Source of the DNA: Knoellia sp. S7-12
GTDB taxonomy: Bacteria > Actinomycetota > Actinomycetes > Actinomycetales > Dermatophilaceae
Length of the DNA: 64,000 nt
Direction of reading: 5' to 3'
Assembly (NCBI RefSeq): GCF_040518285.1
Contig: NZ_CP155449.1
Location: 1 to 64,000, forward strand
Under the pieces are notes generated by a model. The model had not been told where the DNA came from, searched no databases, and saw only the letters and a program-made list of their open reading frames with translations. The translations under genes were made by a program, and so were the position numbers. Positions 1 through 64,000 of this stretch are shown here, piece by piece (position 1 is the stretch's first letter; each line of letters starts with the position of its first letter).

Positions 1-1518
1 ATGGACCAGATCTGGCGCACCACTCTGGACGCGCTTGACTCCGACGGCATCCCCGTCCAACAGCGCGCCTTCCTCTCCCTGGCCAAGCTCGTGGGGCTGC
101 TCGATGAGACGGCCCTCATCGCAGTTCCGAACGACTTCACCAAGGACATCGTCGAGACCCGTCTGCGTGATCGCGTCACCGAGACCTTGAGCAGCCAGCT
201 CGGTCACGATGTGCGCCTGGCCGTCACGGTCGACCAGTCGCTGGCCGATGTCCCCGCCACGGTCCCACCCGACACCGCTGCCGCCACTGCCACCACGATC
301 GCCACTGAGCCCGGCCCCACCGATGCCGATGGCCGTCGAGCCAAGCGCCGGGCCGAGCTCGACGGAATCGCCCTTGTCGAGGACGACGAGGATGACGACA
401 ATCCCCCGGACGCCTCGGTCGCCAGGAGGCGTTCGCCCGGAGCCCTTCGTCCCCGCCCCGGAGCCACCGTCCCGGAGCAGGTCGAGTTGACCCGCCTCAA
501 CCCGAAATACACGTTCGACACCTTCGTCATCGGTGCGAGCAACCGCTTCGCCAATGCCGCGGCCTTGGCCGTCGCCGAGACGCCGGCCAAGGCCTACAAC
601 CCGCTCTTCATCTATGGGGAGTCAGGACTGGGCAAAACTCACCTCCTGCACGCCATCGGCCACTACGCGCGCAACCTCTATCCCCACGTCAAGGTGCGCT
701 ATGTGAACTCCGAGGAGTTCACCAACGACTTCATCAACAGCATCCGCGACGACAAGGCGGCGAACTTCCAGCGCCGTTATCGCGACGTCGACGTGCTCCT
801 CATCGACGACATCCAGTTCTTGCAGGGCAAGGTTCAGACGCAGGAAGAGTTCTTCCACACGTTCAACACCCTCCACAACGCCAACAAGCAGGTCGTCATC
901 ACGAGTGACCTCCCGCCCAAGCTGCTCAGTGGCTTCGAGGAGCGGATGCGCAGTCGGTTCGAGTGGGGTCTCATGACCGACGTGCAGCCCCCTGACCTCG
1001 AGACCCGGATCGCGATCCTGCGCAAGAAGGCCGCCCAGGAGAAGCTCAGCGTCCCCGACGACGTGCTCGAGTTCATCGCCTCACGCATCAGCACCAACAT
1101 CCGTGAGCTCGAAGGCGCCCTCATCCGCGTCACGGCGTTCGCCAGCCTCAACCGGCAGCCGGTCGACATGTCACTCGCCGAGATCGTGCTCAAGGACCTC
1201 ATCCCGCACGACTCCGCGAACCAGATCACGAGCGCGACGATCATGGCGCAGACCGCGGCCTACTTCGGGCTCACCCTCGAGGACCTCAAGGGGCAGTCGC
1301 GCTCCCGGGTCCTCGTGACGGCCCGTCAGATCGCGATGTATCTGTGCCGTGAGCTCACTGACCTCTCCCTGCCCAAGATCGGGCAGCAGTTCGGCGGCCG
1401 TGACCACACCACGGTCATGCACGCCGACAAGAAGATCCGTCAGCTGATGGCCGAGCGACGTGCGATCTACAACCAGGTGACCGAGCTGACGAACCGGATC
1501 AAACAACAAACTCGTTGA
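1..1518 (+). CDS. dnaA: Chromosomal replication initiator DnaA
   Basis: This 505-residue protein is the initiator that binds DnaA boxes and melts the origin. The ATG is the first base of the window. After an N-terminal helicase-loading domain there is an acidic, low-conservation linker (about residues 90-160). The AAA+ core follows, with Walker A GESGLGKT near residue 207 and Walker [10 protein letters not shown] near 265. The C-terminal DNA-binding signature [15 protein letters not shown] sits near residues 465-479. Full length for the family. The DnaA-box-rich origin starts just after its stop codon, so autoregulation is likely. It contains no copy of the GTATGCCG octamer that is frequent elsewhere in the window. 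Confidence 0.99.
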
Positions 1519-2153
1519 CGTCCGCTCTCCACAGCATGTGCTGGCGCCACAGTTATCCACAGGTTGATCCACACCTGTGGGCACCCCGTCACCCTTTCGT
1601 CACCTTGTCGGGCCCTGGGGCCCGGACCGGGCGCCGTCCACGGTATGTGGAGAACTCTGTGGACAACTCCGCCTGTGGACAACCTGGGGATCCGACTGAA
1701 TCGGCCTCTGTCCCCAATCCCTGTGGACAACTGTGGATAACCGTGGACAAGGGCTCTGCCGGGGTGGACAACGGGTGTCGTCGCCGTGGACGTGGCCACA
1801 CACGGATGTGGCCGTCAACAGGCCAAGGCCACCCGTCCACACTCCGTCCACATTTCATCCACGGGCTCGAGGAGTGCGCTGACCTGCACAGACGTCGTGT
1901 TGTCCACAGGATCCACACCTCCTACAACTCTGACGAGATCCCTCTATCAATTGTTCTGCCCCGATGACCTGCCTGTGGAACCCCGACCCTGACCCTTGGA
2001 AACATCTGAGCCGAATGACAACTTCGACTCAGGTGTCCCCGCCCACGTCCGTGCACTAATGTCATCTCTCCCGCATGCCTGCGCCTCATTGCGCCTGCGG
2101 TCTCGCACTTTGTTCTGCCAGTTCCACCCCACACACAGTTAGGTCGGTATGCC
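1519..2153. other. oriC: Chromosomal replication origin oriC
   Basis: This 635-bp gene-free stretch between dnaA and dnaN is dense in DnaA boxes. Perfect consensus sites are TTATCCACA at 1553-1561 and TGTGGATAA at 1732-1740. TGTGGACAA, the common actinobacterial variant, lies at 1658-1666, 1674-1682 and 1722-1730, with its reverse form at 1900-1908. One-mismatch sites include 1742-1750, 1763-1771 and 1909-1917. Boxes occur on both strands. The relatively AT-richer stretch at about 1917-2130 before dnaN is a candidate unwinding region and must also carry the dnaN promoter. A GTATGCCG octamer (2147-2154) overlaps the dnaN start codon. Confidence 0.95.
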
Positions 2154-3287
2154 GTGAAGTTCCGCGTCGAGCGTGAAGTCCTGGCCGAGGCGGTCACCTG
2201 GGTCGCCCGCGGACTTCCTGCGCGCCCCCCTGTGCCTGTCCTCGCCGGCATCCTCATCGAGGCCAACGACGAGGGCACCGTGACCCTGTCGGCCTTCGAC
2301 TACGAGGTGTCCGCACGGCTCACCGTTCCGGCTGAGGTGAGCGAGTCGGGGACCGTGCTCGTGCTCGGACGCCTGCTCGCCGACATCTCACGCAACCTGC
2401 CCAACAAGCCGGTCGATGTGGAGGTGATCGGCTCCAAGGTTCAGGTCGTGTGTGGTTCGAGCCGCTTCAGCCTGCTGCAGATGCCGTCGGACGACTACCC
2501 GACGTTGCCCTCCTCACCCGAGCCGAGCGGCTCGATCGACGGGCAGCTCTTCACCCAGGCCGTCAGCCAGGTCTCGATCGCTGCCGACCGCGGCGACACT
2601 CTGCCGATCCTCACCGGCGTCCGCGTCGAGATCGAGGGCGACAAGATGACGCTCCTCGCGACCGACCGCTACCGGCTGGCCATGCGTGAGCTCACATGGA
2701 ACCCCACCGACAGCGCCGCCAGCCACATCGTCCTCGTCCCGGCCCGCACCCTGGCCGACACGGCCCGCTCCCTCGGCGCCTCCGGTTCGATCGACGTGGC
2801 CCTGGGTTCCGCTGCCGGTGGCGACGGACTCGTCGGCTTCGAGGCCGGTTCGCGTCGCACGACCACGCGGCTGCTCGATGGTGAGTACCCCAAGGTGAGT
2901 TCGATCTTCCCGACGACCTCCGACACCGAGTCGGTCATCAACACGGCCGAGCTCGTCGAGGCCGTCAAGCGCGTCGCCCTCGTGGCCGAGCGCAACACCC
3001 CCGTCCGTCTGCGCTTCACCGAGGGCCAGGTCGCGATCGAGGCCGGCACCGGTGAGGACGCCCAGGCGAGTGAGGCCGTCGAGGCCACGCTCACCGGTCC
3101 TGATGTCGAGGTCGCGTTCAACCCCGGCTTCCTCCTCGACGGCCTCGGCGCCGTCGGCACAGAGTTCAGTCGGCTCTCATTCACTCAGCCGTCACGCCCG
3201 GCCGTCCTCAGCGGTCAGGCCGAGGCCGACGGCGAGCCTGACACCAGCTATCGCTACGTCATCATGCCGGTGCGTTTCGCGAGCTGA
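2154..3287 (+). CDS. dnaN: DNA polymerase III beta subunit (sliding clamp)
   Basis: This 377-residue protein forms the ring-shaped processivity clamp that tethers polymerase III to DNA. The GTG at 2154 begins MKFRVEREVLAEAV, matching the usual N-terminus, and the protein ends with the clamp-typical YRYVIMPVRFAS. The length fits three consecutive clamp folds of about 120 residues each. It follows oriC, as is standard in bacteria. A GTATGCCG octamer overlaps the start codon, and an inverted pair of the same octamer follows the stop codon. Confidence 0.98.
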   Translation: MKFRVEREVLAEAVTWVARGLPARPPVPVLAGILIEANDEGTVTLSAFDYEVSARLTVPAEVSESGTVLVLGRLLADISRNLPNKPVDVEVIGSKVQVVCGSSRFSLLQMPSDDYPTLPSSPEPSGSIDGQLFTQAVSQVSIAADRGDTLPILTGVRVEIEGDKMTLLATDRYRLAMRELTWNPTDSAASHIVLVPARTLADTARSLGASGSIDVALGSAAGGDGLVGFEAGSRRTTTRLLDGEYPKVSSIFPTTSDTESVINTAELVEAVKRVALVAERNTPVRLRFTEGQVAIEAGTGEDAQASEAVEATLTGPDVEVAFNPGFLLDGLGAVGTEFSRLSFTQPSRPAVLSGQAEADGEPDTSYRYVIMPVRFAS

Positions 3288-3326
3288 CCGGCGTAGCCTG
3301 ACGGAAATCGGTCAGGGACTGGCAGG

Positions 3327-3362
3327 GGTATGCCGCCCACTTGGGTGAGCACACGGCATACC
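3327..3362. terminator. Inverted repeat downstream of dnaN
   Basis: The arms GGTATGCCG (3327-3335) and CGGCATACC (3354-3362) are perfect 9-bp complements around an 18-nt loop, between dnaN and gnd. No T-run follows, as is usual for high-GC actinobacterial hairpins. It may attenuate transcription between the two genes. Each arm is a full copy of the window-wide octamer. Confidence 0.5.
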
Positions 3363-3417
3363 TTCGAATGTGCAGAACTTTCAAGACGAGCACGTCGCTC
3401 ATGTGAAGGGATAGTCA

Positions 3418-4545
3418 ATGCAACTGGGACTCATCGGGCTCGGCAAGATGGGCGGCAACATGCGCGAGCGCATCCGCCGCGCCGGCCACGAAGTCGTGGG
3501 CTATGACCGCAATCCTGAGGTGTCGGACGTCAAGACCCTCGCGGCCCTCGTCAAGAAGCTCGACGCACCCCGCGTTGTCTGGGTGATGGTGCCGCACGGC
3601 GACCCGACCCGCGAGACCGTTGCCAAGCTCGGCGAGCTGCTCGACAAGGGCGACCTCGTCATCGACGGTGGCAACAGCCGCTTCACCGACGACATCGAGA
3701 ACGAGAAGGCGCTCAAGGCCAAGGGCATCGGCTACCTCGATTGTGGTGTCTCCGGCGGCATCTGGGGCCTCGACAACGGCTATGGCCTCATGGTCGGCGG
3801 CACGAAGGCAAACGTCAACAAGGCCATGCCGATCTTCGACGCGCTGCGTCCCGAGGGTCCGCGCGATGAGGGCTTCGTCCACGCCGGCGACATCGGTGCA
3901 GGTCACTACGTGAAGATGGTCCACAACGGCATCGAGTACGGCCTGATGCACGCCTACGCCGAGGGCTACGAGCTCCTCGCGAAGAAGGACATCGTCAAGG
4001 ACGTCCCCGGGTCGTTCAAGGCATGGAGCCGTGGCACCGTCGTCCGATCCTGGCTGCTCGACCTCATGGTCAAGGCGCTCGAGGAGAACCCCGACCTCGA
4101 GGACGTCTCCGACTACACCGCCGACTCCGGCGAGGGTCGCTGGACCGTCGAGGAGGGCATCGCCAACGCTGTGCCCATGCCGGTCATCTCGGCCTCGCTG
4201 TTCGCACGGTTCGCTTCGCGCCAGGACCAGTCGCCGACGATGCAGGCCGTCGCGGCGCTGCGTGGTGAGTTCGGTGGACACCAGGTGATGACGATTGCTG
4301 AGGGCGACACGCTCCGCTCCGAGGCCGCCGCGGGCCCGAAGTCCACGGCCACCGTCAAGGCCAAGGCCGCCACCAAGGAGAAGCCGACCAAGAGCGCACC
4401 CAAGGCGGCCGCCAAGGGTCGCAAGGCTGCGGCTGCTGGTCCCTCGTCCGGTGCCGGATCCACCGGTGCCTCCGCTCCGACGTCCGGGACGGGCTCAACA
4501 CGCTCGACGGGCTCGACGCGGAAGCGCACCGCCAAGAAGGCCTGA
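3418..4545 (+). CDS. gnd: 6-phosphogluconate dehydrogenase (decarboxylating)
   Basis: This 375-residue enzyme oxidatively decarboxylates 6-phosphogluconate to ribulose 5-phosphate in the pentose phosphate pathway. The N-terminal nucleotide-binding motif [12 protein letters not shown], the substrate loop [20 protein letters not shown] and [18 protein letters not shown] are clear. The catalytic part covers about 300 residues, which matches the short (YqeC-like) subclass rather than the 470-residue form. The last 75 residues are a low-complexity Lys/Ala/Ser/Thr tail of unknown role. The gene sits between dnaN and recF, a common arrangement in Micrococcales, and recF starts 11 bp after its stop codon, so the two are probably co-transcribed. 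Confidence 0.95.
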
Positions 4546-4555
4546 GCGAGAAGGG

Positions 4556-5752
4556 GTGTACGTCCGGCACCTCACCGTCGGCGACTTCCGGAGCTATCCG
4601 AGCGCCGAGCTCCCGCTCGAGCCTGGGATCACGACGTTCGTCGGGCTCAACGGACAGGGCAAGACCAACCTCGTCGAGGCCATCGGCTATCTGGCGTCGC
4701 TGTCGAGTCACCGGGTCGCCAATGATGCGCCGCTCGTGCGGTTCGGTGCGAAGCAGGCCATCATCCGCGGCGCCGTCGTTCGTGACGGTCGCGAGACGAT
4801 GGTCGAGCTCGAGATCACGCCGGGCCGGGCCAACCGCGCGCGCCTCAACAAGTCGCCCCTGACTCGTCCGCGCGACGTCCTGGGTCAGGTGCGGACGGTC
4901 CTCTTCGCCCCCGAGGACCTGTCGCTGGTCAAGGGTGACCCGTCCGAGCGCCGCCGCTTCCTCGATGACCTGCTCGTCGCGCGCCAGCCACGGTGGGCCG
5001 GTGCCCGCGGCGACTACGACCGGATCCTCAAGCAGCGCAATGCTCTGCTGAAGTCGGCGGCCCCTGTTCTGCGTGGCCGCGGCAAGAACAGGCGACCGGT
5101 CGAGGGTGTCGACGTGGTTTCTGAGAGGGAGGCCGCGCTCCACACCCTCGACGTGTGGAACGCCCAGCTCGCCCAGGTGGCGGCTCCCCTGCTCTATGCC
5201 CGGCTGCGTCTGCTCCGTGATCTGGCGCCGCTGCTCGGCAAGGCCTACGACGAGGTCAGTGCCGGGCAGTCCGACGCGAAGGTCAGCTACAAGGCGTCGT
5301 TGCGTGAAGATTTTGCGGCGCGGATCGCTGACGGTGAGGTGCCCGAGCTCGAGGAGCTCCACGCCGAGTTGCTCGCGTCCTTCGCCGAGGTGCGCGGCCA
5401 GGAGATCGAGCGCGGCGTGACGCTGGTCGGGCCGCACCGCGACGACGTGGTCCTCACCCTCGGAGAGCTGCCGGCCAAGGGCTATGCCAGCCACGGCGAG
5501 AGCTGGTCGTTCGCGCTGGGACTCAAGCTCGCGGCATACCACCTGCTTCGTCACGATCTCGGAGACGACCCGGTCCTCATCCTCGACGACGTCTTTGCCG
5601 AGCTCGATTCCGGGCGGCGCCAGCGGCTCGCCGCGATGGTCGCCGACTGCGAGCAGGTGCTCATCACCGCCGCCGTCGAGGAGGACGTTCCTTCAGAACT
5701 ACGCGGACGCACGTATGCCGTGTCGCTGGGTGAGGTGACCGCGCGTGAGTGA
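4556..5752 (+). CDS. recF: DNA replication and repair protein RecF
   Basis: This 398-residue SMC-like ATPase helps load RecA at single-strand gaps during repair. The GTG start at 4556 gives [14 protein letters not shown], the family N-terminus; the open frame further upstream overlaps gnd and is not family-like. Walker [10 protein letters not shown] is at residues 30-38, and the C-terminal Walker B region [15 protein letters not shown] is near 345-359. The stop overlaps the downstream DUF721 gene by 8 bp, indicating translational coupling. Two copies of GTATGCCG, one on each strand, lie in its 3' part. Confidence 0.97.
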
Positions 5753-6329
5753 GGTGCCCCCGCAGTTGCCTGCCTCGGACGACGACGCGAAAGACGTTGC
5801 AGCGCAGGACGATCCGGACGCGAGCCCTGGACCGGATGACGCACTGAGCGCGCCCGCCGATGCGTTGTCGCGGGCCCGTGCGGCCGCTCGCTCAAGAGGG
5901 CTGCGTCCCGGAGTGAAGCCCAAGCGTCGCTTCAAGGACGTGCCCGATGGGATCGGTGGTCGCAAGAGTGGGCGTGACCCCATGCTCCTAGGCGACGAGC
6001 TCGATGCCTTCGTGAGCGAGCGCGGATGGAAGGTCGACGTCGCTGTCGGCGCTGTCATCGGTCGCTGGTCCACGATCGTCGGCGAGGAGGTCGCACAGCA
6101 CTGCCACCCCGTCGAGTTCGTCGACTCGGTGCTCACCGTGCGGGCCGACTCGACGGCCTGGGCGACGAATCTGCGGCTCATGTCGACGACGCTCATGGGC
6201 AGCCTGGCGCGCGAGGTCGGCGAAGGAACAGTGACCCAGATCAAAGTCGTCGGGCCGAGCGCTCCGTCGTGGTCCAAGGGGATGCGTCGCGTCCAGGACG
6301 GTCGCGGACCGCGCGACACCTACGGCTGA
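5745..6329 (+). CDS. dciA: DUF721 protein, DciA-type helicase loader
   Basis: This 194-residue protein belongs to the DUF721/DciA family, known to assist replicative helicase DnaB in bacteria lacking DnaC/DnaI. The GTG at 5745 lies inside the recF 3' end. The first 80 residues are acidic and disordered-looking. The DUF721 fold follows, with [20 protein letters not shown], then [15 protein letters not shown] and a C-terminal [13 protein letters not shown]. The homologue is usually followed closely by gyrB in actinobacteria; here gyrB is 19 kb away. Confidence 0.9.
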
Positions 6330-6364
6330 GCGCCAGCGCGCGTCTGATCCTCGTGGTCGGACGT

Positions 6365-7897
6365 CTATTGGTAGGACACGAACGAGGGCCTCGGGTCGAC
6401 CCGCTCCATCGTCTGCTCGACGCTGAGCATGGGCAGGTCCTCGTCCTCGAAGTTCTTCCAGCCGAGCCATACACCCTCGGGCAGGCCACGGCGCAGGGCC
6501 GCCCAGGTGCCCTGCTTCGCCGGTTGCGAGCCCTGCCCGTCCGCGTGCAGCAGCCACTGGATCTCGTCGATCGAGGTGTCGAGCCGCTCGCGGTCCCGGA
6601 TCATCCTCAGGTTGAACTGGTGCAGCGTGAGCACCTTGGGTGGCAGGTCGTGGGTGCGGACGAGGGAGGCGAGCCAGGTCCCGACCTCATTGACCTCATC
6701 AATGCCCACCGATCCGATCTGCTTCAGGTGGACCTGGTCGGGGCGAAGCCGCCACTCGGGGTCGAGCGCCAGGCCCACCCACGGGCGGGTGAGGAGTTCC
6801 TCGTAGGCCTTGGCCTGGGTGAGGAAGTCCGAGCGTCCGGGCTGGAGGTCAAGGACGACATAGATGCCGGCCTTCTCGGCAGCCTCGATCCAGGGCAGCA
6901 GCGTCGCGATCCTGGTGCGGGTGGAATAGGACCCGTCCTGCTTGGACACCGACGCGACGGTGGCGATGAGCTCGAACGCGGGGATGACGTGCGTGTCCGT
7001 CAGCGCGGCATACTCCTGCGCCAGCGTCTGTGCGCGGTCGACCGCCTCCGAAGCCGACTGCTCCCCGAGCATGCCGAGGGACGCGGTCAGCGGATGGCCA
7101 TAGAGCGCGATCATCATCCGGTCCGGGAAGGGGAGGTGTCCACCGCCGGGCAGCTCGGGAGCCAGGGTCGTGGTGCGCACCCGCTGCAGGAGCACCTCGT
7201 CGGCCCCGAACCCGGCGCCCACCGCCAGGACCGGCGCCTGCGGGAGGGCCCGCAGTGCTTCCCGGGCGACCTTCGACGTGCGGGGGTCGGGGCCGGTGAC
7301 GACCACCGGGTCGGTGCCCACTGCGTTCAGGAGGGGCTCGAGGGCCAACGGCAGGCGGGTGCCGTCGAGGATCAGGACTGTGGCGGCGGTGGCGGGTCGC
7401 TTCAGCGGGAGCCCAGGAAGATCGGGCAGGTCCTCCACGCTCGTGCCCTCCACGACCTCGCGGTCTCCGAAGGTGGTCGGGACCACCACGGTGGGTGATC
7501 CGGACCCCTTCCGTGAGCGGGCGGCATACCGCAGCACGGTGCGTGTTCCGAGCCGGTCGAGCTCGGCGGCGAGCGCGGGCCCTGCCACGAGGAGCGGAAT
7601 CCCGAGGTGGCTGGCCGCGGCCGCCCCGTCCGCGATGTCCCCGTCGTCGGGTGAGCTGACGACGATGGCGCTGGCCCGGTCCAGGAGCGCGCGGGAGGCG
7701 CTGGTGGTGACCTCATCGAGGGCGGCGCCGCCCGGGTCGACCGAGGCCGCGGCGGCTGCACGCCGGGCGCTGACCTCGCGCGGCTCGCCGTCCCCGTCAC
7801 CCTCTCGCGAGCAGGAGACGGTGGCTCCGGTGGCGACCACGACGGCGGCCGCGCCGGCAGTGCGAAGGACGATGCGGCGTGGGACAGCTGTGGTCAT
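6365..7897 (-). CDS. Tat-type lipoprotein with cell-wall-binding-repeat-like N-terminal half
   Basis: This 510-residue exported protein has an unknown role. The chosen ATG (7897) starts MTTAVPRRIVLRTAG, a twin-arginine signal, followed by a hydrophobic run and lipobox-like VSCS, so it is probably Tat-exported and lipid-anchored. Residues of roughly 50-290 contain segments of the type 'DGAAAASHLGIPLLVAG...L..LGTRTVLRY', which resemble cell wall binding repeat 2 modules. The C-terminal half (for example YVVLDLQPGRSDF and LALDPEWRL) looks like an alpha/beta barrel, but I do not recognise a catalytic family. It is divergent from the protease gene and convergent with dciA. It marks the left edge of the accessory block. 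Confidence 0.7.
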   Translation of the reverse strand: MTTAVPRRIVLRTAGAAAVVVATGATVSCSREGDGDGEPREVSARRAAAAASVDPGGAALDEVTTSASRALLDRASAIVVSSPDDGDIADGAAAASHLGIPLLVAGPALAAELDRLGTRTVLRYAARSRKGSGSPTVVVPTTFGDREVVEGTSVEDLPDLPGLPLKRPATAATVLILDGTRLPLALEPLLNAVGTDPVVVTGPDPRTSKVAREALRALPQAPVLAVGAGFGADEVLLQRVRTTTLAPELPGGGHLPFPDRMMIALYGHPLTASLGMLGEQSASEAVDRAQTLAQEYAALTDTHVIPAFELIATVASVSKQDGSYSTRTRIATLLPWIEAAEKAGIYVVLDLQPGRSDFLTQAKAYEELLTRPWVGLALDPEWRLRPDQVHLKQIGSVGIDEVNEVGTWLASLVRTHDLPPKVLTLHQFNLRMIRDRERLDTSIDEIQWLLHADGQGSQPAKQGTWAALRRGLPEGVWLGWKNFEDEDLPMLSVEQTMERVDPRPSFVSYQ

Positions 7898-8073
7898 GCA
7901 CTCAGACTCCGGTGGACACGGGCAGGGATGGCTCCACCCTGACACGGCTCAGTGGTCTCGCAGTGGGCGCGTCGAACCAGCGTGTCGCTCCGACTGGACA
8001 CTGTCGGAGCTTCGAAGCCTCTGGGCGCGGGTGTCGGGGTGCGGGTGTCGGGGGTGGGAGTGAGGATGGGGAC

Positions 8074-9534
8074 ATGACGACGCAGCCAGGTCCCTCAAAG
8101 AACACGGCCACAGCACCTGTGTGGTGCGGGATCGTGCCGCCCTACCTGCTCCGGGCGCTCGCGTCATCGGGCGACCCCCGGGTCGAGGAGCGCGCCCGCG
8201 AGACGCTGCGCATCGACCAGCTCCGCTACGAACAGCACACCCGCCAGCACTCGCTGCGCGCCAGTGGTGAGCGGGTCAGCCGCAGCGCCACCCGGGCCAC
8301 GACGGAGGCGCCCAATCGGCTGATCCACGACGCCAAGAACGGCACCACCCTCCCGGGCACCAAGGTGCGCGCCGAGGGGGAGCCGGCCACGGACGACGTC
8401 GCGGTCAACGAGGCCTACGACGGACTGGGCGCGACCTGGGAACTGTGGCACGCGGCATACGCGCGCAATTCTCTGGACGACAGGGGCCTCGGCCTCGTCG
8501 CGACCGTGCACTACAGCGCGAACTACGACAACGCGTTCTGGGACGGGTCGCAGATGGTGTTCGGCGACGGTGACGGCGAGGTCTTCCTCGGTTTCACTCG
8601 CAGCCTCGACGTCATCGGGCACGAGTTGGCGCACGGTGTCACGCAATACACCTCTGGGCTCGTCTACCAGGACCAGGCCGGCGCGCTCAACGAGCACGTC
8701 TCCGACGTCTTCGGCATCCTCGTCAAGCAGCGATTCCTCGGGCAGAGCGCAGAGCAGTCGGACTGGATCATCGGTGCCGAGCTGCTCGCACCCGGGGTCA
8801 AGGGCGTCGGGCTGCGCTCGATGAAGGCGCCGGGCACGGCCTACGACGACCCGCGTCTGGGCAAGGACCCGCAGCCGGGACACATGGACGATTTCGTCGT
8901 CACCGACGACGACAACGGCGGCGTCCACATCAACTCCGGCATCCCCAACCGCGCGTTCCACCTCGTCGCGACCGCGCTCGGCGGCAACGCGTGGGGGCGT
9001 CCCGGAGCCATCTGGTATGCCGTGATCACCGGAGACATCAGGGCGGACTGCGACTTCGCGACCTTCGCCGCGCTCACCGAAGCCGCTGCCGCGGCCGCCC
9101 ATGGCGAGGACTCACCGGAGGCCGAAGCCGTGCGGGCCGCGTGGCGTGAGGTGGGTGTCACCGATGAGGCCGAGCAGTCACCGGCTCCCTCGCCCACCCC
9201 GACACCGACCCCCGCTCCAACCCCTCCCCCCGCCCCGGCACCTGCACCAGATGAGCCCCGTCAGGTCCAGGTCCGTCGCACGGGTGGGTTTGCCGGGCTG
9301 GTCCGCGAGCGCACCGTGGTCCTCGACGAGCTTCCGGAGCCGGATGCGTCAGCGTGGCGCGGTCTCCTCGCCGGTCCCACGCCACAACTGCAGGCGTATG
9401 CCGGCGGGCAGACGCAGCCTGACCGCTTCTGTTACGGCGTGAGCTGTGAAGCGCCACCCCTGGACCTGACGATCCAGGAGCCGGCTCTGCCCGACACCGT
9501 GCGTGAGCTCTTTGATCGGACCCTCGAGGCCTGA
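8074..9534 (+). CDS. M4 (protealysin-like) metalloprotease with C-terminal emfourin-like inhibitor domain
   Basis: This 486-residue zinc metallopeptidase starts at ATG 8074. Residues 1-60 match the short protealysin-type propeptide (CGIVPPYLLRALA). The catalytic core carries HELAHGVTQY (HExxH) and, downstream, GALNEHVSDVFG with the third zinc-ligand Glu, then GVHINSGIPNRAFH with the catalytic-site His region. A Pro/Thr linker follows (about residues 370-393). The last 95 residues (RRTGGFAGLVRERTVVLDEL and the C-terminal LPDTVRELFD) resemble emfourin, the protein inhibitor usually encoded separately beside such proteases. There is no signal peptide, as in protealysins. In the divergent upstream region a 7-bp inverted repeat (7988-8009) could be an operator. 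Confidence 0.9.
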   Translation: MTTQPGPSKNTATAPVWCGIVPPYLLRALASSGDPRVEERARETLRIDQLRYEQHTRQHSLRASGERVSRSATRATTEAPNRLIHDAKNGTTLPGTKVRAEGEPATDDVAVNEAYDGLGATWELWHAAYARNSLDDRGLGLVATVHYSANYDNAFWDGSQMVFGDGDGEVFLGFTRSLDVIGHELAHGVTQYTSGLVYQDQAGALNEHVSDVFGILVKQRFLGQSAEQSDWIIGAELLAPGVKGVGLRSMKAPGTAYDDPRLGKDPQPGHMDDFVVTDDDNGGVHINSGIPNRAFHLVATALGGNAWGRPGAIWYAVITGDIRADCDFATFAALTEAAAAAAHGEDSPEAEAVRAAWREVGVTDEAEQSPAPSPTPTPTPAPTPPPAPAPAPDEPRQVQVRRTGGFAGLVRERTVVLDELPEPDASAWRGLLAGPTPQLQAYAGGQTQPDRFCYGVSCEAPPLDLTIQEPALPDTVRELFDRTLEA

Positions 9535-9647
9535 CGGGTTCAGAGCCAGCGGCCTGCGCGCGGAACCACTTGCGGGGGCCGAATCGTTCGTCCGGTGTGA
9601 GGCAGGCGCTGAACAGCTCAGCGGACCCCGTCGGGAGAGGATGAGCC

Positions 9648-12515
9648 ATGCAGCGGTCCGCCCAGTCACGTGCGCACCGGATGGTCGCGGCCGCCGCTGC
9701 TCTCGCCCTGACCGCGCTCGTCGCTGGTGTGGGCTCGGGTGCACAGGCCCGCGCCACACCGACCACCGTTCCGGGACGTGCGATGACCACGGACCCGGCC
9801 GTGACGACGACCGACCAGTTCGTCGACGTCGGCGCGGAGACCGACGGCACCGCCGTCCGTCTCGACACCCGGCTCTATCTGCCCGGCGGTGACGGCCCTC
9901 ATCCGGCCGTCCTGCTCGCGCACGGCTTCGGCGGCAGCAAGGAGAGTGTTGATCGCGAGGCCAAGCAGTACGCCGCGGACGGTCACGTCGTCCTCACCTT
10001 CACGGCCCGCGGCTTCGGCAGGTCCGGTGGCCGGATCCACCTGAACTCCCCTGACCACGAGATCGCCGATGGCACCGTCCTCCTCGACCTCCTTGCCGGA
10101 CGTCCCGAGGTCAGCAGCGACGGAGCAAAGGACCCCCGAGTTGCCGTCGCCGGCGGGTCGTATGGCGGGGCCTTGGCCCTCATGCTCGCGGCGGCGGATC
10201 AGCGGGTCGACGCCACCGTCGCCGCCATCACGTGGAACGACCTCTCGACGGCACTCTTCCCGCAGGCCGCGTCGGGCAGCACCACGCCCGGCCCCTACAA
10301 GCAGTTGTGGGGCACCCGGTTCTTCACCGCGAGCATCGGCTCCCCCGGGGGCAGTCCTGCCGGGGCGGCACCGGGTCCGTCGGCGACGCTCCCCAGCCCA
10401 TCGACATCCACTGGCCCGGCGAACCCCTCCGCTGTGCTGTGCGGGCGATTCGACCTCGAGCTCTGCGACGCGCTCCAGACAGCAGCCGAGACCGGCCGGC
10501 CGAGCCCCGAGCTGACCGCGATGCTGCGCCGCAACAGCCCGCGCGACACGATCTCTGGGGTCACGGCACCCACCCTGCTCGTCCAGGGTGAGGCGGACAC
10601 CCTCTTCGGACTGGACCAGGCCGACGCGAACGCCGTGGGTCTCGCTCGCGCGGGCACGCGCCACGCGGTGCGCTGGACCGATGGCGGGCACGACGGTGTC
10701 TCATCGAACCCCGGCCTGGACGAGGACGCCGCGCGGACGTGGCTCCGGGCCTACCTCCAGGGCACCCGCACCGATCCTCTCCCGGTCCCGGAATTCACCT
10801 ACTCCCTGCCGGTGACCCGAGGCCGCGACGCCGCGACGGTCGCGACCCTCAACCAGTACCCCGGCCTGCAGGGCAGTCAGCAACAGATCCCGCTGAGCCC
10901 ACCATCCGAACCGGCTGCCGTCCTCACCCCACCGGGTGGCCAGCCGAACTCGATGACCTCCATCCCGGGCCTGGGCTCACTGGAGCTGCCGACCTACCGG
11001 CTCGCCGCCCTCCCGGGCATGTCGGCCGCCTTCGACAGCCGTCCACTGTCGCGTTCGCTGACCGCCGTGGGCACGCCGACGGTCCGGCTCCAGATCACGT
11101 CCACCGGCCCAGAGGCGACGTTGTTTGTCTCGCTCTGGCGGGTGGAGGGTTCCGACGCGGTCCAGCAGCGCGCCCTCACCGCTCCTGTGCGGGTGGCGCT
11201 GACCCCGGGCCAGGCCACGGACGTGACCGTCAACCTCCCACCCTCTGTCTGGTCGATGACCACCGGGAGCCAGTGGCGGGTGCTGGTCACCTCGACGGAC
11301 AGTGCCTTCACGGTTCCCCGCGAGGCACGAGCCGACCGGATCACGCTGGCCACCCCCACCCTCACGGTGCCCACAGCGCAGGGCACGATCCTGCCGGCAA
11401 CAGCGGAACGCGACGCCGAATCGATCGCCCTCGTTGCCGGCATACTCGTCCTTTTGGCCGGAATCGGCGTGTCCGCACTCCTGCGACGCCGCCGCCGTCA
11501 CCGCGAGGTCATCCATGAAGAATTCGCCGACGTCCCTCTCGTCGTCGACCGACTCGTCAAGACCTATGCCGACGGGCACCGCGCCGTCGACGACGTGTCC
11601 TGGCGGGCAGAACGCGGCCAGGTCGTCGGCCTGCTCGGCCCCAACGGGGCCGGCAAGACGACGACGATGCGGATGATGCTCGGCCTCATCACGCCCGACT
11701 CGGGATCGGTCCATGTCCTGGGTCGACCGGTCCACCCCGGCTCGGAGGTGCTCAGCCGGGTCGGGGCACTCGTCGAGGGCCCGGGCTTCCTTCCCCACCT
11801 CACGGGTCGCGAGAACCTCAAGGCCTTCTGGGCCGCGACCGGACGCCCGGCCGATGAGGCCGGGCTGGACGAGGCCCTCTCGGTCGCGGCGCTCGGAGGG
11901 GCGCTCGATCGACCGGTCCGGACCTACAGCCACGGAATGAAGCAGCGACTGGGCATCGCCCAGGCCATGCTCGGCAGGCCGGAAGTGCTGTTCCTCGACG
12001 AGCCGACCAACGGTCTCGACCCGCCCCAGATCGCCGCGATGCGCCCGATCCTGCAGTCGTATGCCGCATCGGGACGCACCGTCGTCGTGTCGAGCCACCT
12101 GCTCGCCGAGGTCGAGCTGACCTGCAGCCACGTGGTGGTCATGCATGCCGGCAAGGTCGTCACCGCCGGGCCGGTCTCCGACCTCCTGTCGAGTGATGAC
12201 ACCACCGTCTTCGAGTTCGCCTCGATCGACGCGCTCGGTCCGGCGCGGACCGCGCTCGAGGACATGAGCGGCATACGCTCCGTCGAGACGATCGACGACC
12301 CGACGAAGCCGACCCTCACCGTCGTCTCTGACCGACCTCGCGAGGAGGTCGTCCGTGACCTCGTCGCGGCCGGAGCCGACGTCGTCGGAGTGGGCAGCCG
12401 ACGTCACCTGGAGGAGGTCTTCCTCGGGGTCATCGCCTCTTCGCAGGCACCGTCGGACCACGAGACCGGGGACGACTCGCTCATCGAGCGGTTGCGACAG
12501 GTGAGGGCACGATGA
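9648..12515 (+). CDS. Fusion of exported S15/CocE-type alpha/beta hydrolase with ABC transporter ATPase
   Basis: This 955-residue protein joins two unrelated modules. Residues 1-35 form a signal sequence. A CocE/X-Pro-dipeptidyl-peptidase-like hydrolase follows, with HGFGGSKE, the nucleophile elbow GGSYGG, an Asp region (QGEADTLFG) and a His region (GGHDG). Next comes a beta-rich C-terminal domain. A transmembrane helix (ESIALVAGILVLLAGIGVSA, about 592-611) then leads to a complete ABC ATPase: Walker A GPNGAGKTT, signature SHGMKQR and Walker B VLFLDEPTNGLD. The topology implies the hydrolase is outside and the ATPase inside. SD-like GGAGAGG precedes the ATG. The permease gene overlaps by 4 bp and should be its membrane partner. 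Substrate unknown. Confidence 0.88.
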   Translation: MQRSAQSRAHRMVAAAAALALTALVAGVGSGAQARATPTTVPGRAMTTDPAVTTTDQFVDVGAETDGTAVRLDTRLYLPGGDGPHPAVLLAHGFGGSKESVDREAKQYAADGHVVLTFTARGFGRSGGRIHLNSPDHEIADGTVLLDLLAGRPEVSSDGAKDPRVAVAGGSYGGALALMLAAADQRVDATVAAITWNDLSTALFPQAASGSTTPGPYKQLWGTRFFTASIGSPGGSPAGAAPGPSATLPSPSTSTGPANPSAVLCGRFDLELCDALQTAAETGRPSPELTAMLRRNSPRDTISGVTAPTLLVQGEADTLFGLDQADANAVGLARAGTRHAVRWTDGGHDGVSSNPGLDEDAARTWLRAYLQGTRTDPLPVPEFTYSLPVTRGRDAATVATLNQYPGLQGSQQQIPLSPPSEPAAVLTPPGGQPNSMTSIPGLGSLELPTYRLAALPGMSAAFDSRPLSRSLTAVGTPTVRLQITSTGPEATLFVSLWRVEGSDAVQQRALTAPVRVALTPGQATDVTVNLPPSVWSMTTGSQWRVLVTSTDSAFTVPREARADRITLATPTLTVPTAQGTILPATAERDAESIALVAGILVLLAGIGVSALLRRRRRHREVIHEEFADVPLVVDRLVKTYADGHRAVDDVSWRAERGQVVGLLGPNGAGKTTTMRMMLGLITPDSGSVHVLGRPVHPGSEVLSRVGALVEGPGFLPHLTGRENLKAFWAATGRPADEAGLDEALSVAALGGALDRPVRTYSHGMKQRLGIAQAMLGRPEVLFLDEPTNGLDPPQIAAMRPILQSYAASGRTVVVSSHLLAEVELTCSHVVVMHAGKVVTAGPVSDLLSSDDTTVFEFASIDALGPARTALEDMSGIRSVETIDDPTKPTLTVVSDRPREEVVRDLVAAGADVVGVGSRRHLEEVFLGVIASSQAPSDHETGDDSLIERLRQVRAR

Positions 12516-13402
12516 GCAAACCCGCGATCAGCAAGCCTTTGAGAAAGCCCACGAGCAAGCCGATGAGCAAGCCCGCAACCAGCAAACCCCTGTCCTGGCG
12601 GGCCGAACTACGGCGCCAGCTCGGGCGACGCCGGACCCTGTGGGTTGCGGGGATCGTCGCCGTCCTGCCCCTCATCCTCGTCGCGGCGTTCTCACTCGAC
12701 GAGGATCCGGGCCGCGAGGGCGACCCCACCGTCCGGCTCGTCGATCTCGCGACCAGCGGCGGCCCGAACTTCACCGTCTTCATGCTCGTCGTGTCGGCCG
12801 AGCTGCTCCTCTTCATCGTCGCCGCGCTCTTCGCCGGCGACCCCGTCCCAGCCGAGGCGTCCTGGGCGTCGTTGCGCTACCTGCTCACCGCGCCGGTCAC
12901 GAGGGCACGCCTGCTCACGAGCAAGCTCGTGGTCGGGTTCCTCTCGACCGCGACCCTCGTCATCGTCCTGCCCGCCTGGGCCCTCCTCGTCGGAACCCTC
13001 GCCTACGGGCCCGAACCGTTCACGATCCTCGGCGGTGGCGAGATGGCGTGGGGCGAGTGGGCCCCGCGCATGGTGATCGCGGTGGGCTACGTCCTCGTGA
13101 CGATCGCACCCGTCGGTGCCTTCTCGTTCTGGGTGGGGGTCCGCAGCCAGACCCCCCTCGCGGCGGTCGGCGGCGCGCTGATCCTCCTCATCGTCTCGGG
13201 CATCCTCGACTCGATCGATGCCCTGGGCGACTGGCGCAAGGCGCTGCCGGCGCACTACTCGCGAGCGTGGCTCGACCTGCTCGTCTCCGGTCCGGTGGAC
13301 TGGGTCGACCTGCGGCACGGGGCCCTGTGGTCGGTGCTCTACACGGTGCTCTTCGTCGCGCTCGGATACCGGCGGTTCCGCCGCCAGGACATCCTCAGCT
13401 GA
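12512..13402 (+). CDS. ABC transporter permease paired with the hydrolase-ATPase fusion
   Basis: This 296-residue membrane protein starts at the ATG of an ATGA overlap with the upstream ATPase. The first 28 residues are an unusual, repeated Ser-Lys-Pro-rich cytoplasmic leader (AISKPLRKPTSKPMSKPATS). About six hydrophobic segments follow, including TLWVAGIVAVLPLILVAAF and LLLFIVAALFAG. The architecture resembles ABC-2 type permeases of the NatB/bacitracin-export class, supporting an export function for the pair. It converges with the ligase gene on the other strand, overlapping it by 8 bp at the 3' ends. Confidence 0.82.
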   Translation: MSKPAISKPLRKPTSKPMSKPATSKPLSWRAELRRQLGRRRTLWVAGIVAVLPLILVAAFSLDEDPGREGDPTVRLVDLATSGGPNFTVFMLVVSAELLLFIVAALFAGDPVPAEASWASLRYLLTAPVTRARLLTSKLVVGFLSTATLVIVLPAWALLVGTLAYGPEPFTILGGGEMAWGEWAPRMVIAVGYVLVTIAPVGAFSFWVGVRSQTPLAAVGGALILLIVSGILDSIDALGDWRKALPAHYSRAWLDLLVSGPVDWVDLRHGALWSVLYTVLFVALGYRRFRRQDILS

Positions 13403-16019
13403 GGACGCGGCCGGACTCGACGGGAGCTGACCTGCTGAGCCGGCTCGACACCCGAGCACCGATCCAGCGGGCGAGGGGCTCAACGATGGGCGACACCCCC
13501 CGCCAGGCGATGTAGCCGGTCACGAGAGCGACCGCGGCGCCGAGCAGTGAGTAGCCGACGCGACCCATGACCTCCCACTGCACGAGATAGATGAACAGCG
13601 ACGCCGACGCGAGCGGGACGAGCACCGGGACGACGAACGCCGGGACCCGGACCGAGCGAACCCACAGCAACGTCAGCAGCCCTGCTGCGACGGTGAGTTC
13701 ACGCATGGGGTCTGAAAAGAAACCGGGAACGACAACCACGGTGTATGCCGTGAGCAACCAGCGCTGCCAGGTCACGTCCGCGCGTGCCATCGCCCACCCG
13801 AGCGCGAAGAGCCACAACACCATGGCGGGGCGACCGTTGACGTGGTGGTCACCCACGTCGATCAGACCGAACCGGAAGACCAGCGCACCCAGCGCCAGGG
13901 CCACGGGGACCGCGAAGGGCCGGGCCCGTTCGAGCCGGTCTATCGCGGGCACGCAGAGCAGCACCGCGAGGGCGGCCAGGAGGTGGACGACTGCCTCGAC
14001 GAACCAGTAGCGCCACTGGGCGTGGACGTTGCCGCCGCCGACCGAGGTCATCAGCGCTGCGTTCCACCACGAGAACCGCTCGTCGATGAGCACGATGACC
14101 GCGATCCACGCCGCACTCGGCAGGGCGATGCGGGTGAGTGACTCGAGGACGTGGGCGACCCGGTCCGATCGTTCGGCACCCGCGAGCTGGAATCGCGCGA
14201 AGGCGTAGCCAGCGACCGCGAGGAGCACGTGGGCCCCACCGCGGACCTCGAGCACCCCAGCGTGGGTGAGCACGATGAGGGCGATCGCGAGAGCACGCAG
14301 GACGACCGAGGTCTCGAGCACCCGCAGGCGCAGCCAGCTCGGACCCCGCCGAGCAACGGCAATGACCTGAGGGTCCGCGCCGTGTGCCGCGGCCAGGTCG
14401 GCGACGGTCCGCACGTGCCAGGACGGGGGCAACGTCCCCAGGAGGGCCTCGAGGCGCACTGACATCTCGACATAGGAGAGCGAGTCGCCCCGAAGACTGA
14501 CGAATGAGTCGTCAGCGGTCGCATCCGGCCGGTCCAGGAGGTCGGCATACAAGCGCCGCAGGTCCTCGACCTCAACCTCAACCCCAACATCCGACTTGTT
14601 GCGCAATCCGTCGTCCCCCGCTGCGCTCCTCCCGACGGATTGCGCAAGAAGTCGGTTTCTGAGGGCGGGGCGGTCGACCTTGCCCGACACGGTGCGAGGG
14701 ATCTCGTCAACGTGGGCGACGACGACGCAGGCGCGCGGCACGGCATACCGGTTGCTCACGTCCTGCCGCACGGTGTCGGCGAGGGAGTCAGTGGACTTCG
14801 TGAGTGCCACGAGCAGACGGTCCCCACCGTCCATGACGTATGCCGTGTGGCCGTCCGCAGCCAGGTCACCTTCGACGCGGTCGAGGTCGATCCGGAGTCC
14901 GCAGACCTTGGCGAATCGGCTGAGGCGACCCACGATCTCGACCAGGCCGTCGGCGTCGACCCGCGCGAGGTCGCCCGTGTGCAGGGAACTGACTTCGGGA
15001 GCACGCGCGAGATCGGCCGGGCTCTGCGCGTAGCCCATCATCACGTTGCCACCCTCATAGACCAGCTCGCCCACACCTGGCGCCGCGCCGTCGACCGGCT
15101 CGATCCGGAAGTGTCCACCACGCACTGCGACACCGATGGACGACGGGTGCGTTCGTGCGAGATGCGTTGGGAGAGTTGCCATTCGGGCAGTGGCCTCGGT
15201 CTGGCCATACATCACCGCAAGCTCAAAATCGCGTTCCTGGCCCAGCTCCGCCCAGCGCCTCACCACCACCGGGTCCATGCGGCCCCCGGCCTGGGTGAGC
15301 AGCCGCAGCCGGGGCAACGACATCGACGCGAAGCCCACGGCCTCGAGCAGGTCGAACGTGTAGGGCACTCCCGCGAGCGTCGTCCCACCTGCTGCACGGA
15401 AGGCGTCCCAGAAGCACGTGTCGACCACGGAGAGGTCGGTGAGCAGCACGCCCGCTCCGACCGACAGGTGACTCAGCAGGACCGAGAGGCCGTAGCAGTA
15501 CTGCAGCGGCAGGGTCGTCGCCGCGACATCGTCGGCGCGCAACCCGAGGGCGTCGGCGATCTGCCCGGCGTTGCAGTCGAGGTTCGACGCGCTGAGCCGG
15601 ACGAGCTTCGGGGACCCTGTGCTGCCGGACGTCGACAGGAGCAGGGCGAGGTCGGGGTGGAGGGCGTGAACGCTCCCCTGGCGCCGGGCCTCGAGAAGTG
15701 GACCGCGCGCGATGACGTCGGGGTCGTAGGCCTCGACGAGTCCGAACTCCCCCGGTGCCGTGACGATCACCGGGTGGCCTCCCGCGAGTCCCGCGAGAAG
15801 GGTCACCACCGACTCGACGTCGTTCGCGGCCTCGAGCAGCACGAGCCGGGGAGCCTCGCCGAGCGCAAGGCGACGTTCGTCGACCCGGTCGGCGAGGGCG
15901 GCATACGCCATGCTGTGTTGCCCGGACGGGCCCGCCCACTGGAGCGCCGTGGCACCGCCGAAGGACCGCAGTCGCCCGACGAGGGCGATCCGGTGCTGGG
16001 GCAGGGCGGGGGCTGTCAC
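13395..16019 (-). CDS. Adenylation - carrier protein - membrane acyltransferase fusion
   Basis: This 874-residue protein starts with GTG at 16019. Residues 1-455 are an AMP-forming adenylation domain: LSTSGSTGSPK, YGQTEATAR, HTGDLARVDADG and SGKVDRPALRNRL with the catalytic-type Lys. A carrier domain follows (about 485-560) with the phosphopantetheine site GDSLSY. The C-terminal 300 residues are a polytopic acyltransferase-3-like domain (ALAIALIVLTHAGVLEVRGG). One chain could therefore activate a carboxylic acid, hold it as a thioester and pass it through the membrane to an envelope acceptor; this is inference, by analogy with the separate DltA/DltC/DltB steps. A 65-bp palindrome is inserted in the adenylation-carrier linker. 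An iron box lies 21 bp upstream of the start. Confidence 0.85.
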   Translation of the reverse strand: MTAPALPQHRIALVGRLRSFGGATALQWAGPSGQHSMAYAALADRVDERRLALGEAPRLVLLEAANDVESVVTLLAGLAGGHPVIVTAPGEFGLVEAYDPDVIARGPLLEARRQGSVHALHPDLALLLSTSGSTGSPKLVRLSASNLDCNAGQIADALGLRADDVAATTLPLQYCYGLSVLLSHLSVGAGVLLTDLSVVDTCFWDAFRAAGGTTLAGVPYTFDLLEAVGFASMSLPRLRLLTQAGGRMDPVVVRRWAELGQERDFELAVMYGQTEATARMATLPTHLARTHPSSIGVAVRGGHFRIEPVDGAAPGVGELVYEGGNVMMGYAQSPADLARAPEVSSLHTGDLARVDADGLVEIVGRLSRFAKVCGLRIDLDRVEGDLAADGHTAYVMDGGDRLLVALTKSTDSLADTVRQDVSNRYAVPRACVVVAHVDEIPRTVSGKVDRPALRNRLLAQSVGRSAAGDDGLRNKSDVGVEVEVEDLRRLYADLLDRPDATADDSFVSLRGDSLSYVEMSVRLEALLGTLPPSWHVRTVADLAAAHGADPQVIAVARRGPSWLRLRVLETSVVLRALAIALIVLTHAGVLEVRGGAHVLLAVAGYAFARFQLAGAERSDRVAHVLESLTRIALPSAAWIAVIVLIDERFSWWNAALMTSVGGGNVHAQWRYWFVEAVVHLLAALAVLLCVPAIDRLERARPFAVPVALALGALVFRFGLIDVGDHHVNGRPAMVLWLFALGWAMARADVTWQRWLLTAYTVVVVPGFFSDPMRELTVAAGLLTLLWVRSVRVPAFVVPVLVPLASASLFIYLVQWEVMGRVGYSLLGAAVALVTGYIAWRGVSPIVEPLARWIGARVSSRLSRSAPVESGRVLS
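14591..14655. repeat. In-frame palindromic element inside the ligase gene
   Basis: The 23-bp arms 14591-14613 and 14633-14655 are inverted complements with one mismatch, around a 19-nt loop. The element encodes roughly residues 455-477 of the ligase fusion (LAQSVGRSAAGDDGLRNKS) in an interdomain linker, without breaking the frame. A terminator is unlikely inside the coding sequence. It resembles Rickettsia palindromic elements in behaviour, not in sequence. Confidence 0.8.
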
Positions 16020-16039
16020 AACCCACGATGATAGGGGGA

Positions 16040-16058
16040 TTTGGTTTGGCTAACCTAA
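16040..16058. promoter_or_regulatory. IdeR/DtxR-type iron box
   Basis: This 19-bp site reads TTTGGTTTGGCTAACCTAA. It matches 17 of 19 positions of the known DtxR/IdeR consensus (TTAGGTTAGSCTAACCTAA). It lies between the divergent ligase-fusion gene (GTG at 16019) and the ferric-iron binding protein gene (GTG at 16105). Repression of one or both genes under iron-replete conditions is the likely role. Confidence 0.85.
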
Positions 16059-16104
16059 CTCCGCAAGAATGGGTCGTCAGCGTCACCGCCCCCAGGAGTC
16101 TTCC

Positions 16105-17145
16105 GTGTCCCGAATCCGCCGCTCGCACCGCTCCGCCCTCGCCGGTCTCGTCGTCACCGCCACGGTCCTGCCGCTCGCCGGGTGCGGTGTGCTGGGCATC
16201 GGGGGCAGCAATGCCGACCTCCAGATCTACTCGGCACGGCACTATGACCTCGAGGGCGCGTTCAAGGACTTCCAGGACGAGACCGGTGTCAGCGTCGAGT
16301 TCATCTCGGGCAACGACGCCGAGCTGCTCCAGCGGATCAAGGCCGAGGGAGCCGATGGCGAGGCCGACGTCTACATGACGGTCGACGCCGGCAACCTCTG
16401 GAACGCCGGTGAGCAGGGCGTCCTCAAGCCGATCACGTCGCCGGCTCTCACCGAGGGGGTCCCGTCCGACCTGCGCGACGGCGGCAACCAGTGGTTCGGC
16501 CTCGCGATGCGCGCCCGCACGACGATGTTCAACCCCGACAAGGTCAAGCCCACCGACTTCGACGCGACCAACACGTATGCCGGTCTGACCGACAGCAAGT
16601 GGAAGGGCCGACTCTGCATGCGCGACTCCACCTCGGCCTACACGCAGAGCCTCGTCGCCAGCCTCATCGACCTCGACGGCCGCGACAAGGCGCTCGCCAC
16701 GGTGAAGGGCTGGGTGGCCAACGGCGTGGACATCAAGTCCAACGACGTCGAGCTGCTCAAGGCGATCGACGCCGGCACGTGCGACGTCGGCATCACGAAC
16801 CACTACTACCTCGCGCGCGAACTCAAGAAGAACGCGAACTTCAAGGTGACGCCGTTCTGGGCCTCGCAGTCCGGCGGCGGCACGCACGTCAACATCTCCG
16901 GTGCCGGCGTCGTCAAGACCTCCGACAACGCCGCCCAGGCGCAGCAGCTCATCGAGTGGCTCGCGACCAAGGGGCAGAGCGCGTTCGTCGACGGCAACCA
17001 CGAGTACCCCGTCAACGAATCCGTGGAGCCCGAGCCGGTCATCGCGATGTTCGGTGAGTTCACGCGCATGCCGCTGTCGGCGGAGGCCTACGGCTCGCAG
17101 AACGCTGACGCGGTCAAGGTCCTGTCCGAGGCTGGCTACAAGTGA
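16105..17145 (+). CDS. Iron(III) ABC transporter substrate-binding lipoprotein
   Basis: This 346-residue protein belongs to the periplasmic-binding family that captures ferric iron (FbpA/FutA-like). GTG 16105 was chosen over ATG 16069 because AGGAG lies about 8 nt upstream of the GTG. A basic N-terminus, hydrophobic run and lipobox LAGC show it is lipid-anchored. The mature part starts with DLQIYSARHYDLEGAFKDFQ, typical of Fe3+-binding proteins, and carries tyrosines such as those in TNHYYLARELKK that could be ligands. It is the first gene of a three-gene transporter operon with an iron box upstream, which supports iron rather than thiamine as the substrate. Confidence 0.92.
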   Translation: MSRIRRSHRSALAGLVVTATVLPLAGCGVLGIGGSNADLQIYSARHYDLEGAFKDFQDETGVSVEFISGNDAELLQRIKAEGADGEADVYMTVDAGNLWNAGEQGVLKPITSPALTEGVPSDLRDGGNQWFGLAMRARTTMFNPDKVKPTDFDATNTYAGLTDSKWKGRLCMRDSTSAYTQSLVASLIDLDGRDKALATVKGWVANGVDIKSNDVELLKAIDAGTCDVGITNHYYLARELKKNANFKVTPFWASQSGGGTHVNISGAGVVKTSDNAAQAQQLIEWLATKGQSAFVDGNHEYPVNESVEPEPVIAMFGEFTRMPLSAEAYGSQNADAVKVLSEAGYK

Positions 17146-17212
17146 CCGGCAGTCTGGTGATCGCCCGCCCATGAATCACCGACCATGATCGACCACTCAT
17201 GATCGTCCGCTC

Positions 17213-18865
17213 GTGAGCACGCGGGCGAGCCGCCTCGTCGGGACCGGTCGTGGACGCTGGTCGGCGCTCGTCGTCGTCATCGCGCTCGTCGTCTCGGTGC
17301 CGGTGGTGTCAGTGCTCGTCGCGGCCGTCGGAGCCGGGCGGCCAGCCCTGCCCGGCGATCTGGGCGAGATGGTTCTGACGACCGTGCTGCTGCTCGCGGG
17401 TGTGGGCCTGGGGTCGGCCGTCCTCGGGGTCGGGCTCGCCTGGCTCGTCACCGCCTATGACTTCCCCGGGCGGCGGCTGTTCTCGTGGATGCTCGTTTTG
17501 CCGTTGGCGATGCCGGCCTACGTGCTGGGCTTCCTCTTCCTGTCCACGTTCGGTCCGGCCGGCGGGCCAGCACGGTTGTCGCGGGCTCTCTTTGGCGACT
17601 CTTGGGTCGTCGAGCTGTTGTCGGGGGCTCTGGGTGCACCGGTCGTCATGACCCTCACGCTCTATCCCTACGTCTATCTGTTGGCGCGGGCCTCGTTCCG
17701 CGGCCAGGGTCAGGCGACCTGGGACGCCGCGCGCATGCTCGGCGCCTCGCCGTGGCGGGCCTTCCGTCAGGTGCTGCTCCCACTGGCCCGTCCTGCCCTT
17801 GCCGGTGGTCTGGCCGTCGTGATGATGGAGACGCTGACCGACTTCGCCACCGTCCAGTACTTCGGCGTCCGCACGGTCTCGGTCGGCGTCTATCTCACCT
17901 GGAAGGGCAGCTTCGACTTCGCGTCGGCCGCCCAGCTCTCCGTCCTCGTCCTCGGCTTTGCCGTCATGGTGCTCACGGTCGAACGGATCCTGCGTGGTGG
18001 GGCGCGCTACGACTCCCGGAGCGGCCATCGCCCTCCGGCGGCACCGCACGTGCTCACTGGTGCCGCTCGATGGTGGGCGTGCGCTGCTGCCGGCAGCGTG
18101 CTCGCGACCGGATTCCTCCTGCCCGTGGTTCAACTCGTGTGGTGGGCGGTGCGCGCGACTCTCGCCGACTCGTCCTCCCTGTCCACGGGCCGCTTCGCCA
18201 CCAACCTCACCAACAGCGCCGTCATGGCCGCGCTCGCTGCCCTCGCGTGCGTCACGCTCGCACTGCTCCTCACCCACGGCGTGCGCATGACTGGCGGTCG
18301 TCTCGCCCGGGGTGCCGCACAACTCACCACCTTCGGGTATGCCGTGCCGGGCGCCGTCATCGGTATCGGCGTCCTCGTCGCCTTCGCGGCTCTCGATCGA
18401 TGGCTCGAGGCTTTGGGGGTGCCGGGCGGGACCGGGCTGGTCGTGACGGGTTCGGTCATCGGCATTTTGGCGAGCTACGTCGTGAGGTTCCTGGCGCCGG
18501 CATACCAGGCAGTCGACGCAAGCTTCACGACGATCTCACCGTCGGTGACGAACTCGGCGTTCTCGCTGGGGGCGTCGCCGATGCGGGTGCTGCGTCGGAT
18601 CCACCTGCCGCTGTCCCGATCCGGCATCGCCGTCGCACTCGTGCTCGTGGCCGTCGACGCCGTGAAAGAGTTGCCCCTCGTGCTGCTCCTTCGCCCCTTC
18701 GGCTTCACCACCGTCTCGGTGTGGGTCTATGAGCTGGCCAACGAGAACTTCTGGGAGCAGGCTGCGCTGCCGGCCCTGCTGATCGTCGCCCTCGCGATCG
18801 TGCCGGTCTGGTTCCTCGTGCGGCAGGTCCGTCTCGCCGAACCCCACCAGCAGGTGACGTCATGA
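17213..18865 (+). CDS. Iron(III) ABC transporter permease (double module)
   Basis: This 550-residue protein has about twelve membrane helices forming two fused permease modules, as in FbpB-type transporters. Each module has an EAA-like coupling loop for the ATPase: DAARMLGASPWRAFRQVLLP in the first half and NSAFSLGASPMRVLRRIHLP in the second. The GTG at 17213 follows the binding-protein stop by 67 bp. Its stop overlaps the ATPase start by 4 bp. Two GTATGCCG octamers encode Tyr-Ala and Ala-Tyr pairs here. Confidence 0.93.
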   Translation: MSTRASRLVGTGRGRWSALVVVIALVVSVPVVSVLVAAVGAGRPALPGDLGEMVLTTVLLLAGVGLGSAVLGVGLAWLVTAYDFPGRRLFSWMLVLPLAMPAYVLGFLFLSTFGPAGGPARLSRALFGDSWVVELLSGALGAPVVMTLTLYPYVYLLARASFRGQGQATWDAARMLGASPWRAFRQVLLPLARPALAGGLAVVMMETLTDFATVQYFGVRTVSVGVYLTWKGSFDFASAAQLSVLVLGFAVMVLTVERILRGGARYDSRSGHRPPAAPHVLTGAARWWACAAAGSVLATGFLLPVVQLVWWAVRATLADSSSLSTGRFATNLTNSAVMAALAALACVTLALLLTHGVRMTGGRLARGAAQLTTFGYAVPGAVIGIGVLVAFAALDRWLEALGVPGGTGLVVTGSVIGILASYVVRFLAPAYQAVDASFTTISPSVTNSAFSLGASPMRVLRRIHLPLSRSGIAVALVLVAVDAVKELPLVLLLRPFGFTTVSVWVYELANENFWEQAALPALLIVALAIVPVWFLVRQVRLAEPHQQVTS

Positions 18866-19977
18866 CGGCCGCCCTTGAGGTCGCCGGCGTCTCGAAGAGC
18901 TATGGCGCCACTCCGGCGGTGCGAGCTCTCGACCTCTCCGTCGAACAGGGCGAGGTCCTGGCGTTGATCGGCCCGTCGGGGTGCGGCAAGTCGACCCTGC
19001 TCCGGCTTGTCGCCGGGCTGGAACGACCTGATGCAGGCGTGGTTCGGGTGGGTGGCGACGTCGTCGCTGGGCCATCGTGGGTCCCGCCGGAACGTCGGCG
19101 GGTGGGACTGGTCTTCCAAGAGCACGCGCTCTTTCCCCACCTGAGGGTCAGCGACAACATCCGCTTCGGTCTCGACGGGCGATCCCGTGCCGAGCAGGAC
19201 ACCCGGGTGCGGGAGGTCCTGGAGTTGGTCCACCTGGCCCATGTGGTCGACCGCTATCCCCACGAGCTCTCTGGTGGTGAGCAGCAACGCGTTGCCCTGG
19301 CCCGAGCGTTGGCTCCGCGTCCAGCGGTCGTGCTGTTGGACGAACCCTTCTCCTCGCTCGACGAGTCCCTGCGGGCCCGGGTGCGCACCGACACCGTCGA
19401 CGTTCTGCGCGCCACGGGCACCACAGCCGTCCTCGTCACGCACGACCAGACCGAAGCCCTCACCGTCGGTGACCGCATCGGGGTCATGCGTGAGGGGGTC
19501 ATCGAGCAACTTGGCTGTCCCGATGAGGTTTTCGACCGGCCAGTGAGTCGGTTCGTCGCCTCCTTCATGGGTGACGCCGACTTCCTTCCCGCATCGCTCG
19601 GTGCTGACGGACTGGCGTGCGAGCTCGGACTGGTCTCACCTCGCACTGATGTGGGCGTTGCCGAGGTCGTGCTTCGGCCGCACGAGGTGGCGCTCACCCC
19701 CGTTGCGTCTGCGGATCCGGCGGGGAGAACCACCACATCCGCAGACGCAACGGGGGTGCGTGTGGGTGCGGGGGCGCGGGCCGTGGTGACGCGGGTCGAG
19801 TACCACGGGGCGTTCGTCCTCCACACCGTTCGGCTCGCATCGGGCCGCACGCTGCGGTCGTGGCAGCCGCACTCGGTGCGACACGCGGTGGGAACCGAGG
19901 TCGAGGTCTCGCTGGTGCCCGGCATCGTGCCCAGCCTCCTCGACGGTGAGCGCACCCTCGGCACCTCCTCGCCCTGA
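18862..19977 (+). CDS. Iron(III) ABC transporter ATP-binding protein with in-frame palindromic insertion
   Basis: This 371-residue ATPase energises the ferric transporter. It shows Walker A GPSGCGKST, signature LSGGEQQRVALARAL, Walker B VVLLDEPFSSLD and the H-loop VTHDQTEAL, followed by a TOBE-type C-terminal domain after residue 235. Residues about 279-299 (TPVASADPAGRTTTSADATG) are encoded by a 62-bp palindrome and probably form an added loop in the TOBE region. It overlaps the permease by 4 bp and ends the operon, with a hairpin after it. Spermidine or thiamine transport is possible by family, but context favours iron. Confidence 0.93.
   Translation: MTAALEVAGVSKSYGATPAVRALDLSVEQGEVLALIGPSGCGKSTLLRLVAGLERPDAGVVRVGGDVVAGPSWVPPERRRVGLVFQEHALFPHLRVSDNIRFGLDGRSRAEQDTRVREVLELVHLAHVVDRYPHELSGGEQQRVALARALAPRPAVVLLDEPFSSLDESLRARVRTDTVDVLRATGTTAVLVTHDQTEALTVGDRIGVMREGVIEQLGCPDEVFDRPVSRFVASFMGDADFLPASLGADGLACELGLVSPRTDVGVAEVVLRPHEVALTPVASADPAGRTTTSADATGVRVGAGARAVVTRVEYHGAFVLHTVRLASGRTLRSWQPHSVRHAVGTEVEVSLVPGIVPSLLDGERTLGTSSP
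19696..19757. repeat. In-frame palindromic element, copy 1 of a two-copy family
   Basis: Perfect 21-bp arms (19696-19716 and 19737-19757) flank a 20-nt centre. The element lies in the 3' part of the iron ATPase gene and is read through as coding sequence. A diverged copy lies at 40266-40325 on the opposite strand, in noncoding DNA. Over the first 38 bp the two copies differ at about five positions. This shows a dispersed repeat rather than a chance hairpin. Confidence 0.85.
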
Positions 19978-19990
19978 CCACAACTCTTGC

Positions 19991-20051
19991 TCCCCATGAG
20001 GTTTCCTGTTGGGTCCGGATACTGATTCGGCCTCCGGACCCCCCAGAAACC
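19991..20051. terminator. Palindromic terminator-like repeat, copy 1 (after the iron operon)
   Basis: The core stem is GGGTCCGGA (20011-20019) with TCCGGACCC (20033-20041), extended imperfectly by GGTTTC and GAAACC. It follows the iron ATPase gene by about 14 bp, so it likely terminates that operon. Its sequence, including the outer CCCCATGA, matches the hairpin at 22826-22899 downstream of metQ. Confidence 0.7.
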
Positions 20052-20113
20052 CTCCGGTCTCCGCAGGCGACAGCGCCCGGAGATAGTCGCGATTTGGTTA
20101 TCAGTTGAATAAC

Positions 20114-20141
20114 TTGACATTATGAGCGCGTGGTTGATGAT
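20114..20141 (+). promoter_or_regulatory. Candidate promoter of the metNIQ operon
   Basis: TTGACA at 20114-20119 and GATGAT at 20136-20141 are spaced 16 bp. They lie just upstream of the GTG at 20148, which would then be at or near the transcription start. No ribosome binding site precedes that GTG, so the message may be leaderless. I see no S-adenosylmethionine riboswitch in the region. Confidence 0.45.
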
Positions 20142-20147
20142 TCATCT

Positions 20148-21143
20148 GTGCAAGCGGCTCTGGCCGTCCGTGACCTGACGAAGGTCTTCGACGCCCGAGG
20201 TGCCACGGTCAAAGCCCTCGACGGGGTCTCCCTCACCGTCCCTCACGGCGAGATCCACGGCATCGTCGGACGCTCCGGTGCCGGCAAGTCGACCCTCATC
20301 CGCTGCCTCACCGGCCTCGAGCGCCCCACCTCGGGCGAGGTCGTCGTCGCCGGTGAGGACATCACGACGCTGCGCGGCGAGGAGCTGCGCGCCGCCCGAC
20401 GCTGGTTCGGGGTCGTCTACCAGCACGCCAACCTGCTCGACTCGCGCACGGCCGCCGACAACATCGCGCTCCCACTCGAGATCGCCGGCTGGGACAGGGC
20501 CAAGCGCGAGGCACGAGTCGCCGAGCTGCTCGACCTGGTGGGCCTGACCGACCGCGCCCAGAACCACCCCGGCCAACTCTCCGGCGGGCAGCAGCAGCGA
20601 GTCGGCATCGCCCGGGCGCTCGCGGCCGGTCCCGAGATCCTCCTGTGTGACGAGCCCACCTCAGCCCTCGACGCCAACACGACCGGCTCGATCCTCGCCC
20701 TGCTCCGAGAGCTGCGCGATCGCCTCGGCATCACCGTCGTGATCATCACCCACGAGCCGTCAGTCGTGCGCGAGATCTGCGACGCCGTGACGCTCCTGGG
20801 TGATGGCGCCGTGGTCGAGCAGGGCCGCCTCAGCGAGGTCATCGCCGACCCGACCACGCGTCTGCACCGTGAACTCATCCCGCTGGTCGAGCCGACACCG
20901 GACGGTCTCGTGCGCCTCCAGGTCGCGCTTGGCCACCCCGACGCCACCGTCGGCACCATCGACGGGATCATCGCGCTGTTGCGGCACGAAGGCATCGAGT
21001 CCGACGTCGCGGCAGCCACCGTCGAGACCATCGCGGGTCGCCGGGTCGGCCGCCTGCTGGTCGAGCTCGCCGACTCATCGACCACCGACCGCGCCCGCGC
21101 CCTGCTCGACGACGCGCACCTCCACCCGGAGGTGGCGGCATGA
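20148..21143 (+). CDS. metN: Methionine ABC transporter ATP-binding protein
   Basis: This 331-residue ATPase drives D/L-methionine uptake with MetI and MetQ. It has Walker A GRSGAGKST, the signature LSGGQQQRVGIARAL, Walker B ILLCDEPTSALD and the H-loop IITHEPSV. A C-terminal NIL-type sensor domain (about 250-330: VRLQVALGHPDATVGTIDG) is known in MetN for substrate trans-inhibition. GTG 20148 (MQAALAVRDLTKVF) is preferred; an in-frame GTG at 20130 would add six residues. The next gene overlaps by 4 bp. The substrate is inferred from family and operon structure. Confidence 0.9.
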   Translation: MQAALAVRDLTKVFDARGATVKALDGVSLTVPHGEIHGIVGRSGAGKSTLIRCLTGLERPTSGEVVVAGEDITTLRGEELRAARRWFGVVYQHANLLDSRTAADNIALPLEIAGWDRAKREARVAELLDLVGLTDRAQNHPGQLSGGQQQRVGIARALAAGPEILLCDEPTSALDANTTGSILALLRELRDRLGITVVIITHEPSVVREICDAVTLLGDGAVVEQGRLSEVIADPTTRLHRELIPLVEPTPDGLVRLQVALGHPDATVGTIDGIIALLRHEGIESDVAAATVETIAGRRVGRLLVELADSSTTDRARALLDDAHLHPEVAA

Positions 21144-21823
21144 CCTTCGACAGTGATCCGACGTGGCTCGACAACCCGGTCATCACCGAAGGGCTGCCGA
21201 CCGCCCTGTGGGAGACCCTCGCCATGACCGTGGGTTCGGCCCTGATCACCGCGGTGCTCGGAGTGGTGGTCGGAGTCTTCCTCCACAACAGCTCACCGGG
21301 CGGCATCTCCCCCAACGTCGCGGTGAACCGAGTCCTCGGAGCCATCGTCAACGTCGGCCGCTCCCTGCCCTTCCTCATCCTGATGATCTCGATCATCCCC
21401 ATCACGCGGTTCATCGCCGGGACCACCGTCGGGTGGCGCGCCATGATCGTGCCGCTCACCGTGGGAGCGGTGCCGTTCTTCGCCCGCCTGGTCGAGACGT
21501 CCCTGCGCGAGGTGTCCTCCGGCAAGGTCGAGGCCGCCACGATCATGGGCGCGACCCGGTGGAACATCACCCGCAAGGTGCTCCTGCCCGAGGCTTTGCC
21601 CGGCATCGCCGCGGGCCTCACGACGACGGTCATTGCCCTCATCGGCTACAGCGCCATGGCCGGTGCCGTCGGTGGCGGTGGCCTTGGTGCCACCGCGATG
21701 TCCTACGGCTACAACCGATTCCAGACCGACGTGATGATCGCGGCCGTCGTGCTGCTGGTCATCGTCGTGCAGCTCGTGCAGGTCGTCGGCGACCGCGTCG
21801 CCCGCTCCGTCGACCACCGCTGA
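21140..21823 (+). CDS. metI: Methionine ABC transporter permease
   Basis: This 227-residue membrane protein starts in an ATGA overlap with metN. About five to six hydrophobic helices and the MetI-type EAA loop (AATIMGATRWNITRKVLLPE) are visible, as is the family sequence RSLPFLILMISIIPITRFIAG. The length fits MetI. A 126-bp gap to metQ contains three copies of the GTATGCCG octamer. Confidence 0.92.
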   Translation: MTFDSDPTWLDNPVITEGLPTALWETLAMTVGSALITAVLGVVVGVFLHNSSPGGISPNVAVNRVLGAIVNVGRSLPFLILMISIIPITRFIAGTTVGWRAMIVPLTVGAVPFFARLVETSLREVSSGKVEAATIMGATRWNITRKVLLPEALPGIAAGLTTTVIALIGYSAMAGAVGGGGLGATAMSYGYNRFQTDVMIAAVVLLVIVVQLVQVVGDRVARSVDHR

Positions 21824-21844
21824 GCCACCCCCAGAAACACCGCG

Positions 21845-21934
21845 GCGTATGCCGCCCGCTCCCGACAACGTCGTCGGCTCACCCCGATCCGCCGCGCACC
21901 GCGGCATACCCACGTCGGTGACTCACCGGCATAC
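21845..21934. repeat. Three clustered GTATGCCG octamers between metI and metQ
   Basis: GTATGCCG at 21847-21854 faces CGGCATAC at 21902-21909, and a second CGGCATAC lies at 21927-21934. The first two can pair around a loop of about 47 nt. A stem here could set the relative expression of metQ, which is needed in excess over the permease, but that role is inference. Confidence 0.5.
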
Positions 21935-21949
21935 CGAAAGGAACCACCC

Positions 21950-22801
21950 ATGTCCTCGCTCCGCCGTCCAGCCCTCGTCGCCGGCATTGCCCTGTTCGCC
22001 GTCTCGAGCCTCGCGGCGTGTGGTGCTGGCGGCGGTGACTCCAGTGGTCCCGAGGCCGATGACAAGGGCGTCACCAAGCTCGTCATCGGTGCGTCCCCGA
22101 CACCGCACGCCAAGATCCTCGAGTTCGTCGACAAGGAGCTCGCGGCCAAGGCCGGTCTCGACCTCGACATCAAGAGCTTCGACGACTACGTGCAGCCCAA
22201 CGTCCAGCTGTCCGAGGGCACGCTCGACGCGAACTACTTCCAGCACCAGCCGTACTACGACGCGCAGGTGAAGGACCGCGGCTACGACTTCGCGCACTAC
22301 ACGGGCGTGCACATCGAGCCGTTCGCGCTGTATTCGAAGAAGGTCAAGGACGTGAAGGAGCTCCCTGAGGGTGCTCAGGTCGGCGTCAACAACGACCCGT
22401 CCAACCAGGGGCGCGCAGTCGAGCTGCTCGCCAAGGCCGGCGTCATCACGCTCAAGCCCGGCAAGGACGCGACGAACGCGACGATCTATGACATCGACCA
22501 GAACGCCAAGAAGCTGAAGTTCGTGGAGACCGACCCGGCGCAGCTCGTGCGTTCACTTGATGACCTCGACGTCGCCGTGATCAACGGCAACTACGCGCTC
22601 GAGGCCGACCTGTCGCCGTCCAAGGACGCGATCCTGGTGGAGGAGACGACGGGCAACCCCTACGCCAACTTCCTCACGGTGGCCAAGAAGGACGAGAACA
22701 ACGCGGCGCTCAAGAAGCTCGACGGGCTGCTGCACTCCCCCGAGGTCAAGGCCTACATCGAGCAGACGTGGGCGGACGGTTCGGTGCTCCCGACCTCCTG
22801 A
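21950..22801 (+). CDS. metQ: Methionine-binding lipoprotein
   Basis: This 283-residue lipoprotein binds methionine outside the membrane and delivers it to MetNI. It has a signal peptide with lipobox LAAC, then the family pattern LVIGASPTPHAKILEFV, NYFQHQPYYDA and INGNYALEADLSPSKDA. ATG 21950 is preceded by AAAGGAA. The length fits NlpA/MetQ proteins. A large palindrome follows its stop codon and probably ends the operon. Confidence 0.93.
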   Translation: MSSLRRPALVAGIALFAVSSLAACGAGGGDSSGPEADDKGVTKLVIGASPTPHAKILEFVDKELAAKAGLDLDIKSFDDYVQPNVQLSEGTLDANYFQHQPYYDAQVKDRGYDFAHYTGVHIEPFALYSKKVKDVKELPEGAQVGVNNDPSNQGRAVELLAKAGVITLKPGKDATNATIYDIDQNAKKLKFVETDPAQLVRSLDDLDVAVINGNYALEADLSPSKDAILVEETTGNPYANFLTVAKKDENNAALKKLDGLLHSPEVKAYIEQTWADGSVLPTS

Positions 22802-22825
22802 TCGCGGCCTGCAGCAACTTTTCCT

Positions 22826-22899
22826 CCCCATGACGGAACTTTGGGGGTCCGGAGGCTTTGTTTCCCTCCGGACCCTCAAGGTTCCCTCCGCTCATGGGG
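22826..22899. terminator. Palindromic terminator-like repeat, copy 2 (after metQ)
   Basis: The core stem GGGTCCGGAGG (22845-22855) pairs with CCTCCGGACCC (22865-22875). The outer CCCCATGA (22826-22833) pairs with TCATGGGG (22892-22899), and the middle parts pair imperfectly. It sits between the convergent metQ and phosphoesterase genes, so it can act in both directions. It is related in sequence to 19991-20051. Confidence 0.75.
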
Positions 22900-22911
22900 G
22901 TGGGCGCTGGC

Positions 22912-23697
22912 CTAGCGCTCGTGATAGCCGGTGACGGGCTCGCCGACCCGCCACTCCTCGAGTGAGCCGCGGTAGATGCCGTGCCGCAGCTCGAGTTCAT
23001 AGCCGTCGTAGTGCGGCATACCCATCTCTCGCGCGACGGCCAGCTCGGCCTCGACGTCGTAGGGGACGCGGACGTAGGACACGGCCCAGGGCGCCGTCTC
23101 TTCGCTGCCGACCTCGCCCTCGAGGATGCAGTACATCGGGGTGGGGTCGCCCATGCAGTTGCCGACGCTGCCCGTGTTGAACACGGTCCGCCCCTCGAGC
23201 TGGACCTCGTACATCGGGTCGTGAGTGTCCGCGTAGCCGATCAGGTCAGGGACCGGTCCGTCCTCGGTGGCTTCGGTGTGGCGGAACAGTGCCTCGAACT
23301 CGTCCTGGGTGCGGACGTAGCGAACGCGCCGGTGGACGGTCTCCTCGCTCGCATGGAACAACCTGACGCGCCGACCGCTGAGCCAGAAGTCGTGACTGAA
23401 GGGCAGCGATCGCAGCCAGTCGCCCTGTCCGGGGCGCAGTTGGGACAGCCAGAACCGCAGCGCCTCGTCGTCGAACTTCCGGTTCGGGTCGGGCAGGAAG
23501 TCGTCCCAGTTGCCGAGGAGATTCACCTCGCACCTCTGCTGGGAGAGCTCGATCACCTCACGTCCACGCGGCCCCTTGCCGACGTAGTCGCCGAGGTTGA
23601 AGATGCGGTCGATGCCGCGGCGATCGATGTCGGCCAACACCGCCTCGTATGCCGTGAGGTTGCCGTGGACGTCCGACACCAGCGCCATGCGTTCCAT
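22912..23697 (-). CDS. Metallophosphoesterase (calcineurin-like)
   Basis: This 261-residue enzyme has the dinuclear metal motifs of the YfcE/MJ0936-type subfamily: SDVHGNLTAYEAVL, NLGDYVGKGP, LGNWDD (GNHD-like), then a His in LFHASEE and the C-terminal NTGSVGN. It probably hydrolyses a small phosphodiester or phosphomonoester in the cytoplasm; the substrate is not evident. ATG 23697 was chosen because GAGG lies nine nucleotides upstream. Alternative starts at 23688 and 23706 are possible. It is divergent from the thioesterase with only 42 bp between the starts. Confidence 0.88.
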   Translation of the reverse strand: MERMALVSDVHGNLTAYEAVLADIDRRGIDRIFNLGDYVGKGPRGREVIELSQQRCEVNLLGNWDDFLPDPNRKFDDEALRFWLSQLRPGQGDWLRSLPFSHDFWLSGRRVRLFHASEETVHRRVRYVRTQDEFEALFRHTEATEDGPVPDLIGYADTHDPMYEVQLEGRTVFNTGSVGNCMGDPTPMYCILEGEVGSEETAPWAVSYVRVPYDVEAELAVAREMGMPHYDGYELELRHGIYRGSLEEWRVGEPVTGYHER

Positions 23698-23739
23698 GTC
23701 GAGCATCCTCGCACCGAGCACCGAACTAGGCTCGGCACC

Positions 23740-24210
23740 ATGACGTCGGACGCCACCAGCCTTGGAAACACTGCCGATCCACGCGAGCTGCGGCGTTCGG
23801 ACTTCCCGGAGATCCAACGCATGACGACACGTTGGGCCGACAACGACATGTATGGCCATCTCAACAACGCCGTCTACTACGAGCTCTTCGACGCGGTCCT
23901 CAACGCGTGGCTCATCCGGGAGACGGGGACGGACGAGGTCAGCACCCCGACGCTCGGTGTCGTGGCCGAGTCCTCGTGCCGCTTCTATGCCGAGCTCGCC
24001 TATCCGGAGCCGATCGATGTCGGTGTGCGGGTCGAGCGGATCGGCACGAAGAGTGTCACCTTCGCGTTCGGACTCTTCGCGCAGGGCAGCGATGACATCG
24101 CGGCTCACGGACTGTGGGCGCAGGTCTACATCGACCGGGAGCAGCGCCATTCCGTGCCGATCCCGGCGGACGTGCGTGCGGTCATCGAGCGCGCCCACGC
24201 CGCGCAATGA
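23740..24210 (+). CDS. Acyl-CoA thioesterase, hotdog fold (4HBT)
   Basis: This 156-residue protein matches the 4-hydroxybenzoyl-CoA thioesterase/YbgC type. The catalytic-region motif WADNDMYGHLNNAVYYELFD is clear, and the hotdog length is complete. It should hydrolyse an acyl-CoA in the cytoplasm; chain length is not predictable. ATG 23740 is used, since the frame upstream overlaps the divergent gene. Its stop overlaps the next small frame by 4 bp. Confidence 0.88.
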   Translation: MTSDATSLGNTADPRELRRSDFPEIQRMTTRWADNDMYGHLNNAVYYELFDAVLNAWLIRETGTDEVSTPTLGVVAESSCRFYAELAYPEPIDVGVRVERIGTKSVTFAFGLFAQGSDDIAAHGLWAQVYIDREQRHSVPIPADVRAVIERAHAAQ

Positions 24211-24380
24211 CCTCGGCCACCGACCTTGTCGTTGCGGCCTGGCGGGGTGAGCGCCGGCCCCCCGACGGTCGTTGGCAGCGCATCGCGCGCGTCGTGTCGC
24301 CGGGCAATGTCGCGAGCCTGCGTGCGGCATTGCGAGCTGGTTTTGTGCCGGTGGGCTCGGTCCAGCTCCATCGTCCGTGA
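24207..24380 (+). pseudogene. Short frame resembling a GNAT acetyltransferase C-terminus
   Basis: This 57-codon frame begins with ATG in an ATGA overlap with the thioesterase gene. Its second half, RVVSPGNVASLRAALRAGFV, looks like the C-terminal part of GNAT N-acetyltransferases, where an Asn-x-Ala-Ser-x-x-x-x pattern precedes a Gly-Phe. The upstream GNAT core with the acetyl-CoA loop is missing. It could be a decayed remnant or a small functional protein. Confidence 0.4.
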
Positions 24381-24439
24381 GCACGGTGCGCGGCAAACGA
24401 CGCCGAACGCGTATGCCGTTGCGTCAGTCGTGCTCACGG
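24375..24439. terminator. Inverted repeat overlapping the GNAT-fragment stop codon
   Basis: Perfect 11-bp arms CCGTGAGCACG (24375-24385) and CGTGCTCACGG (24429-24439) enclose 43 nt that contain a GTATGCCG octamer (24411-24418). It probably ends the thioesterase transcript before the lipoprotein gene. Confidence 0.5.
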
Positions 24440-24569
24440 CCGCCGGTTTGCGGCTGCCCGGGCCGTGCTTGCCGCGCTCTGTGCTCGGTCCAGCGCGCAA
24501 GCCCGTGGCTGCGACCGGCTCCGCGCGTGGCGCACAGTCACATCAGTCACTCCCGTTACAGTGGGCCGC

Positions 24570-25313
24570 ATGACGCTTCGGGGAACGATCCTGTCCGCAC
24601 GCCTCACGCGCGCTGCGGCGCCGATGCTGTTCGCGGCCCTGGCGCTGACTGCTTGCTCTGACGAGGAGCCCACCGCCTCGCCGTCACCGTCGACGTCGAC
24701 GAGCACGAGCCAGACCCCGTCGCCCACCCCGACGACCTCACCGAGCACGACACCCACCGTCACGGCGACCGCCTCGGCCACCCCGACGTCGACCCCCACG
24801 GCGACGCCGACCCGAACCACACCGGCCGCGACCCCCACGCCGACAAGGTCATCGACCCCGCCGCAGGCGTCATGTGCGGCCGCCAGGGCGGGCGCGGTCA
24901 ACACCACGGGGATGACGGCGGCCGCTGTGGCCAAGGCCAAGAGGATCCATGCAGCGGCCAAGGCCTGCGACGCCAAGACGCTCATCGCGCTCGCCAAGGC
25001 GGACGCGACCGGGCTCGCGGGTGAGAAGGCGCCGACCGCGATCTTCACGTCGAGTACCCCGCAGAACTACGTCGCCCTCGCGACCCTGCTCACCATGGAA
25101 CCGACCGAGACCTTCGACGGCACGATCCAGCCGAAGGTCTTCTCGGAGCGCTTCGCCCAGGACGACGCCGAGTGGAACAAGGTCGTCGCAGCCGGGCTCC
25201 TCACCAAGGCCGCTGCGTCCAAGATGCGCACGGACGATGGTGGCTACACCGGCTACCGGGTCGGCTTCGCGAGCGACGGCACCTGGACCTTCTTCACCAC
25301 CGGTCGTCGCTGA
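24570..25313 (+). CDS. Secreted lipoprotein with Thr/Ser/Pro-rich stalk, function unknown
   Basis: This 247-residue protein starts at ATG 24570. It has a basic start, hydrophobic segment and lipobox LTAC. Residues about 30-95 form a mucin-like Thr/Ser/Pro stalk. The C-terminal 150 residues (from CAAARAGAVNTTGMT to the end) form a compact domain with two Cys, ending DGTWTFFTTGRR. I do not recognise the domain. The stalk suggests presentation away from the membrane. No operon partner is evident. Confidence 0.75.
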   Translation: MTLRGTILSARLTRAAAPMLFAALALTACSDEEPTASPSPSTSTSTSQTPSPTPTTSPSTTPTVTATASATPTSTPTATPTRTTPAATPTPTRSSTPPQASCAAARAGAVNTTGMTAAAVAKAKRIHAAAKACDAKTLIALAKADATGLAGEKAPTAIFTSSTPQNYVALATLLTMEPTETFDGTIQPKVFSERFAQDDAEWNKVVAAGLLTKAAASKMRTDDGGYTGYRVGFASDGTWTFFTTGRR

Positions 25314-25384
25314 CCCCAACCCCCAGCCCGGGCGCCTCAACCTGCCCACGCGGAGCGTGGGACCCGCCGCTCGAAGTGGGTATC

Positions 25385-25423
25385 TCTCACCTCGCCTGAC
25401 TTCCTCGGTCAGGCGAGGTGAGA
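25385..25423. terminator. Perfect 16-bp hairpin before gyrB
   Basis: Arms TCTCACCTCGCCTGAC (25385-25400) and GTCAGGCGAGGTGAGA (25408-25423) are exact complements with a 7-nt loop. It likely terminates the lipoprotein gene. The rest of the 345-bp gap (25314-25658) holds one GTATGCCG (25492-25499) and should contain the gyrB promoter; a TAAACT at 25577-25582 is a possible -10 element, but I see no good -35. Confidence 0.8.
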
Positions 25424-25649
25424 CGTTCCCGCCCGAGCTGAAACGCCAACTGCGAAAAGGCGCCTCAGAGGGCCGTAAAGGGGTGGGGGGCGTATGCCGG
25501 GTCGTCTGCACCCATGGCAACCTGAGAAAAGTGGCTTCCCGGGCCTCCACCGGCTCGCGCTGACGGTGCTGACAGGTAAACTTTGGGGTGAACGTCGCGC
25601 CCAGGGCGATTTCCCGCCCCGGGCGCGACGCATGAGCCAGACCAGCTGA

Positions 25650-27806
<2,157 letters not shown>

Positions 27807-27830
27807 TGGGTATGCCGTTCGCTCGCGTCG

Positions 27831-27934
27831 CGTTTGGGTGTGCCGTTCGCCGCAGTCCCATCCGCGCTGCGCGCGTAGACCGCGCTCCGCGCTCCCGCCA
27901 GGCCCATCCAGCGGCGAACGGCACACCCAAACGC
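27831..27934. repeat. 104-bp inverted-repeat element between gyrB and gyrA
   Basis: Perfect 23-bp arms (27831-27853 and 27912-27934) enclose a 58-nt GC-rich centre. The 263-bp gyrB-gyrA gap is long for this gene pair. GTATGCCG octamers lie outside the element at 27810-27817 and, inverted, at 28025-28032. It could attenuate or regulate gyrA transcription, or be a small mobile repeat. Confidence 0.75.
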
Positions 27935-28069
27935 TCGCAGCCAGCTCGCCTCCCAGCGCTGTTGGCTTGAAACGCGACTCGCTCGACTCCCGGGCCACCG
28001 GGTTCGCGCTCCAACTGAACTTTGCGGCATACACCGCTTCTTGAATTGCACTGAGAGACAAGGGAACTG

Positions 28070-30826
28070 ATGGCTGACGACATCGACGGCACCGAGAACG
28101 AGATTGAGGACTCTGAGGCTTCCAACGAGCTCGGGTCTGTGGTGCAGGACCGGTCCCCGGGTGAGACGGACCGGGTTGAGCCGATTGACCTGAACACCGA
28201 GATGCAGCGCAGCTACATCGAGTACGCGATGTCGGTCATCGTGTCGCGTGCCCTGCCCGATGTGCGGGACGGCATGAAGCCGGTGCACCGACGCGTCATC
28301 TATGCCATGTACGACGGCGGCTACCGGCCCGACCGCGGGTTCAACAAGTGCAGCCGTGTCGTCGGTGAGGTGATGGGCCAGTACCACCCGCACGGTGACT
28401 CCTCGATCTATGACGCCCTCGTCCGGCTCGTGCAGGACTGGTCGCTGCGCTACCCGCTGGTGCAGGGTCAGGGCAACTTCGGTAGCCCCGGTGATGACCC
28501 GGCTGCAGCTCCGCGATACACCGAGTGCCGCATGGCGCCGTTGTCGATGGAGCTCGTGCGCGACATCGACAAGAAGACCGTCGACTTCGCACCGAACTAC
28601 GACGGCAAGACGTTGGAGCCGAAGGTTCTGCCGGCGCGCTTCCCCAACCTGCTCGTCAACGGATCGTCGGGCATCGCGGTCGGCATGGCCACGCAGATCC
28701 CGCCGCACAACCTGCGCGAGGTCTCCGCAGCTGCGCTGTGGGTGCTCGAGCACCCCGAGGCGTCACGTGACGAGATGCTCGAAGCCGTCATGGGCCGCAT
28801 CCACGGCCCGGACTTCCCCACGGGCGCGCTCATCATGGGCCGCAAGGGCATCGATGACGCCTACCGGACCGGCCGTGGCTCGATCATCATGCGCGCGGTC
28901 GTCGAGGTCGAGGAGATCCAGGGACGTCAGTGCCTCGTCGTCTCCGAGCTGCCCTACCAGGTCAACCCCGACAGCCTCGCCCAGAAGATCGCCGAGCACG
29001 TCAAGGACGGCCGCCTGCAGGGCATTGCCGACATCCGCGACGAGACCTCCGGCCGCACCGGCCAGCGTCTCGTCATCGTGCTGCGTCGTGACGCGGTCGC
29101 CAAGGTCGTGCTCAACAACCTCTACAAGCACACCCAGCTGCAGACCAACTTCGGCGCCAACATGCTCGCGCTCGTCGACGGTGTGCCGCGCACCCTGCCG
29201 ATCGACGCGTTCATCCGGCACTGGGTCGACCACCAGATCGACGTCATCCAGCGCCGCACGGCCTACCTCCTCCAGGAGGCCGAGGACCGCATCCACATCC
29301 TGCGCGGTCTGCTCAAGGCCCTCGACATGCTCGACGAGGTCATCGCCCTGATCCGTCGGTCGCCGACCACCGAGGCGGCCCGGGACGGGCTGATCGAGCT
29401 CCTCGACATTGATGAGATCCAGGCCCGCGCGATCCTCGAGCTCCAGCTGCGTCGTCTCGCGGCCCTCGAGCGGCAGAAGACCATCGATGAGCACGACGCG
29501 ATCCAGCGCGAGATCGAGGACTACAAGGACATCCTCGCCAAGCCCGAGCGTCAGCGGAACATCGTGTCCGAGGAGCTCACGACCATCGTGGAGAAGTACG
29601 GCGATGAGCGCCGCTCCGTGATCCACGGCTTCGACGGTGACATGTCGATGGAGGACCTCATCCCAGAGGAGGACGTCGTCGTGACGATCACCCGGGGTGG
29701 CTACGCCAAGCGCACCAAGGTCGATGCCTATCGCTCGCAGAAGCGCGGCGGCAAGGGCGTCAAGGGTGCCTCGCTGCGTGGCGAGGACGTCGTGGCGCAC
29801 TTCTTCACGACCACGTCGCACCACTGGCTGCTGTTCTTCACCAACCTCGGCCGGGTCTACCGGGCCAAGGCCTACGAGCTGCCCGATGCCAGCCGAGACG
29901 CCAAGGGTCAGCACGTCGCCAACATCATGGCGTTCCAGCCCGATGAGCACATCGCCCAGGTGCTGGCGCTGCGCAACTACGAGATCTCGCCCTACCTCGT
30001 GCTCTCCACGCAGAACGGCCTCGTCAAGAAGACCCGCCTGTCCGAGTACGACTCCCCGCGCACTGGCGGCCTCATCGCCGTCAACCTGCGCGACGGTGAC
30101 GAACTCGTCGGCGCCGGGCTGACGTCGTCGGCCGACGACCTGCTGCTCGTGTCCAAGAAGGGCCAGTCGGTCCGCTTCCACGCCGACGACGCGACGCTGC
30201 GGCCGATGGGTCGCTCGACGTCCGGTGTCACCGGCATGAAGTTCCGCGGCGACGACAAGCTGCTCTCGATGTCGGTCATCGACGAGGGCACCGACCCCGA
30301 CGTGTTCGTGGTCTTCGAGTCCGGTCTGGCCAAGCGCTCGCTGGCCTCGCAGTGGAACGTCAAGGGTCGCGCGATCCTCGGCGTCACCGTCGCGAAGCAG
30401 TCCGAGAAGGGCGGCGACCTCGTCGGCGCCCTCACCGTCTCCGAGGACGACGAGGTCATGGTCGTCTTCGAACGCGGCAACATCGTCCGTTCCCGCGTCG
30501 ACGAGGTTCGCCTCACCGGCCGCAACACGGGTGGCGTCTGGTTCGCCAAGCCGGGCAAGAACGACGCGATCGTCGGAGTGGCCCGCAACGCCGAGAAGGC
30601 TGTCGAGGAAGAGGTTGCCGAGGCTGACGCCGAGGGAGTCTCCCCGGTGGACGGCACCCCGGTCGACACCACGCTCAACGGTGACGCTGCCGACACGTCC
30701 GTGCACACGGGTGCGGGGAGTGACCTCGACACGGACGATGGCGTACCGTCGTTGGACAAGAGCACCGACAGCGACGACAACAACGACGCTGCAGGTGAGG
30801 CAGAGGGCGACGGAGGCGAAGAGTGA
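28070..30826 (+). CDS. gyrA: DNA gyrase subunit A
   Basis: This 918-residue subunit cuts and rejoins DNA. The active-site Tyr is residue 150 in APRYTEC. The quinolone-determining region reads [14 protein letters not shown], with Ser111 and Asp115 at the positions equivalent to E. coli Ser83 and Asp87, so it is the wild-type, drug-sensitive form. The C-terminal beta-pinwheel includes a GyrA-box-like QKRGGKG. An acidic, low-complexity tail of about 75 residues follows. The DUF3566 gene overlaps its stop codon by 4 bp. Confidence 0.99.
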
Positions 30827-31335
30827 GCACGGCAGACCAGACAGGGACCTCGATGCGATCGGCGTCGGGATCCTCGGCTGAGGCCACGCGACCGCTCTCG
30901 CGCGCGCAGGCCGAGGCCCCGGTGACCAACGGTTCGGCCTCGCCCGTGCCGCCGGCAGCTGCTCGCGGCACCGGCCGTCGGGTGCGACTCACCGTCTCTC
31001 GCGTCGACCCGTGGTCGGCGATGAAGATGTCGTTCCTGTTGTCCGTGGCGCTCGGCATCGCCGGCGTCGTCATGATCTCGGTGCTGTGGATGATCCTCGC
31101 GGGCATGGGTGTCTTCGACCAGGTCAACACCCTCGTCGGCCAGATCATCCAGGACGGCGAGAACACCTTCGACATCATGGACTTCCTCGGCTTCGGCCGG
31201 GTCGTCTCACTCGCGATCGTCGTCGGCGTCATCGACGTCATCCTGATGACGGCACTCGCGACCCTTGCGGCGTTCCTCTACAACGTGTCGAGCAGCCTCG
31301 TCGGCGGTCTTCAGCTGACCCTCACCGACGACTGA
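30823..31335 (+). CDS. DUF3566 membrane protein
   Basis: This 170-residue protein starts with GTG overlapping gyrA. The first 65 residues are Ser/Ala/Pro-rich and cytoplasmic-looking. The DUF3566 domain then carries [20 protein letters not shown] and two hydrophobic helices ([15 protein letters not shown] and [19 protein letters not shown]). It is conserved downstream of gyrA in actinobacteria, where its role is not established. The order and overlap argue for co-transcription with gyrA. Confidence 0.92.
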
Positions 31336-31339
31336 GCCT

Positions 31340-31410
31340 GTCGTTCTCGACGGCGCATGGCGTTCTCGTTGGGGCACGTCGCCCCAGGGCCATGCGTCAG
31401 CGGGAACGAC
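31340..31410. terminator. Nested palindrome after the gyrA operon
   Basis: Three nested stems are visible: GTCGTTC/GAACGAC (31340-31346 with 31404-31410), CGCATGGC/GCCATGCG (31354-31361 with 31389-31396) and TGGGGC/GCCCCA (31370-31375 with 31381-31386). It lies directly after the DUF3566 stop codon, so termination is the likely role. Confidence 0.65.
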
Positions 31411-31447
31411 GTGCCCGGACGGGACCTGCGGGCCCCGAGTTACCGTT

Positions 31448-31477
31448 TTGTTGGCAAGGCAGAGTGTGGGGTAACCT
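31448..31477 (+). promoter_or_regulatory. Candidate promoter of tRNA-Ile
   Basis: TTGTTG (31448-31453) and TAACCT (31472-31477) are spaced 18 bp, fitting a vegetative sigma-A promoter with a TAnnnT -10. They lie 45 bp upstream of the tRNA-Ile gene. Confidence 0.5.
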
Positions 31478-31521
31478 CGTCTCTCGCGCCACCGTGAAGG
31501 TGGCGCCGCCGGATCGGCGAC

Positions 31522-31595
31522 GGGCCTATAGCTCAGACGGTTAGAGCGCTTCCCTGATAAGGAAGAGGCCAGAGGTTCAAGTCCTCTTAGGCCCA
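31522..31595 (+). tRNA. tRNA-Ile (anticodon GAT)
   Basis: The acceptor arms GGGCCTA and TAGGCCC pair across seven bases. The anticodon loop CTGATAA gives anticodon GAT, and the T arm has GGTTCAAGTCC. CCA is encoded at 31596-31598. It lies after the gyrA operon and before the DLW-39 frame, the usual actinobacterial place. No rRNA operon is attached. Confidence 0.97.
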
Positions 31596-31631
31596 CCATC
31601 CGATCCTCGACTCAACTCAGGTGGTACTGCT

Positions 31632-31775
31632 GTGAAGAAGATCCTTCTCGTTGCCCTGACCGCGCTCACCGCCGGCCTCGTCAAGAAGAAGCTCGACGCG
31701 CAGGGTGCCGACCAGCGACTGTGGGCCGAGGCCACCGAGGACCGCCCCGCGGTCACCCCCAACGCAGGAAGCTGA
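31632..31775 (+). CDS. DLW-39 family small protein
   Basis: This 47-residue protein starts with GTG 31632 and reads MKKILLVALTALTAGLVKKK, then a charged tail with QRLWAEATEDRP. It matches the pattern of the tiny DLW-39 proteins found between the tRNA-Ile and tRNA-Ala genes in actinobacteria: one hydrophobic N-terminal helix, basic residues, then Leu-Trp-Ala-Glu-Ala-Thr. Function unknown; a single-pass membrane peptide is likely. Confidence 0.85.
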   Translation: MKKILLVALTALTAGLVKKKLDAQGADQRLWAEATEDRPAVTPNAGS

Positions 31776-31850
31776 CACCAGCGACCTCACCGGGGCTGCG
31801 GCGCGCGTGGTGGCGCGCCTGCTGTGCCGCAGGGGCATCTAACTGAACAA

Positions 31851-31923
31851 GGGGACTTAGCTCAGCTGGTAGAGCACCGCCTTTGCAAGGCGGGGGTCAG
31901 GGGTTCGAACCCCCTAGTCTCCA
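31851..31923 (+). tRNA. tRNA-Ala (anticodon TGC)
   Basis: Acceptor arms GGGGACT and AGTCTCC pair fully. The anticodon loop TTTGCAA gives anticodon TGC, and the T arm GGGGTTCGAACCCC is perfect. CCA is encoded at 31924-31926. A strong hairpin follows 8 bp later. Confidence 0.97.
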
Positions 31924-31933
31924 CCACAGGATC

Positions 31934-31968
31934 GAGAGGCCCTTCCCGGCATACAGGAAGGGCCTCTC
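31934..31968. terminator. Terminator after tRNA-Ala with octamer in its loop
   Basis: Perfect 13-bp arms (31934-31946 and 31956-31968) close a 9-nt loop that is CGGCATAC plus one A. It separates tRNA-Ala from the convergent DUF1906 gene and probably works in both directions. Confidence 0.9.
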
Positions 31969-31990
31969 GCATGAGCACCGTCAGACTCGG

Positions 31991-33313
31991 TCAGGGACAG
32001 CGTGGAACGGGTGCGCTGAACGTCGTGTTGGAGCGGTTCGAGACGTAGTAGTCGTTGAGCCAGCGGCCGTCGACGAGCTGGTTCCACACGCGAGTCGTGC
32101 CGACCAGCGTGCCGGACTTCTGGCAGGCGACGTAGGCGAGGGCGCCGCTGTGGACGGTTCCGTTCGGGGCATACGTCGTTCCGGGTCCGGAGCGGGTGTA
32201 GACGGCAGTCGGGATCGTCACCTGACCTGGGTAGCTGCACCGCGAAAGGGTCGCGCTGAAGGTGGTGCTCGAGGGCGTCGAGACGTAGCGGTCGGAGACG
32301 AAGCCGCCCGTGCTGATGCGATCCCACACAGACGTCGTGCCGACGAGCTGACCGCGGGCCTGGCAGATCACCGAGACGGCGGCGTTCGCGGCGAGGCTGC
32401 CCACGATGGGGTACGCACTCGAGGGTCCGCTGCGGACGTTGAGGGTGCCCGAGCTCGTGACGCGGTAGGTCTTGGCGACGGTGGCGACCGGGCCCTTGAT
32501 GGTGTCGCTGTCGATGTTCATGGACACTCCACCCCACGTCTCGACGTGGTCGCCCCTGTACTGCTTGGCGCGCTGCCACTCGGACCACAGGGTGTTGCCC
32601 GCGGTGGACCAGCCGGTGACCGTGGCGACGTTGTCCCAGCGGGCCATCCAGACCGCGTCTGGGCGGGCCAGCGACGTGGAGTTGTAGCTGGCGGCGAGGT
32701 CACGCAGTCCGGAGTCCTGGTGGACATAGACCCCGGCGAGGAACCCGGCACGGTGCAGCGCCTTGGTCCACTCCGAAACATAGGTCCGGACCGCGGCCGT
32801 GCACCCAACGGCGGCGCGGTCGTAGTGCTCCACATCGGCATACAGAGCGCTGCCGGCGAGAAGTCCGAGGCTCCGGGCACGGGCCACGGCGTCGTTGCCA
32901 TCCGCAGTTCCTCGCGCGGCCGCACCGCTGGCCGCGTAGCGGTTGGGCTTGGTGCCGAAGACACAGTAGGGCTGGTCGCCGAAGTAGGTCGGGACGAGTG
33001 ACCAGCCCGCTGCCGTGGCACTGCTCACCCATGACGCGGTGAGGTTGGGTTGGGCACAGCCGCGGTTGCGCCCACCGAAGTAGATGTTGACGCCGGTGTA
33101 GGGCGACCTCCCGCGCCAGGCCGCGAGTGCGGCGAGCGAGGGCGCGGTGCAGGTGTCGAAGAACAGCCCCTGAACCCGCGTCGCTGAAGACGCGGTGGGA
33201 TAGGTGCCGGGAGTGGCCGGTTCCGCCTGCGCAGACACCGGAACCATCAGGCCGATCGTCACCGTCGTGAGGCCGGCCGTGATGACGGCAGCTGCTCGTC
33301 GCGCGAGTTTCAT
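31991..33313 (-). CDS. Secreted DUF1906 glycoside-hydrolase-like protein with two SH3-like domains
   Basis: This 440-residue protein begins with a Sec signal (MKLARRAAAVITAG... to VSAQAEP). Residues of about 45-270 match the DUF1906/Rv2525c-like TIM-barrel family (GLFFDTCTAPS, YTGVNIYFGG, LYADVEHYD, AGVYVHQDSG), which may act on cell-wall glycans. Two bacterial SH3-like repeats follow: LNVRSGPSSAYPIVGSL and VYTRSGPGTTYAPNGTV. The latter domains usually bind peptidoglycan. Activity is not established for the family. It is transcribed toward tRNA-Ala. Confidence 0.85.
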   Translation of the reverse strand: MKLARRAAAVITAGLTTVTIGLMVPVSAQAEPATPGTYPTASSATRVQGLFFDTCTAPSLAALAAWRGRSPYTGVNIYFGGRNRGCAQPNLTASWVSSATAAGWSLVPTYFGDQPYCVFGTKPNRYAASGAAARGTADGNDAVARARSLGLLAGSALYADVEHYDRAAVGCTAAVRTYVSEWTKALHRAGFLAGVYVHQDSGLRDLAASYNSTSLARPDAVWMARWDNVATVTGWSTAGNTLWSEWQRAKQYRGDHVETWGGVSMNIDSDTIKGPVATVAKTYRVTSSGTLNVRSGPSSAYPIVGSLAANAAVSVICQARGQLVGTTSVWDRISTGGFVSDRYVSTPSSTTFSATLSRCSYPGQVTIPTAVYTRSGPGTTYAPNGTVHSGALAYVACQKSGTLVGTTRVWNQLVDGRWLNDYYVSNRSNTTFSAPVPRCP

Positions 33314-33421
33314 GACAACCTCCAGCGTGGACTCCGGCGGGAGCGAAGCCCCACATCCTTTCGACGCGCTGGTGCGTCACGTGGTTGACCTGCGCTCATG
33401 CGTCGAGGCGAGGAGCAGGCG

Positions 33422-33811
33422 TCAGAGGTTGCCGAGGAGGCGGGTGACCGCCACCTCGATGACGACTCGGGTGGGGTTGACCCGGGGTGGCCGGTAGCGG
33501 GCGGCGTAGCGGGTCTCGGCGTCGAGCACGGACTCAGGATCGGCGAGGACTCGAGCGTCGCCCTCGAGGGAGAGCCACCGTCGGCCATCGACCTGGCAGA
33601 CCACGGCCGTTCCAGACCTGGCCGCATTGCGCGCCTTCTGCGACACGTCGTTCGTGATGACCCGGAAGGCGAGCGTCTCGTTGTCCCACGTGAAGCCCAC
33701 CGGCACCACGTGCGGGGAGCCGTCAGCTCGAAGCGTCGTCAGCGTCGCGAGGTGCCGCTCGGTGAGGAAGTCCAGGGCGTCCTGGGACAGGTTGCGCGGG
33801 TCGATTGCCAC
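33422..33811 (-). CDS. PPOX-class F420/flavin-dependent oxidoreductase
   Basis: This 129-residue protein has the split-barrel fold of the pyridoxamine 5'-phosphate oxidase-like family: [34 protein letters not shown] and [11 protein letters not shown]. Short actinobacterial members often use F420; the exact cofactor and substrate cannot be told here. GTG 33811 was chosen from the family N-terminus; a clear ribosome-binding site is lacking. The upstream lysE gene stops 22 bp earlier on the same strand, so co-transcription is possible. Confidence 0.82.
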
Positions 33812-33833
33812 ATCGAGGAGTCTTCCACGGCGC

Positions 33834-34448
33834 TCAGAAGCTGGTGCGCAGCAACATCGCCGCGAGAAGGAACATGACGAGCCCGATCGCGATGTCGAGA
33901 ACCTGCCACGTGCGCGGGTGAGCGAACCAGCGGGAGGCGAGGCGGGCGGCATACCCCAGGCAGGTGAACCACAGAACGCTGGCGACGCAGGCGCCCGCAC
34001 CGAACCACCAGCGTCCGGTCGAACCGTAGGACGTGCTGAGGTTGCCGAGCATGAGCACGGTGTCGAGGTAGACGTGCGGATTGAGCCAGGTCAGCGCGAA
34101 CGCCGTCGCAACCGCGGACGCCTTCGCGGCGGGCGCGCCTGCGACGAGCGTCTTCGGGTGCCGCGCTGCCAGGAACGAGCGCACGCCGAACCAGACGAGG
34201 TATGCCGCACCGCCGAGTGTGACGATGCGCAGGACAGTGGGGTGCCCCTGGACGAGTGCGCCGACACCGACGACACCCGCAACGATGAGGAGAAGGTCGC
34301 TGATGGCGCAGATTGCGACGACGACCCCGACATGTTGACGGGCGACACCCTGACGCAGGACGAACGCGTTCTGCGCACCGATCGCGACGATCAGGGAGAA
34401 GCCGGACACGAGACCACCAAGGAGGGCGGCAAGGATTGTGGTGTTCAT
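33834..34448 (-). CDS. lysE: LysE-type L-lysine/L-arginine exporter
   Basis: This 204-residue membrane protein has about six hydrophobic helices. The family start is clear ([22 protein letters not shown]), as is the conserved [18 protein letters not shown]. It exports basic amino acids when they accumulate. It is divergent from a LysR regulator, the classic lysE-lysG pair of Corynebacterium. ArgO is the enterobacterial counterpart, so Arg export is equally possible. Confidence 0.92.
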
Positions 34449-34536
34449 TGGGGTCGACGCTAGGGCCGGCAGTGCATGAAGACCAGCGAAGGTTTCTCAG
34501 GGTTCCTTAGTTCTGCTTCATCATAGAATCGGCCTC

Positions 34537-35397
34537 GTGCACACCGACCAACTCCGCGCCCTCCTCGCCGTCATCGACACGGGGACGTTCGAGGCTGCCG
34601 CCCGCGAGCTCCATGTCACGCCGTCGGCGGTGAGTCAGCGGATCAAGGCCCTCGAGCACTCGATGGGGCAGGTCGTCGTGCGGCGTGGGCAGCCCTGCGC
34701 GCCGACGACCGCGGGCGAGGTGCTCGTCCGACTCGCCCGCCAACAGCACCTGCTCGAGCAGGAGGCGCGCGCCGCCCTCGACGCATCCGCAGCGCCCACG
34801 GAGTTGGCCGTCGCTGTGAACGCAGACTCGCTGGCGACCTGGTTCCGACCCATCCTTTCCGAGGTCGCTGGCTGGGACGGTGTCATCCTCCGGCTCCATG
34901 TCGAGGACGAGGGACACAGTCACGAGCTCCTCCGTGCGGGCACGGTCCTCGGAGCGATCACGTCGAATCCCATTCCGGTGCAGGGGTGTTCGGCCGAGCG
35001 GATCGGTGGAATGCGCTACGTGCCGGTGGCGACACCGGAGCTGCGCGAGCAGTTCTCGTCCGGTCGTGGGGTCGACTGGGGTCGCATGCCGGTGCTCGAG
35101 TTCAACGACCACGACGACCTCCAGAGGCGTGTCCTCCGCCAGCATGGGGTCGAGGTCGACCCACCGACGCATCGGATCCCGTCGTCGGAGGCGTTCGCTG
35201 CTGCAGTCCGAGCGGGCCTGGGATGGGGCGCCCTGCCGACGGTGCAGTGCGCCGAAGGCCTTGAGCAGAGGGCGCTCGTGCGGCTCAGTGCCCGGGACCA
35301 CGTCGATGTCCCTCTCCACTGGCAGGCCTGGCGACTCCGTTCACCACTCGTGGATCGCCTCACCGAGGCGATCCGCCACCACGCTCCGACGCGGTGA
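34537..35397 (+). CDS. lysG: LysR-type regulator, LysG/ArgP-like
   Basis: This 286-residue regulator has an N-terminal winged helix-turn-helix (LRALLAVIDTGTFEAAARELHVTPSAVSQRIKALE) listed here in parts: FEAAARELHVTPSAVSQRIK is the recognition region. A substrate-binding domain follows. It should sense lysine or arginine and activate the divergent lysE gene from the 88-bp shared intergenic region. GTG 34537 is used. A hairpin follows its stop codon. Confidence 0.92.
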   Translation: MHTDQLRALLAVIDTGTFEAAARELHVTPSAVSQRIKALEHSMGQVVVRRGQPCAPTTAGEVLVRLARQQHLLEQEARAALDASAAPTELAVAVNADSLATWFRPILSEVAGWDGVILRLHVEDEGHSHELLRAGTVLGAITSNPIPVQGCSAERIGGMRYVPVATPELREQFSSGRGVDWGRMPVLEFNDHDDLQRRVLRQHGVEVDPPTHRIPSSEAFAAAVRAGLGWGALPTVQCAEGLEQRALVRLSARDHVDVPLHWQAWRLRSPLVDRLTEAIRHHAPTR

Positions 35398-35404
35398 CAA
35401 CGAA

Positions 35405-35433
35405 GAAGGGCCCGACTCGTGGTCGGACCCTTC
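35405..35433. terminator. Bidirectional terminator between lysG and the Ig-repeat gene
   Basis: Arms 35405-35416 and 35422-35433 pair over 12 bp with one mismatch around a 5-nt loop. It lies between two convergent genes. Confidence 0.85.
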
Positions 35434-35466
35434 ATCGTGGGTGTCGGGCTGATCAGCCCTGCGCGG

Positions 35467-36830
35467 TCAGGGGATGGTGGTGGTGGCAGCCGAGGTCTTG
35501 GCGACCGAGGTGTAGCCGGTCTTGGACCCGGTGACACGGACCGTGAGCGTTTTGCCCTTGTCGGTGGTGGTCAGGGCGTAGGTGCTTGCCGTCGCGCCGG
35601 TGATGGCGACTCCCGAGCGGAACCACTGGAAGGCCAGGGTGACCGGTGCCGGACCCCACGTGCCGGGAACGGCCGTGAGCGTGGAGCCCACGATCTTGGT
35701 CCCGGAGATCGTCGGCGTGGGTGCCGTGAGGGTGCCGGCGGCGATGACGGCGGTGGCCGCAGACCCCCTGGCGGTGGTGGCGTAGCCGGCCTTGGTGCCG
35801 GTCACGACCGCGGTGATGGTCTTGCCGGTGTCGGAGCCGGTCAGCGCGTAGGTGCTGGCCGTGGCTCCGGTGATGGCGACTCCGGCGCGCCTCCACTGGT
35901 AGGCGACGGTGACCGGTGCCGGTCCCCAGGTGCCCGCATTGGCCGTGAGGGTGTAGCCGGCCTTGACGGTCCCGCTGATGGTGGGCGCCGGGCCCGTGAG
36001 TGCACCGAGCACCGCACTGGTAGCCGCAGAGGTCTTGGCGACCGAGGTGTAGCCCGCCTTGCTGCCCACGACCCTGACGGTCATGGTCTTGGTCTGGTCC
36101 GCGGTGGCGAGCTTGTAGGTGCTCGCCGTGGCGCCGGTGAGGGCGACTCCCGAGCGGTACCACTGGTAGGCCAGCGTCACCGGTGCCGGACCCCACGTGC
36201 CGGGGACGGCCGTGAGGGTGGAGCCCACGATCTTGGACCCGGAGATCGTCGGCGTCGGTGCCGTGAGCGCGCCGAGCACCGCAGTCGTGGCTGCGGAGGT
36301 CTTGGCGACCGAGGTGTAGCCGGTCTTGGTGCCGGTGACGCGGACGGTCATGGTCTTGGTCTGGTCCGCGGCGGCGAGCTTGTAGGTGCTCGCCGTGGCG
36401 CCGGTGATGGCGACTCCGGTGCGGTACCACTGGTAGGCCAGCGTCACCGGTGTCGGACCCCACGCGCCGGTGACGGCGGTGAGCGTATAGCCCACGGTCC
36501 TCGAGCCCGAGATGGTCGGCGTCGGTGCCGTGAGCGTCCCAGCGGCGACCGCGGCGGTGGCAGCAGAAGTCTTGGCCGCGGTGGTGTAGCCACTCTTGGT
36601 GCCCGTGACGGTGACGGTGATGGCCTTGCCGGTGTCGGAACCGGTCAGCACATGGGTGCTGGCCGTGGCGCCGGTGATGGCCACACCAGCCCGCTTCCAC
36701 TGGTAGGCCAGCGTGACGGGGGCCGGTCCCCACGTGCCGGGGACGGCGGTGAGGGTGGAGCCAGCCTTGGCGGTGCCGGTGATCGTCGGCGTCGGTGCCG
36801 TCAGAGTGCCCGGCGTGTCCGTGACCGGGC
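35467..36830 (-). repeat. Five tandem 270-bp coding repeats
   Basis: The sequence around the 'GTCGGCGT(C/G)GGTGCCGT' segment recurs near 35709, 35979, 36249, 36519 and 36789, an exact 270-bp spacing. The units encode the Ig-like domains and are similar enough for recombination to change copy number. Confidence 0.88.
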
Positions 36831-38493
36831 CGGCGGTCGCGACATAGGTGGTGTCGCTGTTGTTCGTCGCGGTGCGGACGTAGTAGCGGACGTTGACGGT
36901 CTTGCCGATCATCGCGGTGGTCAGCGTCAGTGTCTTGTCCCAGCCCACCGTCTCTCCGCCGACACGCCACTCGTAGGAGTCGTAGTCCACGGCTTCACCA
37001 TTGGAGGGAGTGCCGTGCGTTGCGGTCAGTACCTGACCCGCGGCCGGGGTCCCCGCGATCTGCAGTGGTGAGGTGAGGGTGACTCCGGTGCCCACGGGGG
37101 CATACGCGCCGCCGAAGAGGGTGGCCGGGGCGTAGCCAGCGAGCGTCCCCGTCACGCGCACGTAGACCGTTTTGCCCTGCAGGTCGGCAGTCGGGGTGAA
37201 GGTGGTGCCAGTGGCTCCGGCGACCGGCACGAAGTTCCAGGCGTAGTCGCTGGCGTCCTCCCAGCCCCACTGGTAGGTGAGCTGCACGCCCGAGGGACCC
37301 CACGCTCCGGGGTGGACGGTCAGCGGCGAGCCGACCTTGGCGGCTCCGTTGACCCACGGGTCGGTCGCGGTGAGCGACTTGCCGGCCACCGGAAGCACGA
37401 CGCGCAGGGTGCGCTGGAGAGGCGTTGTGGGCTGGGTGAAGATCGTGGCCGTGTCACTGGTGGTGGTGTTGTCCCAGCAGCGCGAGGCGTAGCGGTTCTC
37501 CCGGGCGGGGGCCTCCGGGCCGTAGTGGGCGTCCTCGAAGCAGACCTTGTAGCGGCCACCGGCCACGGCGGCCCAGAAGAACTTTCCGTCCGCGCCCGTC
37601 GCGCGGGGGCCGTACTGGGGGGTGTCCCACTGACCGGTGGCCGTGTTGTGGGTGTAGACGGTCCAGCCGACTCCCTGGATCGGGGCACCGGCACTGTCCA
37701 CGGCCTCGCCGTAGAAGCCCATTGTCCTGGCGAGCTGGAAGTTCGCCGTCGTGACCGTCGGCCCTTCGGGCAGCACCGGTGGCGTCTGCGGGTAGGTCGG
37801 GGTGCTCTGGGCCGTGCCGTTCCAGAACTCCTGGGTCCAGTTGTGCTTGCCCCATTCCTCGCGAGCCTCGATCTGCACCTTGCCCGGCATGACCTTGGTG
37901 AGGGTGTAGGCGCCCGTGGCGTCGGTCGTGGCGGTCGAATTGGAGCCGCCGCCGCCGTTCGCTGAACTGCTGACGGTGATCCCGGGGATCGCGGCACCGG
38001 CCGTGTCGGTGACCCTGCCCTTGACCGTGGCCAATCGCGGAAGCCGGATGTTGGCCGTGACCGGAGTCGTCGTGCTGACGGTGATGGTCTTGGCCGCGCC
38101 GCGGCCGTTGGCCTGGTCGTAGTACTGCATTCCGTAGGTCTCCGCGCAGGTCGACTGACAGGCCGCGTAGAGGGTGTACTCGCCCGCCTTCGTGACGTCG
38201 ATGGTGAAGCGACCCGTCGCATCGGTCCCGCCGAAGTGGTCGCGGCTGTCGTTCCAGTCGACCGGCTGGGCGTACAGGTATGCGTCACCCATGGGGACTG
38301 CCTTCCCGGTGGCGTCGAGCCCGGTGACAACCCCCGTGATGGTGTAGCCGGAGGCCGCCTGCGCCGGCGCGGCGCCAGCCAGGGCGAGGGTGAAGCCGAG
38401 GATCGTGGCGAGCACGAGGACCAGCAGCTGCCGAAGGCGCCGGACGGGTGAGTCGGCGAGTGGGGGTGGGTCAGCGAGGACGATCGAGGACAC
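35467..38493 (-). CDS. Large secreted protein with CnaB-like modules and tandem Ig-like repeats
   Basis: This 1008-residue protein starts at GTG 38493, with CAGGAG upstream. A signal peptide (VRRLRQLLVLVLATILGFTL... to AQA) leads to carboxypeptidase-regulatory/CnaB-like beta modules (about residues 45-300; for example VTGLDATGKAVPMGDAY). Two diverged Ig-like units follow, then five close repeats of about 90 residues, each with TLTAVPGTWGPAPVTLAYQW, GVAITGATASTY and a VTGTKxGYTS end. No sortase motif or membrane anchor is visible at the C-terminus, which ends after the last repeat. Adhesion or a structural surface role is likely. Confidence 0.85.
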   Translation of the reverse strand: MSSIVLADPPPLADSPVRRLRQLLVLVLATILGFTLALAGAAPAQAASGYTITGVVTGLDATGKAVPMGDAYLYAQPVDWNDSRDHFGGTDATGRFTIDVTKAGEYTLYAACQSTCAETYGMQYYDQANGRGAAKTITVSTTTPVTANIRLPRLATVKGRVTDTAGAAIPGITVSSSANGGGGSNSTATTDATGAYTLTKVMPGKVQIEAREEWGKHNWTQEFWNGTAQSTPTYPQTPPVLPEGPTVTTANFQLARTMGFYGEAVDSAGAPIQGVGWTVYTHNTATGQWDTPQYGPRATGADGKFFWAAVAGGRYKVCFEDAHYGPEAPARENRYASRCWDNTTTSDTATIFTQPTTPLQRTLRVVLPVAGKSLTATDPWVNGAAKVGSPLTVHPGAWGPSGVQLTYQWGWEDASDYAWNFVPVAGATGTTFTPTADLQGKTVYVRVTGTLAGYAPATLFGGAYAPVGTGVTLTSPLQIAGTPAAGQVLTATHGTPSNGEAVDYDSYEWRVGGETVGWDKTLTLTTAMIGKTVNVRYYVRTATNNSDTTYVATAGPVTDTPGTLTAPTPTITGTAKAGSTLTAVPGTWGPAPVTLAYQWKRAGVAITGATASTHVLTGSDTGKAITVTVTGTKSGYTTAAKTSAATAAVAAGTLTAPTPTISGSRTVGYTLTAVTGAWGPTPVTLAYQWYRTGVAITGATASTYKLAAADQTKTMTVRVTGTKTGYTSVAKTSAATTAVLGALTAPTPTISGSKIVGSTLTAVPGTWGPAPVTLAYQWYRSGVALTGATASTYKLATADQTKTMTVRVVGSKAGYTSVAKTSAATSAVLGALTGPAPTISGTVKAGYTLTANAGTWGPAPVTVAYQWRRAGVAITGATASTYALTGSDTGKTITAVVTGTKAGYATTARGSAATAVIAAGTLTAPTPTISGTKIVGSTLTAVPGTWGPAPVTLAFQWFRSGVAITGATASTYALTTTDKGKTLTVRVTGSKTGYTSVAKTSAATTTIP

Positions 38494-38711
38494 GGACAGC
38501 TCCTGGAGATGGGCGAACGAGGAGGAGTCATCGAAGTGACAAGGCTGACCCCCGAGGCAAATCGTAGGGCCGTTGTGCCGGGTTCGGACCGGACGTTTCC
38601 GCAGAGTCCGTGCTCCCTGTGCACCTCTGCCCTGATCCGCCCGGTGTCCGGTCGAGGGTCTCACGGGCCGCGGTGGTCAAAGGGGGTGCTCAAAGAGGCT
38701 AGGTTGCGAGG

Positions 38712-39110
38712 ATGAGCGAAGACTGCAGGCACGGTTTGAACCCGGAGTGGTGCGCATCGTGTCGAGGTGACGACGATCGCGCTCTCTCACCGGCGGCAGG
38801 ACGCAACGTCTTCGGCAACGGCATGCAGGCTCAGTTGGATCGACTGTGTTCCCAGTTGGCGATCCCCACCGTCAAGGTCGGTGCTGACAGCAGCCTCCCG
38901 ACCGAGGTTTTCGCTGCTGCGGCCAAGGCCTGCGGCGTCAAGGCCGGCACCCCGCCCGAGACTGCGGCACTGATCGCATCGAAGAGCGGTGTGAAGTGGA
39001 CCCCCGCCTGCGACAACCGGGCCGCGGTCAAGGGTGGCGCGACGATGGTGACCCGCGAAGGCCTCGTCGTGCTCAACAGGGCCGTCGCTGCAGTGCTCGC
39101 CAAGGCCTAG
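38712..39110 (+). CDS. Hypothetical protein with N-terminal zinc-ligand-like motif
   Basis: This 132-residue protein starts at ATG 38712. Its N-terminus CRHGLNPEWCASC spaces Cys, His, Cys and Cys like a small zinc knuckle found at the start of several actinobacterial proteins. The rest is predicted mixed alpha/beta (LCSQLAIPTVKVGADSSLPT and ACGVKAGTPPETAALIASKS). I do not recognise the family. It converges with the cysteine-synthase-like gene, with 12 bp between the stop codons. Confidence 0.65.
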   Translation: MSEDCRHGLNPEWCASCRGDDDRALSPAAGRNVFGNGMQAQLDRLCSQLAIPTVKVGADSSLPTEVFAAAAKACGVKAGTPPETAALIASKSGVKWTPACDNRAAVKGGATMVTREGLVVLNRAVAAVLAKA

Positions 39111-39122
39111 CAACGAGTCAAC

Positions 39123-40241
39123 TCAGCCGAGCCAGGTGCCCTCGTCCCACGCGGAGGCCAGCACCGCGGCATACGGCGCGAGGTCGTGACCCTTCTGCGC
39201 CACCCACGCGTCGTTGTTGTAGGTGTCGTCGTAGCGGTCGCCGCGGTCGCACACCAGCGACACGATGGATCCCGCCTCACCGGAGGCCTGCATCTCCGCA
39301 GCCAGACGCAACGCCCCATAGATGTTGGTCCCGGTGGACGGTCCGGCGTGAATTCCGGTGCGCTCACGCAGGAATCGCATCGCCGCGATCGAGGCGCAGT
39401 CGGGCACGCCGAGCATGCGGTCGACGACCAGCGGCAGGAACGACGGCTCGAGCCGCGCCCGCCCGATGCCCTCGATCCGCGACGGCGCCAACCGTGCCTC
39501 GCCGTCGCCCTGCCACGCCGGCAGGAAGGCTGACCGCTCCGGGTCGACGACACACACCCGGGTGTCGAGCGCCTGGTAGCGGACGTAGCGACCGATCGTC
39601 GCCGACGTCCCGCCCGTCCCTGCACCGACGACGATCCATGCCGGGACGGGGTGCTCCTCCATCGACATCTGCTCGAAGATCGACTCGGCGATGTTGTTGT
39701 TGCCGCGCCAGTCCGTCGCCCGCTCGGCGTTGCTGAACTGGTCGAGATAGACCCCGCCAGCCGCGTCGGCCAACCGTCGCGCCTCGTCATAGACCGTCGT
39801 CGGGTCATCGACGAGGTGGCACGTCCCGCCCTCGCGTTCGATGAGCTTGATCTTGGCTGGCGACGTCGACGACGCCATGACGGCAACGAACGGCACACCG
39901 AGCATCCGTGCGAAGTGCGCCTCACTCACCGCCGTTGACCCCGATGACGCCTCGACGACCGTGGTGCGCGGGCCGATGATCCCGTTGCACAGCCCATAGA
40001 GGAAGAGCGAGCGCGCCAGCCGGTGCTTGAGCGAGCCCGTCGGGTGGGTCGACTCGTCCTTGAGATAGAGGTCGACGCGGTCGCATCCGGGCAGGTGCAC
40101 CTTGATGAGGTGGGTGTCGGAGGTGCGCATCGCATCGGCCCGCAGCTTGCGGATCGCCTCGCGCACCCAGGCCCGGTCGGGCCCGGTGCGCATCCCCGTG
40201 TCGACCAGCGGCGAGGGAGCGGGTGGGGTCGGCGAAGACAT
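39123..40241 (-). CDS. PLP-dependent cysteine synthase/desulfhydrase-like enzyme
   Basis: This 372-residue fold-type II PLP enzyme starts at ATG 40241 ([16 protein letters not shown]). The PLP Lys lies in [11 protein letters not shown], the substrate loop in [12 protein letters not shown], and the phosphate-binding loop in [12 protein letters not shown]. Actinobacterial relatives include the L-cysteine desulfhydrase Cds1 (Rv3684), which releases sulfide; synthase activity cannot be excluded. The longer open frame upstream of ATG is not family-like and runs through two repeats. A hairpin (40337-40380) isolates it from the upstream gene, so it should have its own promoter within about 95 bp. 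Confidence 0.85.
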
Positions 40242-40265
40242 GCCGCTCAACCTATCCGCCACGTG

Positions 40266-40325
40266 TCGGCGCTGGGTCTGCGCCTGGGGTGGCTCTGGCC
40301 GCCGCATCCGCAGACACAACGGGGG
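40266..40325. repeat. Palindromic element family, diverged copy 2 (intergenic)
   Basis: Read on the minus strand, this segment matches the element at 19696-19757, with about five differences over the first 38 bp. Its second arm has diverged, so the hairpin is weaker. It lies just upstream of the cysteine-synthase-like start codon, where it may overlap the promoter. Confidence 0.7.
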
Positions 40326-40336
40326 ACAAGCAAAAA

Positions 40337-40380
40337 CGAGAGGCGGTATGCCGGGTGAGCACCCGGCATACCGCCTCTCG
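40337..40380. terminator. Perfect 20-bp hairpin with an octamer in each arm
   Basis: Arms 40337-40356 and 40361-40380 are exact complements with a 4-nt loop. Each arm contains GTATGCCG (40346-40353, and inverted at 40364-40371). It lies 20 bp after the stop of the helical protein gene on the minus strand, so it is a strong terminator for that gene. Confidence 0.92.
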
Positions 40381-40399
40381 TGGAGCGATTGGGCGTGAC

Positions 40400-41332
40400 T
40401 CAGGCCTTGTCGTGGCCCTTGTCCAGGTGGGGCGTCGAGAGGTCGGAGGTCTCGGACGTGCCCGACGTGGAGGGAGCGGAGCCCTCGGCCCACTCGCCTG
40501 CACTGGACCAGGCGTCGCCCTCGACGGCGGTCTCGGTCGTGGGCTCGCCACCGAACTCGGAGGCCTCGGCTTCATCGGCGAGCTCGTCGGCCTTGTCGGT
40601 GGCCTTGTCCTTGACCTCAGCGGCCTTGTCGGACGCGGCGTCCTTGGCCTCGACGGCCTTGTCCTTGACGGCCGAACCCGCAGCAGCAGCCTTCTCCTTG
40701 GCGGCGGCGGCCAGGTCGGTCACCTTGTCGCCGACGGACGCACCGTTGGCCGAGGCGTGTCCGCCGACCGTCGAGCTGCGTCCTTCGCCGGGTGGGGTGT
40801 AGGCACCTGCGGTCGCCCATGGGTCCTTCTTCTCGGTCGACTTCTTCCAGGCGAGGGCCGCGGCACCCGCAGCGAGGAGGCCGAGGAGGAGCAGGCCCTT
40901 GCCGCCACGCTTGGTCGGCTTGGCGATCGCGTCACCCTTGAGCACGTGGTAGGCGTCTGGCGCGCGGTCAGCGGCCTCGGACGCGGCACCCTTGGCGGCA
41001 GCAGCACCGGCCAGGACGGTTGCGAGCGCGGTGGCCAGCTTGGGGACGATCTCGTCGACGAAGGTGTCCTTGGCGTCCTGGACCTTCGGCGCGAGGTGGT
41101 CAGCAGCTTCGTGGACCTTGGGCCCCGCCTGGTCGGCGTAGCTGCGGGCCGTCTCGCGGGCGCTCTCGACGCGCGGGGCCGCCTTGTCCTTCAGGTCTGC
41201 AACGCGCGACGTGAAGTCGGCAGCGGTGGACTGTGCCGCCGACGTGGCGTCGGATGCGGTGGAGGCGGCGGTTTCGACGCGAGCGGCGACGGCTTCGCGC
41301 GCCTGCTCGGTCTTGCTCTTGGTGCGGAACAC
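40400..41332 (-). CDS. Ala/Lys-rich helical LEA-like protein with one membrane segment
   Basis: This 310-residue protein is mostly amphipathic helix built from loosely repeated Ala/Lys/Asp motifs (for example [20 protein letters not shown] and [16 protein letters not shown]), like LEA or apolipoprotein-type proteins. A single hydrophobic segment ([17 protein letters not shown], about residues 145-161) is followed by KKSTEKK. The last 60 residues are acidic and Ser/Thr-rich. Similar proteins are common and uncharacterised in Micrococcales; a membrane-associated stress role is conceivable. It is divergent from ppiA. Confidence 0.7.
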
Positions 41333-41464
41333 GGCGTTCTCCTAGCGATGGACGATTGAACTCCTGCTTCCCATCAAACACTGTTTCCGCTGGTCATGAC
41401 AGTTGGGGTGCCCCCCAAGACCACATTCTGGGTATGCCGTCGCGCACCCTTTGCGGGCCGCTCA

Positions 41465-41488
41465 CCTCTGGGTGTGCGCACCCAGAGG
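41465..41488. promoter_or_regulatory. Palindrome in the ppiA promoter region
   Basis: A 10-bp perfect stem, CCTCTGGGTG (41465-41474) with CACCCAGAGG (41479-41488), ends 19 bp before the ppiA start codon. TAGAGT at 41496-41501 could be a -10 element for a nearly leaderless message; the palindrome would then cover the -35 and may be an operator. A GTATGCCG lies at 41432-41439. Confidence 0.45.
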
Positions 41489-41507
41489 GCACCCATAGAG
41501 TGGAGGC

Positions 41508-42026
41508 ATGAAGGCATCTCTGAAGACCAACCACGGCACCATCAACCTGAACCTCTTTGCGGACCAGGCTCCCAAGACGGTGAAGACCATCACGGGCCTC
41601 GCGACGGGTGAGCTCGAGTTCAAGGACGACGCAGGCCGCACCAACCCGGACCGCTTCTATGACGGTCTGATCTTCCACCGCATCATTCCCGGTTTCATGA
41701 TCCAGGGCGGCGACCCGCTCGGCCAGGGCTTCGGTGGCCCCGGCTTCGCATTCGACGACGAGATCCACCCGGAGCTCCAGTTCGACCGCCCCTACCTCCT
41801 TGCCATGGCCAACGCCGGCAAGCGTGCGGGCAAGGGCACCAACGGATCCCAGTTCTTCATCACCGTCGGTGTCACGCCGCACCTCAACGGCAAGCACACG
41901 ATCTTCGGTGAGGTCGCCGACCAGGAGAGCCGCGACGTCGTCGACAAGATCGCCTCCGTCGCCACCGGTGGCCAGGACAAGCCCAAGGACGACGTCATCA
42001 TCGAGAGCTTCGACGTCGAGGCCTGA
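41508..42026 (+). CDS. ppiA: Peptidyl-prolyl cis-trans isomerase (cyclophilin)
   Basis: This 172-residue cytoplasmic cyclophilin speeds proline isomerisation during folding. Family motifs include FHRIIPGFMIQGGDPLGQGF, GTNGSQFFITV and LNGKHTIFGEV. There is no signal peptide. GGAGG lies only 1 nt before ATG 41508, too close for normal use, which favours a leaderless message. PpiA near crgA and the pknB cluster is conserved in actinobacteria. Confidence 0.96.
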   Translation: MKASLKTNHGTINLNLFADQAPKTVKTITGLATGELEFKDDAGRTNPDRFYDGLIFHRIIPGFMIQGGDPLGQGFGGPGFAFDDEIHPELQFDRPYLLAMANAGKRAGKGTNGSQFFITVGVTPHLNGKHTIFGEVADQESRDVVDKIASVATGGQDKPKDDVIIESFDVEA

Positions 42027-42132
42027 GCCTCCACAGCTCTTCATCACGCCGAGCGCCTCACCGTCCCATCGGGCCGGTGGGGCGCTCGACGCATTCAGGG
42101 AAGGTTCAGACCGCGCCACTAGACTCGCGACG

Positions 42133-43062
42133 GTGAGCGAGCCCACGGCATACGAACAGACCGGCACTCCAGAAGAGGTGCCGGTCTGCCCGCGCCACCC
42201 CGACCGTGTGTCCTATGTGCGGTGTCAGCGGTGCGGGCGGCCGGTCTGCACCGAGTGCCAGCGCCCGGCAGCTGTCGGTGTGCAGTGCGTCGACTGCGTC
42301 CGTGAGGGCGCGAAGTCGGTGCGGCAGGGGCGGACGATCTTTGGTGGTGACGTCGCCGCGGTCGGTGGGCGTCCCCTTGTCACGATGACGATCATCGGGA
42401 TCTGCGCCCTGGTCTTCCTCGGCCAGATGGCCTCACCGCGCGTCACCAACGAGGTTGCGTTCGTGCCCTACCTCGGTGACACCGAACCGTGGCGCTTCCT
42501 CACGTCGGCGTTCGCGCACAGCCCGCAGCAGATCCTGCACATCCTCTTCAACATGTATGCCCTGTGGATCATGGGTGGCTACCTCGAGCCGATGCTCGGT
42601 CGGGCCCGGTTCGCCGCTCTCTATCTGATCACCGCGTTCGGTGGTTCGGTCGTCTACCTGCTCCTGGCCTTCCCCCACACGGTCGACGAGCTCAACCGGG
42701 GCGACTTCGGCGCGTGGGAGACGCCAGCGGTCGGGGCGTCGGGTGCGGTGTTCGGCCTCTTTGGGGCGTTCCTCATCCTGCAGCGCCGACTCGGCCGGTC
42801 CGCCGCGACGATGTACGCGACGATCGGCATCAACGCCGTCATCGGCTTCGTCATCCCCGGCATCGCGTGGCAGGCCCACCTCGGCGGGTTCCTCGTCGGG
42901 CTGGCGTGTGCCGCGGTCTTCGCCTACCTGGGCAAGCGGCCCGAGGCTGGCGGCACCCAGCGGGCGAGCTTTGCCATCCACTGGATCGCGCTCGCAGCCA
43001 TCACCGCAGTGCTCGTCGTCCTCGTTGTGGCGAAGTACTTCCTCACCACCTCCCCGATCTGA
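42133..43062 (+). CDS. Rhomboid-family intramembrane serine protease
   Basis: This 309-residue protein starts with GTG 42133. The N-terminus has a B-box-like zinc finger (CPRHPDRVSYVRCQRCGRPV followed by CTEC and CVDC). Six or seven hydrophobic helices follow. The catalytic Ser lies in GASGAVFGLFG and the His in WQAHLGGFLVG, with the rhomboid HILFNMYALW segment before them. It should cleave membrane proteins within the bilayer. It lies next to ppiA and crgA, as in mycobacteria. Confidence 0.94.
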   Translation: MSEPTAYEQTGTPEEVPVCPRHPDRVSYVRCQRCGRPVCTECQRPAAVGVQCVDCVREGAKSVRQGRTIFGGDVAAVGGRPLVTMTIIGICALVFLGQMASPRVTNEVAFVPYLGDTEPWRFLTSAFAHSPQQILHILFNMYALWIMGGYLEPMLGRARFAALYLITAFGGSVVYLLLAFPHTVDELNRGDFGAWETPAVGASGAVFGLFGAFLILQRRLGRSAATMYATIGINAVIGFVIPGIAWQAHLGGFLVGLACAAVFAYLGKRPEAGGTQRASFAIHWIALAAITAVLVVLVVAKYFLTTSPI

Positions 43063-43065
43063 GCT

Positions 43066-43147
43066 GTGCACTGCTGCGCCCTGCCGCAGCAGCGCACGCG
43101 CCCACCCGACTTTTTGTGCACTGCTGCGCTCTGGCGCAGCAGTGCAC
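43066..43147. terminator. Two tandem hairpins of similar sequence after the rhomboid gene
   Basis: Hairpin 1 pairs 43066-43078 with 43085-43097 (one mismatch). Hairpin 2 pairs 43116-43129 with 43134-43147 (perfect 14 bp). Both arms share GTGCACTGCTGCG. A T-run precedes hairpin 2. The duplication suggests copying of a terminator unit; together they separate rhomboid from convergent crgA. Confidence 0.8.
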
Positions 43148-43193
43148 AGCGCGAAACCGGGTGAATGCGAGCCGGAGTCGGAACCCGAGAGCC

Positions 43194-43262
43194 TGTGGAT
43201 TACATCGATGTCATTCATCCACATTGGGGACAACCGCTGTGGATAACTCGGAGATGTCCACA
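43194..43262. other. Cluster of four DnaA-box-like sites outside oriC
   Basis: Sites are TGTGGATTA (43194-43202), TCATCCACA (43215-43223), TGTGGATAA (43238-43246, perfect consensus) and ATGTCCACA (43254-43262); the other three differ by one base. They occupy 69 bp of the rhomboid-crgA gap, 42 kb from dnaA. DnaA titration or DnaA control of crgA is possible. Confidence 0.65.
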
Positions 43263-43360
43263 GACTTGTGCACACGGCATACCCGAATCTGTGGCCCCAA
43301 CACAGCGAAACGGCCCCTGACCACGAAGGTCAGGGGCCGTTCAGCAAGTGGGCGGAGTCG

Positions 43361-43615
43361 TCAGCGCCAGCGGGTCGTCATGAGGAAGCCGGCCATCATG
43401 AAGGCGAACCCGGCACCGAGGTTCCAGCGGCCGATCTGCGGCAGCGGGTACTCCTTCGCGCCGGAGATGTAGTAGGTCACGACCCAGATGAGCCCGATGA
43501 CCATCAGCGCGAGCATGAGCGGCACGAACCAGCGCGGGTTCGGCTTGGAAACCCGGCTCTGCGCCGTGCGGGGCGGTGTGTATGCGGGCTTTGCGCGGCC
43601 CTTGGACTCTGGCAC
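43361..43615 (-). CDS. crgA: Cell division protein CrgA
   Basis: This 84-residue membrane protein starts with GTG 43615, preceded by AAGGAGA at good spacing. A basic cytoplasmic N-terminus (MPESKGRAKPAYTPP) leads to two membrane helices (FVPLMLALMVIGLIWVVTYY and GAGFAFMMAGFLMTTRW), the CrgA topology. CrgA inhibits or organises FtsZ-ring and divisome assembly in actinobacteria. DnaA-box-like sites lie in the intergenic region on its downstream side. Confidence 0.95.
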   Translation of the reverse strand: MPESKGRAKPAYTPPRTAQSRVSKPNPRWFVPLMLALMVIGLIWVVTYYISGAKEYPLPQIGRWNLGAGFAFMMAGFLMTTRWR

Positions 43616-43681
43616 GGACTGTCTCCTTGGCGTGTGGTGTCGTGGCCTAGCGTAGAGCCTGAACAGGAAGAGGGGTTGAAC

Positions 43682-44431
43682 GTGGCGCAGCGCAAGGCGT
43701 TCCTCACGACGCGACCAGGCCCGTGGTCGGTGCTCGTGCCGATCGTGGCCGTCCTTGCGGGCATCCTGTTCGCGACCAGTGGCACCGTGGCGCAGGGGCG
43801 CAGTCTGCGCTCCGACGCCGCCGGGTTGCCGGACATCATCCGCGAGCAGACGCAGGACAACGCCCGGATGACCGGCGACCTCCAGAAGCTCACGCTCGAG
43901 GTCGACGAGCTCACCCGCGACAGCGCTCCGGGGAACACCGTCATCCAGGGGCTCGACGAGAAGGCCGACGCCCTGGGTGTCAGCGCGGGCCGCACCGCCG
44001 TGGAGGGGCCAGCCGTCGAGGTCCAGCTCGACGACTCCGATCTGACCAGCGACCGTCTCCCGCCCGGCCGCACGGTCGATGACATCGTCGTCCACCAGCA
44101 GGACGTGCAGGCCGTGGTCAACGCCTTCTGGGCTGGCGGCGCCGAGGCCATGATGATCCAGGACCAGCGGATCATCGCCACGAGTGCCATCCGCTGCGTC
44201 GGCAACACGCTCATCCTTCAGGGGCGCGTCTACTCGCCGCCCTATCGCATCAGGGCGATCGGTGACCCCGACAGTCTCCGCGACATCCTCGGGCAGTCCC
44301 CCGAGATCCAGATCTACCAGGAGTACGTCAAGGCGGTCGGCCTCGGCTACGAGGTGACGACGCACGACCGGCTGGAGTTCCCGGCATACGCCGGTTCGAT
44401 CACTCCTGAGCACGCCACGGCCGCGGAGTGA
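43682..44431 (+). CDS. DUF881 membrane-anchored protein
   Basis: This 249-residue protein starts with GTG 43682. One N-terminal helix (WSVLVPIVAVLAGILFATSG) is followed by a coiled-coil stretch (QTQDNARMTGDLQKLTLEVD) and the extracytoplasmic DUF881 domain (VQLDDSDL, QAVVNAFWAGGAEAMMIQDQ). Homologues beside crgA (Rv0012-type) are implicated by context in cell division. It is divergent from crgA with 66 bp between the starts and overlaps the sortase gene by 4 bp. Confidence 0.92.
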   Translation: MAQRKAFLTTRPGPWSVLVPIVAVLAGILFATSGTVAQGRSLRSDAAGLPDIIREQTQDNARMTGDLQKLTLEVDELTRDSAPGNTVIQGLDEKADALGVSAGRTAVEGPAVEVQLDDSDLTSDRLPPGRTVDDIVVHQQDVQAVVNAFWAGGAEAMMIQDQRIIATSAIRCVGNTLILQGRVYSPPYRIRAIGDPDSLRDILGQSPEIQIYQEYVKAVGLGYEVTTHDRLEFPAYAGSITPEHATAAE

Positions 44432-45141
44432 GCCGAACCCGCCGCGGCGGTGCCGTCGCCGGAGCCGCGGGCGTCGTCGGCGAGCTGCTCATGACACTCG
44501 GCGCGCTCGTGCTGCTCTTCCTCGTGTGGCAGTTGTGGTGGACCGACGTCGAGTCGGACCGGGCGCAGGCCGCCACGGTGTCCTCGCTGTCGCGCGAGTT
44601 CGGTGCGCAGTCGTCGCCTGACCCGAGTGCGGCTGCGCCCGAGCTGCCGGGTGAGGCGTTCGCGATCGTGCGGGTGCCGCGGTTCGGCGCCGACTATGCG
44701 CGTCCCCTCGTCGAGGGCATCAGCACCGAGGACCTTGCCGAAGGGTTGGGGCACTATCCCGGGACGGCTGGACCGGGCGAGGTGGGCAACTTCGCCATCG
44801 CCGGGCACCGCAACACCTTCGGCAAGCCGCTCTCCGACATCGACCGGCTGCAGGACGGTGACCGAATCGTCGTCGAGTCCGTGGACGGATGGACCGTGTA
44901 TGCCGTGACCTCGCACGAGATCGTCCGTCCGTCGCAGTCCGAGGTCATCGCGCCCGTGCCCGGTGATCGCACGGCCGTGCCGACCAAGCGGCTGCTGACC
45001 TTCACGGCCTGCCACCCGAGGTTCAGCGCGAGGCAACGCTGGATCGTGCACGCCGAACTGGTTGAGACGCGCACCCGGGCACAGGGCGCGCCATCGCTCG
45101 AGGTCTCGGCTCCCGTTCCCGCGGCGACAGGAGGAGCCTGA
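44428..45141 (+). CDS. Class E sortase
   Basis: This 237-residue transpeptidase anchors surface proteins to the wall. It starts in a GTGA overlap. An N-terminal membrane helix (LLMTLGALVLLFLVWQLWW) precedes the sortase barrel: catalytic His in AIAGHRNTFG, Cys in LLTFTACHP and Arg in SARQRWIVHAEL. The class E assignment rests on the TACHP motif and actinobacterial context. I see no LAXTG-type substrate in the window. Confidence 0.93.
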   Translation: MSRTRRGGAVAGAAGVVGELLMTLGALVLLFLVWQLWWTDVESDRAQAATVSSLSREFGAQSSPDPSAAAPELPGEAFAIVRVPRFGADYARPLVEGISTEDLAEGLGHYPGTAGPGEVGNFAIAGHRNTFGKPLSDIDRLQDGDRIVVESVDGWTVYAVTSHEIVRPSQSEVIAPVPGDRTAVPTKRLLTFTACHPRFSARQRWIVHAELVETRTRAQGAPSLEVSAPVPAATGGA

Positions 45142-45353
45142 TGTATGCCGCTCTCTGGCGAGCGCTTCCGGGTCCGGTCGCGCTCAAGGCTCTCCTGGTC
45201 GTCGTTTTGCTCGCGGTCGTCATCGTGGTGTGCTTTCAGTGGGTCTTCCCACTGGTGGCGTCCTGGATGCCCTATGGCGAGACCACTGTCGGCACCGACG
45301 CCGGCACCGCAGCCCTTTTGCCCCAATTGTTTTCGCTCCGTGAGGACCTCTGA
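45141..45353 (+). CDS. Small membrane protein in the sortase operon
   Basis: This 70-residue protein overlaps the sortase stop by one base. One strong hydrophobic helix (ALLVVVLLAVVIVVCFQWVF) is followed by a conserved-looking WMPYGETTVG and a short tail. Similar small proteins occur between sortase and pabA in related actinobacteria. Function unknown. Its second and third codons lie in a GTATGCCG octamer. Confidence 0.8.
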   Translation: MYAALWRALPGPVALKALLVVVLLAVVIVVCFQWVFPLVASWMPYGETTVGTDAGTAALLPQLFSLREDL

Positions 45354-45444
45354 TGAACGCCACCCCGACTGAACCTTTCCGATCACTCTCCTCGATCTTC
45401 CGGGCCTCGCTCCTTCGTCGCTCGTGTCCTCAGATTGTCGTCGA

Positions 45445-46098
45445 ATGACCCATATCCTGGTGATCGACAACTACGACTCGTTCGTCTTCACGATTGTGGG
45501 CTACCTCGAGCAGCTCGGCGCCGAGTGCACGGTCGTGCGCAACGACGCGATCGCCGCGGCTGACGGTGCTGACTTCGACGGTGTGCTCGTGTCTCCGGGC
45601 CCTGGGACGCCCGAGGAAGCCGGTGTCTCGATGGCGATGATCGAGGCGTGTGGCGAGCGGGCGCAGCCGATGCTCGGGGTCTGCCTCGGTCACCAGGCGC
45701 TCGGCGTCGTGGCCGGTGGGGTTGTCGGGCGGGCGCCCGAGCTGCTCCATGGCAAGACCTCGCTCGTCCACCACTCGGGCGAGGGCGTGCTCGCCGGGCT
45801 GTCGTCACCCTTCACGGCGACGCGCTATCACTCGTTGACGATCGAGCCGCCCAGCCTGCCCGAGTCGCTTGTCAGCACTGGCCACACCGAGAGCGGCATC
45901 ATCATGGCCGTCCAACACCGTGAGCTGCCGCTGCACGGTGTGCAGTTCCACCCCGAGTCCGTCCTCACGCAGGGCGGACACCGACTCCTCGCGAACTGGC
46001 TCGAGCTGTGCGGCGATCCCGGAGCGGTTGAGCTCTCCCACGGGCTCAGCCCGCTGGTGCACGACGGTGCCGACGTCGCCGCGAGGGTCACCGGCTGA
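45445..46098 (+). CDS. pabA: Glutamine amidotransferase of aminodeoxychorismate/anthranilate synthase
   Basis: This 217-residue class I amidotransferase supplies ammonia for p-aminobenzoate (folate) or anthranilate (Trp) synthesis. The start ILVIDNYDSFVFTIVGYLEQ, nucleophile Cys in LGVCLGHQALG, and His/Glu in GVQFHPESVLT are all present. ATG 45445 is chosen; a GTG at 45424 is less likely. In mycobacteria the equivalent gene (Rv0013) has been called trpG or pabA; no synthase large subunit is nearby to decide. A large palindrome follows. Confidence 0.92.
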   Translation: MTHILVIDNYDSFVFTIVGYLEQLGAECTVVRNDAIAAADGADFDGVLVSPGPGTPEEAGVSMAMIEACGERAQPMLGVCLGHQALGVVAGGVVGRAPELLHGKTSLVHHSGEGVLAGLSSPFTATRYHSLTIEPPSLPESLVSTGHTESGIIMAVQHRELPLHGVQFHPESVLTQGGHRLLANWLELCGDPGAVELSHGLSPLVHDGADVAARVTG

Positions 46099-46115
46099 CC
46101 CGCGCCACCCTCCGA

Positions 46116-46187
46116 CCCACTGCGCGACCTACTGCACAGTAAGTGGGGTGATTACCCCACATACTGTGCAGTAGGTCGTGCAGTGGG
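46116..46187. repeat. 72-bp palindrome, left copy flanking the AbiEi-like gene
   Basis: 36-bp arms (46116-46151 and 46152-46187) are complementary with three mismatches and no loop. It follows pabA by 17 bp. Its central 50 bp nearly match the palindrome at 47307-47366. It may terminate pabA. Confidence 0.88.
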
Positions 46188-46300
46188 TGGTGTGATCACA
46201 GGGGTTTCCGTCATCCACAGGCGCGTGCCCCGGCGGCACCCTGTCCACAGTTCTGCTTGTGGGAGGTGCGGTCGGCGCCGGTGCCTCGAATGCTGTTGCC

Positions 46301-47254
46301 ATGAAGCCACTTCCCGAGACCTTGAGCGGTGTGCTCGCGGCACAGTTCGGCGTCGTCACACGTGAACAGCTGCTCCGGCACGGCGTCTCCAAGGAGGCGA
46401 TCCGATGGAATGCTGGCAGGTCATGGCGGGTCATCCTGCCGTGCACCTACGTCACCAATGAGGTGCACGCGAGCGAGAAGCAGCGGCGGATGGGCGCCTT
46501 GTTGTTTGCTGGCCCTCTCTCGGCGTTGGCAGGCATGACCGCCGCTTCGGTGCACGGGCTCAAGAACGCTGATCAGCGGGGCCGAGTTCATGTCGTGGTC
46601 CCCGGTTCGCAAGCGAGCCGGCGGCGGGGGTACACAAACATCCGGCGCAGCCTCCTCGATGACGCAGGGGTGGTCGTGCGTGACGGCATGAGAGTCTCGT
46701 CGGTCGCCCGTGCCTGTGTTGACGCGGCAATCGAGGAACGCCGCGCGAGCAACCGGACCGCCCTCCTGGTGGAGGCTGTCCAACGCGATCTGACAACCGT
46801 CGACCAACTGGCCGAGTGGTGCTACCGGCTCCGACCGTGCGACGTGGCGAAGGTTCTGCCGGCGCTGGAGACGGCCGCGCTTGGCGTGTGGTCAGTCCCC
46901 GAAGCAGAGGTCCTCGATCTCATGGGGACGTCCCTCGTGCTGCCTGAGGTCATGACGAACCCACACCTTGTTGACGCGAACGGTCGCAAACTCATCACCC
47001 CAGACCTCTGGCTCGACGACGTCGCCATGGCGGTCATGGTCCACTCGAAGGAGTACCACGCCAACGGCGAGCAGTTCGTCGACACGATTGACCGTGATGG
47101 CGAGCTCGTGGCCGCTGGTGTTGTGGTCCTTGGAGTGACACCGACCGGGGTTCGCCGCAACCCGCGTGGGACTTTGCAGAGGATCGAGGCGGCCTACGCC
47201 GCGGCGCACCGGCGTGAACGCCCCGCCGTCGTTGCGCAGCCACAAGCGGCCTGA
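46301..47254 (+). CDS. AbiEi-like / DUF559-type protein (solitary type IV antitoxin-like)
   Basis: This 317-residue protein has an AbiEi-type N-terminal winged helix (LAAQFGVVTREQLLRHGVSK, then IRWNAGRSWRVILPCTYV). The middle (HVVVPGSQASRRRGY, VSSVARACVDAAIEE) fits the AbiEi C-terminal domain. The last 100 residues (ITPDLWLDDVAMAVMVHSKE) resemble a DUF559-like nuclease-related fold. No AbiEii toxin gene follows. ATG 46301 lacks a ribosome-binding site; GTG 46259 is an alternative. Two DnaA-box-like sites (46211-46219 and 46241-46249) lie upstream. The gene is bracketed by related palindromes and interrupts the usual pabA-pknB neighbourhood, which suggests later insertion. Confidence 0.7.
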   Translation: MKPLPETLSGVLAAQFGVVTREQLLRHGVSKEAIRWNAGRSWRVILPCTYVTNEVHASEKQRRMGALLFAGPLSALAGMTAASVHGLKNADQRGRVHVVVPGSQASRRRGYTNIRRSLLDDAGVVVRDGMRVSSVARACVDAAIEERRASNRTALLVEAVQRDLTTVDQLAEWCYRLRPCDVAKVLPALETAALGVWSVPEAEVLDLMGTSLVLPEVMTNPHLVDANGRKLITPDLWLDDVAMAVMVHSKEYHANGEQFVDTIDRDGELVAAGVVVLGVTPTGVRRNPRGTLQRIEAAYAAAHRRERPAVVAQPQAA

Positions 47255-47306
47255 CCTGACTTGGGGCTTCTGCCGGAACGGTTCGCAACTCGGCGCACGA
47301 CCCACC

Positions 47307-47366
47307 GCACGGCCTACTGCACAGTAAGTGGGGTGATCACCCCACTTACTGTGCAGTAGGCCGTGC
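47307..47366. repeat. Perfect 60-bp palindrome, right copy flanking the AbiEi-like gene
   Basis: The halves 47307-47336 and 47337-47366 are exact complements with no loop. It lies between two convergent genes and shares its core with 46116-46187. A bidirectional terminator role fits, but two near-identical copies around one gene also fit a mobile unit. Confidence 0.92.
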
Positions 47367-47416
47367 GAGAGGCGGGAAGGGGGCTGCGCGGACCAGCTGA
47401 GCAGTGACCGGGAGCG

Positions 47417-49300
47417 TCAGGGGGCTCCGGACGGTGTGCTCGACGGGCTTGGAGTGGGCGTCGGCGTTGCGCTCGGGGTGGGCGTCGTGCTCGGGGTGAC
47501 CGAGGGTGTAGGAGTCGTTGACGGCGTCGTCGGGGCCGGCGGGGGTGGGGGGACCCTCTGCGCGACGACGATCGTCACCTCGGATCCCACGGCAACGAGG
47601 TCCTTCTCGTCGGGCTTCTGCTCGATGACCGTGCCCTCCCGGGCCCGCGACGTCTGCTCATAATCGGTCTTGGCCTTCAGTCCGACCGAGCTCAGCAGGG
47701 CGGAGGCCGCGTCCTGGGTGAGGTTGGTGAGCTTGGGAACTGCGACCTGACCCGAGGCGACATTGAGGTTGACGACCTCGCCGGGCGCCAGCGACGCCCC
47801 AGCGGCGGGATCGGTCGAGACGACGGCGTCCTTGGGCTGGTCATCGGTGTTGACCTTCACGGTCCGCCCGACCGAGAGTTTCGCTCGTTCGAGCAGGTCG
47901 GTTGCCTCAGCGACCGTCCTCCCGGCGAGGTTGGGGACCACGACGGCGTTAGGGCCGGTCGAGATGACCAGCCTGACCGTGGTCTCGGCGGGGTCGACCC
48001 GGGAGCCGGCACCCGGGGTCTGTGAGATGACCGAGTCCTCGGGGACGGTGTCGCTCTTTGCCGTGGTCTGGGTCGAGGTGAGTGCGGCGTCGCTCAACAG
48101 CTTGAGAGCCGTTGCCCGAGGTTTGCCCTCGAGGACGGGCACGGAGACCTTCTGGGCCTCCTCGCGCATCTCAAGATACTGCTGCGCACCGAATCCGAGG
48201 AGCGCGAGTGCCGCGATGACCCCGAGCGTCAGCATGACGTAGGTCGCCCCACGACGCTTGCGCCGCTCTGACGGGTCGACGGCGGCGGGGAACGTCGACG
48301 TCGTCGAACCGGGCGAAGGCTCAGGTGAGTCGTCTCGGGGACGGGTCGTGGCGGCATACACCTCTGTGGGTTCGGACGTGTTGATGGCGGCAGGTCCGGC
48401 GGCGAGCGCCGCGAGCGATGCCATCGCGGCCGCACTGATCGGCCGCCCCAGACGGGCCGCCTGGAGGTCGTTGCGGAAGGCGTTGGCGTCCTGGTAGCGC
48501 TTCTCGCGGTCCTTGGTGAGGGAGTGGAGGACGACGGCGTCAAGCGATTCATCGACCTCGCTGGCCCGTTGTGAAGGTGCCACGGGCTGCTCGCCAACGT
48601 GCTGGTAGGCGATGGAGACCGGGCTGTCGCCGACGAACGGTGGGCGGCCCACGACGAGCTCATAGAGCATGCAGCCGGCTGAGTAGAGGTCCGAGCGGGC
48701 GTCGACATTGTGCCCCTGGGCCTGCTCGGGTGAGAGGTACTGGGCGGTGCCGATGACGGCTTGGGTCTGCGTCATCGTCGCTGCGGAGTCGGCGATGGCT
48801 CGGGCGATGCCGAAGTCCATGACCTTGATGGAGCCGCCTGCGGCGACCATGACGTTGGCCGGCTTGATGTCGCGGTGGACGATCCCCATGCGGTGGCTGT
48901 AGGCAAGCGCGTCGAGGACCCCCTCGGTGATCTGCGAGGCCTCCTGCGTGGGGAGCCTGTCGCGCTCGGTGAGGATCTCGCGCAGCGTGCGCCCCTGCAC
49001 GTACTCCATGACCATGTAGGGCACCGCGACCTTGGCGCCCCCGGACTCGATCGAGTGGTCCTCCCCCGAGTCGTAGACCGCGACGATCGAGGCGTGGTTG
49101 AGTCCGGCCGAGGACTGGGCCTCGCGCCGGAACCGCTTGATGAAGGACTGGTCGCGCGCGAGGTCGCTGCGCAACATCTTGATGGCGACCTGACGCCCCA
49201 GACGGGTGTCGTGGCCGAGATGCACCTCGGCCATGCCACCCCGACCGATGAGTTCTCCCACTTCGTAGCGGCCCCCGAGCAGCAGGGGATCCTCGCTCAT
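47417..49300 (-). CDS. pknB: Serine/threonine protein kinase PknB with PASTA domains
   Basis: This 627-residue membrane kinase regulates cell-wall synthesis and division. The kinase domain has GRGGMAEVHLG, the catalytic loop VHRDIKPANVMV and the Mg-binding DFGIARAI. A juxtamembrane linker is followed by one helix (YVMLTLGVIAALALLGFGAQ, about 350-369). Three extracellular PASTA modules then bind muropeptides or lipid II. The C-terminal 50 residues are Pro/Thr/Ser-rich. It is the last gene of the fhaA-fhaB-pstP-rodA-pbpA-pknB operon. A PknA gene, present beside it in mycobacteria, is missing here. Confidence 0.97.
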   Translation of the reverse strand: MSEDPLLLGGRYEVGELIGRGGMAEVHLGHDTRLGRQVAIKMLRSDLARDQSFIKRFRREAQSSAGLNHASIVAVYDSGEDHSIESGGAKVAVPYMVMEYVQGRTLREILTERDRLPTQEASQITEGVLDALAYSHRMGIVHRDIKPANVMVAAGGSIKVMDFGIARAIADSAATMTQTQAVIGTAQYLSPEQAQGHNVDARSDLYSAGCMLYELVVGRPPFVGDSPVSIAYQHVGEQPVAPSQRASEVDESLDAVVLHSLTKDREKRYQDANAFRNDLQAARLGRPISAAAMASLAALAAGPAAINTSEPTEVYAATTRPRDDSPEPSPGSTTSTFPAAVDPSERRKRRGATYVMLTLGVIAALALLGFGAQQYLEMREEAQKVSVPVLEGKPRATALKLLSDAALTSTQTTAKSDTVPEDSVISQTPGAGSRVDPAETTVRLVISTGPNAVVVPNLAGRTVAEATDLLERAKLSVGRTVKVNTDDQPKDAVVSTDPAAGASLAPGEVVNLNVASGQVAVPKLTNLTQDAASALLSSVGLKAKTDYEQTSRAREGTVIEQKPDEKDLVAVGSEVTIVVAQRVPPPPPAPTTPSTTPTPSVTPSTTPTPSATPTPTPSPSSTPSGAP

Positions 49301-49307
49301 TGCGCCC

Positions 49308-50765
49308 TCACTTCTTCAGTCCAGCCTCGAGCATCGCCTTGGCGATGGGGCCACCCACGGCGCCACCTCCACGGGCTTCACTGTCGGGGTCGCCACCGTT
49401 CTCGACGACGACGGCGACAGCGATCTGCGGATCATTGGCGGGTGCGAACCCGGTGAACCAGGCGTGCGCGCGCGCCACCCGGTCGGTCTCGGCGGTCCCG
49501 GTCTTGCCGGCGACGCGCACTCCGTCGATCTGGGCGGGTTTGCCGCTGCCGTTCTCGACGACGGCTTCCATCATCTCGGTGAGCTGCGCGGCGACCTCGG
49601 GGGTGGTGGCCTCTGAGAGCTGCTCGGGCTCGGCGCGCTCGATGACGCTGAGGTCGCTCGACAGCACCGACTTCACGAGGTGCGGGCGCATGACGACACC
49701 CGCATTGGCGACGCCGGCACTGAACATCGCGACCTGGAGCGGTGTGACACGCACGTCGTACTGACCGACGGCCGACTGCGCCAGCTGCGGCTGGTTGAGT
49801 TCGGCCGGAACGCTGCTCGGGGTGACCCTCATCGGGATCGAGAGCTGGTCTCCCACACCGAACTTCGCGGCCTGGTCACGCAGTGCGTCGGCGCCGAGCT
49901 CCATACCGAGGAAGCCGAACGCGCTGTTGCACGAGATCTCCATGGCGTTGAGGAGGGTCGTCTTGTCGTTGTCGCCACAGGACCGGTTGCCGATGTTGGG
50001 CAGGCCGACCGTCGTCTGCGGCAGGTCGAGCTCGGCCGGGCCGGGCAGCTCGGAGTCGGGCTGGAACTTCCCGCTCGACAGGGCTGCCGCGGCGGTGACG
50101 ATCTTGAACACCGAGCCGGGCGGATAGAGGTCGCCGCCGATGGCGCGATTGACGAGCGGCTTGTTGGGGTCTGCGTTCAGACCGTTGTATGCCTTCTCGA
50201 CCTTGGTGAGGTCGTGGCCCGAGAGCGTGGCCGGGTTGAACCCGGGGTTGCTCACCATGGCGAGGATCTCGCCAGTTGACGGGTTCACCGCAACAGCGGA
50301 TCCTTTGCGGCCGTCGAGAGCCTTGATCGCGGCCTCTTGGACCTTGGGGTCGATGGTGAGTTCGAGGCTGGCGCCAGAGGTCTTGCGTCCGGTGAAGAAG
50401 TCGGAGACGCGGCGGAAGGCCAATTTGTCGCTGCTGCCCGAGAGGAGGCCGTTCTCGGCCTGCTCGAGGCCGCTGCCCGCGCCATAGAAGGAGTAGTAGC
50501 CGGTGATGTGGGCGTAGGCCGCACCACCGGGATAGGTGCGCAGCCACTTGAACTCATTGCTGGCGGGGACGGACTTCGCGATGGCGGTGTCGCCGACGAG
50601 GATCTGTCCGCGCTCGCGGGCATAGCTGCTGAGCAGGGTGCGCCGGTTGTCGGGCCGGGCATTGAGATCCTTGGCATAGACGAACTGGATCATCGTCGTC
50701 GAGACGAGGAGCGTCGCAAAGAGGAACGCGACGACGAAGGAGAGGCGGCGGATCGGTGAGTTCAT
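49308..50765 (-). CDS. pbpA: Penicillin-binding protein 2-type transpeptidase
   Basis: This 485-residue enzyme crosslinks peptidoglycan. It has an N-terminal anchor (LSFVVAFLFATLLVSTTMIQ), a dimerisation-type domain and the penicillin-binding fold: active Ser in PPGSVFKIVTA, SCN motif in MEISCNSAFG, and KTGT in GKTGTAETD. It partners the RodA/FtsW glycosyltransferase encoded just upstream (4-bp ATGA overlap). It corresponds to the mycobacterial PbpA, a substrate of PknB. Confidence 0.96.
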   Translation of the reverse strand: MNSPIRRLSFVVAFLFATLLVSTTMIQFVYAKDLNARPDNRRTLLSSYARERGQILVGDTAIAKSVPASNEFKWLRTYPGGAAYAHITGYYSFYGAGSGLEQAENGLLSGSSDKLAFRRVSDFFTGRKTSGASLELTIDPKVQEAAIKALDGRKGSAVAVNPSTGEILAMVSNPGFNPATLSGHDLTKVEKAYNGLNADPNKPLVNRAIGGDLYPPGSVFKIVTAAAALSSGKFQPDSELPGPAELDLPQTTVGLPNIGNRSCGDNDKTTLLNAMEISCNSAFGFLGMELGADALRDQAAKFGVGDQLSIPMRVTPSSVPAELNQPQLAQSAVGQYDVRVTPLQVAMFSAGVANAGVVMRPHLVKSVLSSDLSVIERAEPEQLSEATTPEVAAQLTEMMEAVVENGSGKPAQIDGVRVAGKTGTAETDRVARAHAWFTGFAPANDPQIAVAVVVENGGDPDSEARGGGAVGGPIAKAMLEAGLKK

Positions 50766-52144
50766 CGCACCTTCACCACCTGGGTCTGGTCGCTGGCCAC
50801 AGGGCTGGGAGCTTCCGGGTCGGGGACAGGTCGGCGAGCGTGGTCACTGATGCGCAGGAGGAGCGCGACCAGGGTCCAGTTCGCGAGGAGTGAGGAGCCG
50901 CCCTGCGAGAGGAACGGCATGGTCAGGCCGGTCAACGGGATGACACGCGTGACGCCGCCGACGACGACGAAGCACTGCAGCGCGACCGAGAAGGCGAGGC
51001 CCGATGCGAGGAGCTTGCCGAAGCCGTCGCGGGCGCCGATGGCGGTGCGAAGCCCGCGCTCCACGAGGAGGACATAGAGCAGCAGCAGGGCGAAGAGTCC
51101 GACGAGGCCGATCTCCTCACCGAAGCTCGGGATGATGAAGTCGCTCTCGGCGAAGTAGGTGAGGTCGGGGCGCCCGCGACCGAGTCCGGTGCCGAACATG
51201 CCGCCCGAGCCCATGCCCATGATGCCCTTGGCCAGCTGGTCGGACGTGTCGAGGGCTTCGCGGCTGAACGTGTCGAGCCAGAGCAGCACCCGTTGCTGGA
51301 CGTGGCTGAAGAGCATGTTGGCGACCCAGCAGCCGACCCCGAAGAGCATCAGACCGAGGGCAACCCACGAGGTGCGTTCGGTGGCGACATAGAGCATCGC
51401 GACGAACAGGCCAAAGAAGAGGAGGGAGGAGCCGAGGTCCTTCTCGAGCACGAGGACACCGACGGAGAGCATCCAGGCCACGAGGATCGGGCCGAGGTCG
51501 CGGGCCCGGGGCAGGGTGAGCCCGAGGATGCGGCGGCCAGCCACGGACAGGGCGTCACGGGTCTGGACGAGGTAGCCGGCGAAGAAGATCGCGAGGACGA
51601 CCTTGGCGATCTCTCCGGGCTGGAACGAGAACGGCCCGAGCTTGATCCAGATGCGGGAGCCGTAGTTCTCAAGCCCGAGCCCGGGCACGAGCGGCAGCAC
51701 CAGCAGCCCGAAGCCGAGTGCACCTGCGAGGTAGGTGTAGCGGCGCAGGATCCGGTGGTCGCGCAGGATGATGAGCGCGGCGATCGCCAGGCCGGCGGCG
51801 AGCGCGCTCCACATGAGCTGGCGCAGCGCCATCCCCTCGGCGAGGTCGTCGCCGCGGGCCAGGTCGAGCCGGTTGATCATCACGAGACCGAGCCCGTTGA
51901 GCAGGGTGGCGATGGGGAGGATCAGCGGGTCGGCGTAGGGCGCGCGCCAGCGCATCACGAGGTGGAAGACCGCGGTGATGACGAGGAAGCCCGAGCCGAC
52001 GGCGACCAGGCTCGGCGGGATCGCACCCTCGACCGCGATGCCGACGTTGATGTAGGCGAGCACGACGATGCCGACCGCGAAGACGAGGAGCGCGAGCTCG
52101 ACGTTGCGGCCCTTGCGGGAGGCGAGTGAGGAGATGGTCGTCAT
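50762..52144 (-). CDS. rodA: SEDS-family peptidoglycan glycosyltransferase RodA/FtsW
   Basis: This 460-residue polytopic protein polymerises lipid II with its cognate PBP. ATG 52144 overlaps the pstP stop by 4 bp; the longer open frame upstream lies within pstP and is not SEDS-like. Conserved segments include SRIWIKLGPFSFQPGEIAKV, EKDLGSSLLFFG (catalytic-type Asp), ESDFIIPSFGEEIGLVG and LPFLSQGGSS-like MPFLSQGGSS. About 12 helices are visible. Confidence 0.95.
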   Translation of the reverse strand: MTTISSLASRKGRNVELALLVFAVGIVVLAYINVGIAVEGAIPPSLVAVGSGFLVITAVFHLVMRWRAPYADPLILPIATLLNGLGLVMINRLDLARGDDLAEGMALRQLMWSALAAGLAIAALIILRDHRILRRYTYLAGALGFGLLVLPLVPGLGLENYGSRIWIKLGPFSFQPGEIAKVVLAIFFAGYLVQTRDALSVAGRRILGLTLPRARDLGPILVAWMLSVGVLVLEKDLGSSLLFFGLFVAMLYVATERTSWVALGLMLFGVGCWVANMLFSHVQQRVLLWLDTFSREALDTSDQLAKGIMGMGSGGMFGTGLGRGRPDLTYFAESDFIIPSFGEEIGLVGLFALLLLYVLLVERGLRTAIGARDGFGKLLASGLAFSVALQCFVVVGGVTRVIPLTGLTMPFLSQGGSSLLANWTLVALLLRISDHARRPVPDPEAPSPVASDQTQVVKVR

Positions 52145-53547
52145 GCGTTGGGACTGATGGACGGGGACGACGGCTGGAGCGGGGACGTCGAGCTGGTGGG
52201 GGCCGGGCCCGTGGGAGTGCCGCTGGGGGTGCCGGATGGGGTGGGCGTGCCGCTCGGAGTCGGGGTCGGAGTCGGTGTCGTCCACGTGGACGGAACGGTG
52301 CCGCAGGACCGGCCCTGAGACTTCGCGAAGCGGCAGGCCTGCGCCTGCACCTCGAGGTTGCGCACGAGGGAGGCGGCGTCGGTGCGCGTCGGCATGGTGA
52401 TGCCACGGCCAAGCCGTTCGCGATAGCTGTTGGGCAGGTCGTCGATGTCGATGCTGCTCGTCGTCTCGGGCTGCGAGAGGTCGACCGGGCCGAGGGTCTG
52501 ATCGACGCCCTTGAAGACGGCGACCCGCCCATCGTTGACGCCGACATAGAACTGCGCCTGGGTCCAGGACCAGGCGGCATAGCCACCGCCGACCAGGAGG
52601 ATCACTGCGAGCAGCGAGACCCCGACGGCACGCAGGATCGTGGCCGTCCGCCCACGTGGCCCTTCCTCCGCCAGCTCGACGTCGTCATCTGCGGAGCGGC
52701 CACTTGCCTCCTGGGACAACGCAGCTGCCTTGGCGGCGGGCGTGACGGGGATCGGGCGGGTGTGGCGGCGGATCGCGGCAGCGGCACCGACGATCTGGGG
52801 TGAGTCGCTCGGCACGAACTGGTTGAGATCGACGACGTCACCGATGACGACGGTGACGTTGTCCGGGGCACCGGCGCGCAGGGCGAGTTGGACGAGGCGT
52901 TCGGCGCAGGCCCCCGGCTTGCTCTCGGTCGTGAGGATCTCGTCGATGGTGTCGCGAGCGACATAGTCGGACAACCCATCCGAGCAGATGAGGTAGCGAT
53001 CGCCGACGATCGCCTGACGCACGACGACGTCGGGCTCCTTGCCCTCGGCGCCGGTGAGGACGCGGGTCACGAGGGAACGCTGCGGGTGGGTCGACGCCTC
53101 CTCGGAGGTGAGGCGTCCCTCATCGACGAGCGACTGGACGAAGCTGTGATCCTTGGTGATCTGGCTGACTTCACCGGCGCGCACGACGTAGGCCCGGGAG
53201 TCGCCGATGTGGGCGAGGACGAGCTTGTCGCGAGCGCGCAGGATGGCGATGAGGGTGGTGCCCATGCCGTCGAGGTCGGGGTCCTCCTCGGTGACGTGCC
53301 CGAGTTCCACGTTGGCGGAGGTGATCCGGCGCAGCAGGGCCTCAGTCGCGTCGACGCCGGAGAAGGACTCGCCGTCGAGACCGACGAGGGCGCCGACGAT
53401 CATCGACGACGCGACGTCGCCACCGGCGTGACCACCCATGCCGTCGGCCATGGCGAGAAGGTGCGGGCCGGCATACCCACTGTCCTCGTTGTTGGTTCGC
53501 ACCATCCCGACGTCGGAGCGGGCGGCGAAGTTGAAGGCGATCGCCAC
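52141..53547 (-). CDS. pstP: PP2C-family Ser/Thr phosphatase PstP
   Basis: This 468-residue phosphatase reverses PknB phosphorylation. It starts with GTG 53547, with GGAGG at the end of fhaB. PPM motifs are RSDVGMVRTNNEDSGY, ADGMGGHAGGDVAS, HIGDSRAYVVR and LICSDGLSDYV, with further Asp ligands in GAPDNVTVVIGDVVD. A membrane helix (AVGVSLLAVILLVGGGYAAW) and an extracytoplasmic domain follow. The last 45 residues are Pro/Thr/Ser-rich. Confidence 0.96.
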   Translation of the reverse strand: MAIAFNFAARSDVGMVRTNNEDSGYAGPHLLAMADGMGGHAGGDVASSMIVGALVGLDGESFSGVDATEALLRRITSANVELGHVTEEDPDLDGMGTTLIAILRARDKLVLAHIGDSRAYVVRAGEVSQITKDHSFVQSLVDEGRLTSEEASTHPQRSLVTRVLTGAEGKEPDVVVRQAIVGDRYLICSDGLSDYVARDTIDEILTTESKPGACAERLVQLALRAGAPDNVTVVIGDVVDLNQFVPSDSPQIVGAAAAIRRHTRPIPVTPAAKAAALSQEASGRSADDDVELAEEGPRGRTATILRAVGVSLLAVILLVGGGYAAWSWTQAQFYVGVNDGRVAVFKGVDQTLGPVDLSQPETTSSIDIDDLPNSYRERLGRGITMPTRTDAASLVRNLEVQAQACRFAKSQGRSCGTVPSTWTTPTPTPTPSGTPTPSGTPSGTPTGPAPTSSTSPLQPSSPSISPNA

Positions 53548-53550
53548 GCG

Positions 53551-54084
53551 CTACCTCCGCAGCTCGACGACGGTCGTGCCGAACCTGATCTCGGTCCCGG
53601 CTGCCACCGGAGTCGGTGTGGTGAGGCGCTGCTGGCCGATGAACGTGCCGTTGGTGGAGCCGAGGTCCTCGACCATCCAGCCCTCGGGCCCCTTGAAGAT
53701 GCGGGCGTGCCGACCGGAGGCGAAGTCGTCCTCGAGGACGAGCGCGGACTCGGGGCTGCGGCCGACGAGGGTGCCGGACTCGCGCAACGGCAGGCTCGTG
53801 CCGGCGAGGGGTCCGCTCGTGACGCGCAGGTGGTTGGGGCCGCGCTCGGCGGAGCGGGCGTTGAAGCGGCGGCCGCTGACGGGGCGCTGCTCGGCCGGCA
53901 CCGCAGTGGGGTTGGCCCCTCGGGCAGCCGGGCGCGGGGTGGCCGCGCGCGGTGTTGCGGCCCGACGGGAGGTGACCTGGGTGCCGTAGAGGTCGCCCCG
54001 GAGGACGCCGACGACGGCAATGACGAAGGCCCAGAGCGCCACGAGGAGGCCCAGGCGCATGAGGGTGATGGTGAGTTCGCTCAT
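53551..54084 (-). CDS. fhaB: FHA-domain protein FhaB (FipA)
   Basis: This 177-residue protein has an N-terminal membrane helix (ITLMRLGLLVALWAFVIAVV), a basic Ala/Arg linker and a C-terminal FHA domain (GTLVGRSPESALVLEDDFAS, GRHARIF, LGSTNGTFIG) that binds phosphothreonine. In mycobacteria FipA links PknB signalling to FtsZ and the divisome. Only 3 bp separate it from pstP. Confidence 0.94.
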   Translation of the reverse strand: MSELTITLMRLGLLVALWAFVIAVVGVLRGDLYGTQVTSRRAATPRAATPRPAARGANPTAVPAEQRPVSGRRFNARSAERGPNHLRVTSGPLAGTSLPLRESGTLVGRSPESALVLEDDFASGRHARIFKGPEGWMVEDLGSTNGTFIGQQRLTTPTPVAAGTEIRFGTTVVELRR

Positions 54085-54104
54085 TTAGGTGGTGCTCACT
54101 CCTG

Positions 54105-55049
54105 TCACTTTCGGCCGGCGCGGTAGGTGACGGAGGTGCGGCCAACGGTGATCCGGTCGCCATCGGCGAGGCGCTCCGACGTGACGCGCTCACCGCTGAC
54201 GAAGGTGCCGTTGGTCGAACCCAGGTCACGGATGGTCGCGACCGTGTGTGGACCGTCCTGGGTCACGCGAATCTCGCTGTGCTGACGGGAGATTCCGGGG
54301 TCGTCGAGGATGATGTCGGCGCTGTCGTCGCGACCGAGGACGGTGATGGCGCCCATGAGCGGATAGCGCTCGCCGTCGACGTCGAGCCATGGTCGGTCGG
54401 CCGGGTTGGTCCGCCGCTTCTGGGGAGGTGGCTTCGCCGGTCGGTATGCCGCCGTCTCACCGAGCTCGTCGGCCTCCGGTTCGCGGCGTGGCCGGCTGGG
54501 GGCCGGATGGGCCGGACGGGCCGCGGCAGGGGCCGGCACGGGGGGTGCGACCACCGATGGTGAGGCTGCAGCGGCGGGTGACTCACCGGCATACGCATCG
54601 TCGTCGTAGTTCTCGTCGTCGTAGGCCGTGGAGCGGCGCACCGGCTGGTGCTGGCCGGTCAAGCCGGTGGCACGCGGCCGCTTCGCGGTGCTGGGGCGGA
54701 TGCGGAACACGCCCGTCTCGAGGTCGACGTCCTCGTCGAAGAGGATGTCGATCGGACCGCCCGGCTGGTAGTGCTGGCTGTCGGCGTGCTCCTCGGCGGC
54801 GGCGATGAGCTCGTTCTCGAGCTCCTGGCCGTGGTCGGTGAGGCGTTCGTAGTCGGTCTCGCTCAACTCGATCGTGAAGACGTTGGGGACGACGCTGCGG
54901 GCACGGCCAGGGCCGGCGGCGCGGTCATCCATGGCACGGCGGATGGCGCTGGCGATCTCGACGGGCTGGACCTCGGCGCGGAACGCCTTGGCGAAGACGC
55001 CGTTGACGGCGCGCTCAAGCTTGCCCTCCATGCGGTCGAACAGACCCAT
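54105..55049 (-). CDS. fhaA: FHA-domain protein FhaA
   Basis: This 314-residue protein starts at ATG 55049 (MGLFDRMEGKLERAV), with GGAGG six bases upstream. Residues 1-125 form the conserved DUF3662 domain. A variable acidic/Pro-rich linker follows. The C-terminal FHA domain has VLGRDDSADIILDDPGISRQ, HSEIRV and LGSTNGTFVSG. In mycobacteria FhaA binds the phosphorylated MurJ pseudokinase and regulates wall synthesis. It is the first gene of the six-gene operon. Confidence 0.95.
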   Translation of the reverse strand: MGLFDRMEGKLERAVNGVFAKAFRAEVQPVEIASAIRRAMDDRAAGPGRARSVVPNVFTIELSETDYERLTDHGQELENELIAAAEEHADSQHYQPGGPIDILFDEDVDLETGVFRIRPSTAKRPRATGLTGQHQPVRRSTAYDDENYDDDAYAGESPAAAASPSVVAPPVPAPAAARPAHPAPSRPRREPEADELGETAAYRPAKPPPQKRRTNPADRPWLDVDGERYPLMGAITVLGRDDSADIILDDPGISRQHSEIRVTQDGPHTVATIRDLGSTNGTFVSGERVTSERLADGDRITVGRTSVTYRAGRK

Positions 55050-55064
55050 GGCGCGCCTCCTTTG

Positions 55065-55116
55065 GTCGTGCGGTCGGTGTGGCGGTCGGTCGTGCAGTCG
55101 GTCACGCGGTCGGTCG
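55065..55116. repeat. Four tandem 12-bp repeats in the fhaA leader
   Basis: Units 55065-55076, 55077-55088, 55089-55100 and 55101-55112 each end in G(C/T)(A/G)GTCG and are followed by a partial fifth. They lie 16-68 bp upstream of fhaA, in its promoter or 5' leader. They could be repeated binding sites or a slippage-prone tract. Confidence 0.7.
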
Positions 55117-55175
55117 TCGGTCCGGCACGATGCTATCCGGCGTGACTGTGGTGACTCGTGAGGCTGGCGCCTGAT

Positions 55176-55211
55176 GGGGCCAAACGCGCGACCTACCGCG
55201 CCTTTGGCCCC
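55176..55211. promoter_or_regulatory. Palindrome between divergent fhaA and the NYN gene
   Basis: 15-bp arms (55176-55190 and 55197-55211) pair with one mismatch around a 6-nt loop. Because both neighbours are transcribed away from it, it is not an obvious terminator and may be an operator or a mobile repeat. Confidence 0.5.
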
Positions 55212-55274
55212 CCGGGGACGGACAGTTTGGTCGTCCTTGACCACCAGTGCTCGCCGGGTTGAGACAGTGGGGGC

Positions 55275-56420
55275 ATGAGGTCCTACTGCGCGGTCTACGT
55301 CGATGTCGGCTACCTCCTCGCGTCAGCGGCCACTCGCGTCACCGGTTCGTCGCTGCGCAGCGGCATCGAGGTGGACTACCCGGGCCTGATTGCAGGGCTC
55401 GTCGCCCAGGTCGAGGCCGACTCGGGGCTGCCGTTGCTGCGGGTCAACTGGTACGACTCCGGCGCGCGCTCCGGCGGCCAGCCCGACTACCACCAGGACC
55501 AGATCGGGCTCCTGCCCCGGATCAAACTCCGGCTCGGACGCCTGTCGTATGCCGGCGAGCAGAAGGGCGTCGACGTGCGCCTGGGTCTCGACATGGCGTT
55601 GCAGGGTCGGGCACGCGTCGCAGATGTCGTCTATCTCGTCTCCGGGGACGACGACCTCACCGAGGCCGTCGAAGAGGCGCAGAGTGCCGGTGTCCAGGTC
55701 GTCCTGCTGAGCGTGCCCGCGCAGAGCGGTCACGGTCACGCCGTCTCCAAGCACCTCCGCAGGGCCGCCGACGGCGAGCAGCCGATCGACGCCGAGATCA
55801 TCGACCGGTGCGTGCGCTCCCGGGCGATCGCGGAGGGTCTCATCCCGACCGAAGCCACGGAGGGCACTGCCGAGGAGCCGGCCCTCGTTCCCAACGGGGC
55901 CTCCCCCGTCCCCCCCACCCCTCCCGTCGAGAGCGCGGACGCCAGTCCTGCCGACATTGCCATTGCCACCCCGACACCGGGGCGCACCCTCGAGCCTGGG
56001 CACGACGAGCCCTCATCCGACAAGACCTCAGCGGCTGGCACGGTCGCCAAGCCGGCATCCCCGACCCCGGCGGTGTTCGGTCGCAAGCGGGCCACCGAGG
56101 TGGTTCTCCCGGCAGCGCAGCCGTCACCCACCTGGTCGTCGTCGACCGGGGAGCGGCCCATTGTCGATGAGGACGGTGTCTTCAACCCGGAGCTCATCGA
56201 CGTCGTCGCCAAGGCCGTTCTTGACTCGTGGTGCCGGACCGCAACTCCGGCCGCACTCCTTGCCCTGCGCGAGGCCCAGCCGACGATTCCGGGCGAGCTT
56301 GACCGCGCCCTCCTGCTCGACCTGTCGGGCCGAGCGGGTGTCTATGACATCGACGACGCGAGCCGGCACGCGGTCCGCGAACGCTTCTGGTTCCACCTCG
56401 CCCGCGTCCGCTTGGCCTGA
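55275..56420 (+). CDS. NYN/PIN-like domain protein
   Basis: This 381-residue protein has an N-terminal NYN domain (about 1-160), a PIN-like nuclease fold that often acts on RNA. Acidic metal-ligand positions are plausible in VYVDVGYLL, KGVDVRLGLDMA and VSGDDDLTEAV. A Pro/Ala/Thr-rich linker follows (about 190-290), then a C-terminal helical domain (VFNPELIDVVAKAVLDSWCR) found after NYN domains and in LOTUS/OST-HTH-like arrangements. RNA processing is inferred, not shown. Starts at ATG 55275. Confidence 0.85.
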   Translation: MRSYCAVYVDVGYLLASAATRVTGSSLRSGIEVDYPGLIAGLVAQVEADSGLPLLRVNWYDSGARSGGQPDYHQDQIGLLPRIKLRLGRLSYAGEQKGVDVRLGLDMALQGRARVADVVYLVSGDDDLTEAVEEAQSAGVQVVLLSVPAQSGHGHAVSKHLRRAADGEQPIDAEIIDRCVRSRAIAEGLIPTEATEGTAEEPALVPNGASPVPPTPPVESADASPADIAIATPTPGRTLEPGHDEPSSDKTSAAGTVAKPASPTPAVFGRKRATEVVLPAAQPSPTWSSSTGERPIVDEDGVFNPELIDVVAKAVLDSWCRTATPAALLALREAQPTIPGELDRALLLDLSGRAGVYDIDDASRHAVRERFWFHLARVRLA

Positions 56421-56447
56421 CGCCGCTCACGCCGCTCACGCCGCTCA
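56421..56447. repeat. Three tandem 9-bp repeats after the NYN gene
   Basis: CGCCGCTCA occurs three times without spacers, directly after the NYN stop codon. The rest of the gap to 56613 shows nothing I can name. Confidence 0.8.
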
Positions 56448-56613
56448 CGCGGCATGCCCGCCGGGTTCGAGCTCACGACGGGGCGACGAGCCCCATGGTC
56501 TGACGCGTGATCTCGAGCCCGGCGCTCCTCGCCTGCGGTGAAGTCCTCGCCGAAGTCGGAGCGGGCACGGGTCGGCCGCCGCACCAGAAGGATGCGGCGG
56601 CCGAGTTCTGCGG

Positions 56614-57219
56614 TCAGCGAAGGATGCTGTCGCTGCCGACGATCCTGCTCCACCAGCGGCCGAGGCCGAGCTTGTCACCGGAGAAGGTGTAGGCGAGCAC
56701 GATGAGGGCCAGCGCCTCGATCCAGTGGCTGTCGAAGATCGGGTTGGTGAAGCCTTCACCGTCGCGGCCGAGGGGGAACTCCGCGAAGTACATGAGGGTC
56801 ATCAGCAGGGCCCCACCCCAGGCAGCGATCTTCAGGACCGCGCCGGTCAGGAAGGCGACGCCGATGCCGAGGAGGCTGAACATGAACAGGAAGTCCCAGA
56901 TGCCTCCGGCGAAGTTGGCGAAGAAGCCAGCGAACGGACCGTCGACGACGGCGGGGTTCTTGGTGAGGAAGCCGGTGGTGGGTGAGCCTCCGTCGATCCA
57001 GGCGTTCTCGGCGGGCGTGCCGTAGCCGAGGCCGAAGAGCTTGTCGAGGAAGGGCCAGAGGAAGGTGAACCCGAGGACGTAGCGCAGTCCGACGAGGGCC
57101 CAGCGGGCGATCGGGTTGCGGACGACGTCCTCCATGTGGGTGATGCCTTCGACGTCGTGCCTGTTGGTTCGGGTCGTCGTGCTGCCCCGGACCGCCTCGG
57201 TCTGCGTGGTGGCGTTCAT
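56614..57219 (-). CDS. DoxX-family membrane protein
   Basis: This 201-residue protein has about four membrane helices and the DoxX signature RYVLGFTFLWPFLDKLFGLG. A soluble 30-residue leader precedes it. DoxX relatives include the small subunit of thiosulfate:quinone oxidoreductase; redox or thiol-stress roles have been described for others. The substrate is not predictable. It lies downstream of the DUF4188 gene on the same strand with a 98-bp gap that may hold its own promoter. Confidence 0.85.
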   Translation of the reverse strand: MNATTQTEAVRGSTTTRTNRHDVEGITHMEDVVRNPIARWALVGLRYVLGFTFLWPFLDKLFGLGYGTPAENAWIDGGSPTTGFLTKNPAVVDGPFAGFFANFAGGIWDFLFMFSLLGIGVAFLTGAVLKIAAWGGALLMTLMYFAEFPLGRDGEGFTNPIFDSHWIEALALIVLAYTFSGDKLGLGRWWSRIVGSDSILR

Positions 57220-57317
57220 GTGTCTACCTCCAGTGGTAGGTGATCCGGCGGGACGTTCCCTTCGGTACCTACGACGCTAGGAGCACCGTGAGCTGTCCGC
57301 ACGGGCCAAAGGTCCCG

Positions 57318-57839
57318 TCATCTGGCGGATCGGGTCAGCGTTCCACCCAGGCGCTCGCGGGCGCCGCGTCCACGACGCTCGACGGGGACCGTCCCGGTGA
57401 GGCGACCCAGGCCGACCCTGGCCCCGTTGCCATAGAGCGTTTCGATGTGACCGGCGGGGACGGCATACGTCTCGTGCCAGATGCCCACGGCGCCAGGGCT
57501 TTTGCGGGCAGCGGCATTGAAGGCCCGCCACGCCGGGAGGTGAGCGTTCTCGGCTCGTCGTGCGTACGCATACAGCAGCTCGGTGCTGCGCCACCACTGC
57601 ACGACGAACGGACCCTGGGCTCCCACAAGTGTTGTGGCACCGAGGAATCCGAGGTCCTCGGCTTCTCCCCGCTCGGCTGCTGCCCTGTTGCGGCCGAGCT
57701 CGGCGAGCATCCTGGGCATGGCGGTGAAGACCGGCACCCACAGGTCGGGGCGGTGCCACTTGCGGATCGTCATGCCGATGAGGAAGACGATGACCTCACC
57801 CTCGTGGGCGTGGGTCGTGGGTGCGCTGCTCTCGGACAC
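57318..57839 (-). CDS. DUF4188 family protein (putative monooxygenase-like)
   Basis: This 173-residue protein shows the DUF4188 pattern: FLIGMTIRKWHRPDLWVPVF, PFVVQWWRSTELLYAYAR, HLPAWRAFN, GIWHETYAVPAG and ETLYGNGAR-like ETLYGNGARVG. The fold is dimeric alpha/beta-barrel-like, as in small heme-type monooxygenases. It is divergent from a MerR regulator, which suggests induction by a small molecule. Confidence 0.8.
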   Translation of the reverse strand: MSESSAPTTHAHEGEVIVFLIGMTIRKWHRPDLWVPVFTAMPRMLAELGRNRAAAERGEAEDLGFLGATTLVGAQGPFVVQWWRSTELLYAYARRAENAHLPAWRAFNAAARKSPGAVGIWHETYAVPAGHIETLYGNGARVGLGRLTGTVPVERRGRGARERLGGTLTRSAR

Positions 57840-57945
57840 GAGGTGCTCCTGTTTGGGATAGTGGAACTACCTGAGACTGCTCTCAGTTTGGAGAGGTCTA
57901 CTATCCAATGTCAAGGAGTTTCTGGCGAAGACCTGGAGGTATGCC
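57840..57945. promoter_or_regulatory. Divergent promoter region of the DUF4188 and MerR genes
   Basis: A palindrome CTGAGA-n4-TCTCAG lies at 57871-57886, flanked by inverted TTGGGATAGT/ACTATCCAA-like halves (about 57853 and 57900). MerR-family proteins bind such dyads in the spacer of the target promoter. On the minus strand TTGACA (57914-57909) could be a -35 element. Confidence 0.5.
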
Positions 57946-58584
57946 GTGCGGCTGGCTGAGTTGTCCGAGACCAGTGGGGTGTCCGTTGCGACGCTGAAGT
58001 ACTACCTGCGCGAGGGTCTGCTGCACCCGGGGCAGGCGGTGTCCCGGACACAGGCGGACTACGACGAGACCCATGTCGAGCGCGTGCGACTCGTGCGGGC
58101 ACTCAGCGAGGTCGGCGGGCTGTCGCTCGCGACGATCGGGCGGGTCCTCGAGGTCATCACCTCACCGGGGCAGGACTGGATCACGGTCCTCGAGACGGCA
58201 CAGCGAGCTATCGGCAGCGGTCGTGCTGCGGACCCCGACTCATCTGACGGCAGTGCCCCCGACCAACCTCGCGGTCCCCGGGCTTCGGCCTGGCTGGTGG
58301 CCCGTGGTTGGCAGGTCCATCCGAACGACCCGTTGATCGACGACCTCGAACGGGCCTGGGCAGCCTGCGATGACGTGGGACTCGGGCTAGACGAGGAGCG
58401 GATGAACGCCTATGCCGACCACGTCGAGCGGATCGGCGAGATCGACGTCTCGACCGTTCCCGCCGACCCCGAGGGGGCGATCCGCCAGGTCATCCTGGGC
58501 ACGGTGCTCGTCGACCCGGTGCTCGCGGCCCTGCGGCGGCTGGCCCACCAACACATCTCGGTGTCGCGGACCGCGAGTCACTGA
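57946..58584 (+). CDS. MerR-family transcriptional regulator
   Basis: This 212-residue regulator starts with GTG 57946. The MerR DNA-binding domain is clear: MRLAELSETSGVSVATLKYY, then REGLLHPGQ and VERVRLVRALSEVGGLSLAT. The C-terminal effector domain lacks the Cys ligands of metal sensors, so an organic or stress signal is likelier. Targets are probably the divergent DUF4188-DoxX genes and the downstream glycosyltransferase, which starts 4 bp after its stop codon. Confidence 0.9.
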   Translation: MRLAELSETSGVSVATLKYYLREGLLHPGQAVSRTQADYDETHVERVRLVRALSEVGGLSLATIGRVLEVITSPGQDWITVLETAQRAIGSGRAADPDSSDGSAPDQPRGPRASAWLVARGWQVHPNDPLIDDLERAWAACDDVGLGLDEERMNAYADHVERIGEIDVSTVPADPEGAIRQVILGTVLVDPVLAALRRLAHQHISVSRTASH

Positions 58585-58588
58585 TCCG

Positions 58589-59830
58589 ATGAAGGTCAAC
58601 ATCATGGCCGCAGGCTCACGCGGCGACGTCCAGCCGATGGTGGCGCTCGGCGTGGGACTGACCCGGGCCGGACACGACGTCACGGTCTGCGCAGGCGACG
58701 ACTTCGAGGACCTCGTCACCCACCACGGCCTCGGCTTCGTCCCCGCTGGCGTGCGGATCGATGACCTCATCGCGTCGCCGCTCGGCGTCGAGTGGCTCGG
58801 CCACTCGAGCCGCAATCCGTTTCACGAGCTCTCGGCGCTGCGCCGCTTCGTGCAAGCGTCAACGCAGGGGTATGCCGGGGCTCTCGTCCCGCTCGTCGGT
58901 TCCGCTGAACTGTGGGTGAGTGGGGTGATTACCGTCCACGCCGTCGATGCGTTGGTGTCGGTCGGTGGTGGGAGACACGTCGTCGCCGAGCTCGCGCCGA
59001 TGCGCCCGACGAGGGCGGGTGCGGCGACGCTGTCACCGGTGCTTCCGACCCGGTCCTCGATCGCGAATGTCGTTGCGGGACAGGCGACTCTGCAGGCGAT
59101 GTCGTCGGTCTTCTCGCTTCCCGGCGACCGGCTGCGGGCCGAGCTCGGGCTCCCGGAGACCGGCCGACGAGGATTCCTCGGCGCGATCAGGCGGACGCCC
59201 GGGCTGCTGGCGGCCTCACCTCTTGTCGTCCCTGCACCAGCGGACTGGAAGGGCAACCCGACGCCCACGGGGTATTGGTTCCTCGACGAAAAGGCAACGT
59301 ACGCACCGGAACCGGAGCTGGCGGCATACCTGGAGGAAGGTCTGCCTCCGGCATATGTCGGGTTCGGGTCGATGTCGACTCGCGAGGCCACTTCGATGAG
59401 TGCGGTGGTCGCGGACGCGGCACGCCTGGCGGGGGTTCGCGTCGTCCTGCATGCGGGGGCGGCGGGTCTGGAGTCCGTCGACGACGAGAGGGTGCGCGTG
59501 GTCAACGACGTGCCGCACGGCTGGCTCTTCGAGCACGTCAGCGGGGTCGTGCACCACGGCGGTGCCGGGACGACGGCGGCGGCCCTGCGTGCCGGGGTTC
59601 CGCAGGCCGTGGTGTCGCACATCGGCGACCAGCCCTATTGGGGCCGGCGGGTCCGGGAGCTCGGCGTCGGTGCGCGGCCGGTCCGGCGGCACGAACTGTC
59701 GGTGGAGTGGTTGACGGACGTGCTGCGAGGGTTCGCTCGGGGTGAGTGTGCGCAACGAGCAGCCGCCGTGGGTGCAGGAATTCGGCGCGAGGACGGTGTC
59801 GGTCGGGCCGTCGAGCTCCTCGGCGGGTGA
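58589..59830 (+). CDS. UGT-like glycosyltransferase (GT1, sterol-glucosyltransferase type)
   Basis: This 413-residue cytoplasmic enzyme has a GT-B fold. The N-terminus MKVNIMAAGSRGDVQPMVAL and C-terminal donor-site motif VVHHGGAGTTAAALRAGVPQ, with DQPYWGRRV, match sterol/lipid and natural-product glycosyltransferases. It probably transfers a sugar from UDP- or TDP-sugar to a small lipophilic or antibiotic acceptor. Co-transcription with the MerR gene hints at detoxification; that is inference. Confidence 0.88.
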   Translation: MKVNIMAAGSRGDVQPMVALGVGLTRAGHDVTVCAGDDFEDLVTHHGLGFVPAGVRIDDLIASPLGVEWLGHSSRNPFHELSALRRFVQASTQGYAGALVPLVGSAELWVSGVITVHAVDALVSVGGGRHVVAELAPMRPTRAGAATLSPVLPTRSSIANVVAGQATLQAMSSVFSLPGDRLRAELGLPETGRRGFLGAIRRTPGLLAASPLVVPAPADWKGNPTPTGYWFLDEKATYAPEPELAAYLEEGLPPAYVGFGSMSTREATSMSAVVADAARLAGVRVVLHAGAAGLESVDDERVRVVNDVPHGWLFEHVSGVVHHGGAGTTAAALRAGVPQAVVSHIGDQPYWGRRVRELGVGARPVRRHELSVEWLTDVLRGFARGECAQRAAAVGAGIRREDGVGRAVELLGG

Positions 59831-59864
59831 GCCGTGGCGGTGTCTCGCGCGCGGCGTGACGAGG

Positions 59865-60731
59865 TCAGTTGTCCCAGCGCAGGCGCACGGCCTGTCCGGG
59901 TTGGAGCTGGGCGGCGCGGTCGACGGCGGCCGGGCGCAGCACGCCGATGACGGGGTAGCCGCCCGTCACCGGGTGGTCGCTGAGGAAGATGACGGGTTGG
60001 CCGTTGGGCGGGACCTGGATCGCACCGCGCACCATCCCTTCGCTCTGGAGCTCGGCCTCCACCAGCTCGGGAACGCGCTCGAGAGGCTCGCCCTCGAGCC
60101 GAATCCCCTTGCGGTCACTACGTGACGAGACCTGCCAGGGTGTCTGAGCGAGCCGTTCGGGATGCGCGAACCAGTCGAGTCGGGGGCCGGGCCTGACCTC
60201 GAGGTCGACCAGCCCAGTGGGAGGTTCGGCGACTCCTGCTACGTCGACGACAGGGAAGCCGACGGTCCGCGTGCCGACGGGCACCACCTGACCGGCCTTG
60301 ACCGGCTCGGCGCCCAACCCCGACATCGTGTCGAAGGAGACCGACCCCAGCACCTCCGGCCCGGTGAAACCACCGCGGACCGAGACATAGGTGCGCAAGC
60401 CGGCGAGCGGCATACCCAAGGAAAGTTCTTGACCATCCCGGACCTCGAACAGGGCAGCTCGTGGCACCGGCCGCCCGTTCACCTCGGCCGGGGTGGACGC
60501 GCCGGTGAGGCAGATGAGCAGGTCACCCGACGCCCGCAGGCGCAGACCTCCGAACGTCACCTCCAGTGCTGCGGCCCCATCCGCGTTGCCGAGCAGTCGG
60601 CCGCCGAGGAGATAGGAGCCCAGATCCGCGGCGCCGGCCCGGCCGACGCCGACGGCGAGGTGGCCGATGCGGCCCCGGTCCTGGAGCGTGGTCAGGGGTC
60701 CCGGCACCAGGATCTCGACGCTGCGGGTCAT
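59865..60731 (-). CDS. pxpC: 5-oxoprolinase subunit PxpC (biotin-dependent carboxyltransferase-like)
   Basis: This 288-residue protein is a KipA/PxpC family member, with [20 protein letters not shown] near the start and [20 protein letters not shown] near the end. With PxpA and PxpB it forms the bacterial 5-oxoprolinase that returns 5-oxoproline to glutamate using ATP. ATG 60731 overlaps the pxpB stop by 4 bp. Confidence 0.93.
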
Positions 60732-61384
60732 GACCGGACCTGCGTGAACTGCACGGTTGTGCCGGGGACGAGCAGGGCTGGGGGCGTGCGGTCCGCGTCC
60801 CACAGCACGACGTCGGTGGAGCCGATCAGCTGCCACCCGCCGGGGGACTCGCGCGGATAGATGCCGCTGAACTCCCCGGCGAGCGCCACAGCTCCGACGG
60901 GAACGCGGGTGCGGGGCTCGGCGCGACGGGCGACCACCAGGCGCGGGTCGCCGCCGACGAGGTAGGCGAAGCCCGGCGCAAAGCCACCAAATCCCACCCG
61001 CCAGGGCGTCCCGGTGTGGGCGGCGACGACCTCCTCCGGCGTGAGGCCAGCCTGCTCGGCGACGTCCTGGAGGTCGGGGCCGTCATAGCTGACCGGGATC
61101 TCGATGGTCGTCGCGGTGCCGGTGATCGCGGTCCGTCCTGCCCGCCCGGCGGCTGCGCGGATCTCGGCGGCGAGGTCGGCGAGGTTGGTGGTGGGCCGGG
61201 CCATGACGAGCAACGTCTTCGCGGCGGGGACGAGGTCGTCGACGTCGGCCCACACGCCCTCGCCGGCGCTCGCGAGGGGTGAGAGCACGGCGTCGAGGGC
61301 GAGCACCGCATCGATGTCGTCGGTCTCGACGAGCCAGGCAGACTCACCCATCGGCAGGAACCGCACGGTCACACCTTCGGACAT
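60728..61384 (-). CDS. pxpB: 5-oxoprolinase subunit PxpB (KipI-like)
   Basis: This 218-residue protein matches KipI/Pxp[15 protein letters not shown] at the start, [26 protein letters not shown] and [23 protein letters not shown] 61384 is 7 bp from the pxpA stop codon. It forms the PxpBC part of the ATP-dependent 5-oxoprolinase. Confidence 0.93.
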
Positions 61385-61391
61385 GGCAGCC

Positions 61392-62159
61392 CTAGCCGGT
61401 GAAGGCGGTGATGGTGACGCCCGCCTCGGTGAGGGCCGCGCGGACCGCCTTGGCCATCTCGACGGCACCCGGGGAGTCGCCGTGGGTGCAGATCGAATCG
61501 GCGCGCACCGGGATCTCGGTCCCGTCGATCGCGGTGATCACGCCGTCGGTCACCAGTCGCACCATGCGCCGCGCGACCTCGTCCGCGTCATGGAGGACGG
61601 CTCCTGGCTCGCGGCGAGAGACGAGGGTGCCCTCCGGGGTGTAGGCACGATCGGCGAATGCCTCGGCGACGGTGCGCAATCCGGCCTCCTCGGCCTGGCG
61701 GAGGAAGGCCGAGCCCGGCAACCCCATGACCGGCAGCTGCGGGTCGATCGCGAGGACGGCCCGCACGACCGCCGCAGCCTGGGCCTCGTGGTGGACGATC
61801 GCGTTGTAGAGCGCGCCGTGGGGCTTCACATAGGCCACGCGGCCACCGGCCACCTTGGCCAGCATCTCGAGGGCGCCGACCTGATAGATGACGTCGGCCG
61901 TCAGTTCGGCCGGGTCCATGTCGATGAACCGGCGGCCGAAGCCGACGAGGTCGCGGTATCCGACCTGGGCGCCGATGACGACGCCGCGCTCGACCGCCTG
62001 GGCGCACGTCTGCTGCAGGGTGAGGCTGTCGCCGGCGTGGAAACCGCATGCGACGTTGGCGCTCGTGACGAGGTCGAGCATCGCGGCGTCATCACCGAGC
62101 TGCCAGGTGCCCAGCGACTCGCCGAGGTCGGAGTTGAGGTCGATCTGCATGGTCGTCAT
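61392..62159 (-). CDS. pxpA: 5-oxoprolinase subunit PxpA (LamB/YcsF family)
   Basis: This 255-residue protein carries the YcsF pattern: [49 protein letters not shown] and the C-terminal [17 protein letters not shown] 62159 has GAGG six bases upstream. It catalyses the ring-opening half of 5-oxoproline hydrolysis with PxpBC. It lies 8 bp after the NRAMP-family gene in one operon. Confidence 0.95.
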
Positions 62160-62167
62160 CGGCTGCC

Positions 62168-63442
62168 TCAGCCCCAGAGTGCGCGCAGGCCGGTGATGGA
62201 CTGGTAGCCGAGCCAGAGGGTGAGCAGCCACGCGAGGACGCCGACCGAGAGCAGCCACTTCGGGTAGGCGTAGCCGCGCAGGAGGTCGCGTCGACGCCAG
62301 GCCACCCACAGGATCACCGTGAAGCCGATCGGGAGGATCACTCCGTTGAAGCCACCGGCGAAGACGAGCAGCTTGACCGGTGCCTTGCCCAGCAGGAGGA
62401 AGAGGACGGTGCAGACCGCGATGAAGGCGACGGTCGCGAGGTTGCGCACGCGCGGGGAGGTCTGCTGCGTCGTGAGGAACGAGACGGTCGTGTAGCTCGC
62501 GCCGATGACGGACGTGATCGCCGCTGCCCAGAAGATGACGCCGAAGGCACGGAGCCCGAACTCGCCAGCGGCCTGCTGGAAGGCGCTCGCGGCCGGGTTG
62601 TCTGCGGCCAGCTTGGCCCCGCCGTGGACGACACCGAGGACGGCGAGGAAGAGGATCGCGCGCATGATGCCGGTGACGATGATCCCGTAGACCGAACCCT
62701 TGGCGATCTCCCTCGCGTGCTCGGGGCCGGTGTTGCCGGACTCGATGAGGCGGTGCGCACCGGCATACGTGATGTAGCCACCGACGGTGCCACCGATGAG
62801 GGTCGTGATGGCCAGGATGTCGATCTGCTCCGGCAGCACGCTGTTCTTCAGGGCGAGGCCGACGGGCGGGTTGCTGGTGAAGGCGATGTAGGCCGTCAGG
62901 CTGATCATGACGAGGCCGAGGACGACGACGATCTTGTCGAGTGCCGCACCGGCTCGCTTGACGAGGAAGATGCCGATGGCCAGGGCCGCGGAGAGGATGG
63001 CGCCGATCTTGGGGTCGAGGCCGATCATCGAGTCAGTGCCAAGCCCGGTGCCGGCGATGTTGCCGATGTTGAACACCAGGCCGCCGAGGAGGATCAGCAG
63101 GGCGAGGGCCCAACCCAGGCCCGGGGCAACGCGATTGGCGAGCTCATTGGCTCGCAGACCCGAGACGCCGATGACGCGCCAGACGTTCATCTGCACCGCG
63201 ATGTCGACGAGGATCGACACGACGATCGCGAAGGCGAAGGCGGCTCCCAGCGTGACCGTGAAGTTCGTGGTCTGGGTGATGAACCCGGGGCCGATGGCGG
63301 AGGTGGCCATGAGGAACATCGCGCCGAGGAGGGCGCTGCGGCCGTTGGCCTTCTGCTCCTGCTGGGTCGCCGGATCCGTCTGGTCCGTCTGGTCAGGGTG
63401 ATTCGGCTCGGTGCCGTCGAGCGGGGTGGTCCTGGCGTCCAT
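62168..63442 (-). CDS. NRAMP-family transporter linked to 5-oxoproline genes
   Basis: This 424-residue protein has about 11 helices and NRAMP-related sequence ([19 protein letters not shown]). The canonical helix-1 metal motif DPGN is not seen; the equivalent place reads IGPGF, so divalent metal transport is doubtful. Bacillus ycsG, an NRAMP relative, sits with ycsF and kipIA, so uptake of 5-oxoproline or a related compound is a reasonable inference. ATG 63442 is used. It is the first gene of the operon. Confidence 0.85.
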
Positions 63443-63518
63443 GGGGCTCCGACCTGTGCGGCACCAGTTCCCTGGTGCAGGGGCAACCACATCGTTGTGG
63501 CCGTGATTGAAGGTAGCG

Positions 63519-63556
63519 GATTGTTGAACAATCCGGCAAGGCTATTGTTCAACAAT
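63519..63556. promoter_or_regulatory. Twin operators for a GntR-family regulator
   Basis: Two palindromes, GATTGTTGAACAATC (63519-63533) and ATTGTTCAACAAT (63544-63556), have centres 24 bp apart. The pattern fits the FadR-subfamily GntR operator type. They lie between the divergent NRAMP-pxp operon and the GntR gene, so both may be controlled. Confidence 0.8.
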
Positions 63557-63584
63557 CTTTGGTTCGGCGATCTAGAGTGACGTC

Positions 63585-64000
63585 GTGAGCAACAGCGCCC
63601 TCTCCGCCGCCCTGCAGCGCATCCCCGACGGCGAGAGTGCCCTCCCATCGGCGGCAGAGCGGGTCGGCAACGCCCTGCGTGCCCAGATCGTCGATGGCGC
63701 CCTGCAAGCAGGAACGCGCCTCACCGAGGAGACCATCAGCACGGCGATCGGCTTCTCCCGCAACACGATTCGCGAGGCCTTCGCGCTGCTGGCCGCCGAA
63801 CGCCTCGTGGTCCGCGAGCCGAACCGCGGCGTCTTCGTCGCCACCCCGACCATCGAGGACGTGCATGACCTGTATGCCGCACGCCTCGTCATCGAGCCCG
63901 TCGCCCTCGAGCGTGGTCCCGACTTCGGGCCCCATACCGCAGTCGCGCTCCAGGCGATCGTCGACGGGGCTCGCAGCGCCGCCGCAGGAGGCGACGTCGC
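63585..64000 (+). CDS. GntR-family regulator (FCD type), truncated by the window end
   Basis: At least 138 codons are open from GTG 63585 to the window end. The winged helix reads ALRAQIVDGALQAGTRLTEE, then IGFSRNTIREAFALLAAERL and REPNRGVFVA. The start of an FCD effector domain follows (VHDLYAARLVIEPVALE). It probably represses the divergent 5-oxoproline operon, as KipR does in Bacillus, though KipR is of another family. Adjacent palindromes support autoregulation. Confidence 0.9.
   Translation, partial: MSNSALSAALQRIPDGESALPSAAERVGNALRAQIVDGALQAGTRLTEETISTAIGFSRNTIREAFALLAAERLVVREPNRGVFVATPTIEDVHDLYAARLVIEPVALERGPDFGPHTAVALQAIVDGARSAAAGGDV

Follow-up and report, generated by a model that had tools for sequence, protein, structure and literature searches.

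A strongly over-represented octamer in Knoellia sp. S7-12 is a likely DNA uptake sequence with dialects across its actinobacterial family

The window, which is the whole 64,000-nt stretch analysed here, contains three open reading frames with Pfam matches to DnaA (1-1518), GyrB (25659-27806) and GyrA (28070-30826), followed by two that match a penicillin-binding transpeptidase (49308-50765) and an FtsW/RodA-type protein (50762-52285). The octamer GTATGCCG is dispersed through this stretch in 55 exact copies, 25 on the forward and 30 on the reverse strand; its reverse complement is CGGCATAC, and it is not palindromic. The five frames named above hold 0 copies, as the preliminary description had stated for dnaA, gyrB, gyrA, pbpA and rodA. 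Its copy positions agree with ours in 53 of 55 cases, and the two corrected ones are marked in the following list, in which CDS and intergenic assignments rest on a rough gene caller made for this analysis.

Copies of GTATGCCG (coordinates, strand, context)
2147..2154, +, overlaps start of called CDS 2154-3287
3328..3335, +, intergenic; inverted pair with 3354; fold z -1.3, not outstanding
3354..3361, -, intergenic; inverted pair with 3328; fold z -1.3, not outstanding
5532..5539, -, in CDS 4556-5752 (RecF-type)
5713..5720, +, in CDS 4556-5752 (RecF-type)
7006..7013, -, in CDS
7522..7529, -, in CDS
8453..8460, -, in CDS
9015..9022, +, in CDS
9396..9403, +, in CDS
11438..11445, -, in CDS
12059..12066, +, in CDS
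12269..12276, -, in CDS
13743..13750, +, in CDS
14543..14550, -, in CDS
14741..14748, -, in CDS
14838..14845, +, in CDS (previously given as 14839)
15899..15906, -, in CDS
16575..16582, +, in CDS
18337..18344, +, in CDS
18498..18505, -, in CDS
21847..21854, +, intergenic; inverted relative to 21902
21902..21909, -, intergenic; inverted relative to 21847
21927..21934, -, intergenic; same orientation as 21902, the sole non-inverted close pair
23014..23021, -, in CDS
23647..23654, +, in CDS
24411..24418, +, intergenic
25492..25499, +, intergenic
27810..27817, +, intergenic, directly past CDS 25659-27806 (GyrB)
28025..28032, -, intergenic
31947..31954, -, intergenic
32836..32843, -, in CDS
33947..33954, -, in CDS
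34200..34207, +, in CDS
39167..39174, -, in CDS
40346..40353, +, intergenic; left arm of 21-bp hairpin with 40364; z -10.5
40364..40371, -, intergenic; right arm of 21-bp hairpin with 40346; z -10.5
41432..41439, +, intergenic
42146..42153, -, intergenic
43275..43282, -, intergenic
44382..44389, -, in CDS
44898..44905, +, in CDS
45143..45150, +, intergenic, directly past CDS 44428-45141
48352..48359, -, in CDS
53469..53476, -, intergenic
54444..54451, +, in CDS
54587..54594, -, in CDS
55547..55554, +, in CDS
57461..57468, -, in CDS (previously given as 57471)
57939..57946, +, intergenic
58870..58877, +, in CDS
59322..59329, -, in CDS
60408..60415, -, in CDS
62761..62768, -, in CDS
63872..63879, +, in CDS

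The over-representation on both strands that had been described was confirmed. In 100 dinucleotide-preserving shuffles of the window the mean number of copies was 0.87 and the largest 5, so that the two to three copies previously expected by chance were slightly too many, and under an order-2 Markov model GTATGCCG is the top-ranked octamer of the window (55 vs 1.3 expected). The 4.16-Mb genome has 2,805 copies (1,406 forward and 1,399 reverse), about one per 1.5 kb and far above expectation, compared with 79 (33 + 46) for a control pattern read backwards. The octamer stands at 24 times its expectation and its one-mismatch neighbours all at 2.4 times or less. A fixed ninth base was looked for in the flanks and none was found, with at most 0.33 bits at any position; the unit is strictly 8 bases long.

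Most coding copies are read as Tyr-Ala (99 of 187) or Ala-Tyr (61 of 187), as had been noted before, and this is what a codon-pair preference creating the excess would produce. However, the codon-pair control leaves a mean of only 20.2 copies (maximum 32) of the 187 after 50 synonymous shuffles. Tyr-Ala is spelled TAT-GCC in 99 of 107 cases with G..G flanks and otherwise with TAT in only 62 of 225, so that TAT is favoured only where the flanking bases complete GTATGCCG. Furthermore, intergenic DNA is also enriched, and the octamer is about twice as dense there (1.08/kb) as in genes (0.51/kb). Codon-pair preference as the cause is refuted by these three results, and its probability is next to nil. 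The octamer was kept in a relative at 30 of 35 aligned sites, whereas octamers of the same composition were kept in 1,022 of 2,725 cases (37.5%) and neighbours in 6 of 23.

Copies of GTATGCCG had also been described as hairpin arms or loops, and the close pairs are indeed inverted in 19 of 20 cases. Four of five inverted pairs that were folded are far more stable than shuffles, and some of the hairpins are followed by T runs as in terminators. These intergenic hairpins are what would be expected if GTATGCCG were a transcription terminator or another RNA hairpin element, but the inverted close pairs hold only 32 of 108 intergenic sites, a non-intergenic copy is involved in only 3 of the 19, and a terminator requires a stem, not one fixed octamer. 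Such a role is thus unlikely as the sole function, and we give this explanation of the octamer a very slight probability.

Another explanation is that GTATGCCG is recognised by a DNA methyltransferase or by a restriction system, an idea that has been discussed for cyanobacterial HIP1. Against this, GTATGCCG is no palindrome, contiguous asymmetric 8-base sites are unusual among known systems, and restriction selects against sites, not for them. In its favor, HIP1 is likewise a heavily repeated octamer and is described as tied to methyltransferases, although HIP1, unlike GTATGCCG, is palindromic (PMC4390886). On balance, a methylation or restriction site is highly improbable.

The comparison with relatives that had been proposed was carried out on 119 genomes of the family and adds genus-specific dialects to the pattern. 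The word GTATGCCG is present in high number in 61 of them, and a comparable enrichment was seen in 0 of 182 further genomes of the same order. One-base dialects were found as GGATGCCG (983-2,258 per strand in 7 genomes of the 119), GTATGACG (754-1,016 in 5), GTATG[ACG]CG (three Flexivirga loci), GAATGCCG (L132) and GTATGCGG (G020), and the dialect words that were tested lie 7- to 14-fold above synonymous shuffles. Relatives in Janibacter carry the unrelated octamer CGAAGGGG, with 902-1,615 copies per strand in 7 of 119 genomes and at most 209 in the remaining 112; the seven rich genomes have at most 23 copies of GTATGCCG per strand. Of the 119 genomes, 46 have no high number of any of the four counted words, six of them having 134-204 copies of GTATGCCG per strand. 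The backwards control also reaches raised counts in some genomes, up to 299 per strand, which leaves a margin of only 2.5- to 3-fold there.

Chi sites are short, over-represented and different between clades, and the clade-specific octamers are compatible with a Chi-type hotspot, in which GTATGCCG would regulate an intracellular machine for double-strand-break resection (RecBCD or the actinobacterial AdnAB). However, the lack of strand bias reported earlier holds along the replication direction, with 154:143 copies in a 464-kb sample and an origin taken by assumption to lie near base 1, although this sample does reveal polar octamers, for example AGGGCAAG at 40:16. The subunit that reads Chi, RecC, was found in 0 of 5 searched genomes of the window's genus and in 47 of 119 of the family, in word-bearing and word-free genomes alike. 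Neither the inverted pairs nor the twofold intergenic excess is expected of Chi, and we consider this role unlikely.

The search for competence genes that had been suggested found ComEC and ComEA-type genes and, for a pilus, Tad/Flp genes. In this strain ComEC lies in an open frame, the adjoining gene encodes a ComEA-type SLBB+HhH protein, and TadA and TadC-type genes are present. Across the family, ComEC occurs in 114 of 118 genomes, including nearly all of the 46 that nonetheless lack a high word count, and each of the 40 tad loci that were read has a TadA match. The comEA, comEC and Tad/Flp genes are present in word-bearing and word-free genomes alike, and in the com and tad loci compared no gene separates the two groups. 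PilM, the sole marker used for the type IVa pilus, is absent from this strain (G000) and occurs in 5 of 118 family genomes; its absence from G000 speaks against a Neisseria-type DUS system with type IVa pilus and ComP. The flp pilin gene of this strain is split by an insertion of about 161 kb, so that the strain may at present lack competence. In the 91.4 kb of the insertion that were read (766-836 kb left out), GTATGCCG occurs 7 times, 0.077/kb vs 0.64/kb. The insertion is presumably foreign, and would then be one case of word scarcity in foreign DNA.

This scarcity is unexpected of a chromosome-organising site, whether FtsK-orienting or like parS, matS or the site of a nucleoid protein, as is the rapid change of dialect between genera. 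The genome-wide spread suits such a site, but GTATGCCG has no polarity and occupies both arms (82+/85- among the copies sampled from the right arm, 58+/72- among those from the left), and we regard this explanation as very improbable.

The resemblance to DNA uptake sequences that had been proposed is strengthened by the genome-wide counts, the synonymous shuffles and the intergenic density. Neither of the outcomes named beforehand as refuting it, counts close to expectation or an excess that codon pairs explain fully and intergenic DNA lacks, was obtained. We think it likely, from sequence comparison, that GTATGCCG is a DNA uptake sequence, that is, a self-recognition tag of natural transformation. 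A putative sequence-specific surface receptor, which probably sits at or close to the Flp/Tad pilus, would bind extracellular double-stranded DNA carrying GTATGCCG in either orientation and hand it to ComEA, after which a single strand would enter via ComEC and recombine with the chromosome. Tag-bearing alleles would be over-transmitted because tagged kin DNA is taken up more often, and copies would therefore accumulate wherever they are tolerated, such as at synonymous positions, in intergenic DNA and as inverted pairs in hairpins. A shift in receptor preference, followed by the genome, would give the genus dialects and the different word of Janibacter.

The 12-base Neisseria DUS shares ATGCCG with GTATGCCG, which we treat as chance. 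The DUS of Neisseriaceae are alike in having a short word repeated exactly in very high number, with terminator-linked inverted pairs, few-base dialects between related genera that track phylogeny, and two dialects co-occurring in one genome, but the word described there is different and has 10-12 bases, not 8 (PMC3630211). Furthermore, the hosts here are Gram-positive actinobacteria with a Tad/Flp locus, PilM is absent, the receptor is only predicted, and a wholly unrelated second octamer occurs inside the same family. The Pasteurellaceae USS has a 9-base word and flanking AT-rich parts, whereas the flanks of GTATGCCG stay within the 0.33 bits per position given above. The likeness to USS lies in an over-represented self-recognition word with two types described in one family (PMC1626085, PMC12616744). 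In the actinobacterium Micrococcus luteus, natural transformation is reported to depend on the Flp pilus, and comEA, comEC and Flp/tad pilus genes occur without a comG cluster, as here; in contrast to the present case, the available text mentions no uptake word (PMC6370729).

A 2025 paper gives uptake-sequence systems as known only from the Gram-negative Neisseriaceae and Pasteurellaceae. We lean towards regarding the Intrasporangiaceae/Dermatophilaceae as a third family in which transformation with recognition of self DNA arose independently, and as the first such family among Gram-positives, with uptake through a Flp/Tad pilus, an octamer-reading receptor and at least five one-base dialects. 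Drift of the octamer, together with its replacement or retuning in Janibacter, would have isolated the genera from each other for transformation, and mobile DNA, of which the 161-kb insertion is an example, would retaliate by breaking up the pilin gene. Finding the complete genomic signature in a family of Gram-positive actinobacteria, down to the dialects and a second word of unrelated sequence, would show that transformation acquired self-recognition once more, this time with another type of pilus. Two questions could then be tested on many natural replicates: how thousands of genomic sites change in step with a receptor, and whether conservative sex is what uptake words are for or biased receptors produce them as a side effect. 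The finding would further provide a means of transforming soil actinobacteria.

The octamer GTATGCCG, which the preliminary description had counted about 55 times in the window (about 25 forward, 30 reverse), is present in exactly 55 copies, 25 forward and 30 reverse, against 0.87 in dinucleotide shuffles. Its positions hold as first listed except for two that are slightly off, and its reported absence from dnaA, gyrB, gyrA, pbpA and rodA was confirmed by our own ORF calls and Pfam. The window is the start of a single contig of 4,163,720 bases, which carries 1,406 forward and 1,399 reverse copies, or one per 1.48 kb, compared with 33 and 46 for the same pattern read backwards. In a 464-kb sample, made up of the window and 20 evenly spaced 20-kb stretches (L001-L020), 297 copies were found where an order-3 Markov model expects 12.4. 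The word measures exactly eight bases: its 24 one-mismatch neighbours range in this sample from 0.15 to 2.4 times expectation, and no flanking position carries more than 0.33 bits.

According to a rough in-house gene caller, on which the coding and intergenic figures rest, the 297 sampled copies comprise 187 in called genes, 108 in intergenic DNA and 2 on edges, giving densities of 1.08/kb between genes and 0.51/kb within them. Codon-pair bias, earlier raised for Tyr-Ala, is ruled out as the source of the excess by synonymous codon shuffling within genes, since the enrichment persists with 187 coding copies against a mean of 20.2 and a maximum of 32 in 50 shuffles. Where the adjacent bases would complete the octamer, 99 of 107 Tyr-Ala pairs read TAT-GCC; elsewhere, with the octamer not completed, the tyrosine codon is TAT in 62 of 225. 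The missing strand bias noticed at the outset was also borne out, the sampled copies dividing 154:143 when oriented by replication, on the assumption that the origin is close to base 1 and the terminus around mid-contig. A polar chromosome motif is rejected as far as this could be tested; in the same sample other octamers do show polarity, AGGGCAAG at 40:16 among them. That the word serves as a RecBCD-type Chi is unlikely, because GTATGCCG is without polarity and RecC is absent from all five searched genomes of the window's genus. A palindromic methylation site was likewise rejected for GTATGCCG, as far as this could be tested. Both AGGGCAAG and the similarly replication-polar AGGCCAAG (37:18) are about 3.5 times over-represented in the sample and lie in one reading frame of genes in 48 of 56 and 46 of 55 cases, respectively. 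ACGTGAAA and TGTGGACA, abundant at near-origin loci, were set aside as what we take to be parS and DnaA-box sequences.

Neighbouring copies of GTATGCCG at most 60 bases apart are inverted in 19 of 20 sampled pairs, the remaining one not, and about 11 neighbours within this distance, in any orientation, are expected by chance. Inverted pairs with both members intergenic hold 32 of the 108 intergenic copies. Of five folded pairs, four greatly exceeded shuffles in stability (z -6.9 to -10.5), while the fifth, at window position 3328, did not stand out (z -1.3). The suggested likeness to DNA uptake sequences (DUS) gains from this anatomy, which matches the Neisseria type: the parts of PMC3630211 considered here describe, as found here, a word that is short and exact, dialects in line with the phylogeny, the presence of two dialects within a single genome and inverted pairs at terminators. 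A literature search without most subscription papers and preprints found no report of an actinobacterial uptake word, and among the matches listed for the letter string of the octamer in papers, none was about it by title.

The copies are well kept in relatives. In the closest one, aligned over three stretches (L120 and G065, which we infer to be one genome), GTATGCCG is intact at 30 of 35 places, whereas same-composition octamers are intact in 1,022 of 2,725 cases; in the same alignments, one-mismatch neighbours are kept in 6 of 23 cases and octamers with TAT likewise placed in 17 of 70. Eight further comparisons, of the window with more distant named relatives, each show at least half of the aligned copies intact (2 of 4 to 4 of 4), against a background of 25-38% for all octamers.

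On the forward strand, 61 of 119 family genomes have at least 400 copies of GTATGCCG, 10 have 126-200 and 48 fewer than 100; in some genomes the margin is only 2.5-3-fold because the backwards control is raised there (up to 299 per strand). Within one genus, G025 and G096 bear the word and G069 does not. No genome from other families of the same order (n = 182) has more than 88 per strand. In a phylum sample outside the family (n = 293), the maximum is 196 per strand, in the 7.5-Mb genome G168, with a control of 92, and a small genome outside the family, G392, has 82 and 79 copies against 18 and 12 for the control.

Related words, each differing by one base, replace or accompany GTATGCCG in 20-kb samples around comEC from 20 genomes then classed as low-count and 20 as high-count. 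Two of them were confirmed by counting whole genomes: GGATGCCG reaches 983-2,258 copies per strand in seven of the 119 genomes, from three genera (G016, G064, G026, G044, G079, G103 and G118), the next-highest family genome having 674; GTATGACG reaches 754-1,016 in five (G003, G027, G070, G097 and G114) and 133-436 in 14 more. Among the named recF-region loci (the best 80 of 419), three Flexivirga carry GTATG[ACG]CG, Humibacillus sp. DSM 29435 carries GGATGCCG and a Phycicoccus MAG carries GAATGCCG. Synonymous codon choice does not explain the dialect words tested, whose coding copies number 87 vs. 12.7 in synonymous shuffles for GGATGCCG, 11 vs. 0.8 for GTATGACG, 10 vs. 0.7 for GAATGCCG, 13 vs. 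1.4 for GTATGCGG and 19-21 vs. 2.0-2.7 for the three Flexivirga forms.

An unrelated octamer, CGAAGGGG, occurs 6-23 times per locus in nine named Janibacter and Marihabitans loci, where the backwards control and GTATGCCG each occur 0-1 times. Pooled with four loci of the genera g37 and g38, these have 95 copies in coding sequence where synonymous shuffles leave 23.4; the intergenic density is 1.80/kb. One-mismatch neighbours are mostly near expectation, led by CGAATGGG (5 vs. 2.1) and CGAAGCGG (59 vs. 27.6), and inverted pairs are arranged like hairpins. Genome-wide, CGAAGGGG reaches 902-1,615 per strand in seven of the 119 genomes, namely every g37 and g38 genome sampled, and at most 209 in the remaining 112; from the common word, g37 and g38 would be Janibacter relatives. 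By whole-genome counts of GTATGCCG, GGATGCCG, GTATGACG and CGAAGGGG, with GTATGCGG, GAATGCCG and GTATGGCG left out, 73 of the 119 genomes have one of the four words in high number and 46 do not.

The search for further words in 19 pools of word-free genomes (G014 left out) turned up nothing beyond GC-rich candidates of low fold and a weak GTACG[AC]CG signal, which are not claimed. GTACG[ACGT]CG is mildly enriched in G040/G102, G023, L164 and L194-L199 (word-free family members and Nocardioides), reaching 1.6-4.1 times the synonymous-shuffle level in those tested, and is perhaps another dialect or a codon context. Sixteen samples from 10 other families of the order, each a single 20-kb stretch in which weaker words could be missed, held no octamer as strong as those in word-bearing genomes. 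One lead outside the family is GGATGCCTC in G341 (L231), with 9 spread copies in 20 kb (3 forward, 6 reverse; 0.41 expected) and C after every GGATGCCT; it is perhaps a longer uptake word akin to GGATGCCG.

A RecF tree of 61 rows was built from the window and 60 of the 80 recF loci (57 family members, 3 outgroups), the 20 left off being additional Nocardioides or short contigs. A row was taken as word-bearing with at least 5 GTATGCCG, 10 GAATGCCG or 12 GGATGCCG in its locus; Janibacter is scored negative because only these words count, as is Phycicoccus sp. Soil748 with 3 copies. Presence of the GTATGCCG group needs 7 changes, compared with 18.7 with shuffled labels; the starred branches force at least four, and several deep branches hold word bearers. 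An early presence of the words, followed by repeated loss or replacement, fits this tree of one gene and many weak forks.

In the actinobacterium Micrococcus luteus, comEA, comEC and Flp pili constitute the transformation apparatus, according to parts of a review (PMC6370729). Of 118 family genomes, 114 have ComEC, and the four in which it was missed are drafts 58, 81, 95 and 68% complete; in G000, the genome of the window, it is in an open frame and adjoins a protein of ComEA type that has SLBB and helix-hairpin-helix domains. Word-free G049 (L056) has a ComEC match at 2,175,993, adjoined by a serine-recombinase-like gene, and a weak second one 28 kb apart at 2,204,467 (E 5.6e-4), and its comEC may be interrupted. 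In 40 tad loci from 40 genomes, TadZ-, TadA- and TadB-type matches occur in all 40, TadC in 39, Flp in 38 (including a partial match in G000), TadE in 35 and TadF in 21, the names TadZ, TadB, Flp, TadE and TadF resting on position, few Pfam matches and recall. The TadA-type ATPase model matches 117 of 119 family genomes and is little informative, because 13 of 14 control genomes match too. PilM, a type IVa pilus marker, was found in 5 of 118 family genomes; a type IVa-like pilus gene occurs, besides Tad/Flp, in word-bearing G025 (L021), whose PilM match is nearly full-length (132 bits). A second Tad-like cluster was seen in 20 stretches (19 with gene calls), in word-bearing and word-free genomes alike. 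In the genomes and loci read, none of ComEC, ComEA, the tad genes and PilM separates bearers from non-bearers, and comparing presence with absence yielded no receptor candidate. Protein clustering of 40 com and 40 tad loci, with Janibacter-type G037 and G038 counted as word-free and both G014 loci left out, gave no cluster common to most word-bearing genomes and missing from the word-free ones; the most skewed clusters, at 5 bearing to 0 word-free, span few genomes. Flp, TadE and TadF sequences inspected by eye showed no feature tied to the words.

In G000, flp itself, which lies outside the window, is split, with its start at 680,873-680,961 and its remainder, together with tadE-/tadF-like sequence, from 842,358 on:

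G000:C1:680,962-842,357, insertion of about 161 kb, low in the octamer, splitting the Flp pilin gene (L080, L200, L237-L239, L242)

At about 684-691 kb the insertion holds a further Tad-like cluster, with a SAF-domain protein, CpaE-/CpaF-like ATPases and small genes resembling pilins, the names being given partly by eye. Another tadF-like stretch is found at about 851.2 kb, and metabolic genes spanning several kb separate the two tadF-like copies. The octamer occurs inside the start of flp (L080:13874-13963), and likewise in a relative's gene in L081. Conflict between transformation and integrated elements is the subject of PMC11472951 and PMC12637031, to judge from portions of each. The 91.4 kb of the insertion that were read (680,962-766,000 and 836,001-842,357) contain 7 copies of GTATGCCG, or 0.077/kb vs. 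0.64/kb in the sample, which fits DNA of presumably foreign origin that is not yet adapted to an uptake filter, and with flp split this strain may recently have lost its pilus.
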